NCBI RefSeq assembly: GCF_000003815.2 | Contig: NC_049986.1 | Coordinates: forward strand, 442,858-506,857 | Direction: 5' to 3' | Length of the DNA: 64,000 nt | Origin: Branchiostoma floridae | Lineage: Eukaryota > Chordata > Leptocardii > Amphioxiformes > Branchiostomatidae | Shown: piece after piece, positions 1 through 64,000 of the stretch | How the letters are laid out: each line of letters opens with the position of its first letter | Numbering within the stretch: the stretch's first letter is position 1 | Made by a program: the position numbers and the translations under genes | Notes under the pieces: generated by a model | The model's database searches: none | What the model was told of the DNA's origin: nothing | What the model saw: only the letters and a program-made list of their open reading frames with translations

Positions 1-1650
1 CTACTTTATTTCATTATGTCTTATTTTTTACCTCAAATAAAATTTATGATCATCATTTGCTGCAATATTTTTGTACTACTATCTATCTATAACCTAATTT
101 CTGCACATATCTTTTGTTCAAATATTCACAGTATACGTATGCCTTTGTTATTCACAGACTCGAACGCAACCTCTGCTAGAATTGGTTGTGGTGTTCTGGC
201 CTCGGTGATTCTGACTCACGTTGTCTTGGCGTATTATGACATGTTCGCTTAGTTTGAACTAACATGCAGGAGTGAGATGCTGTTTTTGTTCTACATACAG
301 TTGTAGGATAGCGCCGTTATGATATAATCCGCATGCACAACGACACAGAGCGTGTATTGCATGCACATGTTTCATATTCAAACAGCACTCTTCATTTATA
401 CGTCGAATAGGTTCACGGGTAACAATGTGTGTAGTGTAAGATCTTTTAAAAAGTTGTTCTTGAATAGGTCAGTAAAAAATGCTTACTCGTTTTTCACGAT
501 ATGATATTCAGTTTAAACATGCAACAGTAACATAATTGGAACGTTTTTCTTGTTTGATTATTATAAAATGATCAATGTAATGATGCGAAGGACATTTCAT
601 AAGAAACGCAAAACCAGAAATCACACTGCTTCAGCGCAACAATCGTACAAAGGAATGATCTTAACTGCCATGCAAATAACGTTATCCGTATCCTTACTAG
701 AGGTCGATGAGCTGCTATTGCTTGGTATTCCAATCATCTTTCCGTTTGCCGCCAACATTGTCAGATTCCCTATTTTTTTGTGAATAGCGCTCATAAAAGT
801 AAGATCATTAAGTAAGCATGATCGATTCAATATTTTCTTTCATTTAAACTATATGTGATTTGAAATGCCACAGGCAGTTAGATCTATGTTGAAGGACTTT
901 TTATTAGTGCCCTGCTGTCTTCTTTTACTAATATTTGTAGAACAGTTTTCGTGCTAATCGAATTCCCCTTCAGTACGGTAGATGACAGCGGGGTTATTGG
1001 TAAAACGGGGTGAAATTAAAGAAGCTAACTTATCTGTTGTACACAATCATCATCCAGAGCATGGATTATCCAGGCATCTGCTGAACCTTACAGCAGGTAT
1101 AACTTTAAACATCGATGCACAAATGTTTGCAACAGACCAAAGATGTTCAGATGTTCACCATATGAATGTGTATGATCTGCTTCTGCAGTAGCTGTATAAG
1201 ATTGTTTGAGGGGATAATAGGTAGCCACCAGTTTACATTTCCTGTTTTTTAATAAAATATCGTACATCTCGTATTTGATATCTCATTTCTCTAAATCATT
1301 CAAGATATTTTAATCAGTGGTGCTGTATATGTAAAAGACATTTCAATTTATAGCACTGCACATGTCAACAATGGATTGCTACTACTACAGGGCATTTTAT
1401 TTTAGTATGATTTTTGCATTTATTATCAATTGATAACACTTGGTATTACTGGTGACGAAGACGGAATGGACAATATTTAATTCTTTTTTTCATGTACGTT
1501 ACCAATGATGATCAATGCAACAAAATTAATTTACTTAAAGCGTATTGAATTCAGCAAAATCATTGAAGCTTTCCTTTCATATCATGCGATATGAAATGAA
1601 ACCTTCCAAATCATTATTAATTTTGTTGCATTGAGGAACGTTTATACTGA
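1..1650. other. AT-rich stretch without a recognisable gene
   Basis: The open frames here (16-252, 550-783, 982-1191) are all under 80 codons, show no domain, and lack splice or promoter context. No strong repeat or RNA gene was seen. I read it as intergenic or intronic. Confidence 0.6.
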
Positions 1651-1652
1651 CC

Positions 1653-1724
1653 GTAACGTAAGTTGACCCTGTAACGTAAGTTGACCCTGTGCAGATCTTT
1701 CAATTAAAGCTATTATTATTATTA
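1653..1724 (+). repeat. 18-bp tandem pair followed by (ATT)n tail
   Basis: GTAACGTAAGTTGACCCT occurs twice in tandem (1653-1688). It is followed by CAATTAAAGC and an (ATT)n run at 1711-1724. A short A/T triplet tail after an AATTAAA-like motif resembles the 3' end of a truncated non-LTR element. This is inference only, because no coding remnant precedes it. Confidence 0.35.
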
Positions 1725-1843
1725 CATATACTTAGTCTGAATTTTTTTGTACAACATTATTTAAACGTACTAAAGATGAATAGTCGCATTTTGAGACAGT
1801 GGCGATGCACGATGCCAAGTTGTAAGAGTTTCTTTTATGATTA

Positions 1844-1966
1844 AAAACTAGAGTTCCGCGAACACATCCCTTTGTCAAATTATCATGCCTTTATTCAAGA
1901 CTTTAAGGTCTCATTCTTGCCAAAGAGCAGCTACCCCGAAAGCAAGCTACGGCATCAACGTGTGAT
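1844..1966 (+). repeat. Dispersed repeat, copy 1 (mate at 51104-51233)
   Basis: The segment starting AAAACTAGAGTTCC and running through a CATGCCTTT...CAAGACT core to a GTGTG end recurs in the same order and orientation at 51104-51233, with scattered substitutions and small indels. It has no coding capacity. The family is not identified. Confidence 0.6.
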
Positions 1967-2082
1967 TGTAGCAGTTGGAAATTCCATTTTGTCGATCCCA
2001 ACTAATATTGAGTAATGTTGTCCACAAACAAACAAACATACATACATACACAGACGCTGCAGTGCCATAGGAAAACGACAGG

Positions 2083-3001
2083 TAAACCATTTTCTCACTT
2101 GACCTTCCTTTCCACAACAGGTACTTCTCAAATCCACGCCTTGTAAAGATAGGCTCTTGACACACATGCATACCCACACCATAGTCACTGCACCATGGCA
2201 CAACTAAAACATATCCATCTTGGCAATGGTGAAAAACGGAAGAGAATAAAAGGAATTGGACAGAAAAGAAGAAAAAAAATCCCAACACAGTGATGCAAGA
2301 TTTTCTTCACCTGATTGATAAGTATACATGCGTGTTTGTTTAACCTATATGACATGACACCCGCAAACTAATAAACACGTGTCAGCAAAAATAACATCTA
2401 TGTTTTGCTATNNNNNNNNNNNNNNNNNNNNNNNNNNNNNNNNNNNNNNNNNNNNNNNNNNNNNNNNNNNNNNNNNNNNNNNNNNNNNNNNNNNNNNNNN
2501 NNNNNNNNNNNNNNNNNNNNNNNNNNNNNNNNNNNNNNNNNNNNNNNNNNNNNNNNNNNNNNNNNNNNNNNNNNNNNNNNNNNNNNNNNNNNNNNNNNNN
2601 NNNNNNNNNNNNNNNNNNNNNNNNNNNNNNNNNNNNNNNNNNNNNNNNNNNNNNNNNNNNNNNNNNNNNNNTAAACCATTTTCTCACTTGACCTTCCTTT
2701 CCACAACAGGTACTTCTCAAATCCACGCCTTGTAAAGATAGGCTCTTGACACACATGCATACCCACACCATAGTCACTGCACCATGGCACAACTAAAACA
2801 TATCCATCTTGGCAATGGTGAAAAACGGAAGAGAATAAAAGGAATTGGACAGAAAAGAAGAAAAAAAATCCCAACACAGTGATGCAAGATTTTCTCAACC
2901 TGATTGATAAGTATACATGCGTGTTTGTTTAACCTATATGACATGGCACCCGCAAACTAATAAACAACGTGTCAGCAAAAATAACATCTATGTTTTGCTA
3001 T
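2083..3001. repeat. Near-identical ~330-bp duplication flanking an assembly gap
   Basis: Bases 2083-2411 and 2672-3001 match almost perfectly. The differences I saw include a one-base insertion near 2966 and a few substitutions such as TTCTTCACC versus TTCTCAACC. The gap lies exactly between the copies. Either this is a true tandem duplication or two alleles assembled in series, which is common in highly heterozygous lancelet drafts. Confidence 0.85.
2412..2671. other. Assembly gap, 260 N
   Basis: A run of 260 unknown bases. Apparent open frames running across it have no meaning. Confidence 0.99.
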
Positions 3002-4685
3002 CACAACCTGTCATCAATAGTACAAGTCTGGTGAACAGATGCTGATCAGGCAAAGACCTGAGTGTCAGAAAAAGGGGTCGATTTCTTGAGTTACACATTT
3101 TCCTCAATTAATGGTGTAAACGGAGCCCAGATTTTCATACAATATATTTCAGACTTTCAATCATTACCTAAGGTATGTATGTATATGCTAAAAATAATGC
3201 CAATCCTCCAACACCTGCTTGACTTATTCTCTTCCAAAGATACAACAGAGTCGCCTACTGCAGTTCTAAACAAGCCGCAAGGGGACTCAAACTCACTCCC
3301 TGCACAGAGACGTATCCATTTCTCAAAACTAATTAACCTGGCACTTGAAGAATATCTTACCTCCAACTTTGAACCTCCGCTACAGTACCGTAACTCGCCG
3401 CCAATAGGCCCATTGTTGAATAGGCCCTTCCTTTTTCCAACCCCTACCTATTCACTAAATGTCATGCAAAACCATCCGCAACATCTCGAGTTATGCTGTC
3501 CGCAAACACACGAACACACACCCTCGGCCCGCTGCAGTACGGACGGAAAGTGCTACGCCAACCATTGTATAGAGACACAACATCTCGCCATAACCTCAAA
3601 TATAGCCTTGTTGGCGAAGGTAATAATTCCCAATTCCCAGATCATGGTAAGTTTACCACCTCTGGAATAGCGATTGCATCATTGGCGTTACGACCAAATT
3701 AAGCTGTTTCGTGGGACAGTATATTTAATGTTAGAAAACAAGGCGTTTTCAGCAGACAACGACCACATCGACCAGTTTAGTGGGCAGTATATCTTTCGAA
3801 AGGTCAGCAGAGAATGGAGAAAATTGTTGTCGAAGTAGCATGGTTCAGTGAACAAGTAGGGCATGGTTACATAAATACACCAAAATGCAAATGTGAGTTG
3901 TTTTATCACATGTTAGGAACAGAATGACTGATTAAGGTCCCGATTTCACTATATAGATTTCACAATGTTCATATCATACCGGCCCTGGTACTAAAATTCG
4001 CCACTTGGAACGATCAGGAACTCACTAGGTCTTTCAACACACCTGTGCTTTGGACCAGTCCGTACTCCATGCCTACGGCAATCTCCAGCTGCAGGTGTTG
4101 GGAGATCTTAACTTTTGATCAGGCATATTTCATATCAGCCCGATCTTACCACAGTTGATATCAGCGAAGTCTAAGTAATATTTCTATCGCGTCCCTTTCA
4201 GCAATGTGTTGATAAGACAGACTCGTTTCACTTGGTCATATGGTTCTACTATGAAAGTTGTACGTGAAACATTGCTGTAATGGATTAACTTTGGCAATTG
4301 CTGATTTAAAAAAAAAATCTATGAAAGCTCCGATGGTACAAAAATCGTCATTTGGGGTTGTGGCGCATAGACTAAACCTGGGTACCAGTCAAGACATCAA
4401 ATGGAGGGTGGTCAAACCCCCTTTCATAACCTCTTTATTGTGTGGAAGAGCCAGGATGAGACTTGGCACGCCCACGCATCTATGTCGAATCCCGTCACCA
4501 ATGGCTGCACATTTGTATAATTGCTTGGCGAGAAAAGATAAATTGAGCCCCATCCGCTCACCTGCAGAAGACCCGAGAAGAACAGTCCCCAGACGCCAAT
4601 CTCACCGTGATCGGCCTGAAAAAACCTAGGTACGTAACATTATCTTAGTAACTCAACGACATTGTAACGTGTGTTATATTCGCAG
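3002..4685. other. No supported gene
   Basis: The longest frame, 3062-3670 (+, about 200 codons), shows no domain. Its end carries a 'cttgttggcgaaggtaa' motif that recurs in similar form at 11895-11915 and 12150-12165, so the stretch probably contains an old dispersed repeat. The frame at 4258-4629 is low-complexity and unsupported. Confidence 0.5.
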
Positions 4686-4690
4686 CTGAA

Positions 4691-4829
4691 CTAACCGTTT
4701 TGATTAATTAACGGTTAATGACCCGCCTCGATGTGTATATCATATGGTGTCATAACGTCTGATCCTTTGCTATAACCACCGAATGAAGCCACCAAGTGAG
4801 CGATGACGAGGAACAGGCGGGTCATTAAC
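4691..4829. mobile_element. Small inverted-repeat element (MITE-like)
   Basis: GTTAATGACCCGCCT at 4714-4728 is the exact reverse complement of 4815-4829, enclosing about 85 bp of unique sequence. Just outside the left arm, 4691-4716 is itself a palindrome (TAACCGTT...AACGGTTA). The size and structure fit a non-autonomous DNA transposon. No clear target-site duplication was found and the superfamily is unknown. Confidence 0.6.
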
Positions 4830-6805
4830 GTTATTACCATATAGCCTACCCAAACAAAGCGACAAATTCAAACTGGCTTTTAAAGGAGAAGGAGCAGACA
4901 AACTTAAGCTCATTTTCACATATTTTTGTAGATTCTACCCTAAACTTCAACTCATTCAATTAAAACTACGCCGAACATCCTCACTTCCCTGTTCTTAACA
5001 ATTTAAATCTCCATAGGCGAAAAACTGTGTTCTGATACCTTATTGATAGCCAAATCGGTCAGGTCGTTGACTCCATTTCTCGAGTTTGGGGCATTCCATT
5101 ATGCGTTTAGGGGGCATGGTTCAACGGAGTCTGAGTATGTAGCTGCAAAGTTGGTGTGTTATAGCAGCTATATGGATATTATTACAAATACAGATACAGT
5201 AGTACAAAACCTTGACAGAAGGAAATTCCTACCTAATGGTATCCGAAATAAAATGTACATTTAATGGGTTAAATCAGGCGTATAATATGAACTTTGACCC
5301 ATACTATGTATCCCCGCCCAGATGATAGACAAGACCGAAGGACAAAGCTCAAGCTGCCAGAATCGCCGTCCCAATTTACGTGCAGAAACACAGGTAAGAC
5401 CTTAAAGTGTGTTTTGTAGAATGAAGACCTTTGACTTCGACCACAATATTACGTTAATAATTTGTAGGCGTTTCCTAATATAAACTCCCTGTGGAGCATT
5501 TAGGACAACGTGCTACACAAAAATGGACTGAAGAAGGATACTTCTATTTTCAGTTGACCTAAATACTAGTAATCTTTTGTGTGAATGTCTCAGCAAAGAG
5601 GTTATTGTGTGTCCAGGGACACCTGAAAACAGGTCACAACCTGATTGTTATGATATAATAAGATGAAAAAAATCAAGGATTAAATAGAGAAATATTTGTT
5701 AACACCACGAAAGTACAGTGACTTTCGTAAGGTCCATAACAACTACTTACAGTACAACTAAAACTTTACATTATATGGCTCTACGGCTTAAAAATCGTGG
5801 ATATATTTGCCTGCTTGTCCTTAAAAAAGGTTATCGCCTCCCAGAATGTAGTTGAATTTATCTATCGAAAAGAGAGTAGCAAATTCTTTAGAGCAAGCGG
5901 AAAGAAATGTGGAACAGCTCTGTGCGGTTATCATTATATCGTGAACAATCCTACACATAGTAGGTAATGCATGTACTCAGGTATATCAACTTTTTGTCCT
6001 GTACAGATTTTATCTAATGCACACGCATTCAATGCGTAAATGTTTCGTCTTGAAGTGTACATGTACTGTCCTGCGCTTCATAGGTTTTGTCTGATCTCTC
6101 TCAATGCAAATCAGGGTGTCTAATCCCCCTTTTTTGTTATCAAACAGAACCTTTCGAACCTGTTTTATCGGTACGCAAACACCTGCAGGGCACATTTTGG
6201 CATTTAGATTTCCTATTCTTAACAATGGGAACCATGGCAGAAAATGGCTGTTAAAAATCACCTACCTGAGTTTTAATACATGAAAAACTCCCATTGGCGT
6301 GGATTTCCGGCCTCTAAAGTGTAATTTGACGACAAAACAAGAAAAAAAACTTGTAGGAATGATTACGTTATACGGGATCAAAATATAAGTGTTGACCCTG
6401 TTCTCTGCCGAAACACCTAACTTGTAGAACCTACTGCAACCACAAATATTACTTAAATCTTCTTCTTTAACACAATAGCGAGGTTACAATCCTTACCTGT
6501 AATATGCACCTCCAAAATGAAAAAAAAATCCCAGTAAAATTACTACATGCACTTTTGCCAAGGGTCCCTAATCATTTTCAGTTTAAAGTAAGCCATCTGC
6601 GAATGTCCGGAAATTCCAAAATTTCCCCGCCAACTTACTATTGTATTAAATGTATTTGCTTCAGCACCTGGATTATGTTTATCACAAAAAAATCAGAAGT
6701 CACAAAACATGTCATTGACAGCTTAGTTTATAGTTTATCAGCCAACAAACTAAAACTGTCATCTTTTCGCATCGTGTTTATTAGTTCTTTTCTCTAGTCT
6801 TGCAG
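4830..6805. other. Upstream region of the first zinc-finger gene; no certain exon
   Basis: No long frame with a domain. A splice-bounded candidate internal exon lies at 5322-5393 (acceptor CCCGCCCAG, donor CACAG|GTAAGA), 72 bases starting with ATG. Joined to the acceptor at 6805 it would be out of frame with the zinc-finger ATG, so at best it is untranslated. The octamer/CCAAT promoter seen at the other two zinc-finger loci is not evident here. Confidence 0.4.
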
Positions 6806-6824
6806 GATCTAGAGTTTGACCAAC

Positions 6825-7904
6825 ATGGCGACCAGAGCCGGATCTCATCTGAAACAAACGGAGGGAGAGGAGGGACAGGATTCTCCCCGTACCCACAAGT
6901 GCAGCTATTGTGACAAGGAGTTCTGCTTAAAAAGTAGGCTCATACTACACCTGCAAACTCACACTGGTGAGAAATCATACCAGTGTGATGATTGCGGGAA
7001 ACGGTTTAGTCAGCTGGGTCATCTGAAGGGCCACATGAGAACTCACACCGGAGAGAGACCGTATAGATGTGAGGAGTGCAGCAAACAGTTCAATAGACTT
7101 GGTACCCTGAAAATACACATGAGAAATCACACGGGTGAGAAGCCGTATAGATGTGAGGCATGCAGCAAGCAGTTCAGTAGGTTTGGTACCCTGAAAATAC
7201 ACATACGTACTCACACTGGTGAGAGACCATACCAGTGTGATGATTGCGGGAAACGGTTTAGTCAGCAATCTAATCTGGAGGACCACATGAGAACTCACAC
7301 CGGTGAGAGACCGTACGAGTGTGAATATTGCAACAAGTGCTTCAGTCAATCAGCTCATCTAAAAAAACACATGCGGACCCACACAGGCAAAACCCTCTAC
7401 AGGTGTGAGGCATGCTGCAAGCAGTTCAGTACCCTTGGTATCCTTAATAAACACATGAGAACTCACACGGGTCAGAAACCGTATAGATGTGACGCATGCA
7501 GCAAGCAGTTTAGTGATCTGTCTGGTCTAAAGAAACACATGTGGACTCACACGGGTGAGAAACCGTACTCATGTGAGGAGTGCAGCAAGCAGTTCAGTGA
7601 CCCGAGTCGTCTAAAAGTACACATGCGGACTCACACAGGGGAAACCCCATACAGATGCGAGCAGTGCAGCAAACAGTTCACTCAGTTCCCCAATCTTAAG
7701 AGACACATACGGACTCACACCGGTGAAAAACCGTACAAGTGTGAGGAGTGCAGCAAACAGTTCATTCAGTTGTCGCATCTAAAGAGTCATATGCGGACTC
7801 ACACTGGCGAGACACCGTACAGGTGTGAGAAGTGCAACAAAAGCTATCGTCATTCACGTAGTCTACGTGCGCACATGGAAACTCACATCAGTGAAAGTCT
7901 GTGA
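6825..7904 (+). CDS. C2H2 zinc-finger protein, 12 fingers (ZNF-A)
   Basis: A 359-aa protein, probably a nuclear DNA-binding regulator. It has a short leader ([11 protein letters not shown]...), then twelve 28-residue C2H2 fingers from about residue 23 to the end, joined by TGEKP/TGERP-type linkers. All twelve keep the C-x2-C-x12-H-x3-H ligands. No KRAB, BTB or SCAN domain is visible. I chose the ATG at 6825 because its context is AACATGGCG and the MAT...SHL start is shared with the two other zinc-finger genes in the window. An in-frame TTG nine bases earlier is not a plausible start. A splice acceptor (CTTGCAG, AG at 6804-6805) lies 19 bases upstream, so a non-coding 5' exon is expected. Targets cannot be predicted here. 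The fingers vary at the base-contact positions, as in fast-evolving arrays. Confidence 0.93.
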
Positions 7905-8164
7905 ATACATGTGTGACGATTACACGAACATATTCTTACACATTAGAAAAAAAATTACATCTTAAGCTCGATTGGTCTATTTTTTCTTGGCAAAGGTGGG
8001 CTATTATTTACCGCTACTTTATTCAGCCGTGTACTCACTACATGGCTCCACTGTCAAAAAAACGGGAACTGAATTACAGCATAGTAGTTACTATCGTCAC
8101 GTCACGTACTTGATTGGAACTAGCAGCGTTGTTAAACAACGGCCGTGGAATATGTTGTAAGATT

Positions 8165-8450
8165 AGAATAGAGCAGTGCTATACTTGAGAAAATGTTGGA
8201 ACAGTTTTTACCCCCCCCCCCCTCATAAAAACGTCAGTGAATCAGCCCCTGTTCAGATAGAATTAGAGTTTAATATAGGTGATGAAGGTAGTATAAACCG
8301 ACATATGTTAGAAGATAAAACTGGTGTTCTTCCTGTGGGAGGTGTTGTGAGTTTAGTGTAGAATAGTGCTATATACAGAGAAAAGTATAGAGAAAAACAG
8401 TTGGTAAGGTATTGCCCCCTAAGATTAGTGAACCAGCCCCGGTTTAGCGA
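8165..8450. repeat. Diverged tandem duplication in the 3' flank, with a poly-C run
   Basis: The order AGAATAG..AGTGCTATA...GAGAAAA...AACAGTT...CCCCC...AGTGAA(T/C)CAGCCCC occurs at about 8165-8255 and again at about 8360-8440. The first copy has a run of 12 C at 8211-8222. It lies in the probable 3' UTR of the zinc-finger gene. Confidence 0.5.
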
Positions 8451-8539
8451 GGGGAGAAACTGGGGGAAAGTAGGTCAGACAGAGTCTGGATTGGAGATCC
8501 AGATGAGAGAGACTGGAAAGATCTTGGAGAGAAGTGGCA

Positions 8540-8545
8540 AATAAA
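8540..8545 (+). promoter_or_regulatory. Candidate polyadenylation signal of ZNF-A
   Basis: AATAAA lies about 640 bases after the stop of the zinc-finger gene. It is the first canonical hexamer I noticed downstream, and no transcript confirms it. Confidence 0.35.
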
Positions 8546-10074
8546 AAGGATTGTGGACTGCACGTATCGTCTCGACTTCATTTAATCTAATGAACCTATA
8601 ACACGTACAAAGTAGCTAGCCTCCATCGCAGGCTCTCTGGGGCCATTTTTAGGCCCATTTAACACTTTAACTGCCCATTTCTTTTCGTACTGAGTCGCCA
8701 ATTGCCAACCGTCGCTGATTACTAGTAGTAGTAGTTACTGTAGTAGATGCCCAGTAGACAGTACGGAAAACAGAAAACGGCTGATTAATACTATTATATT
8801 AAAGAAGGGAAACTAGTACATGTGTACAAAGTCTATCGTTAATGCTAATTCTCATGGTCAACACTAATGACGAGGAAGCTTTTCAGGAAGCCACGCCTTC
8901 TGTGCACCACTTACGGTTCAAATCTCCAAACGGATCAGACGGTGGGTTCAGAGTTCGAACATTTTGGTTGTGTGACCGGAGGGTAACCACCGGCGACAGA
9001 CCTTTAGTTTTGTCAGTGTAACGCGCGTCCGCATTTGTATCTGTATGGTCCCGTTGCCGCATTCGTATTCGCTGGCAGGTCCTCTGCACTGAGTTGAACG
9101 GTGGTGCACGTTGTTGTTTTTTCGCGGCAGCTGTTTTTATCATGAATGTAAAAAATTCACAATTCACGCCCTACGCCATCCAGTAAAGTGGCCCAGGTAT
9201 TCGTTATGATCGCGCGTTACGTCTTGTGGTAATTGGATATCGCCAAGCAGATGATGACGACAGGAATTTGACAACAGCTCTGCCATCTCGTTCCGGCTTT
9301 ACGTTTCTAGTATTGATGTTGGTTTGACATATGTAGCATACTATAATTATACATTAACATTTTGCACGGTTGACAGTCATATGCATGTTATGGTTAAAAC
9401 GTGTTTGACCCTTGGGATCGTGTTTTTTTCGCGGTAGCTGTTTTCATTATCGATGTAATAATTTGAGAAATCGCCCCTATTTCCATGGTATTGTGGAGCA
9501 GTTGACCTATAGGACGTGTGATCTGGTAATTACTTATCTCAAAGCATATATGTGGTTATGTGCATGTCGTGTAGTCAGTTGTTCACAGCTCTCAATGTCC
9601 CGGCTGTTAATTTGGGGGCAACTTTTTAAAATGGTGTGCGTCTCAGGTATCCATTGTGAAGCTGTGTGGTTGTTTGCATTTGGTGTCGTTCGATTCTTCG
9701 TCGTTCCGATAAGACGCTGATTTTGCTGTTGATGCGTACAGGACTGTGTTTCAAATTTGGCAGTGATAGGTATGTTAGCTTTTTAATTATAAGTAAGTTT
9801 TTGGTATAAGTCGATGTGATGTGTTCTGTATGCGATATAAACACCGAATCATGCACCACAGAAAACATCACAATCAACATAAACCATAATGAGGTCACAG
9901 AGTTACCTACGGTCACTTGTTTCATATTGATATAAGTAAGTAGAACAGGTCACCAGACTTATTTATTACATCGATGTGGCCTTTGGAGGGGGAAACACAG
10001 AAATTATGATTTTCATGCATCTCATCATGAAGTGCAGACGCAAGACGAACTCCACCATAAAGCACAGCACCAAG
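8546..10074. other. Intergenic stretch with a small duplicated motif
   Basis: No gene supported. A block around TTTTTTCGCGG(C/T)AGCTGTTTT occurs near 9115-9160 and again near 9420-9470, suggesting an old local duplication. The end is presumably the 5' flank of the leucine-rich-repeat gene, where I could not define a TATA box or initiator. Confidence 0.45.
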
Positions 10075-10486
10075 ATGGTTGGACGGAAGGCGCTGGTTTG
10101 GTTCCTTCTTGTCTTCAGTCACCTACTTCTCGTGCCAGAAGCGGTCCAACGATGCCCAGACGACTGTTTTACTAGAGTGGCCTTTTCTTGTCGCTGCCCC
10201 AATCCAAATGGGAAGGGTTCGTCCTGTAGCTGGGTTGGGCATGGAGGAACATACGTCTTTCCCGTGTGTCTTGACGCTATACCAGCCGATTTCCCAAGAG
10301 AAACCCAAACAGTCTTCATCGAACATCTCTCTTCTTCGACGCTCCTTAAGCAATCTTTGTATCACCTTCGTCTCGAACATCTGAGTATCCGAAAGTCGAA
10401 TGTTTCAGCTATACAGCCAAGAGCTTTCCGAGGTCTACCATACTTAGGTCATCTTTACCTTCCTGACAACCGCATCTCCCGGCTAG
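10075..10486 (+). CDS. Leucine-rich-repeat transmembrane protein, exon 1
   Basis: The first coding exon of a gene completed at 13806-14734. The ATG at 10075 has a good context (AAGATGG) and starts a classic signal peptide (MVGRKALVWFLLVFSHLLL..., cleavage near residue 26, just before CPDDC). A cysteine-rich N-cap follows (about residues 27-75), then leucine-rich repeats ending ...LYLPDNRISRL. An in-frame ATG at 10027 would give a long charged leader and is less likely. The exon ends at CTAG|GTAAGT after the first base of a codon (phase 1). The next exon supplies the two remaining bases, making a Glu and continuing the repeat as RISRLEADTFLGL, which strongly supports the join. The protein probably sits at the cell surface. 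Confidence 0.85.
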
Positions 10487-11054
10487 GTAAGTCAGAAGGA
10501 CATTTCGTTTTGCAGTGTTTGTAACCTGCCATAGTAAATTTGGACCAACAGAGTAGATTCAGCAAGTCAAGGTCCTCTCACATATGACGTAAAAAGTACA
10601 GATCATAGCATGGGATTTCTAAAAGCTCGTTTCTTCGGAAGGTGTATCGAGACATGGCGAATATGTTGCTTAAAGTTATTGATACATTAGAAGTCGCTTA
10701 ATTGCACGGCCTATTTGCCAGTATATTTCGTGCAATTATCCGGCCGCTGCAATAATGCGAAGTTATATAGCTGGACCGCACTGTTTTGGGATTTAGGATT
10801 CCGTGGACTTAACAGAAGTGTGCGTTTTTTTTTATTTGACGCAATGGGTACAATTTAAGATGACATCAAATATGATGAGTATATTCATATTTTATATTCC
10901 TACCCTGGGAAAACGCAGACTCCTTCGAGGCACGCAAGGCCTAGTTTACCGATCCCTACCACACGCGCGCACGGGACACCCCCCGCCCAACACCCGCTGG
11001 CCCGACGAACCAGCTGGCCTCAACTATCGCTTTGCTTTAGTTGGGGACCGGTGT

Positions 11055-11172
11055 GACAGCGATCTCGCCCCCCCCGCGATCTCGCCCCCCCGGGGGGCGA
11101 GATCGCTAGCGTTTTCGCCCCCCTCTGGTGTTTTCGCCCCCCCCCTCCAATCCCAGCGTTTTCGCCCCCCCT
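11055..11172. repeat. Left subterminal G/C-tract array
   Basis: Repeats of the type GCGATCTCGCCCCCC / GCGTTTTCGCCCCCC, partly palindromic (CTCGCCCCCCCGGGGGGCGAG). It mirrors the array at 13243-13540. Confidence 0.8.
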
Positions 11173-11260
11173 AGAGATATCCTTCCCGTTTTCTAGAGTA
11201 TTCGGTTGAATCTTAATCCTATTGCTGTGATAATGATTAGTACTGTCTTGTTACCTACTT

Positions 11261-11261
11261 T

Positions 11262-11310
<49 letters not shown>

Positions 11311-11440
11311 TTTTGTATATATATACTTTTGTATATATATACTTATAGATATAGGGATTACAAGGGAAATATATATACTTTTGTATATATATACTTATAG
11401 ATATATACTTATAGATATATGTATATATACTTTTGTATAT
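11261..11440. repeat. (TA)n microsatellite and degenerate TATATATAC repeats
   Basis: An almost pure (TA)n run of about 45 bp is followed by repeated 'tatatatacttttgtata/ttataga' units. The Tyr/Ile open frames over it are low-complexity artefacts. Confidence 0.9.
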
Positions 11441-13242
11441 ATTTACCTACTTTTTTACATAGCCTTAAGATACTTAACTTGCAGCTTGTTACTGCATATT
11501 AATCGAGCTACCTGGAACAATATGGTACTTGGATGTAACGTATATAGTGTGTTACCTGGTATCTATATATACGTGACACCTTAGTATGTTAAGATGAGAT
11601 ACAGTACCTGTGAAGCCGATCCTACCTGGTTGGGTCCAAGCACACTTTGCATTGAAATAGAACAGATACATTTTTGTTGTGAATTTGTGGTGACTTTTAT
11701 TAACATCACGAAAGTATATTAACATATGCATATCAACACACCTGTTGCTGAGTTGTAACAAAACTGGTAAATATTTGCCAATCAGCACAGAGGTATACAC
11801 CCCCACCTGTCTATGAGTTGAAACAAATTGTGCTGTTCAAAACTAACAGTTTTGACAGTCTCACACTAAACCAGCCCTGCAGTTCAAAAAAGATAGCCTT
11901 CCTGTGCGAAGGTAACAAGCTGCTAGGGGACCCAAACATACACCACTTGCTGTCGGCCCCATGTGCTATCTAACGCTAAAAATTAAAAAGCATGACAACA
12001 GCACGTCCATAACTCGAGATATCCATATCGGAAGTTCCGCTGCAATAACAAGCCGCTAGGAGGCACAAAATGCAGGCGGTCTTGAGTGATGGCGCTTTTC
12101 CACAAATACACACAGAATTCGAAACGCTACCCAAAATATAAAGTGAAGCTTCTTGGCGAAGGTAACAATAGGAACAATGCAGTCGTAGATTCGAGCAAAA
12201 CTGCACAGTGCAGTGTGGTGATTAGGGTCTCAGACATGAAGTAAAGATATTGAACGTAGCGTATGGGGTTAACACTTTCCTCTTTGAGCCCAAATTGAGG
12301 ATATTTGCATCATTCTCGGAGCGAACCTAGTATTAAAAGTTTGTATCCATTATCTTTAAGATTATTTGTAAACCTTATATAATACTTGTACAGTAACTTT
12401 TATACTTATCATCTTGTAAAAATGATGCGGAATAGAACGTATGGTATACAGAATATTTTGCACAATGGTTCTGTACCTGTGTTTGTTGGTTAGTCTGTCG
12501 ACCAAAATAGCATAATGGATCCTATACTTATATCACGTCAATGGACGTCATTGTTGGCTGACGAAATGATTTCATTCTCAAATATATTTCATAACTAATT
12601 ATTTTTCATAGATAACAACATGTGCTAATTACAGATACATGTATGTAATTTGCTTGTGTCACTGAAACAGAACTTCCCTTTTTCTTTTTACCTTCACATA
12701 CCATGATATAAGGGATAAGTGGCATGGGCCATGCGAAATGACATGCAAAAATGCAAATTAGCACATAATGTGCATGATTCAGGAGACGAATATGTAATTC
12801 TAGTGTTTCCATGTTGTGACTTTAATACACGTAATCTATGTAATTTAAAGGTTATGGAAGGTGAAACATATCAGATAATGATTATGAAAATGAGATTCTG
12901 ATTTGCATAATTAATGTCAAAGTACAAAAATTCTAAAGTGCAATGTGCAAATTAATTGTGCACCACTATGTATAGATTGTGCAAATGCGCAAGTCATTTT
13001 CTTAATTCAGGACAAAATGTCATCATAAAATGCAGCTAAACGAAAGTATCTGCACACGTGTTAACTTAAACGTGTCAATTACAGCTTCATTTGCATAATG
13101 AATGAGACTAGATGACACTATAAATCTGCAAGAGCTAAAAATATTTAATGGAGGTATGATGTGATTTGTACGAAGCAAAAGTAATGTAACTTATAGGTTT
13201 ATTGGAGATGCAAATCACTAGAAGGATGCAAATCACTGGAAA

Positions 13243-13540
13243 TCCCTAGCGATTTCGCCCCAAGAGGGTAAGGGGGGGGGCGAAAACACTAGCGATTTCG
13301 CCCGGGGGGGGGGGGGACGATATCACTAGCGAATTCGCCCCGGGGGGGGGGCGATATCACTAGCGATTTCGCCCCGGTGGGGGGCGATATCACTAGCGAT
13401 TTCGCCCCGGGAGGGGGGCGAAATCACCCGAGGGGGGCGAGATGGGGGGGCGAAATCGCTAGTGATCCTGCCCCGGGGGGGGCGAAAACACTAGTGATTT
13501 TGCCCCCGGGGGGGCGATATCACGGGGGGGCGAGAACGCT
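13243..13540. repeat. Right subterminal G/C-tract array
   Basis: About eight to ten units of CTAGCGATTTCGCCCC followed by 6-13 G and GGCGA(T/A)A. Each unit is close to self-complementary (GCGAAATCGC) and carries long G runs. The open frame over it is not a gene. Confidence 0.88.
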
Positions 13541-13805
13541 GTCACACCGGCGTAAGTGGGGCCAGCTGGTAGTGGTGGGGCGGGTGCATAGAGGCGGGAG
13601 GGCGCGCGTTAGGCAGGGGATCGGTAACGTCAACTCCTATTTGCGAAGCTTCTCGAGCTGGTTTCCCAGGGTAGAGGAATCCAGGTGTAGGTATATCAGT
13701 AGTTACACGGTATCAGAAGACGTATAAAAACTCAACACCACCTACCTAAAAAAGCAAGTACGATGTCACACCACATTCCTAAGTATCTAGTGTTTCTCCC
13801 CTCAG

Positions 13806-14734
13806 AAGCGGATACTTTCCTCGGGCTTGTGAAGTTACATATGCTGATCCTGGAGAAGTACAGGATTTCCATCGTGTCCCAACATGCCTTCCGTGGTCTA
13901 CACCTGCTTAAACACCTGCGATTGTCTCACAACCGCCTGACGTCAGTGCCCGTTGACGCGCTTCTACGACCCGAATCATTGTGGATGGCAGACCTGCAGA
14001 TGAATCACATCACTAAGATCGACAGGGATGTCGTGCATTTGTCGCGAAACCAGCGCTTGAGTCTTCAGATCGGACACAACAAGCTGAGGTGTGACAAGAA
14101 TCTAACATGGTTCGCCTGCGCCCTGTCTTACCTGACGTTCATTTCTCAGCACGACGTTCTGAGGTGCGCATTTCCTCCTGAACTCTCGGGAACCAGCCTA
14201 ACTGCCATGAGAAAATATCTCTGCCAAACCAGCACGGAGAGGCCGCAGCGAGGGTCCAAACCCTTCAGCGAACCGTCTCTGACACCAACTTCAACGATAA
14301 TGGAGTCAACAAGTCCTCAAATCTTCAACACCCATCCGTACACCGACACCATCCCAACTGAGGGCTATACAGAAATGCCGCAAACCATGTCAGTCATTGA
14401 GCGCACGACACTGATGGACTATGCCATTACTAATGAGGGAAATCCCTTCATCAATGAGGATGTCAATATCACCTCCATCATTGCCATGGTCGGCGCTGTT
14501 GTCCTGTCGATAACAGCAGCTGTTTACTTCATCTTCAAACTCTGTAGTGGAACAGATCTGCCTCACGAACAAGCTTCATCCACTGAAACGGAGACTCATA
14601 ATATCCAGCCGTACGCAGTGGCCTATGCCGACTCGGCAGAACTACGAGGATCGGACGGAAGCTCAGCCACAAGCGGAAGAAACATCCCTGGTCGTCACAG
14701 AATCCCAGAAAGGAGCAAATACATGATTACATGA
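13806..14734 (+). CDS. Leucine-rich-repeat transmembrane protein, exon 2 (to stop)
   Basis: Terminal exon of the gene begun at 10075. Exons 1 and 2 total 1341 bases, giving 446 aa. It continues the leucine-rich repeats (HAFRGLHLLKHLRLSHNRL and similar) and closes them with a C-terminal cap whose four cysteines fall at about residues 233, 242, 258 and 277. A Ser/Thr/Pro-rich juxtamembrane stalk follows (about 280-355), then one transmembrane helix (about 361-383, IIAMVGAVVLSITAAVYFIF) and a cytoplasmic tail of about 60 residues without a TIR, death or kinase domain. The family is the large class of single-pass LRR surface proteins used for adhesion or recognition; the ligand is unknown. The acceptor CTCAG at 13801-13805 and the phase match to exon 1 fix the start. 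Confidence 0.88.
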
Positions 14735-14826
14735 ATACAGGATTAAAATATAAACATGTCGGACAGCATCGATATACTAATGTCAACATCAATTCAAAAG
14801 TCGAAAAAGAAGACTGTGAAAACAAA

Positions 14827-14832
14827 AATAAA
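14827..14832 (+). promoter_or_regulatory. Polyadenylation signal of the LRR gene
   Basis: AATAAA lies 93 bases after the stop, a normal distance for a short 3' UTR. Confidence 0.65.
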
Positions 14833-14834
14833 GA

Positions 14835-15790
14835 ATCTTTTGTTCGGCATTCAATACTCTGTGTTTGTCATTTGTTTTACCTTCCAGACCACTTCATAAT
14901 GAAGGTAATTTTTTTGGCCAATTTTTTTTCGGACGCTCGCGAAAACGTTAAAACAGGCCGGAGCATAACCTCTGCTTGGAGAGTAGTTGCGTGTGCGTTT
15001 GCGTGCATGTGTTTGACGCACAAGGACAGCCTTAAGCTTTACATCCTGCAATTTGGAAGTAGGACGACGCTTAGATGGCTACAGAAAACCAGACTAAGGA
15101 ACAATAATCACGGCAAGGAGTCATTCAACCTAACATTATGGCTGACTGCTGCGTCACAATGCCGAGTCTGGCGCAAAATTTCTATCTTTATACGAATTCC
15201 TTCCAGGGTTCGAGGGACTGAACTGATACGTGGCTACGTAGCTACAGGTATTTATGGAAATATGGCCATAACTACAAATAACTTTTATGGATTCTGAAGC
15301 TCCGAATGGAATACTCCGAATTCAAACATAACCCAACAGTGCAAAAAATAGGTAACTTTAAAAATGATGACTAAATTTTCAAAATAGAGATTTCAAATAT
15401 TGTATGATAGTACCTAAGACTACACTCAAGGCTACCAAGGTACTGCGTATCTGCAATTACTCATGACAAGCTCTACATCTAAGTAAACACCCATGGCTAC
15501 CAAAGTACTAATAGTAGTGTCACTTAATAACTAAGTTATAAACTCAAGGCTTCCACACAACATATTTCCTAATTTTCTTTATATCTTGACCATCTCTTTT
15601 GGGAACAAAAATTTATTGTTTTCATTTCAAAATCGGGGGGAAATAGAACAATGCGCGTGTAGATGCCGTCCATGATTTAACCTAGCACAACCTAACCAAA
15701 AACTAAAACTAAATCAAAGCCTAAGTAACATTTCCACTCATTAGACTTGCATAGAGGATGTCTATCCACTGACCTAGTTGCCTGTTGGTG
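14835..15790. other. Intergenic, no gene seen
   Basis: The open frame 14731-15297 overlaps the LRR stop and has no domain or compositional support. No repeat was recognised up to 15790. Confidence 0.5.
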
Positions 15791-15795
15791 CTTAG

Positions 15796-15918
15796 GCCAT
15801 GTTGATTTGATTATATGGATGACATCCTCTGGGAACTCCAAAATTGATGCGAGCGAGCGAATAAAAAAAAAGTTTGGCCAAAAAAAAAAGTTGGCTTCAG
15901 TATGAAATCAATGTGGCC
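15796..15918 (+). mobile_element. MITE family R1, copy A
   Basis: GGCCATGTTGATTT at 15796-15809 and AAATCAATGTGGCC at 15905-15918 are inverted ends of a 123-bp element. Its core includes ATTATATGGATGACATCC and GAGCGAGCGAATAAAAA. Related copies lie at about 20222-20301 (-), 50140-50225 (+) and 56010-56092 (-). Confidence 0.65.
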
Positions 15919-16289
15919 AGGAAGGTTGAACATAGGACTACAGACACATGGTATGCTATACCAACAGTTAGATGTTGCGACCAGTACATCATACGAGTGC
16001 AAAACATTTTTTTCTTCTTGGACCAATCCGAAAAAAACAAACCTGAAAAAAAAGTCAGACGAACGGGTTTCGCCAATTGCAAAATGGACACAATATGTCG
16101 GCGGGTGTTTGGGGTCTCACCGGGCCAAGAAGACAACAAAAGCGAAGTGAGTCGAGGTTATAGTCACTTGTACCAAGTTTCTGCAGTCAAAGGTAGAGAC
16201 TAAAATGCCAGTGGTAGTCCAATAATCCTCCAAAGAGATTCCTTTGTAGCAAAATTGACCAATTACCATTGTTTTGAGTATTGTCAGTT

Positions 16290-19200
16290 ATCAAGTTTCC
16301 ACAGACAATCAGGTTCAGGTTCAGGTGGGATAGGCGGCGCTTTTACAGCAGCCCCACCTTACTTTAGCTCCTGCACTTCTCAGGCCCAAAAAGTGTGTTC
16401 CTAGTGCAGAAAGTTACCATCGAGGGGGAATCTACAAGGAGAAACGAGTAGTTAGGGGTTTTCCAACTTTTGACTCTCCCTTTGAAGCGTTTTCGCCTTA
16501 ATTGACGGAGATTTTCGACATGATCCTGGAGTGACGCCGACCGTGGGGAGGGAAGATACTACAAGACAAAGGAATTCCCCATATTCCACCCTGCTAGGCA
16601 GCGTCCTAAGGAGCGTTGTCCTTGGATACCAGAGTACATCATCCTGACCATGGCAAGTTTGAACAATCTCCATACGCTTTAACGTATACGTCATGTTTGG
16701 ATCGGGAAAATCGGACAAACCAGCAACGTTTTACCTGTTTGTTTGTGTATGCTGCGTGGCGGGGTTACTCCAGGTCACACCGAACATAATGTCTTTAAAG
16801 CAGCTGGTCTACTCGTCGACAACTCTTCGAGCCCTGCGATCATACAGTAAACTTACACATGCAGTAAAACGTTCTCTCATCGATTGTGGTATCAAAAGAG
16901 TTTTCCATGCGAGAGGATGTCGAGGGGGAAGAAACTTGGCTCGTCAGATCACCACCCGAGTTACGAACCGAATTAACCCCGTTAACAACAACAATGACAC
17001 ATGGCGAAGGACACGCAATCGGGTTATCTGTGAAGTAAAGCCCAAGAAAGACACAACTCATGTCACACAAGCTACAACTCCCTCTGTATGCCTGTGCAAC
17101 CCCAGATCTCTCGTCAACAAGCTGGACGAGTACCAAAGCTACCTGTCAGACCACCGTGTGGATATTGGTGTAGTGGCTGAATCATGGTTCTCCCCAACAA
17201 TCCCTGAGTCCTGTCTTTTTATTGAAGGGTATACACTCTTCTCCAAGTGCCGTACAACAAGAAGAGGCGGAGGGGTGGCCGTGTACGTAAGGGATTCCAT
17301 ACCTGCTGGACTGGTACCAGATATTACTGTTCCTCCTGAGCTAGAGTGTATATGGGTGTCAGTAAGACCGAGACGTCTGCCCAGAGGGGTGTCACAAGTT
17401 GTCGTGGGCGCCGTCTACAACCCGCCATCCTCACCTCACCAGGAACTGCTACTAGAACACCTCGTCTCTGTCACAGATGACATACGAACACGTAACCCTG
17501 ATGCCGGAATAATTCTGTTGGGAGACTTCAACCACCTGGATATAGGTCAACTCTGCAACGGAAACAACCTATCCCAGGTCGTGAAAGAACCAACGAGAGG
17601 ACAGGCTATGTTAGACCTGATTATCACCAATCTAGAGAAACACTACAAAATTCCCCAAGTATGCAGCCCTTTGGGTTTGAGTGATCACAGCACGGTTTTG
17701 TGGGAACCGCAAATAACAAGGAAAGAGAACTTTACCAAGTGCAAGACAGTGAGACCTATCCGCGACTCTGACCGCCGAGACTTTGGCCAATGGATATGTT
17801 CTCAATCCTGGGATGAAGTGTACACATCCCCTACCTGTGCCAGCAAAGCCGCGACGTTCTACACAACAATGGAAGATGCTATAAACAAGTTCTTCCCAAC
17901 CAAGCAGGTGACAATGCACAACAATGACAAGCCGTGGTTAAAACCAGAGATCAAGGACATGATTCGTCGACGACAGAAGGCATTCTCAGAAAACAAGACT
18001 GCCTTATGGAAATACCTGCGTAACAAGGTGAACAGAGAAGTAAAAAAGGCGCGTAAGTCTTTCTACCGGGACAGGATACAAAACCTTAAGGTAGACAGTC
18101 CGGCGGATTGGTACAGAGAGATAAAGACCATCCTGAATATACAGCAGTCAGAGCTCTCACTCAACATCCCCGGTCAAGACGAAGCAGACAACACTTTCAT
18201 CGCAAACCACATCAACAAGAAGTTTGCAGAGGTGGCACAGGGAAGACCGCCCCTGGATCTGGAACAGTTACCAGCATACAGGCCCGTCAAGTCATGTCCA
18301 CCTGAGGTAAACGTGTGGGATACCTACAACCGTCTGCGCAAACTGAAGGCCGGCAAGGCGTCAGGGCCAGACCAGTTGAGTGCTAGAATCCTGAAGGAAT
18401 TCGCATGTGAAATAAGTGGTCCGGTCACGGACATTATGAATGCTTCTTTCAAGGAAGGCTACGTCCCACAGGTATGGAAAGACGCCACAGTAGTGCCCTT
18501 ACCCAAGTCACAACCTCCATCAGTCGACAAACTCAGACCAGTCTCTCTCACATCTCAACTCGCCAAGGTCACCGAGTCCTTCGTTTCGAACTGGATTATG
18601 GAGGACATAAGTGCGTCACTGGACCAGCAGCAGTTTGGTTGCCTGAGAGGCCGCTCTACAACACTGTATCTGGTCAGCTTGATAGACTTCCTCTGTAGGG
18701 AATCTGAAAAGGCCAAGAACATTTGCACAATGGTTATGACAGACTTTTCGAAAGCCTTTGATAGAATAGACCACACTTTAGCCATTCAGAAGCTGTTACG
18801 ACTCGGAGTCCGGGGGGAACTAATCCCGTGGGTCTGCGACTTTCTAACCCAGCGGCGGCAAAGAGTTCGCTATGGAGGCCAACTCTCTGACTGGGAGGTA
18901 CTGACCTGTTCAGTGCCACAAGGGACGCTCCTAAGTCCGTTAATTTTTCTAGTGGTGTTTGATGACGCTATGAGGGACGCACTGATTAATCAGTGGAAAT
19001 ATGTTGATGACCTGTCCATGGCAGAATCGCGCCACTACCTTGAACCATCATCAATGCAGAATGAACTGGACGGTTTCACTGACTGGTCTCGCAATAACCA
19101 CATGTTACTTAACCCAGATAAATGTCAAGTCATCACTTTCTGCTTTATGAAATGTCCACCCCCGCCGCCAGTACTCACCATTAATGTATTACCCCTCGAG

Positions 19201-19980
19201 GTTGTGCCAATCACGCTTCTGTTGGGGGTGTGGCTTCAGAAAGACTTGAAATGGGAGACGCAGGTCACCAGAATGATAGGGAAAGCTAACGGTCGGCTTT
19301 TCTTCTTGCGGAAGCTTAAACATTTCAACCTACCCACTCAGGACCTTGTCACCATTTTCACATCGTTTGTGCGACCAGTTCTGGAGTATTGCGCGCCAGT
19401 TTGGCATCCGGGCCTCACCAGTGCACAGTCGGACAGGCTTGAAGCAGTACAGCGGAGAGCTGTTCGGACAATACTTGGCAGGCGCTTCACTAACTACGAA
19501 CAAGCCAGGATGAACTTAAACATTCCACTGCTGTCGGACCGCAGGCGAGAGCTGTGTTTTAAGTTCGGAACGTACTTGGAAAGACACAGACCGTCATTGC
19601 TGCCACCGAAGGGATCGGACTATCACAACAGATCAACCAGAAACTGTGACAAATACCGACATGTCAAATGTAGGACAGACAGACTAAGAAACTCGCCGAT
19701 CCCCTACGTTGTGCGCCTTTTGAATGCCTAATGACCTTATCTCTAAGGATATCTGTTGTGTCTAAAAGTGTTGATACACGCACTTAATTTGATTTTATTA
19801 ATGTCAGAATTTTAATTGTTATTTAAATGTTGTTAAACGATATAATTGATGATACAGATGTTTTAATTTTCTAGAATAAGCTCTGGCTGGACAAGAATTA
19901 TTTGTATGATATCCGCAATTCAGCCAAACAGGCTGCGAGTGATTTCTTTTACCAATAAACCATTCATCATCATCATCATC
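16290..19980 (+). mobile_element. Non-LTR retrotransposon, apparently near full length
   Basis: The element contains a 1012-codon intact frame (16693-19731) and ends with a 3' UTR, an AATAAACC motif near 19955 and an (ATC)n tail at about 19962-19980. The 5' limit is uncertain. GC-richer sequence from about 16300, including a GTTCAG repeat, may be its 5' UTR. The end-fused endonuclease/RT architecture fits the CR1/L2-like group. The clade is inferred from the type of C-terminal motifs, not from a tree. Confidence 0.7.
16693..19731 (+). CDS. Retrotransposon ORF2: endonuclease plus reverse transcriptase
   Basis: A 1012-aa protein that nicks target DNA and copies its own RNA from the nick. Residues about 130-335 form an AP-type endonuclease with AESW, GDFNH and LSDHS motifs. 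Residues about 540-800 form the reverse transcriptase (GKASGPDQ, MTDFSKAFD, VPQGTLLSP, YVDDL), so the catalytic aspartates are present. The C-terminal part contains VRPVLEYCAPVWHPGL and the usual basic tail ending RNSPIPYVVRLLNA. No frameshift or stop interrupts it, so the copy could be recent and active. The N-terminal 120 residues carry no recognised domain. A second methionine about 33 codons in is an alternative start. No RNase H domain or gag-like ORF1 was recognised in this window. Confidence 0.9.
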   Translation: MFGSGKSDKPATFYLFVCVCCVAGLLQVTPNIMSLKQLVYSSTTLRALRSYSKLTHAVKRSLIDCGIKRVFHARGCRGGRNLARQITTRVTNRINPVNNNNDTWRRTRNRVICEVKPKKDTTHVTQATTPSVCLCNPRSLVNKLDEYQSYLSDHRVDIGVVAESWFSPTIPESCLFIEGYTLFSKCRTTRRGGGVAVYVRDSIPAGLVPDITVPPELECIWVSVRPRRLPRGVSQVVVGAVYNPPSSPHQELLLEHLVSVTDDIRTRNPDAGIILLGDFNHLDIGQLCNGNNLSQVVKEPTRGQAMLDLIITNLEKHYKIPQVCSPLGLSDHSTVLWEPQITRKENFTKCKTVRPIRDSDRRDFGQWICSQSWDEVYTSPTCASKAATFYTTMEDAINKFFPTKQVTMHNNDKPWLKPEIKDMIRRRQKAFSENKTALWKYLRNKVNREVKKARKSFYRDRIQNLKVDSPADWYREIKTILNIQQSELSLNIPGQDEADNTFIANHINKKFAEVAQGRPPLDLEQLPAYRPVKSCPPEVNVWDTYNRLRKLKAGKASGPDQLSARILKEFACEISGPVTDIMNASFKEGYVPQVWKDATVVPLPKSQPPSVDKLRPVSLTSQLAKVTESFVSNWIMEDISASLDQQQFGCLRGRSTTLYLVSLIDFLCRESEKAKNICTMVMTDFSKAFDRIDHTLAIQKLLRLGVRGELIPWVCDFLTQRRQRVRYGGQLSDWEVLTCSVPQGTLLSPLIFLVVFDDAMRDALINQWKYVDDLSMAESRHYLEPSSMQNELDGFTDWSRNNHMLLNPDKCQVITFCFMKCPPPPPVLTINVLPLEVVPITLLLGVWLQKDLKWETQVTRMIGKANGRLFFLRKLKHFNLPTQDLVTIFTSFVRPVLEYCAPVWHPGLTSAQSDRLEAVQRRAVRTILGRRFTNYEQARMNLNIPLLSDRRRELCFKFGTYLERHRPSLLPPKGSDYHNRSTRNCDKYRHVKCRTDRLRNSPIPYVVRLLNA

Positions 19981-20221
19981 AGGTCCGGACCTGGAAATGA
20001 TCCTCTGGACCTGAACGGGACCTATCCTGAATTTACTGGTACAAACCGTACATGGTCCAATAATTCTTTTTTTTCTTTCTGTCCTTTCACATCTTATTCT
20101 TTGACTTAAGATTTATTTTGGCATTCTATGGCATCAGTTATCTGTTTTCTGATACTTTTTTTTCAATCTACGGAATATTTGTGCTCATTTTACAGCTGCT
20201 TTGCACAATTTACTGTGTGGT

Positions 20222-20301
20222 CCAAAATTTTCTTTTTTTTGGAAATGGCCGAAAATTGGTGCGAGCGCGGATGTCATCCATATAATCAAATCAACGTGGC
20301 C
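20222..20301 (-). mobile_element. MITE family R1, copy B
   Basis: Reverse complement of the R1 core (GTTGATTTGATTATATGGATGACATCC... then a poly-A-like stretch). One inverted end (AAATCAACGTGGCC) is clear and the other is degraded. Confidence 0.55.
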
Positions 20302-20930
20302 TTATATACAATGCAGTTCAGTTCAGTTCAGGTCGTCCTCATACGAGGTGCCATTAACAATGCGGTAGTGGGAAATAAACATATTTGACATTATTACGAG
20401 ACATGTTGGACACTGGTCGTTGGATGCTCTCTTTGCCCCCGATAGATCTCCATGGAGATTAGGTTCGAATAGTGTCCATGAGATTCGTCGGATACAGGTC
20501 CAAGGTTCAGGTATAAGGTAGAAGTATTTTAATACAAATTTACAAGTTTGATGGTTTAGATCCGCCATATATAAGATAGAATCTAGTGCACACCCATTAG
20601 AAGTTTCGTTACAATACGACCATACGTTAAAAAGTTACACGAATATACGCGTGTTTTCTACTAACAAGAATCGTCACACATGCCGTAATTGACACGAGTT
20701 ATTGCCGTATTTCAACCAGGTCACGGTTGTTACCTCAGATAAGTCGAAAGGTCAACAGCAACTGACATCTAAAAGAGACCTAGAGTATGGGAAAGATTAA
20801 ACATCGCCATCACATACCCATAGACGACAGAAACTGCAAAACCGCGCATTGTTCCTATCAGTGTGTATTACACAAGCACGATTGTCTGAAATAACAGGAA
20901 GCCCTCATTTGCACATGTGTCAGTAACGAG
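20302..20930. other. Intergenic, short CAGTT repeats, no gene
   Basis: A short CAGTT repeat lies at about 20313-20330. No coding signal. From about 20880 homology to the locus at 47.6 kb begins. Confidence 0.5.
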
Positions 20931-20934
20931 TCCT

Positions 20935-20962
20935 GATTGGTCAGACCGTTTTGGATTTGCAT
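20935..20962 (+). promoter_or_regulatory. Promoter elements of ZNF-B: CCAAT box plus octamer
   Basis: GATTGG (inverted CCAAT, 20935-20940) and ATTTGCAT (octamer, 20955-20962) lie 14 bases apart. The same pair, order and spacing class occurs upstream of the inverted zinc-finger locus at 47514-47542. No TATA box was seen. NF-Y and POU factors bind such sites in animals; use here is inference. Confidence 0.6.
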
Positions 20963-20974
20963 AACAGTCAAACT

Positions 20975-21105
20975 TGTCTGTCTGGTATGTCTGGAGCTTT
21001 CGGAGTAGACCCGTACACACTTCTGTGTCCAAATCCAAGCAAGAGAGCTGTATGTATCTCTTTGTCTTATTAGGAAAGGGACTCATTACCGCCAGTATTC
21101 ACAAG
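20975..21105 (+). other. Non-coding first exon of ZNF-B (predicted)
   Basis: The segment after the CCAAT/octamer pair ends at ATTCACAAG|GTACTG. The homologous segment at 47374 ends ATTCACAAG|GTAAGA, so the donor is conserved between diverged copies. The start of the exon is only an estimate. It would splice to 23688, 19 bases before the ATG. Confidence 0.5.
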
Positions 21106-21836
21106 GTACTGTTGTCTTTATTTCTATCCTCTAGTCTGTCGACTGCCCTTGTTTAGTAATAGTGTACCAACCGTTTCGTTCAGTATATAATTCACTCGCT
21201 CACACAAAGAAATAGCCTCTGCTTGACTCCACATGTCGCTAGAAAATTGTAAACATTGGCGAAATTGACAGGTAACACATTATGTCATATGTCTCTAACT
21301 GTAGGTTTTGTCCGGCTTATTCACCTGGTATGTTGTCTATTTGACAAATTTCTAGTATTTTCTGGTGACATGTGGAGCTTAGTAGAAGCAAGGAGTTTTA
21401 TAAAAAGCTTTTTAAAAAGCCTTCAAAAAAGCTTCTTGGTAGAAGCTAACAAATGGAAACAGTGTGTATTTGCCTCAGTACGATGTTTTGTGTCCGTCGG
21501 TGACCTTTCAAAATCACTGACCGATAGAAAAAGGCTAAATATCCGTCATCTCCAAGCAGATTTATATACGTATACCGGACGCAGGGCTGTATCTAAAGAG
21601 CCAAACTGTGTCTAACTCACTCCGGAGATGTTGAACTACCTGTAACATCCATGACCTTTGACCGCTGTTAGGTTAGACCATACGAGAGGTGGGGCTTGCA
21701 TACACTAACTTGTTAGTCAAGCCCTGATTGGTTGAGGCTGGTGGGAGCAGTCCTATCATTGACTAAGTAGATATTCTATTGTTATGTTAGTTTAGCTTAG
21801 GAGGGGCAATTGCCTGCTCGGTCAGTTTGAGACCTT

Positions 21837-22394
21837 GGAGTCAGGTATGTGAACGTGTTATATAGTCCCTCTGTAGCATGTAAGGTTGTGTAGTTTGTAG
21901 TGTAATACTTTGATTATGGAGTCAGGTATGTGAACGTGTTATATAGTCCCTCTGTAGCATGTAAGGTTGTGTAGTTTGTAGTTTAATACTTTGGTTATGG
22001 AGTCAGGTATGTGAACGTGTTAGATAGTCCCTCTGTTGCATGTAATGTTGTGTACTTTGTATTGTAACACTTTGATTATGGAGTCAGGTATGTGAACGTG
22101 TTAGATAGTCCCTCTGTGGCATGTAAGGTTGTGTAGTTTGTAGTGTAATACTTTAATTATGGAGTCAGGTATGTGAACGTGTTAGATAGTCCCTCTGTAG
22201 CATGTAAGGTTGTGTAGTTTGTAGTGTAATACTTTAATTATGGAGTCAGGTATGTGAACGTGTTAGATAGTCCCTCTGTGGCATGTAAGGTTGTGTAGTT
22301 TGTAGTGTAATACTTTGATTATGGATTCAGGTATGTGAACGTGTTAGATAGTCCCTCTGTAGCATGTAAGGTTGTGTAGTTTGTAGTGTAATAC
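21837..22394 (+). repeat. 81-bp satellite, about 7 copies, in the ZNF-B intron
   Basis: Units start with GGAGTCAGGTATGTGAACG at 21837, 21918, 21999, 22080, 22161 and 22242, with a variant at 22323: an exact 81-bp period with few substitutions. Two copies of the same unit lie in inverted orientation at 46522-46683. Each unit contains CAGGTATGTG, which looks like a splice-donor motif. Confidence 0.95.
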
Positions 22395-23687
22395 GATTAT
22401 CCTGTCGAAGTTCCACAATCATATGAGCAAGTTCCGTAACATCTATTATCATAATACCGGCACGTTTACGACGATTTCTCTAGCCATACTGATTTGACAA
22501 ATTGTCAACGCATCATTTTCTCCAGTTACATGTTGCTATTATAGCTTACACTTGCCACTTCTTCTGTGTAACTTTTCTGCCACTCTTGTCCTGCTAAAAG
22601 CGTAATATTGTAATTGTAACACGCCGCGGAATTACACGGCGAACAGGCGAGTGGTTGGGAGGGGGTAAAAAATACCGCCAGGAAGAAACAATGCACAATT
22701 AACTGTCGCTTGTTCCTTTATACATTCTCTGATGTTCCTGTCATGTCGGCTTACGTTCAATTCTGCCCATTCAGCCGTAGATCCGGGCGATAATGCAACG
22801 GTTCTTCACACTATTACACGAGTGGTAGGTCACCAACAGAAATTCAAGATTGCTGTTGAATTATGTTCGTCTTGTGTCGTGAGCATGTGTAATTATGATC
22901 TACAAATCTGGCAATGAATGTGACAGTGTGTTCGTCCCACGACGAACTGCCTGTCCCGAAAAAGATACTGAAAACTTTTGTTTTGGCCTTGTTGTCTTCG
23001 AATGCATTGTTATCGATGCTTTGTGAATGATATATTGGACACATAGATGTCTGAAGTGTGCAGATGTCTGAAGTGAGCATACCTCAGAAATAACTATTGT
23101 TGCATGTGTAGATCTCTTTAAATTCCATTATTTTTGATCAGCCGGTATAACTCTTACTGCCGGTATTATGCCAATGTATGTTAGATAATACAGCGAACAA
23201 AACGCAATGATACTGGGGAACGGAAGGTAAACAATTTTGACAGAATTCCAAGTGGCGTGTCAGAAAACGAGTCGTATTTCAAGAAAGGATGACTTTGATA
23301 CAAGTAGCAGGTTTGGGGACCAAAAACAGAACACAAAACTGACCCCAAAAAATCCATGCCTTGTGCATATGGTTATTGGCATACATTTTTCGTTTAAATC
23401 TTTCAGCAAACAGCCCGACCGGGAATCGGGTAGGAAATTACCGTTGGCGGCATAACCCATATAAATATATAACCATGCAGATGTTTGGGTTGAGGATTGT
23501 ATTATTTCAATATTTTCTGACTGCAGGGTCTCGGCTCTCCTTGAAAGATAAAAGCCAACACTGCTGCAAGTTTACGAAGATAACTAATTAATTTCAAGGC
23601 TATTTTAATCATGTAGAGAATATCATTACATCAAACAATGCCTTTTGGACAGAAGCTGCAATAATTTTCATATTCCTATTCCTGCAG
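22395..23687 (+). other. Remainder of the ZNF-B intron
   Basis: No open frame with a domain. The intron ends in TTCCTGCAG (AG at 23686-23687). Confidence 0.5.
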
Positions 23688-23706
23688 TGTCAGAGACCTA
23701 CTCAAC

Positions 23707-24642
23707 ATGGCGACCCCGGCTGTATCTCATCTGAAACAAGAGGAGCCACTTCCGAGTACACACAAGTGTGACGAGCGCGGTAAGGAGTTTAGTCAACTTA
23801 TTTACTTCAAGAGACACGTGCGTACTCACACGGATGAAAAACCTTTTAGTTGCGGGAATTGCGGGAAACAGTTTAGTATGCCGAGTCATCTGAAGATACA
23901 CATGCGGACTCATACCGGCGAGAAGCCCTATAGGTGCGATGAATGCAGCAAACAGTTCAGTCAGCTGTGTAGTCTGAAGAGGCACATGCGGACTCATACC
24001 GGTGAGAAGCCTTTTAGGTGCGATGAATGTTGCAAACAGTTTAGCTTGCTGGGTTCCCTGGAGAAGCACATGCGGACTCACACCGGTGAGAAACCTTACA
24101 GATGTGCGGAGTGCGGCAGACAGTTCAGTCAGCTTGGTGACATGAAGAGACATATAAAGACTCACACCGGTGAGAAGTCCTATAAGTGCGAAGAATGTAG
24201 CAAACGGTTTACTGAGCTGAGTCAACTGAAAAGGCATATGCGGACTCACACTGGTGAGAAACCTTACAAATGTGAGGAGTGCGATAGGCAGTTCAGTCAC
24301 CTGGGTAATCTGAAGAGTCATATGCAGATTCACACAAGTGAGAAGCCCTATAGGTGCGATGAATGCAACAAACAGTTCCGTGTCGTCGGTTATCTGAAGA
24401 GTCATATGCGGACTCACACTGGTGAGAAACCATACAAATGTGAGGAGTGCAGCAAACAGTTTAGTCAGCTGTGTAATCTGAAGTTACATTTGCGAACTCA
24501 CACAGGTGAGAAGCCATACAAAAGTGAGAAGTGCAGCAAGCAGTTCAGTGTGCTGAGTAATCTAAAGACACATTTGCGAACTCACACCGGCGAAAAGCCA
24601 TACAGATGTGAGAAGTGCAGCATGGTGTGCTGGGTTCTATGA
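23707..24642 (+). CDS. C2H2 zinc-finger protein, truncated array (ZNF-B)
   Basis: A 311-aa frame with leader MATPAVSHLKQEEPLPST, then ten 28-residue fingers and a broken eleventh. ATG context AACATGGCG lies 19 bases after the acceptor, exactly as in ZNF-C. Fingers 2-9 keep all four zinc ligands. Finger 1 has lost its second cysteine (CDERGKEF) and finger 10 its first (YKSEKC). In finger 11 a deletion of about ten bases after CSK shifts the frame, and the protein stops at ...CSMVCWVL. Remnants of further fingers continue in other frames to about 24921. It may be a shortened functional protein or an early pseudogene. The function, if any, is nuclear DNA binding. Confidence 0.8.
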   Translation: MATPAVSHLKQEEPLPSTHKCDERGKEFSQLIYFKRHVRTHTDEKPFSCGNCGKQFSMPSHLKIHMRTHTGEKPYRCDECSKQFSQLCSLKRHMRTHTGEKPFRCDECCKQFSLLGSLEKHMRTHTGEKPYRCAECGRQFSQLGDMKRHIKTHTGEKSYKCEECSKRFTELSQLKRHMRTHTGEKPYKCEECDRQFSHLGNLKSHMQIHTSEKPYRCDECNKQFRVVGYLKSHMRTHTGEKPYKCEECSKQFSQLCNLKLHLRTHTGEKPYKSEKCSKQFSVLSNLKTHLRTHTGEKPYRCEKCSMVCWVL

Positions 24643-24921
24643 AGAGGCACATGTGGACTCACACCAGTGAGAAGCCCTATAGTTGCAAAGAATACAGTAA
24701 ACAGTTCGTGTGCTCGACTCTCTGAAGGATCACATGCGAACACATACTGGGGAAAACCTTACAGGTGTGAGAAGTGTAGCAGACAGTTCAGGTGTTTGGG
24801 TCATCTGAAGAGCCATATGCGGACTCACACAGGTGAGACCATACAGTACTCAGGAGCTTGCGTCAGTCAAACTGTCTCCGGAGCCACATGCGAACCCACA
24901 GCAATGAAAGTTCATAGCTAA
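24643..24921 (+). pseudogene. Decayed terminal fingers of ZNF-B
   Basis: After the frameshift, finger sequence is still readable in shifted frames: an HM.THTSEKPYSCKEY remnant (cysteine lost), a second small deletion near 24705, then a clean [23 protein letters not shown] finger (read in pieces) and a final SHMRTHS-type end. At least three ancestral fingers are thus cut off from the open frame. Confidence 0.8.
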
Positions 24922-25169
24922 CGTTTCCGATGTGAAAGTTACAGGCAAGTTCTGCATCAGGGGTAATAGGAAGAGACAAGCAGCGAAGAGGAAGCCACAA
25001 ACCAACGTTCGCGCATGTGTATGTTTTAGCCACTGATGCAAGTTCGATGCTTCGTTGTATAATTTAAAGACTGGACTGACATTTACTATACTATTGATAT
25101 ACTGCTGACATTTGGAGACGTTTACGTATATTCATAATCTGTTGGCATCACAGATTCCCTTAACCAATG

Positions 25170-26245
25170 TAACGGGAGGTGCCCCAAGACGGTACGCTTT
25201 TTCTTGCGCTCAAACTCATGGCGCTCCATCGCTAGTTGCCTGAGAGTGGTCAAATTTTGATGACTGGATCTTTTACACGTAGATTTGAACAACATACTTG
25301 AATAAGAAATGCATTCATGTGGTTCATGAATCTTTCGCGCTGCGTGTTACAAGCGGCAAACACTGTGAGACAATTTCGTGTATGTAACCTTCCAATTTTG
25401 TGCTACGCTGGACAGTGTGCCTAACTTGGTACGCTTTTTTACATTTTGCTCTCTTCAGAAGTAAGTGGTAAATTTAAGTACACAGAAAAAAAAATTAATA
25501 GTATGATATTTTAGTTTTCTTTGGACAGTAAAATCGTGACTGTATGTACTTCTTGTCTCACATGAGGAAGGCTATACCTAGAACAATCCAGCTGATGTTT
25601 TTACGGGCAATGGGCTGAATGCACTGATTGTGAATGCCCGACTAAAAAAAAAACATTGCGAAAAAAGGACACCGCCAACATCAACAAAACTGTCTGATTA
25701 TATGAAAATATCATCTACATCTCTCTATCAAGTCTTATTTTCCTAGACAGCACGAATCATTTGTTACAGTCAAATAAATCTTTGGAGCGTTCTCTAGTCT
25801 GTCACCTTCACGGCCACACTCCCTTGGGAGTACAATGGTGGCAATGTTTATGTCGCTTCCTTTTGGTTGCTTTTCTACTCATCAAACATTTGAAGACCCA
25901 TATTCATAGTGTTTTATGGAGCTTTATTTATGTGTATCATGGCAGTTGTGTGACTGCTTGGAAGCGTTGGTATAGTTAGCGACACGAGCCGCCAATACGC
26001 AGAGGCCGGTGACCGCAGTGATTCAGCACTGTCAACATTACTGTTAGAATTCTGTTTTAAAAAAAAACATGAAGTAAATATGTTAAAGTATACTAGGAAT
26101 GCAAATTTTGTGCATGGACTTGGTTTATTTACCTTTGTAATCAGCATAGTCAGTGGCAACAAACACGGTGTACTTATGGATAATAAGATCAGCAAAAAAT
26201 CCGTACCGTCTTACGACGGGACCCATCTTAGGGCGGCCCCCGTTA
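25170..26245. mobile_element. 1.1-kb inverted-repeat element in the ZNF-B 3' region
   Basis: The left end reads TA then ACGGGAGGTGCCCCAAGACG. The right end, read on the other strand, is TA then ACGGGGGCCGCCCTAAGATG, and both continue to a shared AAGACGGTACG. TA on both sides fits a TA target duplication. There is no transposase frame. The motif GACAGTGTGCCTAACTTGGTACG at 25411-25433, near the left end, partly repeats the end sequence. Confidence 0.65.
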
Positions 26246-26249
26246 AATA

Positions 26250-26745
26250 CTAGAAAGTTAAATTTGCTGTTTAGGGTTTGTGTTCAGGAATATGGTAGTT
26301 TTTAACATGTGGAAAATTTCTACCAAATCAACCATTGAAAAACCATAAAAAAATTTGTGTATTCAAATTTGATTACATATTTTTGATTGCTAGAATAGTA
26401 GATAGCAATGTTATTGTAGTTAGTTGGTTAAAATAATGTATGCGTCTCTCTGGATTTTAGATATTTGAGTAGCTGTGCATGTACATGGTATGGGCTGGAA
26501 CTGTTCCGGTTCCTTTTGGATGTAACGTGCGCTTGTCTGTCATAGACTGTTACAATTGACCATCTTGTAAGATATTGACGTTGAAACCGTTAAAAAAGTT
26601 CGTTTTTTTGTACTGCAATGTTAGATTCCATTGTACTCCATTCTCTCCCTCTATGTTTTATATATATATCTTACAAGTAGACATAAAAAGGCTGTTGAGA
26701 CCGTTAATCAGTATGTAAACACGACATCTTCTGTCTGATCGGCCT
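26250..26745 (+). repeat. ZNF-family 3' region, copy 1
   Basis: Homologous over its length to 26990-27450 (direct) and to 39840-40260 (inverted). Shared landmarks are AAATCAACCATT, GTCATAGACT, and GGCTGTTGAGACCGTTA followed by CAGTATGTAAACAC. Confidence 0.75.
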
Positions 26746-26754
26746 TCTAACAAC

Positions 26755-26960
26755 TGGCCATGAAACAGTTTAGTCATCATAGTAAACTGAAGAGGCGTAT
26801 AAGGAACCACACTGCCTTACAGATGTGAGGAATGGTGGTTTTATGCCCTGGGTAATCTAAATAGGCATATGCAGACTCACGCCATTGAGAAAACTTACAA
26901 GTGTGATGAGTGCAGACAGTGTAGCGGGCAGGTTATCTAAAGAGCCATTACGGCATTCCG
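26755..26960 (+). pseudogene. Zinc-finger gene fragment (3' fingers)
   Basis: Recognisable but broken C2H2 coding sequence: KQFSHHSKLKRRIRNH, YRCEEW..., GNLNRHMQTHAIEKTYKCDEC, in shifting frames. It sits between two copies of the family's 3' region, so it is the tail of a duplicated zinc-finger unit that lost its 5' part. Confidence 0.75.
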
Positions 26961-26989
26961 ATGTCTGGGCTGTTTACAGATTTTTATCT

Positions 26990-27620
26990 AATTGATTCCA
27001 TATCTTCTTAACCGACGCGGAGACTAGAGCTTCAGTGTACTCTTTGTGTTCAAATGTAGGGAAAGTGGTGGTTTTGCCGATGGAAAGATCAGGCCAAATC
27101 AACCATTAAAAACATTGTCAATCTTGTGTATTTTTATGTTGTCTTGAATGCTAGAATGCTAGATAATTGTAGTTGGTTGGGTAGAATAATGTAGGAAGTT
27201 CTAGATTTTACTTAGATATTTGACTGTGAATAACATAGTTAAATGGTATGGACTAGAAATTCATTTTTTAAAGTACAAAACGTGTACGCTTGCCTGTCAT
27301 AGACTTACAATAATCTTCTTTGTCGTCCAAGTTTGTTGGTACTGTAATGTAGGATTGCACTGACCCCCTCTAACGTTATATATATGTAGTTAACACGTGT
27401 ACATCTCTAGAGGCTGTTGAGACCGTTAGTCAGTATGTAAACACAACATGTTTTGTCGACCTACTATCAACTGGAATTCCTCAAGAGATATTTTTGGTTT
27501 GTAAGTATGCCGCACCTTCAAATTGAAATAATCTTTGTTGGTGTTAGAATTTAGTTGCAATCGAAAATGTGACATAATATTGATCAACGGAATATCTGAC
27601 ATATCTTCAATAAAATGCAA
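26990..27620 (+). repeat. ZNF-family 3' region, copy 2, with AATAAA at 27609-27614
   Basis: Homologous to copy 1 and, over 27400-27620, to the reverse complement of 39655-39890. It ends in TCTTCAATAAAATGCAAC, and the inverted locus ends in TCTTCAATAAAAGGCAAC, so the polyadenylation signal is conserved. This is probably the shared 3' UTR of the zinc-finger unit. Confidence 0.75.
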
Positions 27621-27794
27621 CTTGCCTCACGTATGGTTGGGTTGGAATGTTTCTCCCTGGTTGACAGAAAAAATATTTACGTTTTCCTTGAAGGGGCTGC
27701 GGTGTGTGGAAACAAGGCAACTCTTGCCTGCACACCTCCTGCGGGACCTTCCCGTCCTAATCTCATCAAATGGGCTGACCAATCACTAGACGAA

Positions 27795-28400
27795 CGGACC
27801 TAATATGTAGACGTATGCTGACGGATTACAATTTGCAACACCTGACGGATGCTGACGTATGTTGACAAATGCTGACGGATCCCCAAAACCATTACGGATC
27901 CCAAAAAATGACGGATCCCACTTACATCCGCAACGCATTCGTAGGTATCCGTACCTACGGTGGATTCAAACACGGAACCCGTATATTTACGTACTTCGGG
28001 ACGGATGCTAACACTGCATCCGTATGGATACTCCCTAAATTACGGACCCCATACACATACGTAACGCATTCGTTGGTATTTATAAAGTCACTAACGGATT
28101 TAAACATTGCATTCGTATGAATACTTTACTTTTAACGTAAACGAAAGCATACGTGGTCAGGATTATTGTTTATCAGCAAAAACTGTTCAGATGCAGACGT
28201 ATACGAATTCGCAACATTCTGACGGATGCTAACGGATCCCCAAGATTACCAAAAGTCACGGATCACATACACATCCGTAACGCATTTGTCGGAATCCGTG
28301 AATCGCTGTGAATGCAAACACGGAATTCGTGTGCTTACGTAATTGGCGGATGCTAACACAGCATCCGAAGGATACTTACTTTTATGTATGCGTGGCTAGC
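27795..28400. repeat. Region dense in ACGGAT(G/C) and its complement
   Basis: Many copies of ACGGATGCTAAC, ACGGATCCC and GCATCCGT on both strands. Two larger blocks (about 27850-28140 and 28200-28390) share the same order of motifs. The pattern is like subterminal repeats of a DNA transposon, but no clean ends were found. Confidence 0.5.
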
Positions 28401-28576
28401 ACTCTTGTTTTTGAGCATATATTTTATTTTTTAGATTGGTCATATATTTCCCCCTTTTTGTACCTCGGATACCACAGTTTGTAACGTCAATACAAGTGAG
28501 ACAATCTACGTTACGCTAGATACCAGGATACTCGGATTCGTAAGGATGCGAAATGGTTTTTTTCTGCATTCGTGGC

Positions 28577-28657
28577 AAGATTACCAACAATGCACTGCTC
28601 CAGTGGATTGCTCCAGTGGAGGGGATTCCATTGGAGCAGTGCATTGTTGGTAATCTT
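28577..28657. repeat. 81-bp hairpin with 31-bp stem
   Basis: Bases 28577-28607 pair with 28627-28657 with one mismatch. The 19-base loop repeats part of the stem (TGCTCCAGTGGA). It could be a fold-back element or a transcribed hairpin. No target duplication was seen. Confidence 0.85.
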
Positions 28658-28740
28658 GGGATATCTTAAATATGCGACTCTGTATTTTTTGCATCCGTAC
28701 ATTGCGGCGGTGTATTGTGGGTAATCCTATCGTTGTCCCT

Positions 28741-29040
28741 CTGACCAATCAGACTGCACATCAGTCAGTTTAAAAATAAAGCGGAGATAGTCAGCGTTGT
28801 CCGTGAGGACCGCAATCTTTTTGTACCTCAAACTTTGAGTTTTGAAACGTTGAACTCGGGATGTGGATTTGTACACACGAGTGTGAACTTCTGTAGTAGG
28901 GTGATATTGAGGCGGTGACCAAACTCAAGTGGCAGTCGACGGACGGGACGGCGATCGAGGGACTGAAACAGCCAGCCCTGTTTTGTAGCTCGGCGTCCTG
29001 GAGCTATTTTACATCACTGTCCTGCGGGTCTCACGACGAG
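28741..29040 (+). promoter_or_regulatory. Candidate promoter and non-coding exon
   Basis: CCAAT box (GACCAATCAG, about 28742), an A/T-rich TTTAAAAATAAAG about 20 bases on, then about 250 bases of balanced composition ending in a strong donor GACGAG|GTATGT at 29041. A possible partner acceptor (CTTTTTCAG) is at about 29659, followed by AAGGCGGGTCGACATTC. No coding exon was found, so the gene is unknown. Weak evidence. Confidence 0.3.
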
Positions 29041-30810
29041 GTATGTTTTATACAATGATTGTTTCCAAGCAATACCCGCTTTGAATTTGTCTTTGTGACT
29101 ACATTCCTTGTTGGCTAGTAGTTAGTAGCGCTTTTGGTATACTTGGGCTGAACAGAAACTTATCAGAAAACGACATAACGGAGCCTTACAAAACACAAGT
29201 CACAAGCATGATACTTGCTGAGTAACTGTTGACTTATTTTGGAAAAATTTGAATCATCATCAAAACAGTACTTGTATACACATATGTTTGTCTCAAGCCT
29301 GGTATTTATTCGCATAGGAACATTCTGTTCCAACGGTGTTTACGTGTTTGTTTATATATGCGACGTCTCGTACACAATGCAAAGTCCGGCCGGGGAAGCA
29401 GATCACACCTTGTCACTAATTATGCAACGCTAGACTATTTCTGCCGCGCCCTCCCGGAGGACTTTTTTGTTATGATAATGCGGAATGTAACGGTGATAAT
29501 GGCGATACCACAATCAGATGCATTTGTTCCTGTTGTATAACAAGCCAATCACCATTTCTTTTCATATACATCCTAATTACTTTGACAGACGCATCCATCA
29601 AACATGGATGCTTTAGCTATCTCAAAATTTCATGGGATTATTCTTTCTCTTTTTCAGAAGGCGGGTCGACATTCTCTGGCCGTGTCAACAGCTGGGAGAA
29701 CACTGGACTACAGGAAGATAAGTAAACACCGAATATTTTTAAAGAAATATAGTATTTTAGTGTAAAACGCAGTTTTTAGACATTTCGCATAAACTATGAT
29801 AATAAGCACTTATTACCCATGCTAATAAAAGTGTAAATGTTTCTAATTGATTTAAAAAACAATACATGGACAGAATGTGCAGAAGGAACCTGCAAGAAAG
29901 ATATTTGCGGGGAAAAAAGACAAGAGTTATTGTATGTATGTACTTAGGTGACAAAGTATGGTGCATAATTGAGTAATAAATTCGTTACTTTTCACAAATA
30001 ATGTATATTTTCTTGTCAAATAACATGATTATGCTATCAGTATTATTATAGCATCAAAATTATTGATAAGAAATTGCTGACACAAAAACATTGTTAAAGT
30101 AAGTGGAGTATGGTAGATGTTTAGAACAAAATGTGGTTTCTTCCTATTTTCTGCATAAATTATGATAATGAGCAAAAATTACTGCCACCAAAACTTGTCA
30201 AAATATTTTTCATAGATTGGGGAAACATTAAATACATAGAAATGACAAAATAAGCCAGCAGAAATATGTCTATCAGCAAAACAAAATGGGGTCAAAAATG
30301 ACCCCATACGGTCAGATTCGTCGTAAAAATGTATCGGTCGGATGAGGGTTAAGTCGAACAGGGCGGGCGGCTCCTTATTTTCCCACTATGTCGACCATGA
30401 AAGTATGCTTTTAATAAAGCCCACCGAACGTTGCACCTCCTATCTGAATGTACGCTAAAACTAGAGGATGGTTAGAGCGACTTAAATTGCGGAAAGAAAA
30501 GGAGAAAGCAGCTTACGGAAGGCCAGCACCGATCCCTGATATGCTGCTACTATGTAGATAATCAGGCGATTTGCTTGGCTCCAGCAACGTGGGTCATCGT
30601 CATCAGGCCAGCTTGTGCGGAGATTCCATGCTTACCCGTAAAATACTTAGGGGGTGGGTGGGTGGGGGGGCTAAAAATTTGACTGCACTTCTTTCCCGTG
30701 CTCCCCCCATCTACTAATATCCTATTCAGCAGAAAAGGTGAAGAATTGCTCCGAAACTTGATATCATGTGTTGCGCTCTGTTGTTCAGATATAACACAGA
30801 AAAGACACCT
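29041..30810. other. AT-rich stretch with a diverged tandem repeat; no gene
   Basis: Blocks with (G/T)CATAAA(C/T)TATGATAAT(A/G)AGCA occur at about 29770-29950 and 30130-30250 and look like diverged copies of about 150 bp. No frame carries a domain. Confidence 0.45.
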
Positions 30811-30813
30811 ACA

Positions 30814-31085
30814 CTTGAACAGAACTTTATTGGCCGACAATTGTACATGATATGGCAACTATTATTACACAAAGTACCAAATGACTGACACTCGGTTTTA
30901 TTCCGACTGCTGTACCACATGAGAAAGAGCCATACACTCTTTGTGTCTGGCGGTAGGCTGTTCCAGACATTGGGCCCACGGTAGGCTATTGATCTTCTGA
31001 AGGTCTCTCGCTTAGGCTTTGGGACAACCAGTTGACTACTTGCTTTGGTTGTTCGTGTACTCTGGTCCCTGCAGTACACAAACAT
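30814..31085 (-). mobile_element. 3' end of a truncated non-LTR retrotransposon
   Basis: On the minus strand the frame from 31085 reads ...SSQLVVPKPKRETFRRS, then IAYRGPNVWNSLPPD, the typical C-terminal end of LINE-encoded reverse transcriptases. It is followed by a 3' UTR ending GGCCAATAAAGTTCTGTTC (to 30814). The 5' part is missing, as in ordinary truncated insertions. Confidence 0.75.
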
Positions 31086-31253
31086 CTAGCGCATGTAGGG
31101 TGGTAGTTGCATATAACTTCGGAGCTTTGGATAATCCACACAGATCGGAGATATCCCTCTGGTGAAAAGCGGCTACACTAGAAACCTACATTGCCTCTGA
31201 CCGTGGACTGTAGCTAGACTAGTCTACTCTTGCTAGGCTGTGTCCCTCCCGCC

Positions 31254-31361
31254 CGGCTCATGATTCACTTGTGAATAGAGGGGGAGTTATATCACATGTC
31301 ATGAACTCACGCGAGTGGAGATCTCGCGAGAGTTCATTCCATTGTGATATCATTGGGAATC
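31254..31361 (+). mobile_element. 108-bp MITE, copy 1 (identical to 35821-35928)
   Basis: The segment contains inverted blocks (TATATCACATG...GAACTC against GAGTTCAT...TGTGATATCA) and a central GAGATCTCGCGAGA. All 108 bases recur at 35821-35928 in the same orientation. I saw no mismatch. Confidence 0.8.
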
Positions 31362-32620
31362 ATAATATATTCCCACTCACGTTACCTCAGTGGAGAGTTA
31401 AGGACTGGGGTGAGAAGACCTCGGCACCCGCTTCTCCCGAGTGCCATTATTCCCTAATTTAAGTTCCTACATTTTCCTTCACTGTTAATCCTCTCCCAAT
31501 CCTTATTCTTCTCCATTTCCTTTTCCCAATCCTTATTATCTTCATTCCCCCAATCCCCCACCTCTGTGCCTTTCCGTACAAAACCCTCTACGTATGCATT
31601 AAGCCACCTTGACAACACAGCAGCATCCCCTATGGTCTGCTGCGCATGCTTGTTGTTACCAACAGGGTGGGTGTAAGACTATCACAGTCACAGTCATCAG
31701 TCTTTAGGTGTTCCTCAGGAATGCAGATTGATCCCTGGTTCTCAGCTAAGTTCCTTGGGCGCCTAAGGCCCGGCTCGAGTGGGACCTGTCCAATCCGAAC
31801 TCAGTGGAATGGTCGACGACCAGTCCGATTAGATAGAGAACCCTTAGAGATTACCTGAGACCAACCTCTCCCAGGTTCAACTCATCTTGCGTCGTGTTGG
31901 AAATCAACATTGATTTCTCTGCGTATACAAGAACAATATTCCAGCTGCAGNNNNNNNNNNNNNNNNNNNNNNNNNNNNNNNNNNNNNNNNNNNNNNNNNN
32001 NNNNNNNNNNNNNNNNNNNNNNNNNNNNNNNNNNNNNNNNNNNNNNNNNNCACAGTTCTATGTATTTCAGTCTGGACAGGCCCCACTCGCTTCCCGGACC
32101 ACCAGGCCGAAGCCAGTATGGGTGGCAACAGCTTAAGGGAGCTGAACACGGTCCACGAGTGAGAACTAGGCCAGCTAAAGGTAGCCAATAAACAGGAACA
32201 CAGAAAATCCAATGGTAGGAAGGAATGTGACACGAGAAACTCTTCATGATCTTTGTCTTTATTCAAAACTTGCATAACAAGAAACGCAAACACCGGTTCA
32301 GTCAACGGTAAAATCACCATCCAACATTACCGTGCAGACGCTGCGGACCTTATAGAAAATTGCATGTCGTCCAAGGTCACAATCTAATTGTGACAAACGA
32401 AGTTCCATTGTTCCCATTGTGTCCTCCATTCCTTTGACCTTTACTTCTGACCTGTCCAACAAGGTAGGTCTTCACTGTAGTACCGTACGGTCTTGTTACC
32501 GACCATGGATTTGTTCACCAACCATGCAACAAACCAAACAAAATCTGAGGTTGTCCATATAATGTCCAACAACCTGTCGTCATATCAAATGAAAACACCG
32601 ACTCAAATCAAACAAAGTTG
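31362..32620. other. No gene; contains a gap
   Basis: CT-rich sequence, then AT-balanced DNA interrupted by 100 N. No domain-bearing frame. Frames crossing the N run are meaningless. Confidence 0.5.
31951..32050. other. Assembly gap, 100 N
   Basis: Exactly 100 unknown bases, the usual placeholder for a gap of unknown length. Confidence 0.99.
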
Positions 32621-32622
32621 CG

Positions 32623-34222
32623 ATTACCGTCCACCGGCGCCCGTTGTCTTACAGCGAAAATCCACTATACCGTCTGACGCACCCCGCTGTCCAACAACGA
32701 ATTCTCTACACGATTGTGCAACAATCTCACCACACCGCCCACCGGTGCCGTTGTTCAACAGCGAGTACAATATACAACCATGTACTGCACTCCACCGTCC
32801 GACGGTGCCGCTGTCCAACAGCAAATACAACATACAGTCATATACTGCACCACCCCCTCCAACGGTGCCACTGTCCAACCGCAAATACCACATACAACCA
32901 AGTACTGTACCACACCGTCCAACGGTGCCGCTGTCCGACAGCGAATACAACATACAACCATGTACTTGTACTATACCGTCCAACGGTGCCGCTGTCCAAC
33001 GGCGAATACAACATACAAACCATGTACTGTACTACACCGTCCGACGGTGCCGCTGTCCAACAGCGAATACAACATACAAACCATGTACTGTACTACACCG
33101 TCCGACGGTGTCCGCTGTCCAACAGCGAATACAACATACAACCATGTATGTACTGTACCACACCGTCCTACAGTGCTGCTGTCCGACAGCGAATACCATA
33201 TACGACCATGTACTGTACCACACCGTCCAACGGTGCCGCTTGCCAACAGGAAATACAACATACAGTCATATACTGTACCACACCGTCCGGCGGCCACGCT
33301 GTCCGACAGCAAATGTAATATACAACAAAGTACTGTACCACACCGTTCAACGGTGCCCGCTGTCTGACAGCAAATACAATACGCAACAATTACTGTACCA
33401 CACCGTCCGACGGTGCCACTGTCCAACAGCAAATACAACATATACGATGTATGTACTGTACCACACCGTCCGACGGTGCCCGCTGTCCGACAGCAAATGC
33501 AATATGCAACAATTACTGTACCAAACCGTCCGACGGTGCCACTGTCCAACAGCAAATACAATATACACGATGTATGTACTGTACCACACCGTCCCAACGG
33601 TGCCCGCTGTCCGACAGCAAAAACAATATGCAACAATTACTGTACCAAACCGTCCGACGGTGCCGCTGTCCGACAGCAAATACAATATACACAAATTATT
33701 GTACCACACCGTCCGACGGTGCCGCTGTCCAACAGCAAATACAACATACACGATGTATGTACTGTACCACACCGTCCAACGGTGCCCGCTGTCCGACAGC
33801 AAAAACAATATGCAACAATTACTGTACCAAACCGTCCGACGGTGCCGCTGTCCAACAGCAAATACAACATACACAATGTATGTACTGTACCACACCGTCC
33901 AACGGTGCCCGCTGTCCGACAGCAAAAACAATATGCAACAATTACTGTACCAAACCGTCCGACGGTGCCGCTGTCCAACAGCAAATACAATATACACAAA
34001 TTACTGTACCACACCGTCCGACGGTGCCGCTGTCCGACAGCCAATACAATATACAACAATTGCTGTACCAAACCGTTCGACGGTGCCGCTGTCCGACAGC
34101 AAAAACAATATACACAAATTACTGTACCACACCGTCCGACGGTGCTGCTGTCCGACAGCGAATACAATATACAACAATTACTGTATTACATCGTTCGACG
34201 GTGCCGTTGTCCGACAGCGAAT
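32623..34222. repeat. Minisatellite, about 26 units of 57-66 bp
   Basis: The consensus core is ACCGTCC(G/A)ACGGTGCCGC then TGTCC(G/A)ACAGC, followed by an A/T-rich spacer (AAATACAAtATACA...TACTGTACC). Spacer variants alternate in the second half, giving a higher-order pattern. All three plus frames and several minus frames stay open for hundreds of codons, because the unit lacks stops and is not a multiple of three. The 580-codon frame is therefore not taken as a gene. Confidence 0.93.
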
Positions 34223-34324
34223 TCTAACCAATTAAAACATTAAATCGATCGACGATCGTCAGTCATACAGAGTCAAAACCTAAAGTTTCCCCACCAAAGT
34301 TACGTCCTCGGTACTAAGAAATCA

Positions 34325-34715
34325 GACCACTGCGCCCCGCTGATCAGCCTGACAGGAGCTGGGGAGGAGAGAATACCGGGTTAGTGCAAAACTGCGACCC
34401 ACTCCGAAACTACGTCTCGCTGATCAGCCTGACAGGAGCTGGGGAGGAAAGAACGCCGGGTTAGTAACGAACTGCGCCCCGCCGATCAGCCTGACAGGAG
34501 CTGGGGAGGAGAGAACGCCGGGTTAGTGCCGAACTGCTCCCCGCCAGTCAGCCTGACAGGAGCTGGGGAGGAGAGAATGCCGGGTTAGTGCCGAACTGCT
34601 CCCCGCCAGTCAGCCTGACAGGAGCTGCACATGGTGGAGAGAACGCCGGTTTAGTGCAGACCTGCGACCCGCCCCGAACTGCGCCCCGCCGATCAGCATG
34701 ACAGGAGCTGGTAAA
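34325..34715. repeat. Second minisatellite, about 6 units of 62 bp
   Basis: The unit is CAGCCTGACAGGAGCTGGGG...GAACGCCGGGTTAGTG...CTGC.CCCCGC. Starts of the GATCAG/AGTCAG motif at 34342, 34422, 34484, 34546, 34608 and 34691 give a 62-bp period, with two units about 20 bp longer. Confidence 0.9.
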
Positions 34716-35820
34716 CTGGAAGAAGGGCACATCACATGTTACGTCATCGCGGCAAAAATTACTGAGAAAACAGAAACATCACGAGTTCACGACGGTTAAA
34801 AGATCTCTTACTAGCGTACAGGCTGTCCGACAACCTGAAGTGCAAAAGCAAACACTTTCAGAAAGGATATCACAGTCAACTTGGAATCACCGCTGCAAAT
34901 TGTTGACTACTGCCCGAGTATTGAAGTCTTTGAGCCTGGTCCAACCACTTTCCGGGCTGCTGACTGCTCCACAGATTGCAGAAATGCTGGCCTAGCACAG
35001 AAACCATGGCAAAATTGTACGGTAAAACAGACAAGCAACACTGCTAAAACGAGAGCAGCCCAATCAGGCAACTCTACCCGAAACATGGCGCTTCGGCACA
35101 CACAGAAAAACACTGCCCAAAGTTTCCAAAAATGGCTTAACTCACCCACAGCGGTGTCAGTAATAAGTTTTACCACTACTGTCGTCAGGGGAGGAATGTC
35201 AGGTGCTCCTCCAGGCCCTCGGTGATCAGTTCAGTGTTGTTCTGCTCCATTAGGCTCCTTGCGCGAGAAAACAAGGATTACGGCAGTCCTGGTGGTGATA
35301 CAGCCTTGTCTGAATACCTAACTCATGCGAAAAAAAAAAACAAGGAAATCAAAATGCGTCCGAAGTCAAGCTAACCACGCTAAGTTGAATCAATCTCACC
35401 TGCGCACCCGAACACGTGCTCCACATACAGATGCAAATTCCACTCATAAATGACACGAGTATCAGAAAGAACATTAGAAAACTCGAAAATGCTCTAAAAC
35501 ACAAGCTGCACGCCTTAGGAAAGGTGAGCAAACAAATTCACAAAATAATGAAACGAAATACAGACAGCAAAATGTCTCTGCACTGAGAACACTGTCCCGC
35601 CAAAGCGCGGGAAACAGACCGCCAAACAAAAATTCCAGAACACGCCAAAAGGCGGCAAGGCAATACTGCGTACCTTCTAGGTTAGTGACACTAACGCCAT
35701 AGGAAACTACTCAGTCCTTTGCTGCCGGCAAGAAACGTTCCCAGAAGTAAAAGATGTCACCGACTTGCACATGGCTGGTACAGCGCTACAGGAGCTCTGC
35801 TAGACAACGTCCTGTTCGTG
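34716..35820. other. No supported gene
   Basis: A 114-codon frame (34881-35225) has no recognisable domain. No other signal. Confidence 0.45.
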
Positions 35821-35928
35821 CGGCTCATGATTCACTTGTGAATAGAGGGGGAGTTATATCACATGTCATGAACTCACGCGAGTGGAGATCTCGCGAGAGT
35901 TCATTCCATTGTGATATCATTGGGAATC
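35821..35928 (+). mobile_element. 108-bp MITE, copy 2
   Basis: Identical to 31254-31361 and in the same orientation. The flanks differ immediately outside. Confidence 0.8.
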
Positions 35929-37060
35929 CGCTTGTGATGTATGTGCCGATTTCGGTTAAATTACTAGTAAGTCGTTTTCCTCACATACTTCAGTCTTAAT
36001 CGTCGTCAGTCTTACGTTACACAAAGAAAAGAAAGTAAATGTAAAGATGGCTGAATGGAAGTGAAAATAAGGGAAATTAAGGACACAAATTATTCTATAA
36101 CATTATATTTGTTTTGTGTTAAATGAGACACCTGGAATGGAACATGTAGGACACCTGATCACACCTGTCCATCGTGTGCGGTTAATTGAATTACCTGAGC
36201 TGTGAAAATTAAAAGCTGAATCTTTGTAACGTAAGAGCCTTCGTGAAAACCGTAAAAAAATGAAACACACCGAGTAAGGGGCTGTCAGAGAAGCTCAGTC
36301 ACTCAGAAAACATGACTACCTTTCACCCCCAAACATTTGCTTAAAGACGACTTACCCGATATCCTATGGCGACTTACCCGATATCCTATGGCAACTTCGT
36401 AACTTTCTTGACTGTTCATCCGCTTATATATAATTTTATAAGGTAGACATTTGGACATCAGACAATACAATGGTATACCATGTATAAGTACATGCGGTCA
36501 AACGTGCAACCTGTGTCCTAATGGTAGAATATTGTTTATCATGTGACTCATTTGGTGCAATATATGACCAGTTCAATATATCAAAATATTATGGGTAAAA
36601 CTTGCTGTGTTTCGTTATTTTGTACGCGCGCGCTTTGTAACGGTGTAACATGGGCCCCTCGCCCGGCGCCTAAATATCCATCCTTTTTATGTCAACTAGT
36701 GTCTGTATTGTGTAGTTAAAAGTACTTGACGGTTATAACCCTCCTTTGCATATTTTTAATTAATAAAGACTACGAAAATACTTCATTTTTTAATGTTTAG
36801 TCCTACTTAGAAGTAGAAACGTGAAGTTCTTTCTTAAGCTTGTAGCATGTTTAAGAAATGCAGATTAATTGAGTGGTGCTATTGTGGATGAATAGATTAA
36901 TTAGGTTTAATTAGAATTAATTAATGCAAAGTAATTATGATATGTAAAGAAAACAATATGATAGTCTGTCCAGTAATATTATCTTCAAGTGCTGAAAATT
37001 TGAAGACCATTTGTTAAAGCGTTTGGAAGATACATTAAAAGGTGTGTAAATAATTGAGTG
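35929..37060. other. AT-rich stretch, no gene
   Basis: Contains a short direct duplication, CGACTTACCCGATATCCTAT, at about 36349 and 36369. Nothing coding was seen. Confidence 0.5.
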
Positions 37061-37099
37061 TGTGCTCGTGGTCATTTTTGGTGCTCGTGGTCATTTTCG

Positions 37100-37933
37100 G
37101 TGCCATGTCGAGGTCAACTGTTCCCATGGCATAGGTCCCCTAATCTTCATTGCCCTAATAAACAGCGCAAGTGAGGATTCAATCGCTAAGAGGTGGAAAT
37201 TCGTGGATGATCTTAACTTAGCTGAGAGCAGGTTGATCCGGGACACCTCAACAATTCAAACGGACCTCAACAGCCTCGACCAATGGGCATCCACAAGAAA
37301 GATGAAACTTCACCCAAAAAAATGCATGTGGTTTTTACAAAAACAGTCCCTCCACCCCTGTCTATAGCTGGCCAACCATTAGAGCAGGTGAAGATAGTTA
37401 AGCTCCTCGGCTTGTTCATCCAGGCTGACCTTGGTTGGAACGCACATGTAGACCACATCGTCAAACAAGGCAACCGGAAGCTATTTATGCTTAAACAACT
37501 CAACCAGTTCGATCTTTCTAGGGATGACCTACTTACCTGCTACAAAACGTTCGTCCGTCCAAGCAGCGAGTACGCAGCGCCCGTCTGGCATCCTGGACTA
37601 ACTGCTAGACAGCGACGCAGGATCGAATTCATTCAGAAACGCGCGTGTCGTATTATACTCCGCTCTGCCTACACTTCATACCCTGAGACGTGCCGGATAC
37701 TGAACTTGTCTACTCTAGATCAGAGGAGAGACCACCTCTGCCTGCAGTTCGCTGAGAAACTTCTCCAGTCACCCGACTTTCGTCACTGGCTACCACAAAC
37801 CCGAGGGGCTATCACTGGGAGAGCCACGAGGGCCAGCAACCAACTAGACTTTGTCAAACCCAGAACTGATCGCTACAAAAAAAGTGCAATCCCATATATG
37901 ACATGCCTACTGAACAAAAAGAATGGAAATTAA
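37100..37933 (+). pseudogene. Truncated retrotransposon reverse transcriptase (3' part)
   Basis: Reverse-transcriptase homology starts near the VPQG region (degenerate), includes KFVDDLNLAESR, and continues through VKLLGLFIQADLGWN and SSEYAAPVWHPGL to SAIPYMTCLLNKK. A frameshift near 37325 splits it between two frames (37062-37367 and 37283-37933). The motifs parallel the intact copy at 16693-19731, so it belongs to the same broad group. A 20-bp direct duplication (GGTGCTCGTGGTCATTTT) sits just upstream at 37063-37098. Confidence 0.85.
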
Positions 37934-37978
37934 TGTTAACAATATATATATATATATAACGTTTTTGATTATTTTATT

Positions 37979-39604
37979 ATCTCCATGAAAAATGGAGATA
38001 TAGTTTTGAGTGTGTCTGTGTGTGTTTGTGTGTGTTTGTGTTTCCGGATATTTGTGGTCAGCATAACACTAGAACCTCTAGATAGATTACGATGATATTT
38101 GGTATGTAAGTAGGTGTTAGGAAGACAAAGGTAAAGGTCAATTTTGAGCCCCCTGGTATGTGACCTCGGTACTGCAGCAAAAATTCGTTTTTTGTATCTT
38201 TTGAACTGGATGAGCTGTGGTCTTGATTTTTTGGTGGCAGATAGCTAATGACGTAAGGAATAGGTGGTGTATGTTTGGGTCCCCTAGCAGGTTGCTCTGG
38301 AACTGCAGGGGCGTTTTTTCAAAATATTCTTGGTAGGATAACTGAACAAGGGAACGACAAATTTAGATGATACTTGGTATGCAGGTAGTTTTGACAGAGA
38401 TGTACATCCTAAAGTGCAAATTATGCAAGCTGGCACTTAATTTGCATAATTAATGAGGGAAATTTATATTTGTAGTGTTTTATAGGTATAGGTTTTGTAG
38501 GTAAGGTTCCGGGTCGGAGTTCAAATCTTACCGGAGTTGCGGAAGGGTGGTGTAATAGGCCGGAAGTGCGCTATTTTCTCCCTAACTTTTGCTCCCTATT
38601 GCTAGGTGATCGTTATAGCTGAGCATAGATTTGTCGTATTTCCTGAAAAGCCCGTGGGTTGTATCATTTTTGTGCGAGGAGTAGTTGGTCGGCCAGTGAA
38701 GCCATTTTTGTATTAGTCCGCTGCAACGGTGAAGCGGTTTTTTCGCCTGATGACCCAAATAGCAGCGTTTTTCATGCGATTTCGAAGAAATGACGTCATC
38801 GGAGATTGCCAAAAAGTTATCACATGGAATTTTTTTTATTTTCATTTTACAAAAACATGAAGAATTTAGCTTTTCTGCCACATAGGCCGTTATCCTGGGA
38901 AAATTCGTTTTTTCCAAGCAGCTTCGATCAAAAAAGTGTTAAAAAATGATAGTTTTCGGGTCCAAAAATAAAATTTTACTACATATTCTACCCCAAATAA
39001 AGAGGCAACAGACGATACCAGTTGGTTTGTCGGAAAGAGACAGAAAACGGCTTTCCACCATATTGATAGAGTTTCGCGTCCTACGGTTCCTACCCGAACT
39101 GTAGCCCTTCGGCCTGAGGCTTGTCGCCAAGCTCCGAAATCATAAAGCCCCCTTTACAAATCAAGAATTTAGCTCGGCCGAGTTGTCAGCGAGCTGTAAA
39201 TTACGAGGAGGCATGACCCTGATGCCCACGAACAAATGGCAGAGTTTCTTCGTCGGCATCAGAGTCATACCTCCTCGTAATTTAGAGCTCGCTGACGACT
39301 CGACCGAGCTAAATTCTTGATTTGTAAAGGGGGCTTTAAAGAAACTCCGGTCCGAGACCGTATAGGGCTCAAATACCTGTAATATGTAGTTTGTGGCTGG
39401 TGGAACATTAGCAGATAACAATTATGCAAATTCGACCCTAATTTGCATAACTAATATTAAAGTGCTATAATTCTTCTCAATGGTATATTATTGAACAATC
39501 AACATTGGGACCGGCATAAGTTATATAAAGGTGTACATAACCAAGCATAGATTATGTAAATGTGGAAGTAATTTGCATAATCGGACTATTTCATGGAGAT
39601 ATAA
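37979..39604. mobile_element. 1.6-kb inverted-repeat element bounded by TATCTCCATGAAA
   Basis: The left end TATCTCCATGAAA at 37979 is matched by TTTCATGGAGATA near 39590-39602. The interior has landmarks GATGATATTTGGTATG and TTTGCATAATTAATGAG, which recur elsewhere in the window (12900-13110, 44870-45840). No transposase was found. A perfect nested MITE occupies 39143-39338. Confidence 0.6.
39143..39338. mobile_element. 196-bp fold-back MITE
   Basis: Arms of about 85 bp starting TAAAGCCCCCTTTACAAATC and ending with its complement are nearly perfect, with a central loop of about 30 bases. It sits inside the larger inverted-repeat element. Confidence 0.85.
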
Positions 39605-39654
39605 GGTCTACGATTGATTGATTGAAACATAAAAATCCAACTATACTTTTAGGC

Positions 39655-40290
39655 ATGTTGCCTTTTATTGAAGATATGTCAGATATTCCGTCGATCATAC
39701 AAACAATATCATGTCACATTTTCTATTACAGCTTAATTATGACATTATCGATAGAGGTAGGTTAAACTTGAAAGTACGGCATATATACAAACTAAAAAAC
39801 CTCTAGAGAAATTCCAGTTGTCAGAGGGTTGACCAGACAGAAGGTGTCATGTTTACATACTGATTAACGGTCTCAACAGCCTCTTTAATGTTCACTTGTA
39901 AACTACATATTTGTAGATAAAGAATGAGGTTTAATGTAATCTAACATTATAATACCAAGAACTTGCGGTTTCAATGACAATATCTTACAAGGAAGTTCTA
40001 TTGTAACAGTCTATGACAGTTAGCCGAACATGTCACTCTAAAAGGAACCAATGAACACTTCCAGCTCATAAGACGTACATATATTGCTAAGTTATCCACA
40101 CTCAAATGTCTAAATCAAGTAAGACACCTACACTTTTCTAACTACGATGACCTAAAGATCTAGCATGCAATACAATGAAGAACTTGAAATGAAAGAATAG
40201 TACACATTTTTTTCAATGGTTCTATGACAAAGCCATCACAATCCTTAACGCAAACAGCAAATTGAATTTCAGTCTCCAGGTTGGTCAAGG
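39655..40290 (-). repeat. ZNF-family 3' region, copy 3 (inverted), AATAAA at 39664-39669
   Basis: Reverse complement of the 3' regions at 26250-26745 and 26990-27620, with the same order of landmarks and the same terminal TCTTCAATAAAA. Probably the 3' UTR end of ZNF-C or of the adjoining relic. Confidence 0.75.
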
Positions 40291-40419
40291 AAATTTGAAT
40301 GCAAACAGATCACCAGCGGAAAAGCTAGGGTGAACTAGCGTTGCACGGACAAACTGGCTTCGTGGCTTCTCTTTTTCTCTTTCGATTTTCCCTAATGTCG
40401 AACGTGCCTGTAGCCTTCA

Positions 40420-40530
40420 TGATCACACCGGTAGCTTTAAACTTCAATCGCTGTGGGTTCGCATGTGGCTCCGGAAATGACCTGAGGTACGGAAGCTCAT
40501 ACTGCGTCCTTTACACGATGGTAAAATTTG
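40420..40530 (-). pseudogene. Terminal zinc-finger remnant
   Basis: On the minus strand the frame reads SGHFRSHMRTHSD, matching the end of the decayed ZNF-B array (LRSHMRTHS). The preceding finger half is lost. Confidence 0.65.
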
Positions 40531-40630
40531 GCCCCAAAATTTCCAGACTTCTATGTTGGGATTTAGAACACGAAACATGTTCCATCGAGCAGAACGCTGG
40601 CGTGATCGAACAGATCGGGCGTTCCATTTG

Positions 40631-41507
40631 GGGTCATCCGAGGTCACCCGCAGGTTGTTACAGTAAACACGCGGAAAACGCCCTCATTTTCCCGGGTGCC
40701 GTGCGTCAGAAGAAAAACAAACATTTTCACAAATATAAACCGATATTTGGCAAGCTTAGTTTTGCTGCCGCTTAGTTTGGAACATGTGACATGTAACAAA
40801 GCTGCTGGCGTCATTATTGGTGACCTTGAATGTTACAACACTTGTTTACGGCGGTATCAATTACTCTATGTCACTATCAGTGCGACTCGACATAGGACCA
40901 AACATGGTATTTAAATCGCTTGCAAAACGCGTGCAAATCAACTCTTTCAGGACTTATATTGTCGACAACTAATATCTCCAACTTTGTGTCTTAGGGATTT
41001 TTGGAACATGGAGGCAATTTTGAATTAATAGTCTTTGAGTGTGAAAATTTGAAAAAATGACGATTTTTCGACCTTATCTTGGCTGTAAAAATAGTTTTAA
41101 GTAGAAGTTGAAAAATCCCTAAGACAGGAAGTTTGATCTTAATATCATTACCTATATGATGTAAAAGATTTGGATTTTCAGTCAAATTTAGGACCGATCT
41201 AAATATGGTATTTGCTTTTTTGGTCCACCAAACACCCTTTCTAAATCAACCAACTATGCACATTTCAGAAAACATTGAGACAAAACTGTGCAGCACACGT
41301 ACACGGTAAGATTTGACGTGTACACACTACCAGTTTTCATTTAAGATCGACAAGGCACGTGCGAGAGGTTGTTTTTCAAACTTTCACGATATTGTAGAAG
41401 ATGTTTCAGTCACCGTCAGCCCTCCGCGGGGACCGCGCGGGAGCCCCGGTAACCCGATACTCTGGGTTCGAATGGAAACTTTTGGACCAAATTTGACCAT
41501 CGTGTTT
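40631..41507 (+). repeat. Inverted arm 1 around ZNF-C
   Basis: About 880 bp that match the reverse complement of 43378-44235 with scattered differences. Landmarks are GGTCACCCGCAGGTTGTTACAG (outer end), CCCGGGTGCCGTGCGTC, GGACCAAACATGGTATTTAAAT, and GGGAGCCCCGGTAACC near the inner end. It shows no coding capacity. Confidence 0.85.
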
Positions 41508-41689
41508 ACACCGGTAGGAATTCTCGCCGGTGCGAATTATATTCTCCAAGCAGAGGCTGGGGCACGGAGAGAGTAGTAGTCGTGACTTTTACCTACTGTT
41601 TGTTGGCTTTCCGGAAAAAATGCTGACCACTACTATCTCCGAGACCAAACTTCTGCTCGGAGAATTGTGTGAATCTGCATTTGGCCCTT

Positions 41690-41876
41690 CAGATGATCCG
41701 ACCAACTGAAGTGCCTGCTGCACTCCTCACATCTGTAAGTTTTTTTCTCCAGTGCGCCAAATGCCTCTTTACAGCAGTAAGCTGAAGAAACTGTTTGCAT
41801 TCATCGCACCTATACAGAAAGTATGAGTCCGTATATATTTCTTCAGTGAAACCAAATCACTTTACTGTTTGCCGCA
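41690..41876 (-). pseudogene. Decayed fingers downstream of ZNF-C
   Basis: Past the ZNF-C stop the minus strand still shows finger pieces: a CGKQ stub directly after the stop, then YRCDECKQFLQL, KTYRCEECSRHFSWSDHLKG and similar, in shifting frames. A deletion at the finger boundary created the stop. Confidence 0.8.
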
Positions 41877-42878
41877 CTAAGGTTTCTCACAAGAGTGAGC
41901 CCTCATATGCCTCTTTAAATTACTCAGGTCACTGAACTGCTTGCTGCATTCTTCGCACTTATAGAGCTTCTCACCAGTATGAATCCGCATGTGTCTCTTT
42001 AGACTACCCAGCTCACTAAACTGTTTGCTGCATTCTTCGCACTTATAGGGCTTCTCACTTGTGTGAGTTCGCATGTGACTCTTTAGATGACCCAGCTCAC
42101 TAAACTGTCTGCCGCACTCCTCACATTTGTAAGGTTTCTCACCGGTGTGAGTCCGCACATGCCTCTTCAGATCACCAAGCTTTAAGAACTGTCTGCCGCA
42201 CTCCTCACATCTATGAGGTTTCTCACCAGTATGAGTCTTCATATGCTGCTTCAGATGACCCAGCTGACTGAACTGTTTGTTGCATTCTTCGCACCTATAG
42301 GGCTTCTCACCGGTATGAGTCCGCATGTGCCTCTTTAGACTAAACAGCTTACTAAAGTGTTTTCTGCATTCTTCGCACCTAAAGGGCTTCTCACCGGTAT
42401 GAGTCCGCATGTGACTCTTCAGATCACCCAGCTGACTGAACTGTCTGCCGCACTCCTCACATCTGTAAGGTTTCTCACCTGTGTGAGTCTTTATATGCTG
42501 CTTCAGACTACCTAGCTCACTGAACCGTTTGCTGCATTCATCACACCTATAAGGCTTCTCACCGGTATGAGTCCGCATATGGTTCTTTAAATAACTCAGC
42601 ACACGGAACTGTTTGCTACACTCCTCACAACTAAAGGGTTTTTCACCGGTGTGTGTCCGCGTGTGTCTCTTTAGATGACTCAACACACTGAACTGTTTGC
42701 TACACTCCTCACACCTAAACGGTTTCTCACCGGTGTGAGTACGCATGTGTACCTTCAGACCACTCAGTCGTAGAAACTCCTTGTCGCACTCGCCACACTT
42801 GTGTGTTCGCGGAAGATCCTCTCCAAGTCCATTACTTCCCTTTTCTTTTTCCAGATGAGATACAGCCGGGGTCGCCAT
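41877..42878 (-). CDS. C2H2 zinc-finger protein, 11 fingers (ZNF-C)
   Basis: A 333-aa protein with leader MATPAVSHLEKEKGSNGLGEDLPRT (split here by its first finger at HKC), then eleven 28-residue C2H2 fingers, all with complete ligands, ending ...HMRAHSCEKP. It is likely a nuclear DNA-binding factor. The ATG at 42878 has context AACATGGCG and lies 19 bases after an acceptor (CCTACAG), the same distance as in ZNF-B. The open frame continues upstream through the acceptor, so a longer start is possible only without splicing. The last linker is altered (SCEKP). The coding exon lies between two long inverted arms. Exon 1 and promoter are predicted near 47.4-47.5 kb, giving an intron of about 4.5 kb. 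Confidence 0.92.
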   Translation of the reverse strand: MATPAVSHLEKEKGSNGLGEDLPRTHKCGECDKEFLRLSGLKVHMRTHTGEKPFRCEECSKQFSVLSHLKRHTRTHTGEKPFSCEECSKQFRVLSYLKNHMRTHTGEKPYRCDECSKRFSELGSLKQHIKTHTGEKPYRCEECGRQFSQLGDLKSHMRTHTGEKPFRCEECRKHFSKLFSLKRHMRTHTGEKPYRCEECNKQFSQLGHLKQHMKTHTGEKPHRCEECGRQFLKLGDLKRHVRTHTGEKPYKCEECGRQFSELGHLKSHMRTHTSEKPYKCEECSKQFSELGSLKRHMRIHTGEKLYKCEECSKQFSDLSNLKRHMRAHSCEKP

Positions 42879-43377
42879 GTTGAGTAGGTCTCTGACACTG
42901 TAGGAATGGAAATAAAGCCTAACATCTAGGAAGGAAACGGTTGATTTCTTGACACAGTCCACTCTAACGACAAGCACAAGTAATGTTAATTTATAAAAAT
43001 CAGTGATGCTTTCTTTCAAACGGCATGGTCGGTTACAATAATCAAGGATCTTCTAGTTGAAACCCCCTAGCTATCAGCGCTGGCTTTTATTTTTGTTGTA
43101 AGGAACGGTAATACGGGATTTTTATCATGGGCTATGGGTCTCTAATGCCATGAGAGGCAGTTTCCACGCGCGTACGCGGACCTATGAATGAGGCTACTTG
43201 TAAAATGAACCGTTTTTTCTTTAGAGGGTGGCGAAAGAAGTGACTATTTGTGTGTTTTTCAAAGAGATAATGATTAGGTAAACAGTTTTTTATTTCAATT
43301 TTTTCAGCAGAAAGGAATTTAATACTTTTTACTGCAGAAAAATCTAGCATAGAATATTTGAATTCGGAAGCATTAGG

Positions 43378-44235
43378 CATCACGATGGTCAAATTTGGCC
43401 CCAAAGTTTCCATTCGAACGTATGGTATCAGGTTACCGGGGCTCCCGCGCGTGTCTCCGGGGAACCTGACAGTAACTAGAACATCTTCCAACAGATCGTG
43501 GTAGTTAGAAAAGCAACCCCTCGCATGTGCCTCGTCGATACTGGCAGTATGTACACGTCAAATCTTACCGTGTACGTGTGCTGCACAGTTTTGTCTCAAT
43601 GTTTTCTGAAATGTGCCTAGTTGGTTGACTTAGAAAGGGTGTTTGGTGGACCAAAAAACAAATACCATATTTAGATTGGTCCTAAATTTGACTGAAAATC
43701 CAAATCTTTTGTATCATATATGTTATGATATTAAGATCAAACTTTCTGTCTTAGGGATTTTCCAACTTCTACTTAAAACTATTTTTACAACCAAGATAAG
43801 GTCGACAAAATCATCATTTTTTTTCAAATTTTCACACTTAAAGACTAGTAATTGAAAATTGCATCCATGTTCCAAAAATTCCTAAGACACAAAGCTGGAT
43901 ATGGACAATATAAATCCTGAAAGAGTTGATTTGCACGCGTTTTGTAAGAGATTTAAATACCATGTTTGGTCCTATGTCGAGTCGCACTGATATGGACATG
44001 GAGTAATTGATACCGCCGTAAACAAGTGTTGTAATATTCAAGGTTACCAATAATGACGTCAGCAGCTTTGTTACCTGTCACATGTTCCATACTAAGCGGC
44101 AGCAAAAATAAGCTTGCCAGATAACGGTTTATATTTGTGAAAATGTTTGTTTTGCTTCTGACGCACGGCACCCGGGAAAATGAGGGCGTTTTCTGCGTGT
44201 TTTCTGTAACAACCTGCGGGTGACCGCGAGTGACC
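43378..44235 (-). repeat. Inverted arm 2 around ZNF-C
   Basis: Reverse complement of 40631-41507. Together the arms define a 3.6-kb palindrome-like structure with a 1.87-kb centre holding the ZNF-C coding exon. The open frames inside it are arm-shared shadows. Confidence 0.85.
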
Positions 44236-46515
44236 ATCGTGCATATTGTTGAAATCTCGAATGTGAAAGATCGGAGCCCAGCCGTCAGAAAATATTACAA
44301 CCTCCACCCCAACATCTACTTAAAGATTTAATTAGATAAAGATTGTATTAGGAGGACGTGCAGGCAATGCGTAACCGTACGGTAAATTCGAAAAGATCAA
44401 CAACGATTAGAGTCCATTCCTAATCACCATGTGGGTTTCTTTCCAATTATATGTGTAGAATATATGGTACTTCCTGGTTGTGTACAACCTTTGAAATATT
44501 CGCGATGTGGAACAGAATAATTCTAACAGATTGTAAATAATGATAACGGCATTTTGTGCAACAGTGGATTAGTAAGAAAGCAATTTACACACCCTTGTAG
44601 AGTATCGTTGGTTGTAATAGAGCAATGGCTCACCACAAAGGACCCACCAGTGCCCAGCAGAGAAATCTAAAAATATACCAAGGCTGACAGAGTGTTTATT
44701 GGAGCAATAAACTAATGCTATTATTTGGCGAGGTTTACCATTTTTTGTAAACATTTCTAAAAGTGAAAGAATCCTGCAGATGCTTGAAAAATATTGTAAA
44801 CTAGAGTTTGGCGACCTCAGACCTCCATGAAATATTTGGAGCTTTTGTAAATTTTATGCAAACGACTTGCACATTTACGTGATTTATGCATGGTGATGTT
44901 TATCATTAACTAACATACACTTGTCAAGTATGAAATTCCCATCATTAATCATTGAGCGGTTTTACTATTTCCGCATATATTATGCAAATCAGTTCCTCAT
45001 TAGCATATTTAGTATCTGCTTAGGTTCCTGCCATCATAATATACATGTGTTACATTAATTAAAGTCCAGATATTAAAAACAATGAAATAATGCGATTTTC
45101 ACATTAATTTAACATGTATATCATTATGAACATCTTTGCTTAAGCTAACTTCATGCCTAAAATTATGTCAATCTGTCATTCCTTTTTGCAGTTATCCTCT
45201 TCGGAATGTCTAGACAAAAATACCCCATACAGGTCTAAAGTCATATGTTAGGGGGCTGAAACTTATCCCACTTAAACATGACGCTGAAAGCTATCTACCA
45301 CTAAAATGTCAAGACCATATCATGTCTGGGACAAGAGATACATTGAAAAAACTGCAATGATAAATTATTCTTATTAGTTATGCAAATGTAATCCTATTTT
45401 GCATAATTCGTATTTCATCTTGTACAACATTGTTCAAAGTACCTACATACCAAAGGTTTTTAAAATTCGTTGTTCCCCTTTTGAGTTATCCACTTAAGAA
45501 ATTTTTGATAAAAATGCCCCTGCTATCCCCAAACTAGTCGCTAGGGGCCCCAAAATTATGTAACTTACTCCTGAGAACAAGAACTTCAAAAAAATTGGAG
45601 GCAGTTGCTACTGATTAATGGTGAATCTAAAAAGCAAACTCGCTTTGACTCGCGGTAAAATTCATATAAACTCTTTCTTATAGGTATTTGAGGCGTTTTA
45701 TTCTTTTGTAGTGGTCCTTGTTTGTTTACTTTTCGCCTAACGGAGAAATACGTATAAAGAGGTATTAAAAACAATCATTTGCATAACATAATCTTCTTGT
45801 TATGCAAATGAGGACCATACATCTGCCTGGAGATAATGTTTGCCCGGCAATTAGTTTGTTTGATAATTATATAATACTATAAAAATAAAGGGTAATTCAG
45901 TCAAAGGAAGAGCCTCCTGCGTTTTAGCTTCCCCACAGATATCAAACTACATGTGCGGCATGTCTAACTCTATTAGACAAAGGCCTCGAGAATGAAAACA
46001 GTCCTTGTCGTGACCATTGTTTCGATTTGCATAACAACGTCGGAACGAGTTTTGTTGTCTTTATCTCGGGGCCTTTCTCTTTAACATGGTGAAATCTGAT
46101 CTCAGACAATGAAATTTCGATGCTTGGTATGACAAGACTTTGTACATGTGACATCCACGGAAGCTAGTCTCCGTGTTGCCAGGCCAGGGCCTACACAGAC
46201 CAGCCACTCGGTTCACGGACGAGAGTGGAAGGGCTAATACGGACCGCAAACAAGTATTTTCCACGCAGAGGATGCGGTCGGGCATAACAATCCTACATGG
46301 CCCCACATTGCTGCAATCGTAAAATTACTAGTATGTAACAGAATAGGGTTTATGCTCAATCCTATTAGCTTTAATATGAGCCGTGTTTATTCAACCTATG
46401 CTATCTATACTCAAGTATGATCCGAAGCACTCCAGCACAGTTTACACCAGGTTTACAATTACAGATCTGTGGATACAATGTGTCTGGATTACCAAATCTT
46501 GTTATAATACAGAGA
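44236..46515. other. ZNF-C intron, repeat-rich and AT-rich
   Basis: The part 44870-45840 has recurrent ATTTGCATAA / TTATGCAAAT motifs, and a block (about 45400-45500) that is the reverse complement of the GATGATNNTTGGTATGYAGG family at 38080 and 38370. No coding exon was seen. Confidence 0.5.
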
Positions 46516-46521
46516 TAGCGG

Positions 46522-46683
46522 ATAATCAAAGTATTACACTACAAACTACACAACCTTACATGCTACAGAGGGACTATCTAACACGTTCACATACCTGACT
46601 CCATAATCAAAGTATTACACTACAAACTACACAACCTTACATGCTACAGAGGGACTATCTAACACGTTCACATACCTGACTCC
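46522..46683 (-). repeat. 81-bp satellite, 2 copies, inverted
   Basis: Exactly 162 bp, two units, the reverse complement of the array at 21837-22394. It lies at the same place in the ZNF-C intron as the seven-copy array does in ZNF-B. Confidence 0.93.
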
Positions 46684-47373
46684 AAGGTCTCGAACTGACT
46701 GAGCAGACAAGTGCATCTTCCAAGCTTAACTAAGTAAACATAACAATAGAATATCTACTTAGCCAATAAGCGGATTGGTTTCATTAGCCTCAACCAATCA
46801 GGGCTCGACTAACCAGTTAATCTCTGCAAGCCCCACCTCCGTATGGTCTAACCTATCAATAGCCCTAATTACATACACCGGTCAAAAGGCATGGACGTTA
46901 TAGGTTAAAAGTCTCCGGGGTGCGTTAGACACAGTTTGGCTCTTTGGTTACTGCCCTGCGCCTGGTATACGTGGAACTGCTTGAAGATGACGGATATTTG
47001 GCCTTTTTCTATCAGTCAGTGATTTTGAAAGGACACAAAACATCGTGCTGAGGCAAATAAACACTGTTTTATTTTGTTATTCTCTATCAGGCTCCACATG
47101 TCAATAGAAAATACTAAAAATTTGTCAGACAGACAAAGCACTAGGTGCCTAAACCTACAGTTAGAGACACAGGACATAAAACTTTATGTGTTATCTGTCT
47201 ATATGGCCAATTTCTACTATTTTCCAGCGATATGCGAAGCCTGGTAGTGGCTATCCCTTTGTGTGCGAGTGCTAATTTGCGGAACGAAACGGGTACGTAC
47301 AATATTGTCCTTAGCCAGAATAAACGAGGGCAGCCGACAGGCTAGAGGATAGAAATAAAGAGAACAGTCTTAC

Positions 47374-47500
47374 CTTGTGAATATTGGCGGTAATGAGTCC
47401 TTCCCCGAAGACTAAGAGATAGTTGTAACTCTCTTGCTTAGACTTGGACGCAGAAGTGTGTGCGTATCTGCTACGAAAGCTCCAGACATTCCAGGCGGAC
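47374..47500 (-). other. Non-coding first exon of ZNF-C (predicted)
   Basis: Homologous to the predicted exon 1 of ZNF-B. The donor ATTCACAAG|GTAAGA (GT complementary to 47372-47373) is canonical. The transcription start is not determined. Confidence 0.5.
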
Positions 47501-47513
47501 GCGTTTTACTGTT

Positions 47514-47542
47514 ATGCAAATTTAAAAATGGTCCGACCAATC
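47514..47542 (-). promoter_or_regulatory. Promoter elements of ZNF-C: CCAAT box plus octamer
   Basis: ATGCAAAT (47514-47521, octamer on the minus strand) and CCAATC (47537-47542), in the same arrangement as at 20935-20962. Confidence 0.6.
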
Positions 47543-47703
47543 AGGACTCGCTTCTGACTTACTCACGTGAGGGCCTCCGTTTTTTTTCCAGACAATAGTC
47601 TTTGTGTGACACACACTGACAAGAAGAATGGGCGGTTTCATGCAGTTTCTGTTGTCTGCAGGTATGTGAAGGCGACATTTTTTACCTTGCCGGGCCTTAG
47701 CCC

Positions 47704-48855
47704 GGCAAGGTAATGAGGCCCGATCTTTACATGGTTCAATCAATGGTTCAATCAATGGTTCAATGTTAACCCAGCCCTTCCAAAGGCCCTTCAAAAGGCC
47801 CTTTTCTCTTTGCCCAATTTTATGGCTTAGTTAGACAAGGGTACATTGCAGGCCAGTATTAAAACTGTATTTTAGACGTCGGCAAGGTAATGAGGCCCGA
47901 TCTTTACATGGTTCAATCAATGGTTCAATCAATGGTTCAATCAATGGTTCAATCAATGGTTCAATGTTAACCCAGCCCTTCCAAAGGCCCGTTTTTAATG
48001 GGGGTATAACAAAATCAAAAAAGAAAGAAAACTAGACAAGAGAGACAAGACGTTTTTTCACTGTTTTCATTTTTTTTTTTTTACATCATTTCAAAGAACA
48101 TACAAGAGAAGAAGGAAAGAAAAAGGGATGTGTCAAGCTACCCACAACAGGTTACTTGTCCGCCGAGCTCCCACCAACCCACTCCTGCCAACTTGACACA
48201 TCCAAATAAAAAAAGACATACGAAACGTACAAGACAGACAGTTCATACCAGACTGATACGACTACAGGGGGGAAGCAGAGGATTAAAAGCGTAGTCGCAG
48301 TTTTCCCCCGTCGACCCTCGCCCACTGCACTGAGCACCACAGAGACATAAACGTTGTTTCGTTCAGACGTACAAAGTCAAGCTTTATTCTTGAGCGGAGG
48401 CACTCCTTGATGTATGGGACCATCTCGACATGAGTCGAAAAGGTCTTGTCAAAGAGTGCTTCACAACGTGAGGACCATATGCGTTTCCTCGCGACGGCCA
48501 GGGTGTAGGTGATAGCATCTATCTTGCATTTTTTCCATGAGGGTGGCAGGATGCCATAGATAACCATCTGTTTATTTATTCGGAAGTCTGACATGACCCA
48601 CCTCCTGAGAAAACCCTCCACCCAAGTCCATGTTAGCAGCACTTCGCTGCAGTACCACATGGCGTGCTCTACAGTTTCGTGGCCTTTACAATTCTGCCTT
48701 GGACAAGTTCCCGAGCGAATGTAACCCCAGTTCGAGCAGAGCAGAGCATTCGTTTTGAGGGCCTTCAAAAGGCCCTTTTCTCTTTGCCCAATTTTATGGC
48801 TTAGTTATACAAGGGTACATTGCAGGCCAGTATTAAAACTGTATTTTAGACGTAT
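47704..48855 (+). repeat. 177-bp tandem pair, second copy split by a LINE
   Basis: The unit runs GGCAAGGTAATGAGGCCCG, (GGTTCAATCAAT)n, CCCAGCCCTTCC, TTTTCTCTTTGCCC, ...TATTTTAGACG. Copy 1 is 47704-47880. Copy 2 starts at 47881, stops at 47990 and resumes at 48760. The 12-bp GGTTCAATCAAT array has about three units in copy 1 and five in copy 2. Confidence 0.85.
47991..48759 (-). mobile_element. 5'-truncated Tx1/L1-like retrotransposon fragment
   Basis: The minus frame from about 48750 to 48283 reads NALLCSNWGYIRSGTCPRQ, then NCKGHETVEHAMWYC, and later WKKCKIDAITYTLAVARKR: the cysteine/histidine knuckle and downstream region found at the C-terminus of L1/Tx1-type reverse transcriptases. The 3' UTR runs to about 47991 with A/T-rich runs. 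It interrupts the second 177-bp unit. GGCC at both junctions may be a short target duplication. Confidence 0.7.
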
Positions 48856-49425
48856 GTGGTCCAGCGTAAATAAATCTACGCTTTAGCCCATGTTTATCAT
48901 AAAGATATATCAAAAATTGCATCAGAAGGAATTTATTTTGTAATAAAGAATAATGCATACTCATTGTGGGTCAAAAAGTTTTACAATACCGGTTTATTGT
49001 GCCAATAATTTATCTGACATAGATTATGTTAATGAGGTAAATTTCCCTACACATTTTTGCTGCATTTCATACTACAGTTGCTAGGTGTCGCTATTACATT
49101 GTAACAACATGAAACAAAAAAATACCCGCAAACTTCGGGGCTAGTAGCCAGGTAAATACATTTTAAAGACATTTGTGACTATGAATGTCCTTGATAGAGT
49201 TTGTATTGTGTGAAAAATAGATTTGAGACTGGATTGGCAGCTGGAGAAGTCACTAAAGCTTTCCCGTACAAGAATTGGGGTGGGAGGGGGGCGACATGTG
49301 GAACTCTGTGGTTGTCTCTGATTATTACAGGTTTGCGGTAGCAAAACCTGTTCTGTTTTTGCTGGCATTAATGGGCGCCGCCATTTTGTTTTGTGGTGTA
49401 TGACGGGAAGGGTGGTGCCATTTTG
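48856..49425. other. No gene
   Basis: AT-rich, then a G-rich patch near 49278. No domain-bearing frame. Confidence 0.45.
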
Positions 49426-49429
49426 GATC

Positions 49430-49890
49430 TGACGGATTAGTGTGTTGTATGGTGACGTGATGAACAAGGCTAGGAGATGTGATCTTGTGCTCTTGTCGGA
49501 AACGGCAGGACGGCAAGAGCCACAAGCATGAAGGATTAGTGTGTTGTATGACGGGATTGGATGGGATGGTTAGGAAATGTGATCTTGTGCTCTTGTCGGA
49601 AACGGCAGGACGGCAAGAGCCACAAGCATGAAGGATTAGTGAGTTGTATGACGGGATGGGATGGTTAGGAAATGTGATCTTGTGCTACTGTCGGAAACGG
49701 CAGGACGGCAAGAGTCACAAGCATGAAGGATTAGTGTGTTGTATGACGGGATTGGATGGGATGGTTAGGAAATGTGATCTTGTGCTCTTGTCGGAAACGG
49801 CAGGACGGCAAGAGCCACAAGCATGAAGGATTAGTGAGTTGTATGACGGGATTGGATGGGATGGTTAGGAAATGTGATCTTTTGGTCTTG
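49430..49890. repeat. 100-bp tandem repeat, about 4.5 units
   Basis: GATCTTGTGCT(C/A)(T/C)TGTCGG starts at 49481, 49581, 49676, 49776 and, degenerate, 49876: a 100-bp period with one 95-bp unit. Units are nearly identical. Confidence 0.92.
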
Positions 49891-50139
49891 TTTTGATGTG
49901 ATCCTCATGTTAACTGATGAACACTGGTGAAGCGCCGAGGTACCTTTTCCTGACGAAATCCCTACTACCCGGCAAGGTACAGCTTTTTTTAAAGCACTTG
50001 TTTGCCAAACTCTAGATCGCTTTTTAGATGTCAGTTATTGTTGACCTTTCGACTTAGCTGGGATAACAACTGTGACCTGGTAGAAATACGGTAAAAAGCT
50101 GCAAGTTTGTTGTTATTCTGACGTGTCTCAGTCAGGCCA

Positions 50140-50225
50140 CCTTGATTAGATCATATGGATGACATCGTCTGTGAACCCTAAAACTGATTGGAGTGTGCGA
50201 ATAAAAAATGTTTGAAAAAAAAAAC
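50140..50225 (+). mobile_element. MITE family R1, copy C
   Basis: GGCCACCTTGATTAGATCATATGG and the GAGTGTGCGAATAAAAA block match copy A in order. The right inverted end is not clear. Confidence 0.55.
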
Positions 50226-50279
50226 AGGTGCATTTATTATGAAACCTTAGTGGTTTGAAAGGTTGAGCAAATGACCAAA

Positions 50280-50605
50280 ATATGCATTCAATACCTAACT
50301 GTTACAACTGTTTTTCAACACAAACGGCACATTGAAGTTCTAGTATCCACATCGGTTGAAAATATATGAATGCAAACAGATTACCAGTATAAATGTTTTT
50401 CCAAGGAGCCCAGAGTCGTCAAATTCCAAAATATACGAGCAAATTGGATTCGTTGCTTTTCTTGGTCCTAGATATCTCTTAGGTTTTCCCTGATGCCTGT
50501 AATTTAGCTGCGAACTTCCATCGCTGTGGGTTTGCATGTGCCTGCGTACTCAGAGACCACTTGAGTTACGGAAGCTCCTATTACATTCTGTACACCGGTA
50601 CTAGG
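50280..50605 (-). pseudogene. Zinc-finger 3' relic with attached 3' sequence
   Basis: The minus strand carries a last-finger remnant (near 50500-50600, CACATGCAAACCCACAGCG). Downstream, sequence homologous to 40240-40450 reads ACCGAT..., GAATGCAAACAGAT(T/C)ACCAG and similar. It is a further dead copy of the family's 3' end. Confidence 0.65.
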
Positions 50606-50924
50606 TTTCTCACTGGTATCCAGATGTACATGTATTATATCTGCTGAGTCAATAGGTTTGAATACGAGGCAAGTTAGTGTCATTCTTTTCTCAGATGTGA
50701 AGTCCTTTCTTACTTACGTATTTCTTGATTTGTGGAATGCCAAAGAAATAAAGTAACAAATGAAATTGTCTTGTATGTTTCTGTTTCTTCTTTACTTTCC
50801 ATTTTTACCACAGGATTATTGACCAAATGTAGTTCGTCTGACAGAAAATCGAAAGATTTGAAATCACATATAATGGCAAATCCTTTTGTCAGTATTTAAA
50901 GTGGATAAGAATGGAATATTCACC

Positions 50925-51010
50925 GATAATAATAATCTTTATTGCCTGTTCGTACCCGTAGGTTACATACACAAATGACCACAAGTGGTCTAATGGATGG
51001 AAAGGAAAAA
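50925..51010 (-). mobile_element. Non-LTR retrotransposon 3' tail
   Basis: On the minus strand the sequence reads ...GTACGAACAGGCAATAAAG then (ATT)n, a typical LINE 3' end. No coding part is attached. Confidence 0.5.
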
Positions 51011-51103
51011 GAAACTTAACTTATACCCCTGCCCATAACGACCGCGTCATTTTTAACCTTGAGGTGTCATCAATTTTCGATGATAAAAAGCATGATTTTG
51101 TGC

Positions 51104-51233
51104 CGAAAACTAGAGTTCCACGAACACATCCCGTCGCCAAATAACCATGCCTTTTTTCAAGACTATATAGTCTTATTCATGTATTATTGAGGAGTACCTA
51201 CCCCAATAGCAAACGACTGTATGAGCGTGTGTT
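51104..51233 (+). repeat. Dispersed repeat, copy 2
   Basis: Mate of 1844-1966, with the same order of motifs. Confidence 0.6.
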
Positions 51234-52360
51234 CCCCACAAACCCACGAACATCACCAAAAACATAACCTTCATGATTTCTCAACTTTCTTCATTAACTA
51301 TGTAAATTAGCAACGGATCAACATGATTGACCATATCATTAGGTAAGGCCATGGAATTGGGATCACTATTTTGTATTCAATTGTACCAACATATTTGATC
51401 TAAACGTTTTGTCAAAGGTTTAAGACTGTCGACCCAAGATGGTAGATCCCTGATGATAGATTATCTATATATCCATCTATCTATCTCTCTCTCTCGCTAT
51501 ATATAATATTTATATATATATATATAAACTTTGGGAATACCCTGTTTAGACGGTTCAAGCCAATAGAATTGCACAAATGACGTCTGAACGAATGCCAGAT
51601 TATGTCACGATGATACCTAAATGATAGTGGTGATTACGGTTTTACGTGTATAACATCCCCTACAAAATTGGTGATCATACACCATGAGGGGGTGGTTAAG
51701 ATAGAATTACACAAATGACGTCTGAACGAAGGAATTCAGCAAAACATACGGTACGAACCATTGGTCTGTTACAAGTGAAGACACCCGCCGTATTAGAACT
51801 GGAAAGAAAGTTGCGCATCGCTCACATTACAATAGACAGAAGAAACTTAAGGCGTGGTCGCACGTTGTAACCATTGGTAGCCGCATGCTCAATTAAATAT
51901 GGATCGGAAGAATAACATGGGCACCCGGGTGTTCCCATGATTTAGGCACTTTTAAGACATCGTGGTCTCTAGAACTCGTAATGGCTGGTCTTAAAACTTC
52001 ACAAGTATTTTAAACGATGAGGAAAATATGATTTAGTACTTGTTGTACCCCAATGTACTACAGGTAGCATTTCGTTTGATGTATAAAGTTTAGAGTTACT
52101 AAATATAGCATTTCTGCCCAGCAACTTTTCCAGGGTGCAGCACAAATCATGTGACTATGAAACAATTTAATCAGAAAGTGATAGGCTTTTCTATATAATA
52201 CTTCAATTACTAGTAGCGCTTCGTAAGATTCCTGACTAAATTATTCATCTGTAGCTTCGGAGATACCGCGAACCCTCGTGCCGGTGCAGTTTTAGTAACG
52301 AAGACGCTGATTGGATACCTAAAGGGTGGGGTTTCTCCTACGTACCGAGTGTATTCATCA
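51234..52360. other. Intergenic with microsatellite and short direct repeat
   Basis: A TCTA/CT/TA microsatellite occupies about 51465-51525. A 28-bp block around CACAAATGACGTCTGAACGAA occurs at 51565-51592 and 51702-51730. No gene. Confidence 0.6.
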
Positions 52361-52364
52361 GACA

Positions 52365-52488
52365 CAGTGATTGGTTGTACCAAACGATCGGACAAAGTAT
52401 ATAGCGAGTTTAGAACACAGACTTTCATTTTTGAGAGAACATCGGTCCGAGTTGTGGAGTCACAGAGTTCTGGCGCTGCAGGAAGTCA
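52365..52488 (+). promoter_or_regulatory. Candidate promoter and first exon of the kringle gene
   Basis: Two inverted CCAAT boxes (TGATTGG at about 52309 and 52368) and a TATA-like AGTATATAG (52397-52405) precede a short exon ending GTCA|GTAAGT at 52488. The next good acceptor on this strand with a start codon is at 55.0 kb. Assignment to the kringle gene is inference. Confidence 0.45.
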
Positions 52489-52556
52489 GTAAGTGTGTTT
52501 TAAACTTCTCTGATACATTTGTTTACCACCCTACTTCATGTACACGTCTACGTTAT

Positions 52557-52712
52557 AAGTCCAGAAACATTCGGGCATAAAAGAATTACTGTAAGGACGC
52601 AATATGCTGAAAACATTTGTTGAAAACGTTAAATGTCCAGAAACATTCGGGCATCAAAGAATATTACTATTAGAACGCAATATGCTGAAAAAAATTGTTA
52701 AAAACATTTAAT
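52557..52712. repeat. 77-bp tandem pair
   Basis: GTCCAGAAACATTCGGGCAT...CGCAATATGCTGAAAA occurs twice in a row with small differences. Confidence 0.85.
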
Positions 52713-52833
52713 TCCCGATCGTTTAAGAAACCGCATAGAAGCAGTTTATTTCGTACTTCTGATAGAAACAAAGTTAATTGGAGTGCTCATTTTTACCTAC
52801 TCAGCGCGTAGAATTGACAAACTTCCCACAGCT

Positions 52834-53245
52834 CCCACAAGTTGAATCACAGAACTATACACATGCCATTTTGCTCTCGTATTAGACTGGTATTAAGTCA
52901 TATTCCCATTGTATTGAAACTTGTATATATATATATAGAAATACTTACTACCTCAGAACAATTATAACATATGCCTCCAAGTTGATAACATATAATTTTC
53001 TCGTTTGTTTGAATCATTCATACAGTTTTGACGCTTATATAAGATTCTCACGCATCTCGTGCAATGCAAGATATTATTGTTTTTACTCCATCGCATAAAA
53101 ATTCCTCGGCAGTTAATTAAACATATCTTACACGACAATTAAAATGAAATTACATGACCGTATAGCGACTATTTCGTAGCGCATCTCTTTTTACAGACAC
53201 TAGTCGTAAAATTTACTCGCACCATATGAACATTTTATGACAACG
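52834..53245 (+). repeat. 420-bp intronic repeat, copy 1
   Basis: The order is CCCACAAGTT, ACAGAACTATAC, TTTGCTCTCG, TACCTCAG, TCTCGTTTGTTT, CACGCATCTCGTG, ACTCCATCGCATAAAAA, CATCTCTTTTTACAGACAC, TACTCGCACC. The same order recurs at 53892 and 54329. Confidence 0.8.
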
Positions 53246-53891
53246 CAATTCTGTGCTGCAGTAAATAAATTCGTCCTTAGAAACTTTTAGAATCTTGTGA
53301 AGTATGACTCCATACGTATACAAGACGCACCATATGGGAAAATGGCGTTTGTTACAGATGATGCTTCTCCTGTATATCACACTACACGATCTAACATTTA
53401 TAAAATTCTAACGGTGTTGCCATTAAAAGGAACATCTTGTCATTTTTTCTTTATTTTGCTTTTAACGTGCATTTGTAGACTCCTCACTGGCTAGCCTAAA
53501 TACATACCGAGCACACAGGCTTTAAAGGTAACCTAAGCAATATTACAGGCTTAAAAGAGGAATTATTCAATCTGTGTAATATTGTCTTCTACTGCAATGT
53601 ATTCCCACATTTACATCATTATTTTATAATTTGAGCGGTTAAAAACGGCCCAGAGACAAGTGACATAAGAATATTTCTTACTATTGGATCCCCCCCCCAA
53701 AAAAAAATGGACTTGATTAGGAATCCTCGTGCGACTTGTTTCTGCACCATTTTCAACGGCTCATCTTATGATATAAATGTGCTAAAATAGTGTTTTAGAT
53801 GTGTTTTAGTGTAAATATAATACAGATTGCCTTATCCAGATTATTTCCACTTTCAACGATCTAATATTGCTTAGGTTGTCTTTAAACAGTT

Positions 53892-54310
53892 CCCACAAGT
53901 TTAACCACAGAGCTATACGCATGTGCATTTTTGCTCTGGGAAAAGGAAAGGCATGGCATTGGGTTATATTCTTCTTGTATTAGTACTCGCTAAGATATAG
54001 AAATACTAACTACCTCAGGACAATTATATTCGTCAATGTGCTGGACTCGGAGAAACATGGAACGTTTTGCAAATTGGTTCTCGTTTGTTTTAGAATTTTA
54101 ATCATGCTTTCAATGCTGACGCATGCGCACTTATACGTGATTCTCACGCATCTCGTGTAACGCAAGATGTTTTGTTTCTACTCCATCGCATAAAAATAAG
54201 TTAATCAAACGTATTCAACGTTTTTTTATTGGCAATTAAGATGGAATCAATTTATCGTATGTCAAACACGTATGTCGTGGCATCATCTCTTTTTACAGAC
54301 ACCAGTCAGT
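53892..54310 (+). repeat. 420-bp intronic repeat, copy 2
   Basis: The same landmarks as copy 1 with about 20-25 percent visible divergence. It ends in CAGACACCAGTC next to a short (GA)n run. The intervening 53246-53891 holds no gene. Confidence 0.8.
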
Positions 54311-54328
54311 CAGAGAGAGAGAAAGAGA

Positions 54329-54762
54329 GAGCTATACGCGTGCGCATTTTGCTCAGGTATTGGTGTGGCATTAAGCCATATTCTTCTTGTATTGGAACTC
54401 GCTGAGGTATAGAAATGTTAACTATTCAGGACAATTATATGCCTCCGTGTTATTGACTCGTCGAGACATTAAACAAGTTTCAAATTGCTTCTCGTTTGTT
54501 TTAGAATTTTAATGGTGCTTTCAATGCTGACGTATACGCACTTACATAAGATTATCACGCATATTGTGCAACGCAAGATATATATTGCATTTACTCCATC
54601 ACATAAAAATTTCTTGGAAGTTAATTAAACGTACTCAACGTTTTTATTGGCAATTAAGATGGAATCAATTGATGTTATGGCGAGTACTATGTCGTGGCAG
54701 CATCTCTTTTTACAGACACCAGTCGTGAAATGTACTCGCACGAAACGAACATTATCTGCACA
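54329..54762 (+). repeat. 420-bp intronic repeat, copy 3
   Basis: Closer to copy 2 than to copy 1 (shared ATTGGCAATTAAGATGGAATC), abutting it after the (GA)n run. Confidence 0.8.
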
Positions 54763-55025
54763 TTCGCTGACGACAGGCATGGAGACGTCGTCATAGTTCG
54801 GCAGTATCCTGTGATTACTGCCAACTCGGTTTCTGTGTGAAGGCCCTTTAACGTCCGTGCATGTCTGTGGACACTATACGGATGTTAATACCATTTACCC
54901 GGACTCGAGGAAGAAGTATCCGAATCGATCAATCCAAAACAAACCAAATATTTGAAATATTTGGACTCTATACAAACATGTGAACTTCTTAAATTGTTTT
55001 TCTTCTCTACAATAGCTAACCCAAA

Positions 55026-55125
55026 ATGGACACCAGGCGTAGCTTTGGACAGTGGGCAATCAGTCTAGTGGCAACCGTTATAGCCGTCTATGTGGTGACA
55101 GTGAATCCATCCCCTACACCTGCAG
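55026..55125 (+). CDS. Kringle/LDLa protein, exon with start codon and signal/anchor
   Basis: Starts at ATG 55026 (context CCAAAATGGAC), 11 bases after an acceptor (TCTACAATAG). The 33 residues MDTRRSFGQWAISLVATVIA... form a basic start and a long hydrophobic segment, either a signal peptide or a type II anchor, followed by Pro/Thr. It ends at CTGCAG|GTACAA in phase 1. Joining to the next exon makes an Asp and continues the Pro/Thr theme. It is the N-terminus of a secreted or membrane protein completed by the exons up to 58804. Confidence 0.75.
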
Positions 55126-55250
55126 GTACAAAAATATGGTATTTTTGGTATCTTCACGCTGTGTTTCGAATACTTTTACTCATCTATTTTAAGGGAGAAG
55201 TTAAGGACATGAAACATGAATCTCGACAGAAAATGTGTCTTTTGTTGCAG

Positions 55251-55829
55251 ACCCGACTGAGCCACCGGCAGATCCGACCAAGCCATCGGAATACCCGACG
55301 CACCTACCGACAAACCCAACCCAGTCATGGGGGGATCTGACGCAGCCGCCGACAGACTCGACCCAACCACCGGCAGACCTAACCCAGTCATCGGGGGACC
55401 CAACCCAACCACCAGCAGACCCGACCCAACCACCAGCAGAACCAACCCAACCACCAGCAGACCTAACCCAACCACCAGCAGACCCAACCCAACAACCAGC
55501 AGACCAGACCCAATCACCAGCAGACCCGACCCAACCAATGGCAGACCCGACCCAACCACCGGCATACCCGACACAACCACCAGCAGACCCAACCCAACCA
55601 CCGGCAGACCCGACCCAACCACCAGCAGAACCAACCCAACCACCAGCAGACCTAACCCAACCACCAGCAGACCCAACCCAACAACCAGCAGACCAGACCC
55701 AATCACCAGCAGACCCAACCCAACCAATGGCAGACCCGACCCAACCACCGGCAGACCCGACCCAACCGCTGACCGACTCGACTTTGTATCTGACATACGT
55801 ATACCCGATCCAGTCAACAACATTGACCG
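55251..55829 (+). CDS. Kringle/LDLa protein, Pro/Thr repeat stalk exon
   Basis: Phase 1-1 exon (acceptor GTTGCAG, donor ACCG|GTAAAT) coding about 193 residues of heptads of the type PPADPTQ (21-bp units). Nine heptads repeat as a higher-order unit of 189 bp, for example PPAEPTQ at 55435 and again at 55624. Threonine-rich and proline-rich stalks of this kind are usually O-glycosylated spacers between a membrane or signal segment and folded domains. Open frames on other strands are shadows of the repeat. The copy number may vary between alleles. Confidence 0.8.
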
Positions 55830-56009
55830 GTAAATACAAACAAAAACATTATTTCCTGAATGTTATTTAATAAAACCTTTTTTTAACCAACTGTACAGTC
55901 TTTGCAAGCTTCTCGTGCTTTAAAATTAGAGAGAAAAAGCTGAGAAAATGTTAACGTTGGGCACTTTGTATTGCGTCGGATGTTTAATAAGTCCTGTGGT
56001 TAAGCAGCA

Positions 56010-56092
56010 TTTTTGTTGCATTTTTTCTATTTTTTCGCCCTCGTGCATTAGTTTTGAGGTCTCCAGAGGATGTCATCCATTAATTAAGTCAG
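56010..56092 (-). mobile_element. MITE family R1, copy D (partial)
   Basis: The reverse complement reads TTAATGGATGACATCCTCTGG...CAAAACTAATGCACGAGGGCG, matching the R1 core. It is inside an intron of the kringle gene. Confidence 0.5.
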
Positions 56093-56255
56093 TGTATAAC
56101 TATAACCTAAAACGTTTCAAGACAAAGGGAAACAGACATCTGCAATCGTAGTGCAATTACTGTTACCCATAGCATTCAAGTGGCTCGCAATATAAGCCTT
56201 CTAGTGTGGTAACCAAAGGAAAGTAATATCACCAGCCTCTTTCATCTGCCCTTAG

Positions 56256-56498
56256 ACTGCCAGATAGGGGATGGAACATCTTACCGAGGAAATGTCTCTG
56301 TAACGGAAACAGGCAGGATGTGTCAACACTGGGACAGTCAGACACCGCACCAACACGGCGTCACACCCGCTAAGTTTCCGTCATCTGGACTGGAGCAGAA
56401 CTACTGCCGGAATCCGGATGGAGACCCTTCTGGAGTTTGGTGCGTCACCACGGATCCGGAAAGGCCATGGGAGTATTGTGACGTGCCACCATGTTCTG
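56256..56498 (+). CDS. Kringle/LDLa protein, kringle 1 exon
   Basis: A 243-base phase 1-1 exon (acceptor TGCCCTTAG, donor TCTG|GTAAGG) coding one complete kringle from CQIGDGTSYRG to YCDVPPC. All six cysteines are present (CQIG, MCQHW, NYCRN, VWCVT, YCDV, PPC). The DGD pair and the tryptophan before the fourth cysteine correspond to the lysine-binding site of plasminogen kringles, so binding of lysine-bearing ligands is plausible (inference). A stop follows soon if the donor is not used. Confidence 0.92.
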
Positions 56499-56539
56499 GT
56501 AAGGTTCTTTTTTTTAATTAGTTCCATAGCCTTTTAATC

Positions 56540-56965
56540 AGCTGTAGGGGCAGCACAACATGTTATGGTGTATCAATAGGCATTTTAGTCCCCTGTCGGC
56601 GCCTGTCTCCTCTCCGGGGCATGATGAATTATGTAAATCACCATATGGCTGATACGACACTGATTCGCCAGACCTCCGTCCGGGTGATTTGAAGTGAATC
56701 ACCAACTCCAGACAGAATAGTTTGTTCTATCGCACCTGTGGCTCTCCTCATACACGGGACCTCCATTTAACGTCCTATCCGAAGGACGGCCCTAGCCGAA
56801 GCTAGGTACTCATTTTCACCTGAGTACCTGAGTAAGTGAGGAAAGTCGTTAAAAGTGCCCTTCCCAAGGGCAAAAAATAGGTAACACGGCAGCCGGATTC
56901 GAACCCTAGATCTCTCGATCCCGAGCCGAACACGCTGCCGCTGCGCAACGCGGTCCCGCTCCGGT
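56540..56965 (-). mobile_element. tRNA-derived SINE
   Basis: The minus strand from about 56960 starts with a tRNA-like head: an A-box-like GCGCAGCGGCAGCGTG and a B box GGTTCGAATCC (complement at about 56894-56904). The body contains GCCCTTGGGAAGGGCAC, GAGTACCTAGC, and CGGATAGGACGTTAAATGG followed by AGGTCCCGTG. The head cannot fold as a normal tRNA in full. It sits in the intron after kringle 1 and is absent from the matching intron after kringle 2. Confidence 0.8.
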
Positions 56966-57345
56966 AAGTTCTGAACCCGTAAACCTGTAGTCACATTCTT
57001 TGAGCATCATAAGTTGGCGTAAGACATCTACTGCAAATGCGCATAGTGTATTGGGTAACCTGAAAGGTACTTTCAACCCTACCAAAGGTGCCCCTGATCA
57101 GTACTAAAACTAGATGGCCCTAAATGAAAAACATACTACCAACAGACCAGCGGTGGGAATGTGCTCCCTCCCAACTAAAGCATGAGATTGCAAGCAATTT
57201 ACTTTTAGATAAATAGACATTGCCCCTTTCTTGCTATATTCATTCTAAACCTTATGTAATGAATGTCATATCCCAATAACCATTTGTAGGTTGCCTGAAA
57301 GAAGTTTATATTGAATTATCTCTACTGCCAACTTTCGTTTTCCCA

Positions 57346-57409
57346 GACGGGGGACGCCTAGAGAGTGAATTGCAGTTTTGTGACAGTCGGCAATTCGAAG
57401 AATACTGAT
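57346..57409 (+). pseudogene. Decayed LDLa exon 1
   Basis: After an acceptor-like TTTTCCCAG the frame reads DGGRLESELQFCDSRQFEEY then stop: an LDLa-like spacing with most cysteines lost. The matching segment after kringle 2 is at 59655-59715. Confidence 0.45.
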
Positions 57410-57550
57410 GACGAAAATGAAAGGGATGAAATTAAAACCATTGAATAAATGTTCCAAGAAATATCCCAATAACAACTTCGATGTAAACCGTTATAAGAGT
57501 TTTTTCTACAATTGTTCCTCATGCCAATCTTTCTTTTTCATCCATCCAAA

Positions 57551-57675
57551 AGCTGGGGGCTGTGTAGAAAGTGAACGCCGGTGTTTTGACGGTCTGTGTA
57601 TTCATGCAATCTTTTGGTGTGATGGTTATATTGACTGCGGGTAAGGAGAGGACGAGTCGGACATTGCGGGAGGGG
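57551..57675 (+). pseudogene. Decayed LDLa exon 2
   Basis: Reads GGCVESERRCFDGLCIH then AIFWCDGYIDCG, a stop, GEDESD and a shifted end. Five of the six cysteines are recognisable. An in-frame TAA after DCG and a one-base loss at the last cysteine break it. GTAAGG at the stop could act as a donor, but that would split the domain. Confidence 0.7.
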
Positions 57676-57823
57676 GGCAGCCATATTACGTCTTACTAGT
57701 TTTGTAAAATAGATATCGCATTCTGAAATATAGAAGTACATTTATATATGTCTAAGTACCAAATTTGATATCACCATCAAAGTTTTTAGGTTTAGTTCTC
57801 ATGTCAATCTTCGTTTTTGCCAG

Positions 57824-57946
57824 GCCATGACAAAGTTTGTTATGAGGATGAACTCCAGTGCTTGAACGGTTCGTGCATCCCTGATGACTATTGGTGTGAT
57901 GGGGAGGTGAACTGTCTCCAAGGAGAGGATGAGTCAATATGTGGGG
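57824..57946 (+). CDS. Kringle/LDLa protein, LDL-receptor class A exon
   Basis: A 123-base phase 1-1 exon (acceptor TTTGCCAG, donor TGTGGGG|GTAAGT) coding a full LDLa module: CYEDELQCLNGSC, IPDDYWCDGEVNC, LQGEDESIC. All six cysteines and the acidic DGE...GEDES calcium-binding pattern are present. In the LDL-receptor family such modules bind calcium and basic protein ligands. The phase allows direct splicing between the two kringle exons. Confidence 0.9.
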
Positions 57947-58091
57947 GTAAGTACCCGCATCTCTTAGGTACTGATTATATATGATAGACATCGCGCTTTG
58001 AATTGTTGTACTGATTTAAAATGTTATTTGATAAATAAAATGAGATAATCAGACAAAATTTCAAATCATTTTCATAGCACTTTATTCTGGA

Positions 58092-58172
58092 ATTGAAGTA
58101 TGGCTGCACATATACGCAATTGAAGTATGGCTGCACATATACGCAATTGAAGTATGGCTGCACATATACGCA
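58092..58172. repeat. 27-bp tandem repeat, 3 copies
   Basis: ATTGAAGTATGGCTGCACAT... repeated three times without change, in the intron before kringle 2. Confidence 0.93.
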
Positions 58173-58561
58173 ATTGATCATAGCTTAACAAGTAAGCTTA
58201 CAAAGATTTTAAAGCATAGCTGCTTACAGAGATAATAAAGCAGGGTCTGACTGAATGTTTGTCTCAGACAATTTAACCCATATACGATTTGTACAGTCCT
58301 ACACAGCCGCAGTCTACACTTGTATCTTTGACTACAAACGAAATATCACCATTATAAGTCATTTTATTAGCTATCAAAGCTAGTTCAGATGTGAAAGAGA
58401 CAGCTGCAAGTTGTAAAAAATAAATATGTTAAGTATGATAGGGACTGATCTTTGCTTACAGTCAGTTAAAACAATGATTTAAAACTTTTGTCTTACAATG
58501 AGCCTTTCAGTGTGGTAAACAAAGTAGAGTACTAGCTCTAACCTCCTTTATCTGCCCTTAG

Positions 58562-58804
58562 ACTGCCAGATAGGGGATGGAACATCTTACCGAGGAAATG
58601 TGTCTGTGACTGAAACAGGCAGGACGTGTCAACACTGGGACAGCCAGACACCGCACGAACACAGCGTCACACCCGATAATTATCCGTCATCTGGACTGGA
58701 GCAGAACTACTGCCGGAATCCGGATGGAGACCCATCCGGAGTTTGGTGCGTCACCACGGATCCGGAACGGCCATGGGGTTATTGTGACGTGCCAGCTTGT
58801 TCCG
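58562..58804 (+). CDS. Kringle/LDLa protein, kringle 2 exon
   Basis: A 243-base phase 1-1 exon identical in architecture to kringle 1 and differing at about eight or nine of 81 residues (for example TCQHW for MCQHW, EHSVTPDNY for QHGVTPAKF, WGYCDVPAC for WEYCDVPPC). All six cysteines and the DGD pair are kept. The donor is TTCCG|GTAGGT. Reading through would add RSEPVNL and stop. No later exon with a domain was found before 64 kb, so the 3' end of the gene is unresolved. Confidence 0.9.
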
Positions 58805-59316
58805 GTAGGTCTGAGCCTGTAAACCTGTAGTGATATTCTTTGGGCAGCATTAGTAGGCATTAGACCTTTACTACAAATGCGCATAGTGTATTGAGTTATC
58901 AGAAAGATACAGTCAAACCTATCCAAGACGCTCCTCATCAGCTAGCCTGGTTACCAAACCCCAGCCCGATCTCAAGTATCTATCGTGCAGGGGTCTGGCC
59001 GGATGGCATAGGCCGGCTTCTCAATTTTGCCTCAAATAGTGGGCAAAAAACTCCACCAAGAGAACAACAGCAGGATCAGCAGGAGGTAATTACAACCCTA
59101 CCATGAATGGTTAAAGACCCCATATGTATTTTTTAAATCCATAACAGTGACCACCAACTACCTGATTCGCTACTGTGATAGCCTGCTGACCTACTGTGTG
59201 TGTTGTAGCTGGCTACCTGTGGTGTGAGTGGTCATCAATCCTTAGGTTCTCCTCCCTCTGACCAAGGGCCTTCGAGAACCTTTCTACAGCCATCCTGCCA
59301 GACCCCAACAGGAAAG

Positions 59317-59394
59317 ATATTTTTGAGGTTGGGGTACGAAATATATTTTTGAGGTTGGGGTACGAAATATATTTTTGAGGTTGGGGTATGATAT
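59317..59394. repeat. 26-bp tandem repeat, 3 copies
   Basis: TTTTTGAGGTTGGGGTACGA repeated with a 26-bp period. It is one of several young short arrays in the kringle locus. Confidence 0.9.
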
Positions 59395-59654
59395 CCAGTC
59401 TAATCATCAGCCACTATAAACAGATGGCCATAAAAGACATGCTACCGACAGACCAGTGGTGGGAAGGTGCTCCCTCACGGCTATAGTGTGACATCGCAAG
59501 CAATTTACCTTTACACAAATAGACATCGCCCCATTTTTGCTATATTCATTTTAAACCTTATGTAGTCAATGTCATTTTCCAATAACCATTTTTAGATTGC
59601 CTGAAATTAGTTTCTTTTAAATTGTCTCTTCTGCCAACTTACGTTTCTCCAAGT

Positions 59655-59715
59655 GGGGGCTATAGAGAGTAAGCTGCAGTTTTAAGACAGTCCGTATTTC
59701 GCAGAAGACTGATGG
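59655..59715 (+). pseudogene. Decayed LDLa exon after kringle 2
   Basis: Homologue of 57346-57409: GGGGGCTATAGAGAGTAAGC... with stops. It shows that the kringle plus following intron and exon were duplicated together (about 56200-57450 and 58500-59780). Confidence 0.5.
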
Positions 59716-59779
59716 CGAAAATCACTGTCTGCAAGGAAGGGGTGACATGAAAACCAATGAATGAAAAATCCAAGAACTA

Positions 59780-61050
59780 GAAAGGCCGACATTTGCCTGA
59801 GAGCAAATACAGCATATTTCAGGCATACCCGTTCCCATGCAAAATTGAACTGTTCCAAATCACTCCTGCGCAAAAATTGAACATTCTAATAGTAACTTCT
59901 CGAAATGAATTACTACCAAGGCCGACATCAAGGATAAAAAAGGATTGACATGAATGAAATTAAAGCCATCATATAGAAGTCAAACGAGTGACATTTGGTA
60001 TAACATCTACACAAATCACAGTCCAAAGGATGAATTAATATTAATATTAACAAAATTATAAATTAAAAAACAGAAAGAAACAAACATGACGATAACGGGG
60101 ATCGACCCCGGGTCGGCGGATTACAAATCGAACGTGCAAACCACAACACCAAAAGCTCTAGAGCAACTGACGTGGTCAGTTTGGCAGCGCTTAAACCCCA
60201 ATGTTACACAATAAGCAGCATAATATATTTGACCTCCCCCCTCCCCACAGAAAAATACTAGTATGTGGACGTCGTCACGATCAAAATAAAGATAACTAGT
60301 TACCGTCAAAAAACAGAAATGATGCAGAAAACACCATGACATCTCGTGTGGAAGTATCTTTTGCCCTTTCCCAAGGAAAACTGATTTTGCCTACTAACGT
60401 TATCAGTTCATGCATGTTTTTGACAACAAACGGAGATACACAACGACGGCAGTGGCTTGTCAGCACTTGCCTGCGGTACCAGCGTTCCACAGTTCTCATA
60501 TAACGTTGTTTTGACGAATTTCACAAACGAAAACACCTTTCAATGTACATTAACAACGGAGTGAACAATGTAAGGCTAGCCATTTCTCACCTAAAGATGT
60601 TCTGCTACCGATGACAACCGAAACTGGGTAGAAGCTGACGTAAAATGCGCAGAAAACTGCAGACTAAATGCAGTTGCTGCAGGAGTCTGTGACGTAAATG
60701 TAAAATTAAAAATGGACGAGTCCGGGGTGGAATCTTCAAGAAGGTCTGCATAAAAATCTCAAACCTAAAAGTTTCTTTCCGTATATATATTTTGTGTATA
60801 TTTGTAATTGCTGTTTTCAAAATAATGGTCACATATTATATTCCTATTTTCTTTGCAGTAACCTTTTATGGAGTAACATAAATTACAAAATCCTCTCAAA
60901 TATGAATGGTTCCGTCTACATATAAACATGACAATCAAATGTTGCGTCATTGCCGACGAAGTGTTCCTTTCTCTTCGCTGATTGGCTGGCGGCACAATTC
61001 AATTAATTAGCAGACTGACACCTGTCACCTGTCGCCCAGGGCGGGAGTTA
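59780..61050. other. No gene seen
   Basis: Small frames only. A tRNA-like B box lies near 60100. Composition is AT-rich with no recognised domain. Confidence 0.45.
60093..60172 (-). repeat. tRNA-like relic or SINE head
   Basis: The minus strand reads GTGGTTTGCACG, ATTTGTAAT, CCCGGGGTCGATCCCCG: an A box, a possible Thr-type anticodon loop and a T arm. The acceptor and anticodon stems do not pair, so it is not a working tRNA gene. Confidence 0.35.
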
Positions 61051-61061
61051 TTGCTTTGTTT

Positions 61062-61985
61062 GCCATATATGGAACGCACTAAACGTCGAGAATGGCCAAA
61101 ACACGTCCCGTAAAACCCCGAAATGGGTCATTTTGAAGTGATATACGCCAAAAATGAAAATTGGGTTCTTTAAATAAATACTCCATGCACGCCTGTACCA
61201 AACTTTTAGGCATTGGTCCACTCTACCATATGCATTGTGCAAAATTTCAGGTCATTCGGTCCAGGAACGACGGAGATGATTCGCTTTGAAAATTTGACAG
61301 GAGAAAGAAAGAATGAAGAAGAAACACAAGTTAGGAATGTTTGTAAGCATAAGTCCGTGAGATTTCTGAAACAACAGCAATTCCGTGATAAACGGAACCT
61401 TCTAAAAACGTACGGAGCTAACCGTTAGCTCCGTACGTTTTTAGAAGGTTCCGAGTGCAGCGAAAATACCATCGATAGCGATTCAACTTCGGATGGCAAA
61501 CCGGACAAAAGTTATAAGTACTGTTGAAGTCATTAATTATTTTTACTCCGCGTACCGTAGGTACGCTCGGGAGTAAAAATATTGTTTTCATACTGTTTCT
61601 TTCTTTCTTTCTCCTGTCGCGATCGTTAAAGTGATTCCTCTCCGTCGTTCCTGCACCGAATGACCTGAAATTTGGCACAAAGGTAGAGTGGGCCAATACC
61701 CAGATGCTGTTTTCTCCTTTTTTTGATAGATACCTTTAAAATGATTTTATGGATGTTTTTAGGTCCATTTCTGACCATGACTTTATATTCTTGCCTCCCG
61801 TGCCCAGGTACTCAGTCCAAATGACCTGAAATTTGGAATGATACTGCGTGAGATAGTTATTAAAAGAACCAAGCTATCATTTTGGCCCAAAATCACTTCA
61901 TAATGATTTATAAGCCGGTTTGGCGGGGTATCTACGTGTATTTTCATGCGTTTCACGCGTTTCGCGCGTCACCATATATGGTCAC
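61062..61985. mobile_element. Fold-back element with ~300-bp arms
   Basis: The left arm (about 61110-61325) and right arm (about 61595-61915) are inverted copies: CATTGGTCCACTCTACC, TTTCAGGTCATTCGGT, GGAACGACGGAGA, GACAGGAGAAAGAAAG. Weaker similarity reaches CCATATATGG at both outer sides. The centre holds two further palindromes (61393-61453 and 61538-61582). Confidence 0.75.
61393..61453. repeat. Perfect 61-bp palindrome
   Basis: Thirty bases pair exactly with thirty bases around a single central base (61423). The arm contains GTACGGAGCTAAC. Confidence 0.95.
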
Positions 61986-62400
61986 GTCCCGCGAGTGACG
62001 TAATGTGGTGCAGCTGTGAGTTGTGCCTAAATGTAATTACCGCGTCACCAATACGCGCGGCACTTAGCGGAAGCGATGACCTGATTGGGTACAGCAAATG
62101 AGGAAGTGTCTTTCAAATTAGCAGCTTAACCATATCAGGAGAGCATGTCGTCGGGGAAGAAATTTGTTAAAAGTAAGTAAAAAATCGTACTGTTTAACTT
62201 AAAATTGGCTACAATGCACAAACACAGTAACACATTTGGGTAGCATGTCGTCATTATTGTGTAGTTTTTGTACGTTTAATTAACGCAAGTTTAGAATGTC
62301 GGGTTTAGGGATACAGCAGGGCGTGCAGAATGGCGCAGTGAGTGGTACATGAAACTACACAAAGGAAATACTAATCATTGTATTGTATTCTATTTTCTAC

Positions 62401-62561
62401 TAGTCTCCAAGCAGACCCTACGGTGCCTTAGAAATAGTATCAAAGCTGGCAAGGGACTTAGTGTAGCCCTTTGGCCGGCTATCTCCATTTGACCGGCTAT
62501 GCTCCTTTGCCAGCTTTTATATTATCTCTAAGGCACCGATGGGTCTGCTTATTGGAGATTA
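62401..62561. mobile_element. 161-bp hAT-like MITE with 8-bp target duplication
   Basis: Inverted ends TAGTCTCCAAGCAGACCC and GGGTCTGCTTATTGGAGATTA, with the arms continuing through GGTGCCTTAGA and CTGGCAA. TTTTCTAC flanks both sides exactly (62393-62400 and 62562-62569). An 8-bp duplication is the hallmark of hAT-class insertion. Confidence 0.88.
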
Positions 62562-62784
62562 TTTTCTACTGGATGAAGAGGATACACCACCAGTTGTGCA
62601 GACACATGGGATTGTGCCTTGATAGAAGGTGTCAATTTGACAGTGCTAAATTTATTATTGGCCGGGTGCTGAAACTCTGGCCTGTCAGAGGGTACAATAG
62701 TCAACCGGCCACAAGTGGCACCAACAGACACCAAGAAGAGGATAGCAAAGTCAAGTGCAAGAAGTGTTCCCACATACATTATGA

Positions 62785-63050
62785 AATTCAGACAGAAACA
62801 CCATCATTCCTGCATCGAATGACCTGAAGTTTGGCACAAAGGTAGAGTGGGCCAATACCCAGACCCGATTTTTTCTGTTTTTTTATAGATAACTTTAAAA
62901 TGATTTTATGGATGTTTTTAGGTGGTGCTCTGACCGAACTGTATAATTGTGCCTCCTGTGCCCAGGTATTAAGCCCAATGGACCCGAAATTTGATATGAT
63001 AGTGCATGAGATATTTACTAAAAGGACCCCGATATCATTAGCCTGGGTAC
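62785..63050 (+). repeat. Second copy of the right arm of the fold-back element
   Basis: Matches 61640-61895 in the same orientation (CCTGCATCGAATGACCTGAA, GGTAGAGTGGGCCAATACCC, AAATGATTTTATGGATGTTT). Confidence 0.8.
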
Positions 63051-64000
63051 CATTCTCCGCGGTCGGCTTTGGGGTGTTTTACCCGGCACCGACCTGCTTC
63101 TGTCAGTCTGTCTGATTAGCTGCCCTTTGAGATTTCGCCGATAGAGCTTGTAACCGGCCTTTTGAGTTTACCCCGACATTCTTTCTTGAATAACAACGGT
63201 GTCTTCTTTGTTAATGTGTGAATCACTAGCATACTGTTTGCGTGTTGTAATCAAGAAATAAAAGTGTGATTACTGTACAGTACTAGTATGAAAGAACCGT
63301 AATTCCAAGTCATTCTCAAACTGGATCTTTTTTTTTTCAAATCAATTTTGGAACAGTCCATTTTCGCAAGGAGGAGCGGAGTAAAAATAGCTGAATTTGC
63401 TCCTAAGCAAATACCGGCCTTTCTAGTTAAAGTTTGTTTTTATTTGCCTTTGACGGTTTGACCTGAAATACTGTTACGCTAAACTCCTGAAGAGAAGTTA
63501 AGTGACTGCTGTGATTATTACAGAAATGCCCCTAAAAACTGATACAATAAGCCTTCTGAATAGCCTAAAGTGCAAGAGTTTCAGGCCGGCTTCGCCCCCC
63601 TGGGACCCCCAACGGGGCTCTGCCCCTGGACCCTGCCGGGCCGGGGTCTTCGGCGTTCTTCGGCGGCTCCCGAAAAAAATTCTGGCGGGAACACTGCAGT
63701 ATATAGTATATACGGAATCGTGGGGCCCCGCTTATGAATATTAATTAGCCTTCGCTCTTCGCGCACAGGTGTGGACTCCGTGCGGGATCACGGAAGGTCA
63801 CGCCAGGAGGCCAAAAGAAAACAAATTACCCCTCAGAAAAGTGCCAAATTAATTATTTTAATTATTTACATAAGTAGTTTATGTCAAAACTTTTACTTGG
63901 ATCATTTTACCAACTATCTAATGCCTATCTACACCAAATTTCAGGCCATTCCATTGTAAGACCAGGGAACAGGGGGACAATATATTTTATTTTGGTCAAA
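63051..64000. other. No gene; ends in repeat-like sequence
   Basis: GC-rich tract at about 63585-63670 (CCCCTGGGACCCCCAACGGGG...). The end carries AAATTTCAGGCCATTCC, related to the ends of the fold-back family at 61240. No domain was seen. Confidence 0.45.

Follow-up and report, generated by a model that had tools for sequence, protein, structure and literature searches.

A minisatellite with the anatomy of a lancelet mirage, probably evolving in concert within a zinc-finger gene cluster

The two convergent zinc-finger loci, A (+) and B (−), in the 64,000-nucleotide stretch of Branchiostoma floridae DNA analyzed here (the window; C8:442858–506857, in a 513-Mb genome) are cousins in a large cluster and not copies of each other. 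They are best explained, with fair probability for the account as a whole, as remote relatives within one large family of C2H2 zinc-finger genes that is clustered on a single lancelet chromosome. The more remarkable feature is an 81-bp repeat that, judged by its sequence, has the anatomy of a lancelet "mirage" minisatellite and that probably evolves in concert through ectopic recombination between arrays, with the flanks diverging.

The 81-bp unit spans the presumed exon 1/intron 1 junction, taking in the final 9 nt of exon 1 and 72 nt of intron, so that a presumed splice donor recurs in every unit. There are 18 arrays, 17 at C8:0.19–2.15 Mb and one on C18, each of 2–18 units and with copy number differing between loci. 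CAG/GTATGT is retained in 124 of 136 units, and AG/GT signals of the mirage type are present (CAGGT within the first 14 bases in 128/136). Fifteen arrays, two of them adjoining N, start at unit position 1; 424k and 1298k start at position 2, and 2015k, split there by an insertion, starts at position 6. For 14 of the 18, a leader exon lies 0.4–3.6 kb downstream on the same strand.

Of the 18 arrays, 17 contain one exact 81-mer in common, which is also the consensus of 17 (A included), the 194-kb array differing from it at 4 places. Unit identity was 0.967 within and 0.966 between loci (from 136/138 units, the single-copy C18_947k being left out of the between-locus value), exceeding that of the alignable flanks, whose medians of 85.5% (5′, 57 pairs) and 81.6% (3′, 30 pairs) cover only pairs that aligned. 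We found 90 distinct unit sequences, and the arrays are therefore not one copied consensus. This pattern suggests that recurrent recombination between arrays, by ectopic gene conversion and unequal exchange, may keep all 18 alike as their flanks diverge normally. The donor is presumably in use, the array would have arisen once, in the cluster ancestor, the mechanism would be conversion, and some exchange tracts would end within the array, re-pairing promoters with different coding exons.

Two pairs of loci bear on this last step. In both B/E (E being the C8:347-kb locus) and 1625k/C18_947k, the 5′ flanks are 97% identical, the 3′ flanks are 80–81% identical, and the leader classes differ. The joining of near-identical promoters to different coding-exon classes suggests an exchange joint, though the exchange reaching C18 may reflect misplaced sequence. 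The 3′ flank tree did not reject B and E as sisters (p-AU 0.356), and the leader test against them was weak (0.046); the choice of the pairs B+E, 1625k+C18_947k and 1404k+1777k was made only once the data had been seen, and their AU values are indicative only. A third candidate for incongruence, 1404k/1777k (leader clade 100/98), was left out, its promoter clade being only weakly rejected (p-AU 0.026). The recent pair 1298k/2015k was dropped as an exchange boundary: the 2015-kb array is split by a ~4-kb insert, and the real 5′ flank, which lies at 2019 kb, matches 1298k at 208/212 positions. The two are 97–98% identical on both sides of the array, hence a plain duplication. For 2000k/2150k, the 3′ flanks are 99% identical, with only N on the 5′ side at 2150k. 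A tentative reading, possible rather than probable, is that the mirage serves as a recombination joint in the first intron, through which promoters throughout the cluster acquire different zinc-finger coding exons as partners, whether by conversion, by break-induced copying or by inversion between arrays. Because a donor is present in almost all units, a spliceable gene would result whatever the exchange register.

Could the shared unit instead be held in place by purifying selection, as a splice enhancer, promoter-proximal element or RNA-binding site, with arrays re-expanding locally from a single conserved copy, so that loci need not exchange sequence? We consider this somewhat improbable. 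Within arrays, positions 1–30 vary less per site than positions 31–81 (~1.9% vs ~3.8%, averaged by hand), and divergence is about the same in first units as in interior ones (1.6% and 1.4%; in last units, 3.3%), both of which are expected from constraint on the junction. The single unit of C18_947k keeps 76 of 81 positions, plus an insertion, and diverged single-copy loci retain the exon end and donor: at C17:11784k, C10 and C8:3280k (three of 5 such loci), positions 1–30 are kept at 27, 27 and 29 of 30. However, these three keep positions 31–81 at only 38, 25 and 28 of 51, against per-position conservation of ~96% within arrays, and some first units have altered donors (1777k without GT; 194k and E changed beside GT). 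Zero differences per 81 bp in 17 of 18 consensuses, beside alignable flanks diverged by ~15%, would also be extreme for mainly intronic sequence.

An assembly artefact, in which identical arrays led to reads from different loci being joined in false promoter/exon combinations, or in which haplotypes came to be represented as distinct loci, seems to us less probable still. The available part of one report describes Sanger reads, HaploMerger2, HiRise and haplotype merging for what is inferred to be this assembly (PMC7269912), and that of another mentions one mirage whose assembly was aberrant in a previous draft (PMC3087553). Of the arrays, four are longer than 1 kb, and N runs occur in 7 of the 21 stretches inspected, though some N may not be gaps. 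Nevertheless, the arrays of B (163 bp) and E (384 bp) are both shorter than a usual Sanger read; the 90 distinct units and differing copy numbers argue against one collapsed array; and the flanks diverge beyond the level usual between alleles. Such an artefact would, moreover, bear on the promoter/exon pairs far more than on the common unit itself.

As to A and B, an earlier note on this DNA had read them as inverted copies of a whole gene unit, and their parts do follow one order at 20.8–27.65 kb (+) and 47.7–39.6 kb (−) (Table 1). The promoter regions are identical at 799 of 949 aligned columns; A matches B with 648 bits (869 with the first repeat units included), compared with at most 34 bits against 50 dinucleotide-shuffled targets. 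Both carry two GATTGG boxes, a common ATTTGCATAACAG block (A 20955, B 47521) and the presumed exon-1 donor CAG/GTATGTGAACG, followed by the satellite, a coding-exon leader with 19 bases from acceptor to ATG, decayed end fingers and an AATAAA-bearing 3′ region. By aligned column, identity in the three 3′ pieces was 83%, 80% and 77%. Full 60-column windows of the promoter alignment up to the repeat scored 0.77–0.95, with no clear conserved core block, and we therefore do not claim promoter selection. The note's argument that introns and promoter had been copied holds for the promoter but not for whole introns, whose bodies hardly align past the repeat: between A 22403–23690 and B 42915–46521, only one 80-bp stretch (69%) and 30 bases at the exon edge aligned. 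Duplication at the DNA level rather than retroposition is nonetheless supported, because A and B share not only the promoter region and exon 1 but also the donor repeat and the sequence that surrounds the AATAAA and continues beyond it.

By contrast, a single inverted segmental duplication as the direct source of A and B is highly improbable. Duplication and inverted order stand, and the part order and 77–84% identity outside the array are in its favor, but A and B are not each other's closest relatives. An A+B clade was rejected for the 5′ flanks (p-AU 5.9e-40) and for the leader exons (p-AU 0.017), the two leaders belonging to different classes. For the 5′ flank of B, identity is 97% with C8:347 kb against 87% with A, and 46522–53175 matches C8 348086–343676 at 93–96%; the leader closest to A's is on C18 (130/145). 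Among 61 matched pieces genome-wide, the best single piece for A's promoter region is C8:424388–425382 (792 bits), and B is matched in two pieces (423 and 342 bits), which leaves A at roughly the same distance from several loci. Alleles placed twice were ruled out, the flanks being too diverged and the introns hardly alignable.

A 100-N run missed by the earlier note lies between the units. A misoriented contig was suspected there, since C, A and A2 are all + and B and D all −, but was dropped: gapless C8:426873–428997 matches 30620–31950 at 95.7% and 32051–32790 at 97.7%, in the same orientation and 58 bases apart, and the inverted arrangement of A and B thus stands as assembled. At least 31 related leader exons lie in C8:0.15–3.38 Mb (17 +, 14 −). 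With both orientations this frequent, no special single inversion is needed for the A/B layout, and cluster members would have been made by DNA-level segmental duplication in both orientations. The note's picture, that of a zinc-finger cluster growing in an invertebrate chordate, is of the right kind; our literature search on lancelet zinc-finger clusters found nothing on this C8 cluster. Tandem C2H2 fingers with TGEKP-type linkers place the units in the C2H2 family, and Pfam PF00096/PF13465 matched the A, B and C exons. C also has 19 bases between acceptor and ATG (judged by eye), and the A or B promoter region had no match in 3000–6900. Also absent from the earlier note were the relic fingers and second 3′ region of A2 and the relic D.

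Table 1 Features of the window, by position
Feature	Position	Strand	Remarks
C: third zinc-finger exon, A/B family	6813..7904	+	One open frame, ATG 6825, 12 fingers by pattern
A promoter/exon-1 region	20790..21835	+	GATTGG boxes 20935, 21726; 84% to B by aligned column
A mirage-type minisatellite	21836..22395	+	7 units of ~81 bp, each with CAG/GTATGTG
A intron 1 body, presumed	22396..23687	+	Unalignable to B intron except one 80-bp stretch, 69%
A coding exon	23688..24642	+	ATG 23707, stop 24640–24642; C2H2 fingers; short leader class MATPAVSHLKQEEPLPS
A end fingers, decayed and frame-shifted	24643..24838	+	
A post-array piece	24842..24997	+	Matches B 40513–40355
A 3′ region, first copy	26277..26757	+	
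A2	26763..27653	+	Relic fingers 26763–26947; second 3′-region copy 26973–27653 (AATAAA 27609)
100-N run	31951..32050	.	Bridged by gapless C8:426873–428997 (58 bp there)
B post-array and 3′ region	39624..40513	−	AATAAA 39669
Inserted element	40513..41505	.	~32-bp terminal inverted repeats (87.5%); second copy, inverted, 43381–44235 (89%)
B end fingers, decayed	41665..41876	−	
B coding exon	41877..42897	−	ATG 42878; 11 C2H2 fingers by simple pattern; long leader class MATPAVSHLEKEKGSNGLGEDLPR
B intron 1, presumed	42899..46522	−	Repeats 43381–44235 (second copy 40632–41504), 44813–45574 (related to 38193–39608)
B mirage-type minisatellite	46523..46684	−	2 units, both the exact master sequence
B promoter/exon-1 region	46685..47691	−	GATTGG 47542, 46799; 97% to C8:347 kb over last 395 aligned bases
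D: relic last finger with 3′ region, from another unit	50313..50603	−	Head-to-tail with B; within block common to C8:347 kb

Lancelet mirages are known at Adh3, the globins BflGb6/BflGb9, troponin C and PGBD5, and the available parts of these reports describe them as minisatellite-like tandem duplications of an exon–intron boundary, with many units carrying AG/GT signals and with variable copy number (PMC3087553, PMC3902484). The 81-bp unit resembles them in its tandem arrangement, its AG/GT signals and its variable copy number, and it may likewise span an exon–intron boundary. In those parts, mirages are described gene by gene (PMC3087553, PMC3902484), whereas here one unit is common to 18 arrays of a dispersed gene family, and it sits at a presumed first-exon (5′UTR) junction.

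The finger arrays of A and B are tandem 84-bp repeats, as in PRDM9-type coding minisatellites. C2H2 finger arrays such as that of PRDM9 are coding minisatellites built of tandem 84-bp finger repeats, whereas the 81-bp repeat is non-coding and identical between loci, not just within one gene. Eichler et al. 1998 reportedly linked the human 19p12 zinc-finger cluster with beta-satellite; the lancelet repeat differs, being a short intragenic minisatellite located at a presumed splice donor. An association of satellite repeats with the expanding 19p12 cluster is also noted in the available part of a further report (PMC2671837).

Long-read genomes of lancelets, together with RNA data, offer a test of whether the 81-bp arrays evolve in concert. 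If this reading is right, a splice-site minisatellite would be evolving in concert over ~2 Mb, at 18 loci and in both orientations, inside a zinc-finger cluster, and lancelet mirages, as far as the available accounts portray them, would be tied to cluster growth and to the mixing of regulatory and coding parts. Should the array also act as a recombination joint, it would be a natural promoter-shuffling device for a fast-evolving family of DNA-binding proteins.

When the window was compared with itself, 20.8-27.65 kb matched 47.7-39.6 kb in inverted orientation, bearing out the earlier note's reading of two facing C2H2 zinc-finger units, here called A (+) and B (-). Their promoter/exon-1 regions are identical at 799 of 949 aligned columns (84%) and three 3' pieces at 83%, 80% and 77% of aligned columns, and the real regions score 648 bits, rising to 869 bits once the first repeat units are added, versus at most 34 bits from 50 dinucleotide-shuffled versions of the right contig. 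The promoter, donor, spacing and 3' features which that note listed as common to both were confirmed. Each unit has two GATTGG boxes, a ATTTGCAT block, the donor CAG/GTATGTGAACG and, close to where the aligned 3' region stops, an AATAAA; in each, 19 bases separate acceptor and ATG, and the leader protein starts MATPAVSHL. The further claim that the introns were copied with the unit was not confirmed for the intron bodies, which align between A and B only over 80 bp (69% identity) and at the exon edge. An element with ~32-bp terminal repeats occurs twice in the intron and 3' part of B, its copies inverted and 89% identical. By eye, no A finger matches any B finger (9 and 11 fingers, respectively, by simple pattern) at all four presumed contact residues.

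Zinc-finger gene and relic units in the window besides A and B
Feature	Position	Strand
A2, relic fingers and second 3' region	26763-27653	+
D, relic last finger and 3' region	50313-50603	-
C, third gene, one open frame	6813-7904	+

Two N runs interrupt the window (2412-2671 and 31951-32050). Since every unit to the left of the 100-N run is on the + strand and every unit to its right on the - strand, a flipped contig was suspected there. The gapless stretch C8:426873-428997 speaks against this: it matches 30620-31950 (95.7%) and 32051-32790 (97.7%) in the same orientation and order, and the two matches are 58 bases apart in it. This bridge therefore supports the inverted arrangement of A and B that had been proposed. 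The short stretch between N runs at C8:425992-428999, 96-98% identical to 30.6-32.8 kb, is possibly an unmerged second haplotype. Near the 100-N run lies a large tandem array (32729-34222; 24.6 copies of 60 bp), and the 260-N run is flanked by two 330-bp copies (2083-3001; 98.8% identical) that probably represent unmerged contig overlap. Directly upstream of A, a long open frame that encodes an endonuclease domain (PF03372) and a reverse transcriptase domain (PF00078) at 16663-19731 (+) is probably a non-LTR retrotransposon, while leucine-rich-repeat open frames between C and A (9940-10524 and 13703-14734, +; PF13855) are perhaps exons of LRR receptor-like genes.

Searches of the genome (513,431,437 bases, 431 contigs; window at C8:442858-506857) placed both units within a larger cluster. 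The B leader exon had at least 37 matches, at least 31 of them at C8:0.15-3.38 Mb (hand-counted; at least 17 + and 14 -), and promoter pieces at 1303545-1304212 (-) and 1305560-1306153 (+) also stand in opposite orientation, with no N between. The A promoter region matched 61 pieces, 49 on C8. Its best single match besides itself was C8:424388-425382 (792 bits), and the two pieces matching B (423 and 342 bits) sum to about the same, so that the A promoter lacks a close relative. Over its last 400 bases, the 5' flank of A is 80-89% identical to the nine loci that align over 200 bases or more; B is one of these, at 87%. The 5' flank of B is 97% identical to that of E, a locus at C8:347 kb, and B 46522-53175, a block containing relic D, matches C8:348086-343676 at 93-96%, with breaks at 47684-49994 in B and of ~100 bases in E. 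Tandem repeats of 100 bp (49430-49891) and 12 bp (47731-47965), absent in A and at E, lie within the 2.3-kb insertion upstream of the B promoter.

Phylogenetic tests rejected A and B as a duplication pair. In the 5' flank tree (15 of 19 flanks; two with N and two without a family flank adjoining the array were left out), B and E grouped at 100/100 and an A+B clade was rejected (p-AU 5.9e-40). The leader-exon tree (15 of 19; the other four loci had no leader found or were cut by N) placed A with C18_947k, a locus at C18:947 kb (89/95), and again rejected A+B (p-AU 0.017; 0.00055 in an earlier set of 11). By eye, two classes of leader can be told apart, a short one (A, E, 1298k, 2015k and C18_947k, array loci being named by C8 position in kb) and a long one (B, 194k, 1318k, 1404k, 1625k, 1777k, 1792k, 1992k, 2000k and 2150k).

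Judged by its sequence, the 81-bp repeat in these units has the anatomy of the lancelet mirage, a minisatellite that tandemly duplicates an exon-intron boundary. The unit starts TGGAGTCAG/GTATGTG, 9 bases ahead of the presumed donor, whose use we infer; CAG/GTATGT is kept in 124 of 136 units, and the presumed exon end ahead of it is kept in diverged loci. Genome search and profile scan found 18 arrays of 2-18 units, 17 at C8:0.19-2.15 Mb and one at C18:18.13 Mb, and the single-copy C18_947k. Five weaker matches comprised four single-copy loci and, at C8:2019 kb, the first part of the 2015-kb array, separated from the rest; still weaker ones (C173, C3, C16:16.8 Mb, C17:13.4 Mb) lie outside the array counts. 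At C8:2014854-2019133, ~4 kb of inserted sequence splits a mirage-type array, and the TCAGGT on either side resembles a target-site duplication made at the presumed donor. A same-strand leader exon lies 0.4-3.6 kb downstream of 14 of the 18 arrays; none was found downstream at 291, 424 and 1760 kb, and the C18:18.13 Mb locus is cut by N.

Units are as similar between loci as within them (identity 0.966, without C18_947k, and 0.967; 136 of 138 units aligned, two short ones left out), beside flanks with median identities of 85.5% (5'; 57 pairs aligned over 200 bases or more) and 81.6% (3'; 30 pairs over 150 or more), medians that cover aligned pairs only, many 3' pairs having failed to align. 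Concerted evolution usually leaves this combination. Among 90 distinct unit sequences, one identical 81-mer, the master, occurs in 17 of 18 arrays and equals the consensus in 17 of 18, the 194-kb array differing at 4 places; the A array has no exact master unit, yet its consensus is the master. Last units are more divergent (3.3%) than interior ones (1.4%), but first units are not (1.6%; first and last together versus interior, p = 0.0011, permutation, 17 arrays with at least three units). Constraint alone might explain a common unit, and C18_947k, which keeps 76 of 81 positions, plus an insertion, in its single copy, speaks for it. Against constraint alone, three of five single-copy loci (C17:11784k, C10 and C8:3280k) keep 27, 27 and 29 of positions 1-30 but only 38, 25 and 28 of the 51 positions 31-81; C17:11644k, with Ns inside, keeps 21/30 and 30/51. 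Some constraint on the presumed exon/intron junction is likely too, since within arrays the variation at positions 1-30 is about half of that at 31-81 (~1.9% versus ~3.8% per site, hand-averaged).

Three recent pairs could be assessed, and in two of them identity drops at the array, which suggests a possible exchange joint there. In both B/E and 1625k/C18_947k, identity is 97% in the 5' flank but 80-81% in the 3' flank (84-88% for B/E by another aligner), and the leaders are of different classes; a common leader clade gave p-AU 0.046 and 0.0017, respectively, in pairs chosen after the data were inspected. As B+E was not rejected in a 3' flank tree of 10 loci (p-AU 0.356), the drop is clear for this pair and the topology is not. 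The third pair, 1298k/2015k, is 97-98% identical on either side and is an ordinary duplication. Misassembly through identical arrays could also have made such promoter/exon pairs: it is a real rival at 1625 kb, where the array is long (1.47 kb), and less so at B and E, where arrays are short (163 and 384 bp).

In the open-licence literature, which we covered in part, we found no report of a mirage common to a gene family or of this zinc-finger cluster. By eye, the master unit of the arrays (in the window at 21836-22395 and 46523-46684) contains two start-stop pairs, ATGTGA and ATGTAA. If a downstream donor were used, the 5'UTR would thereby gain minimal upstream reading frames.
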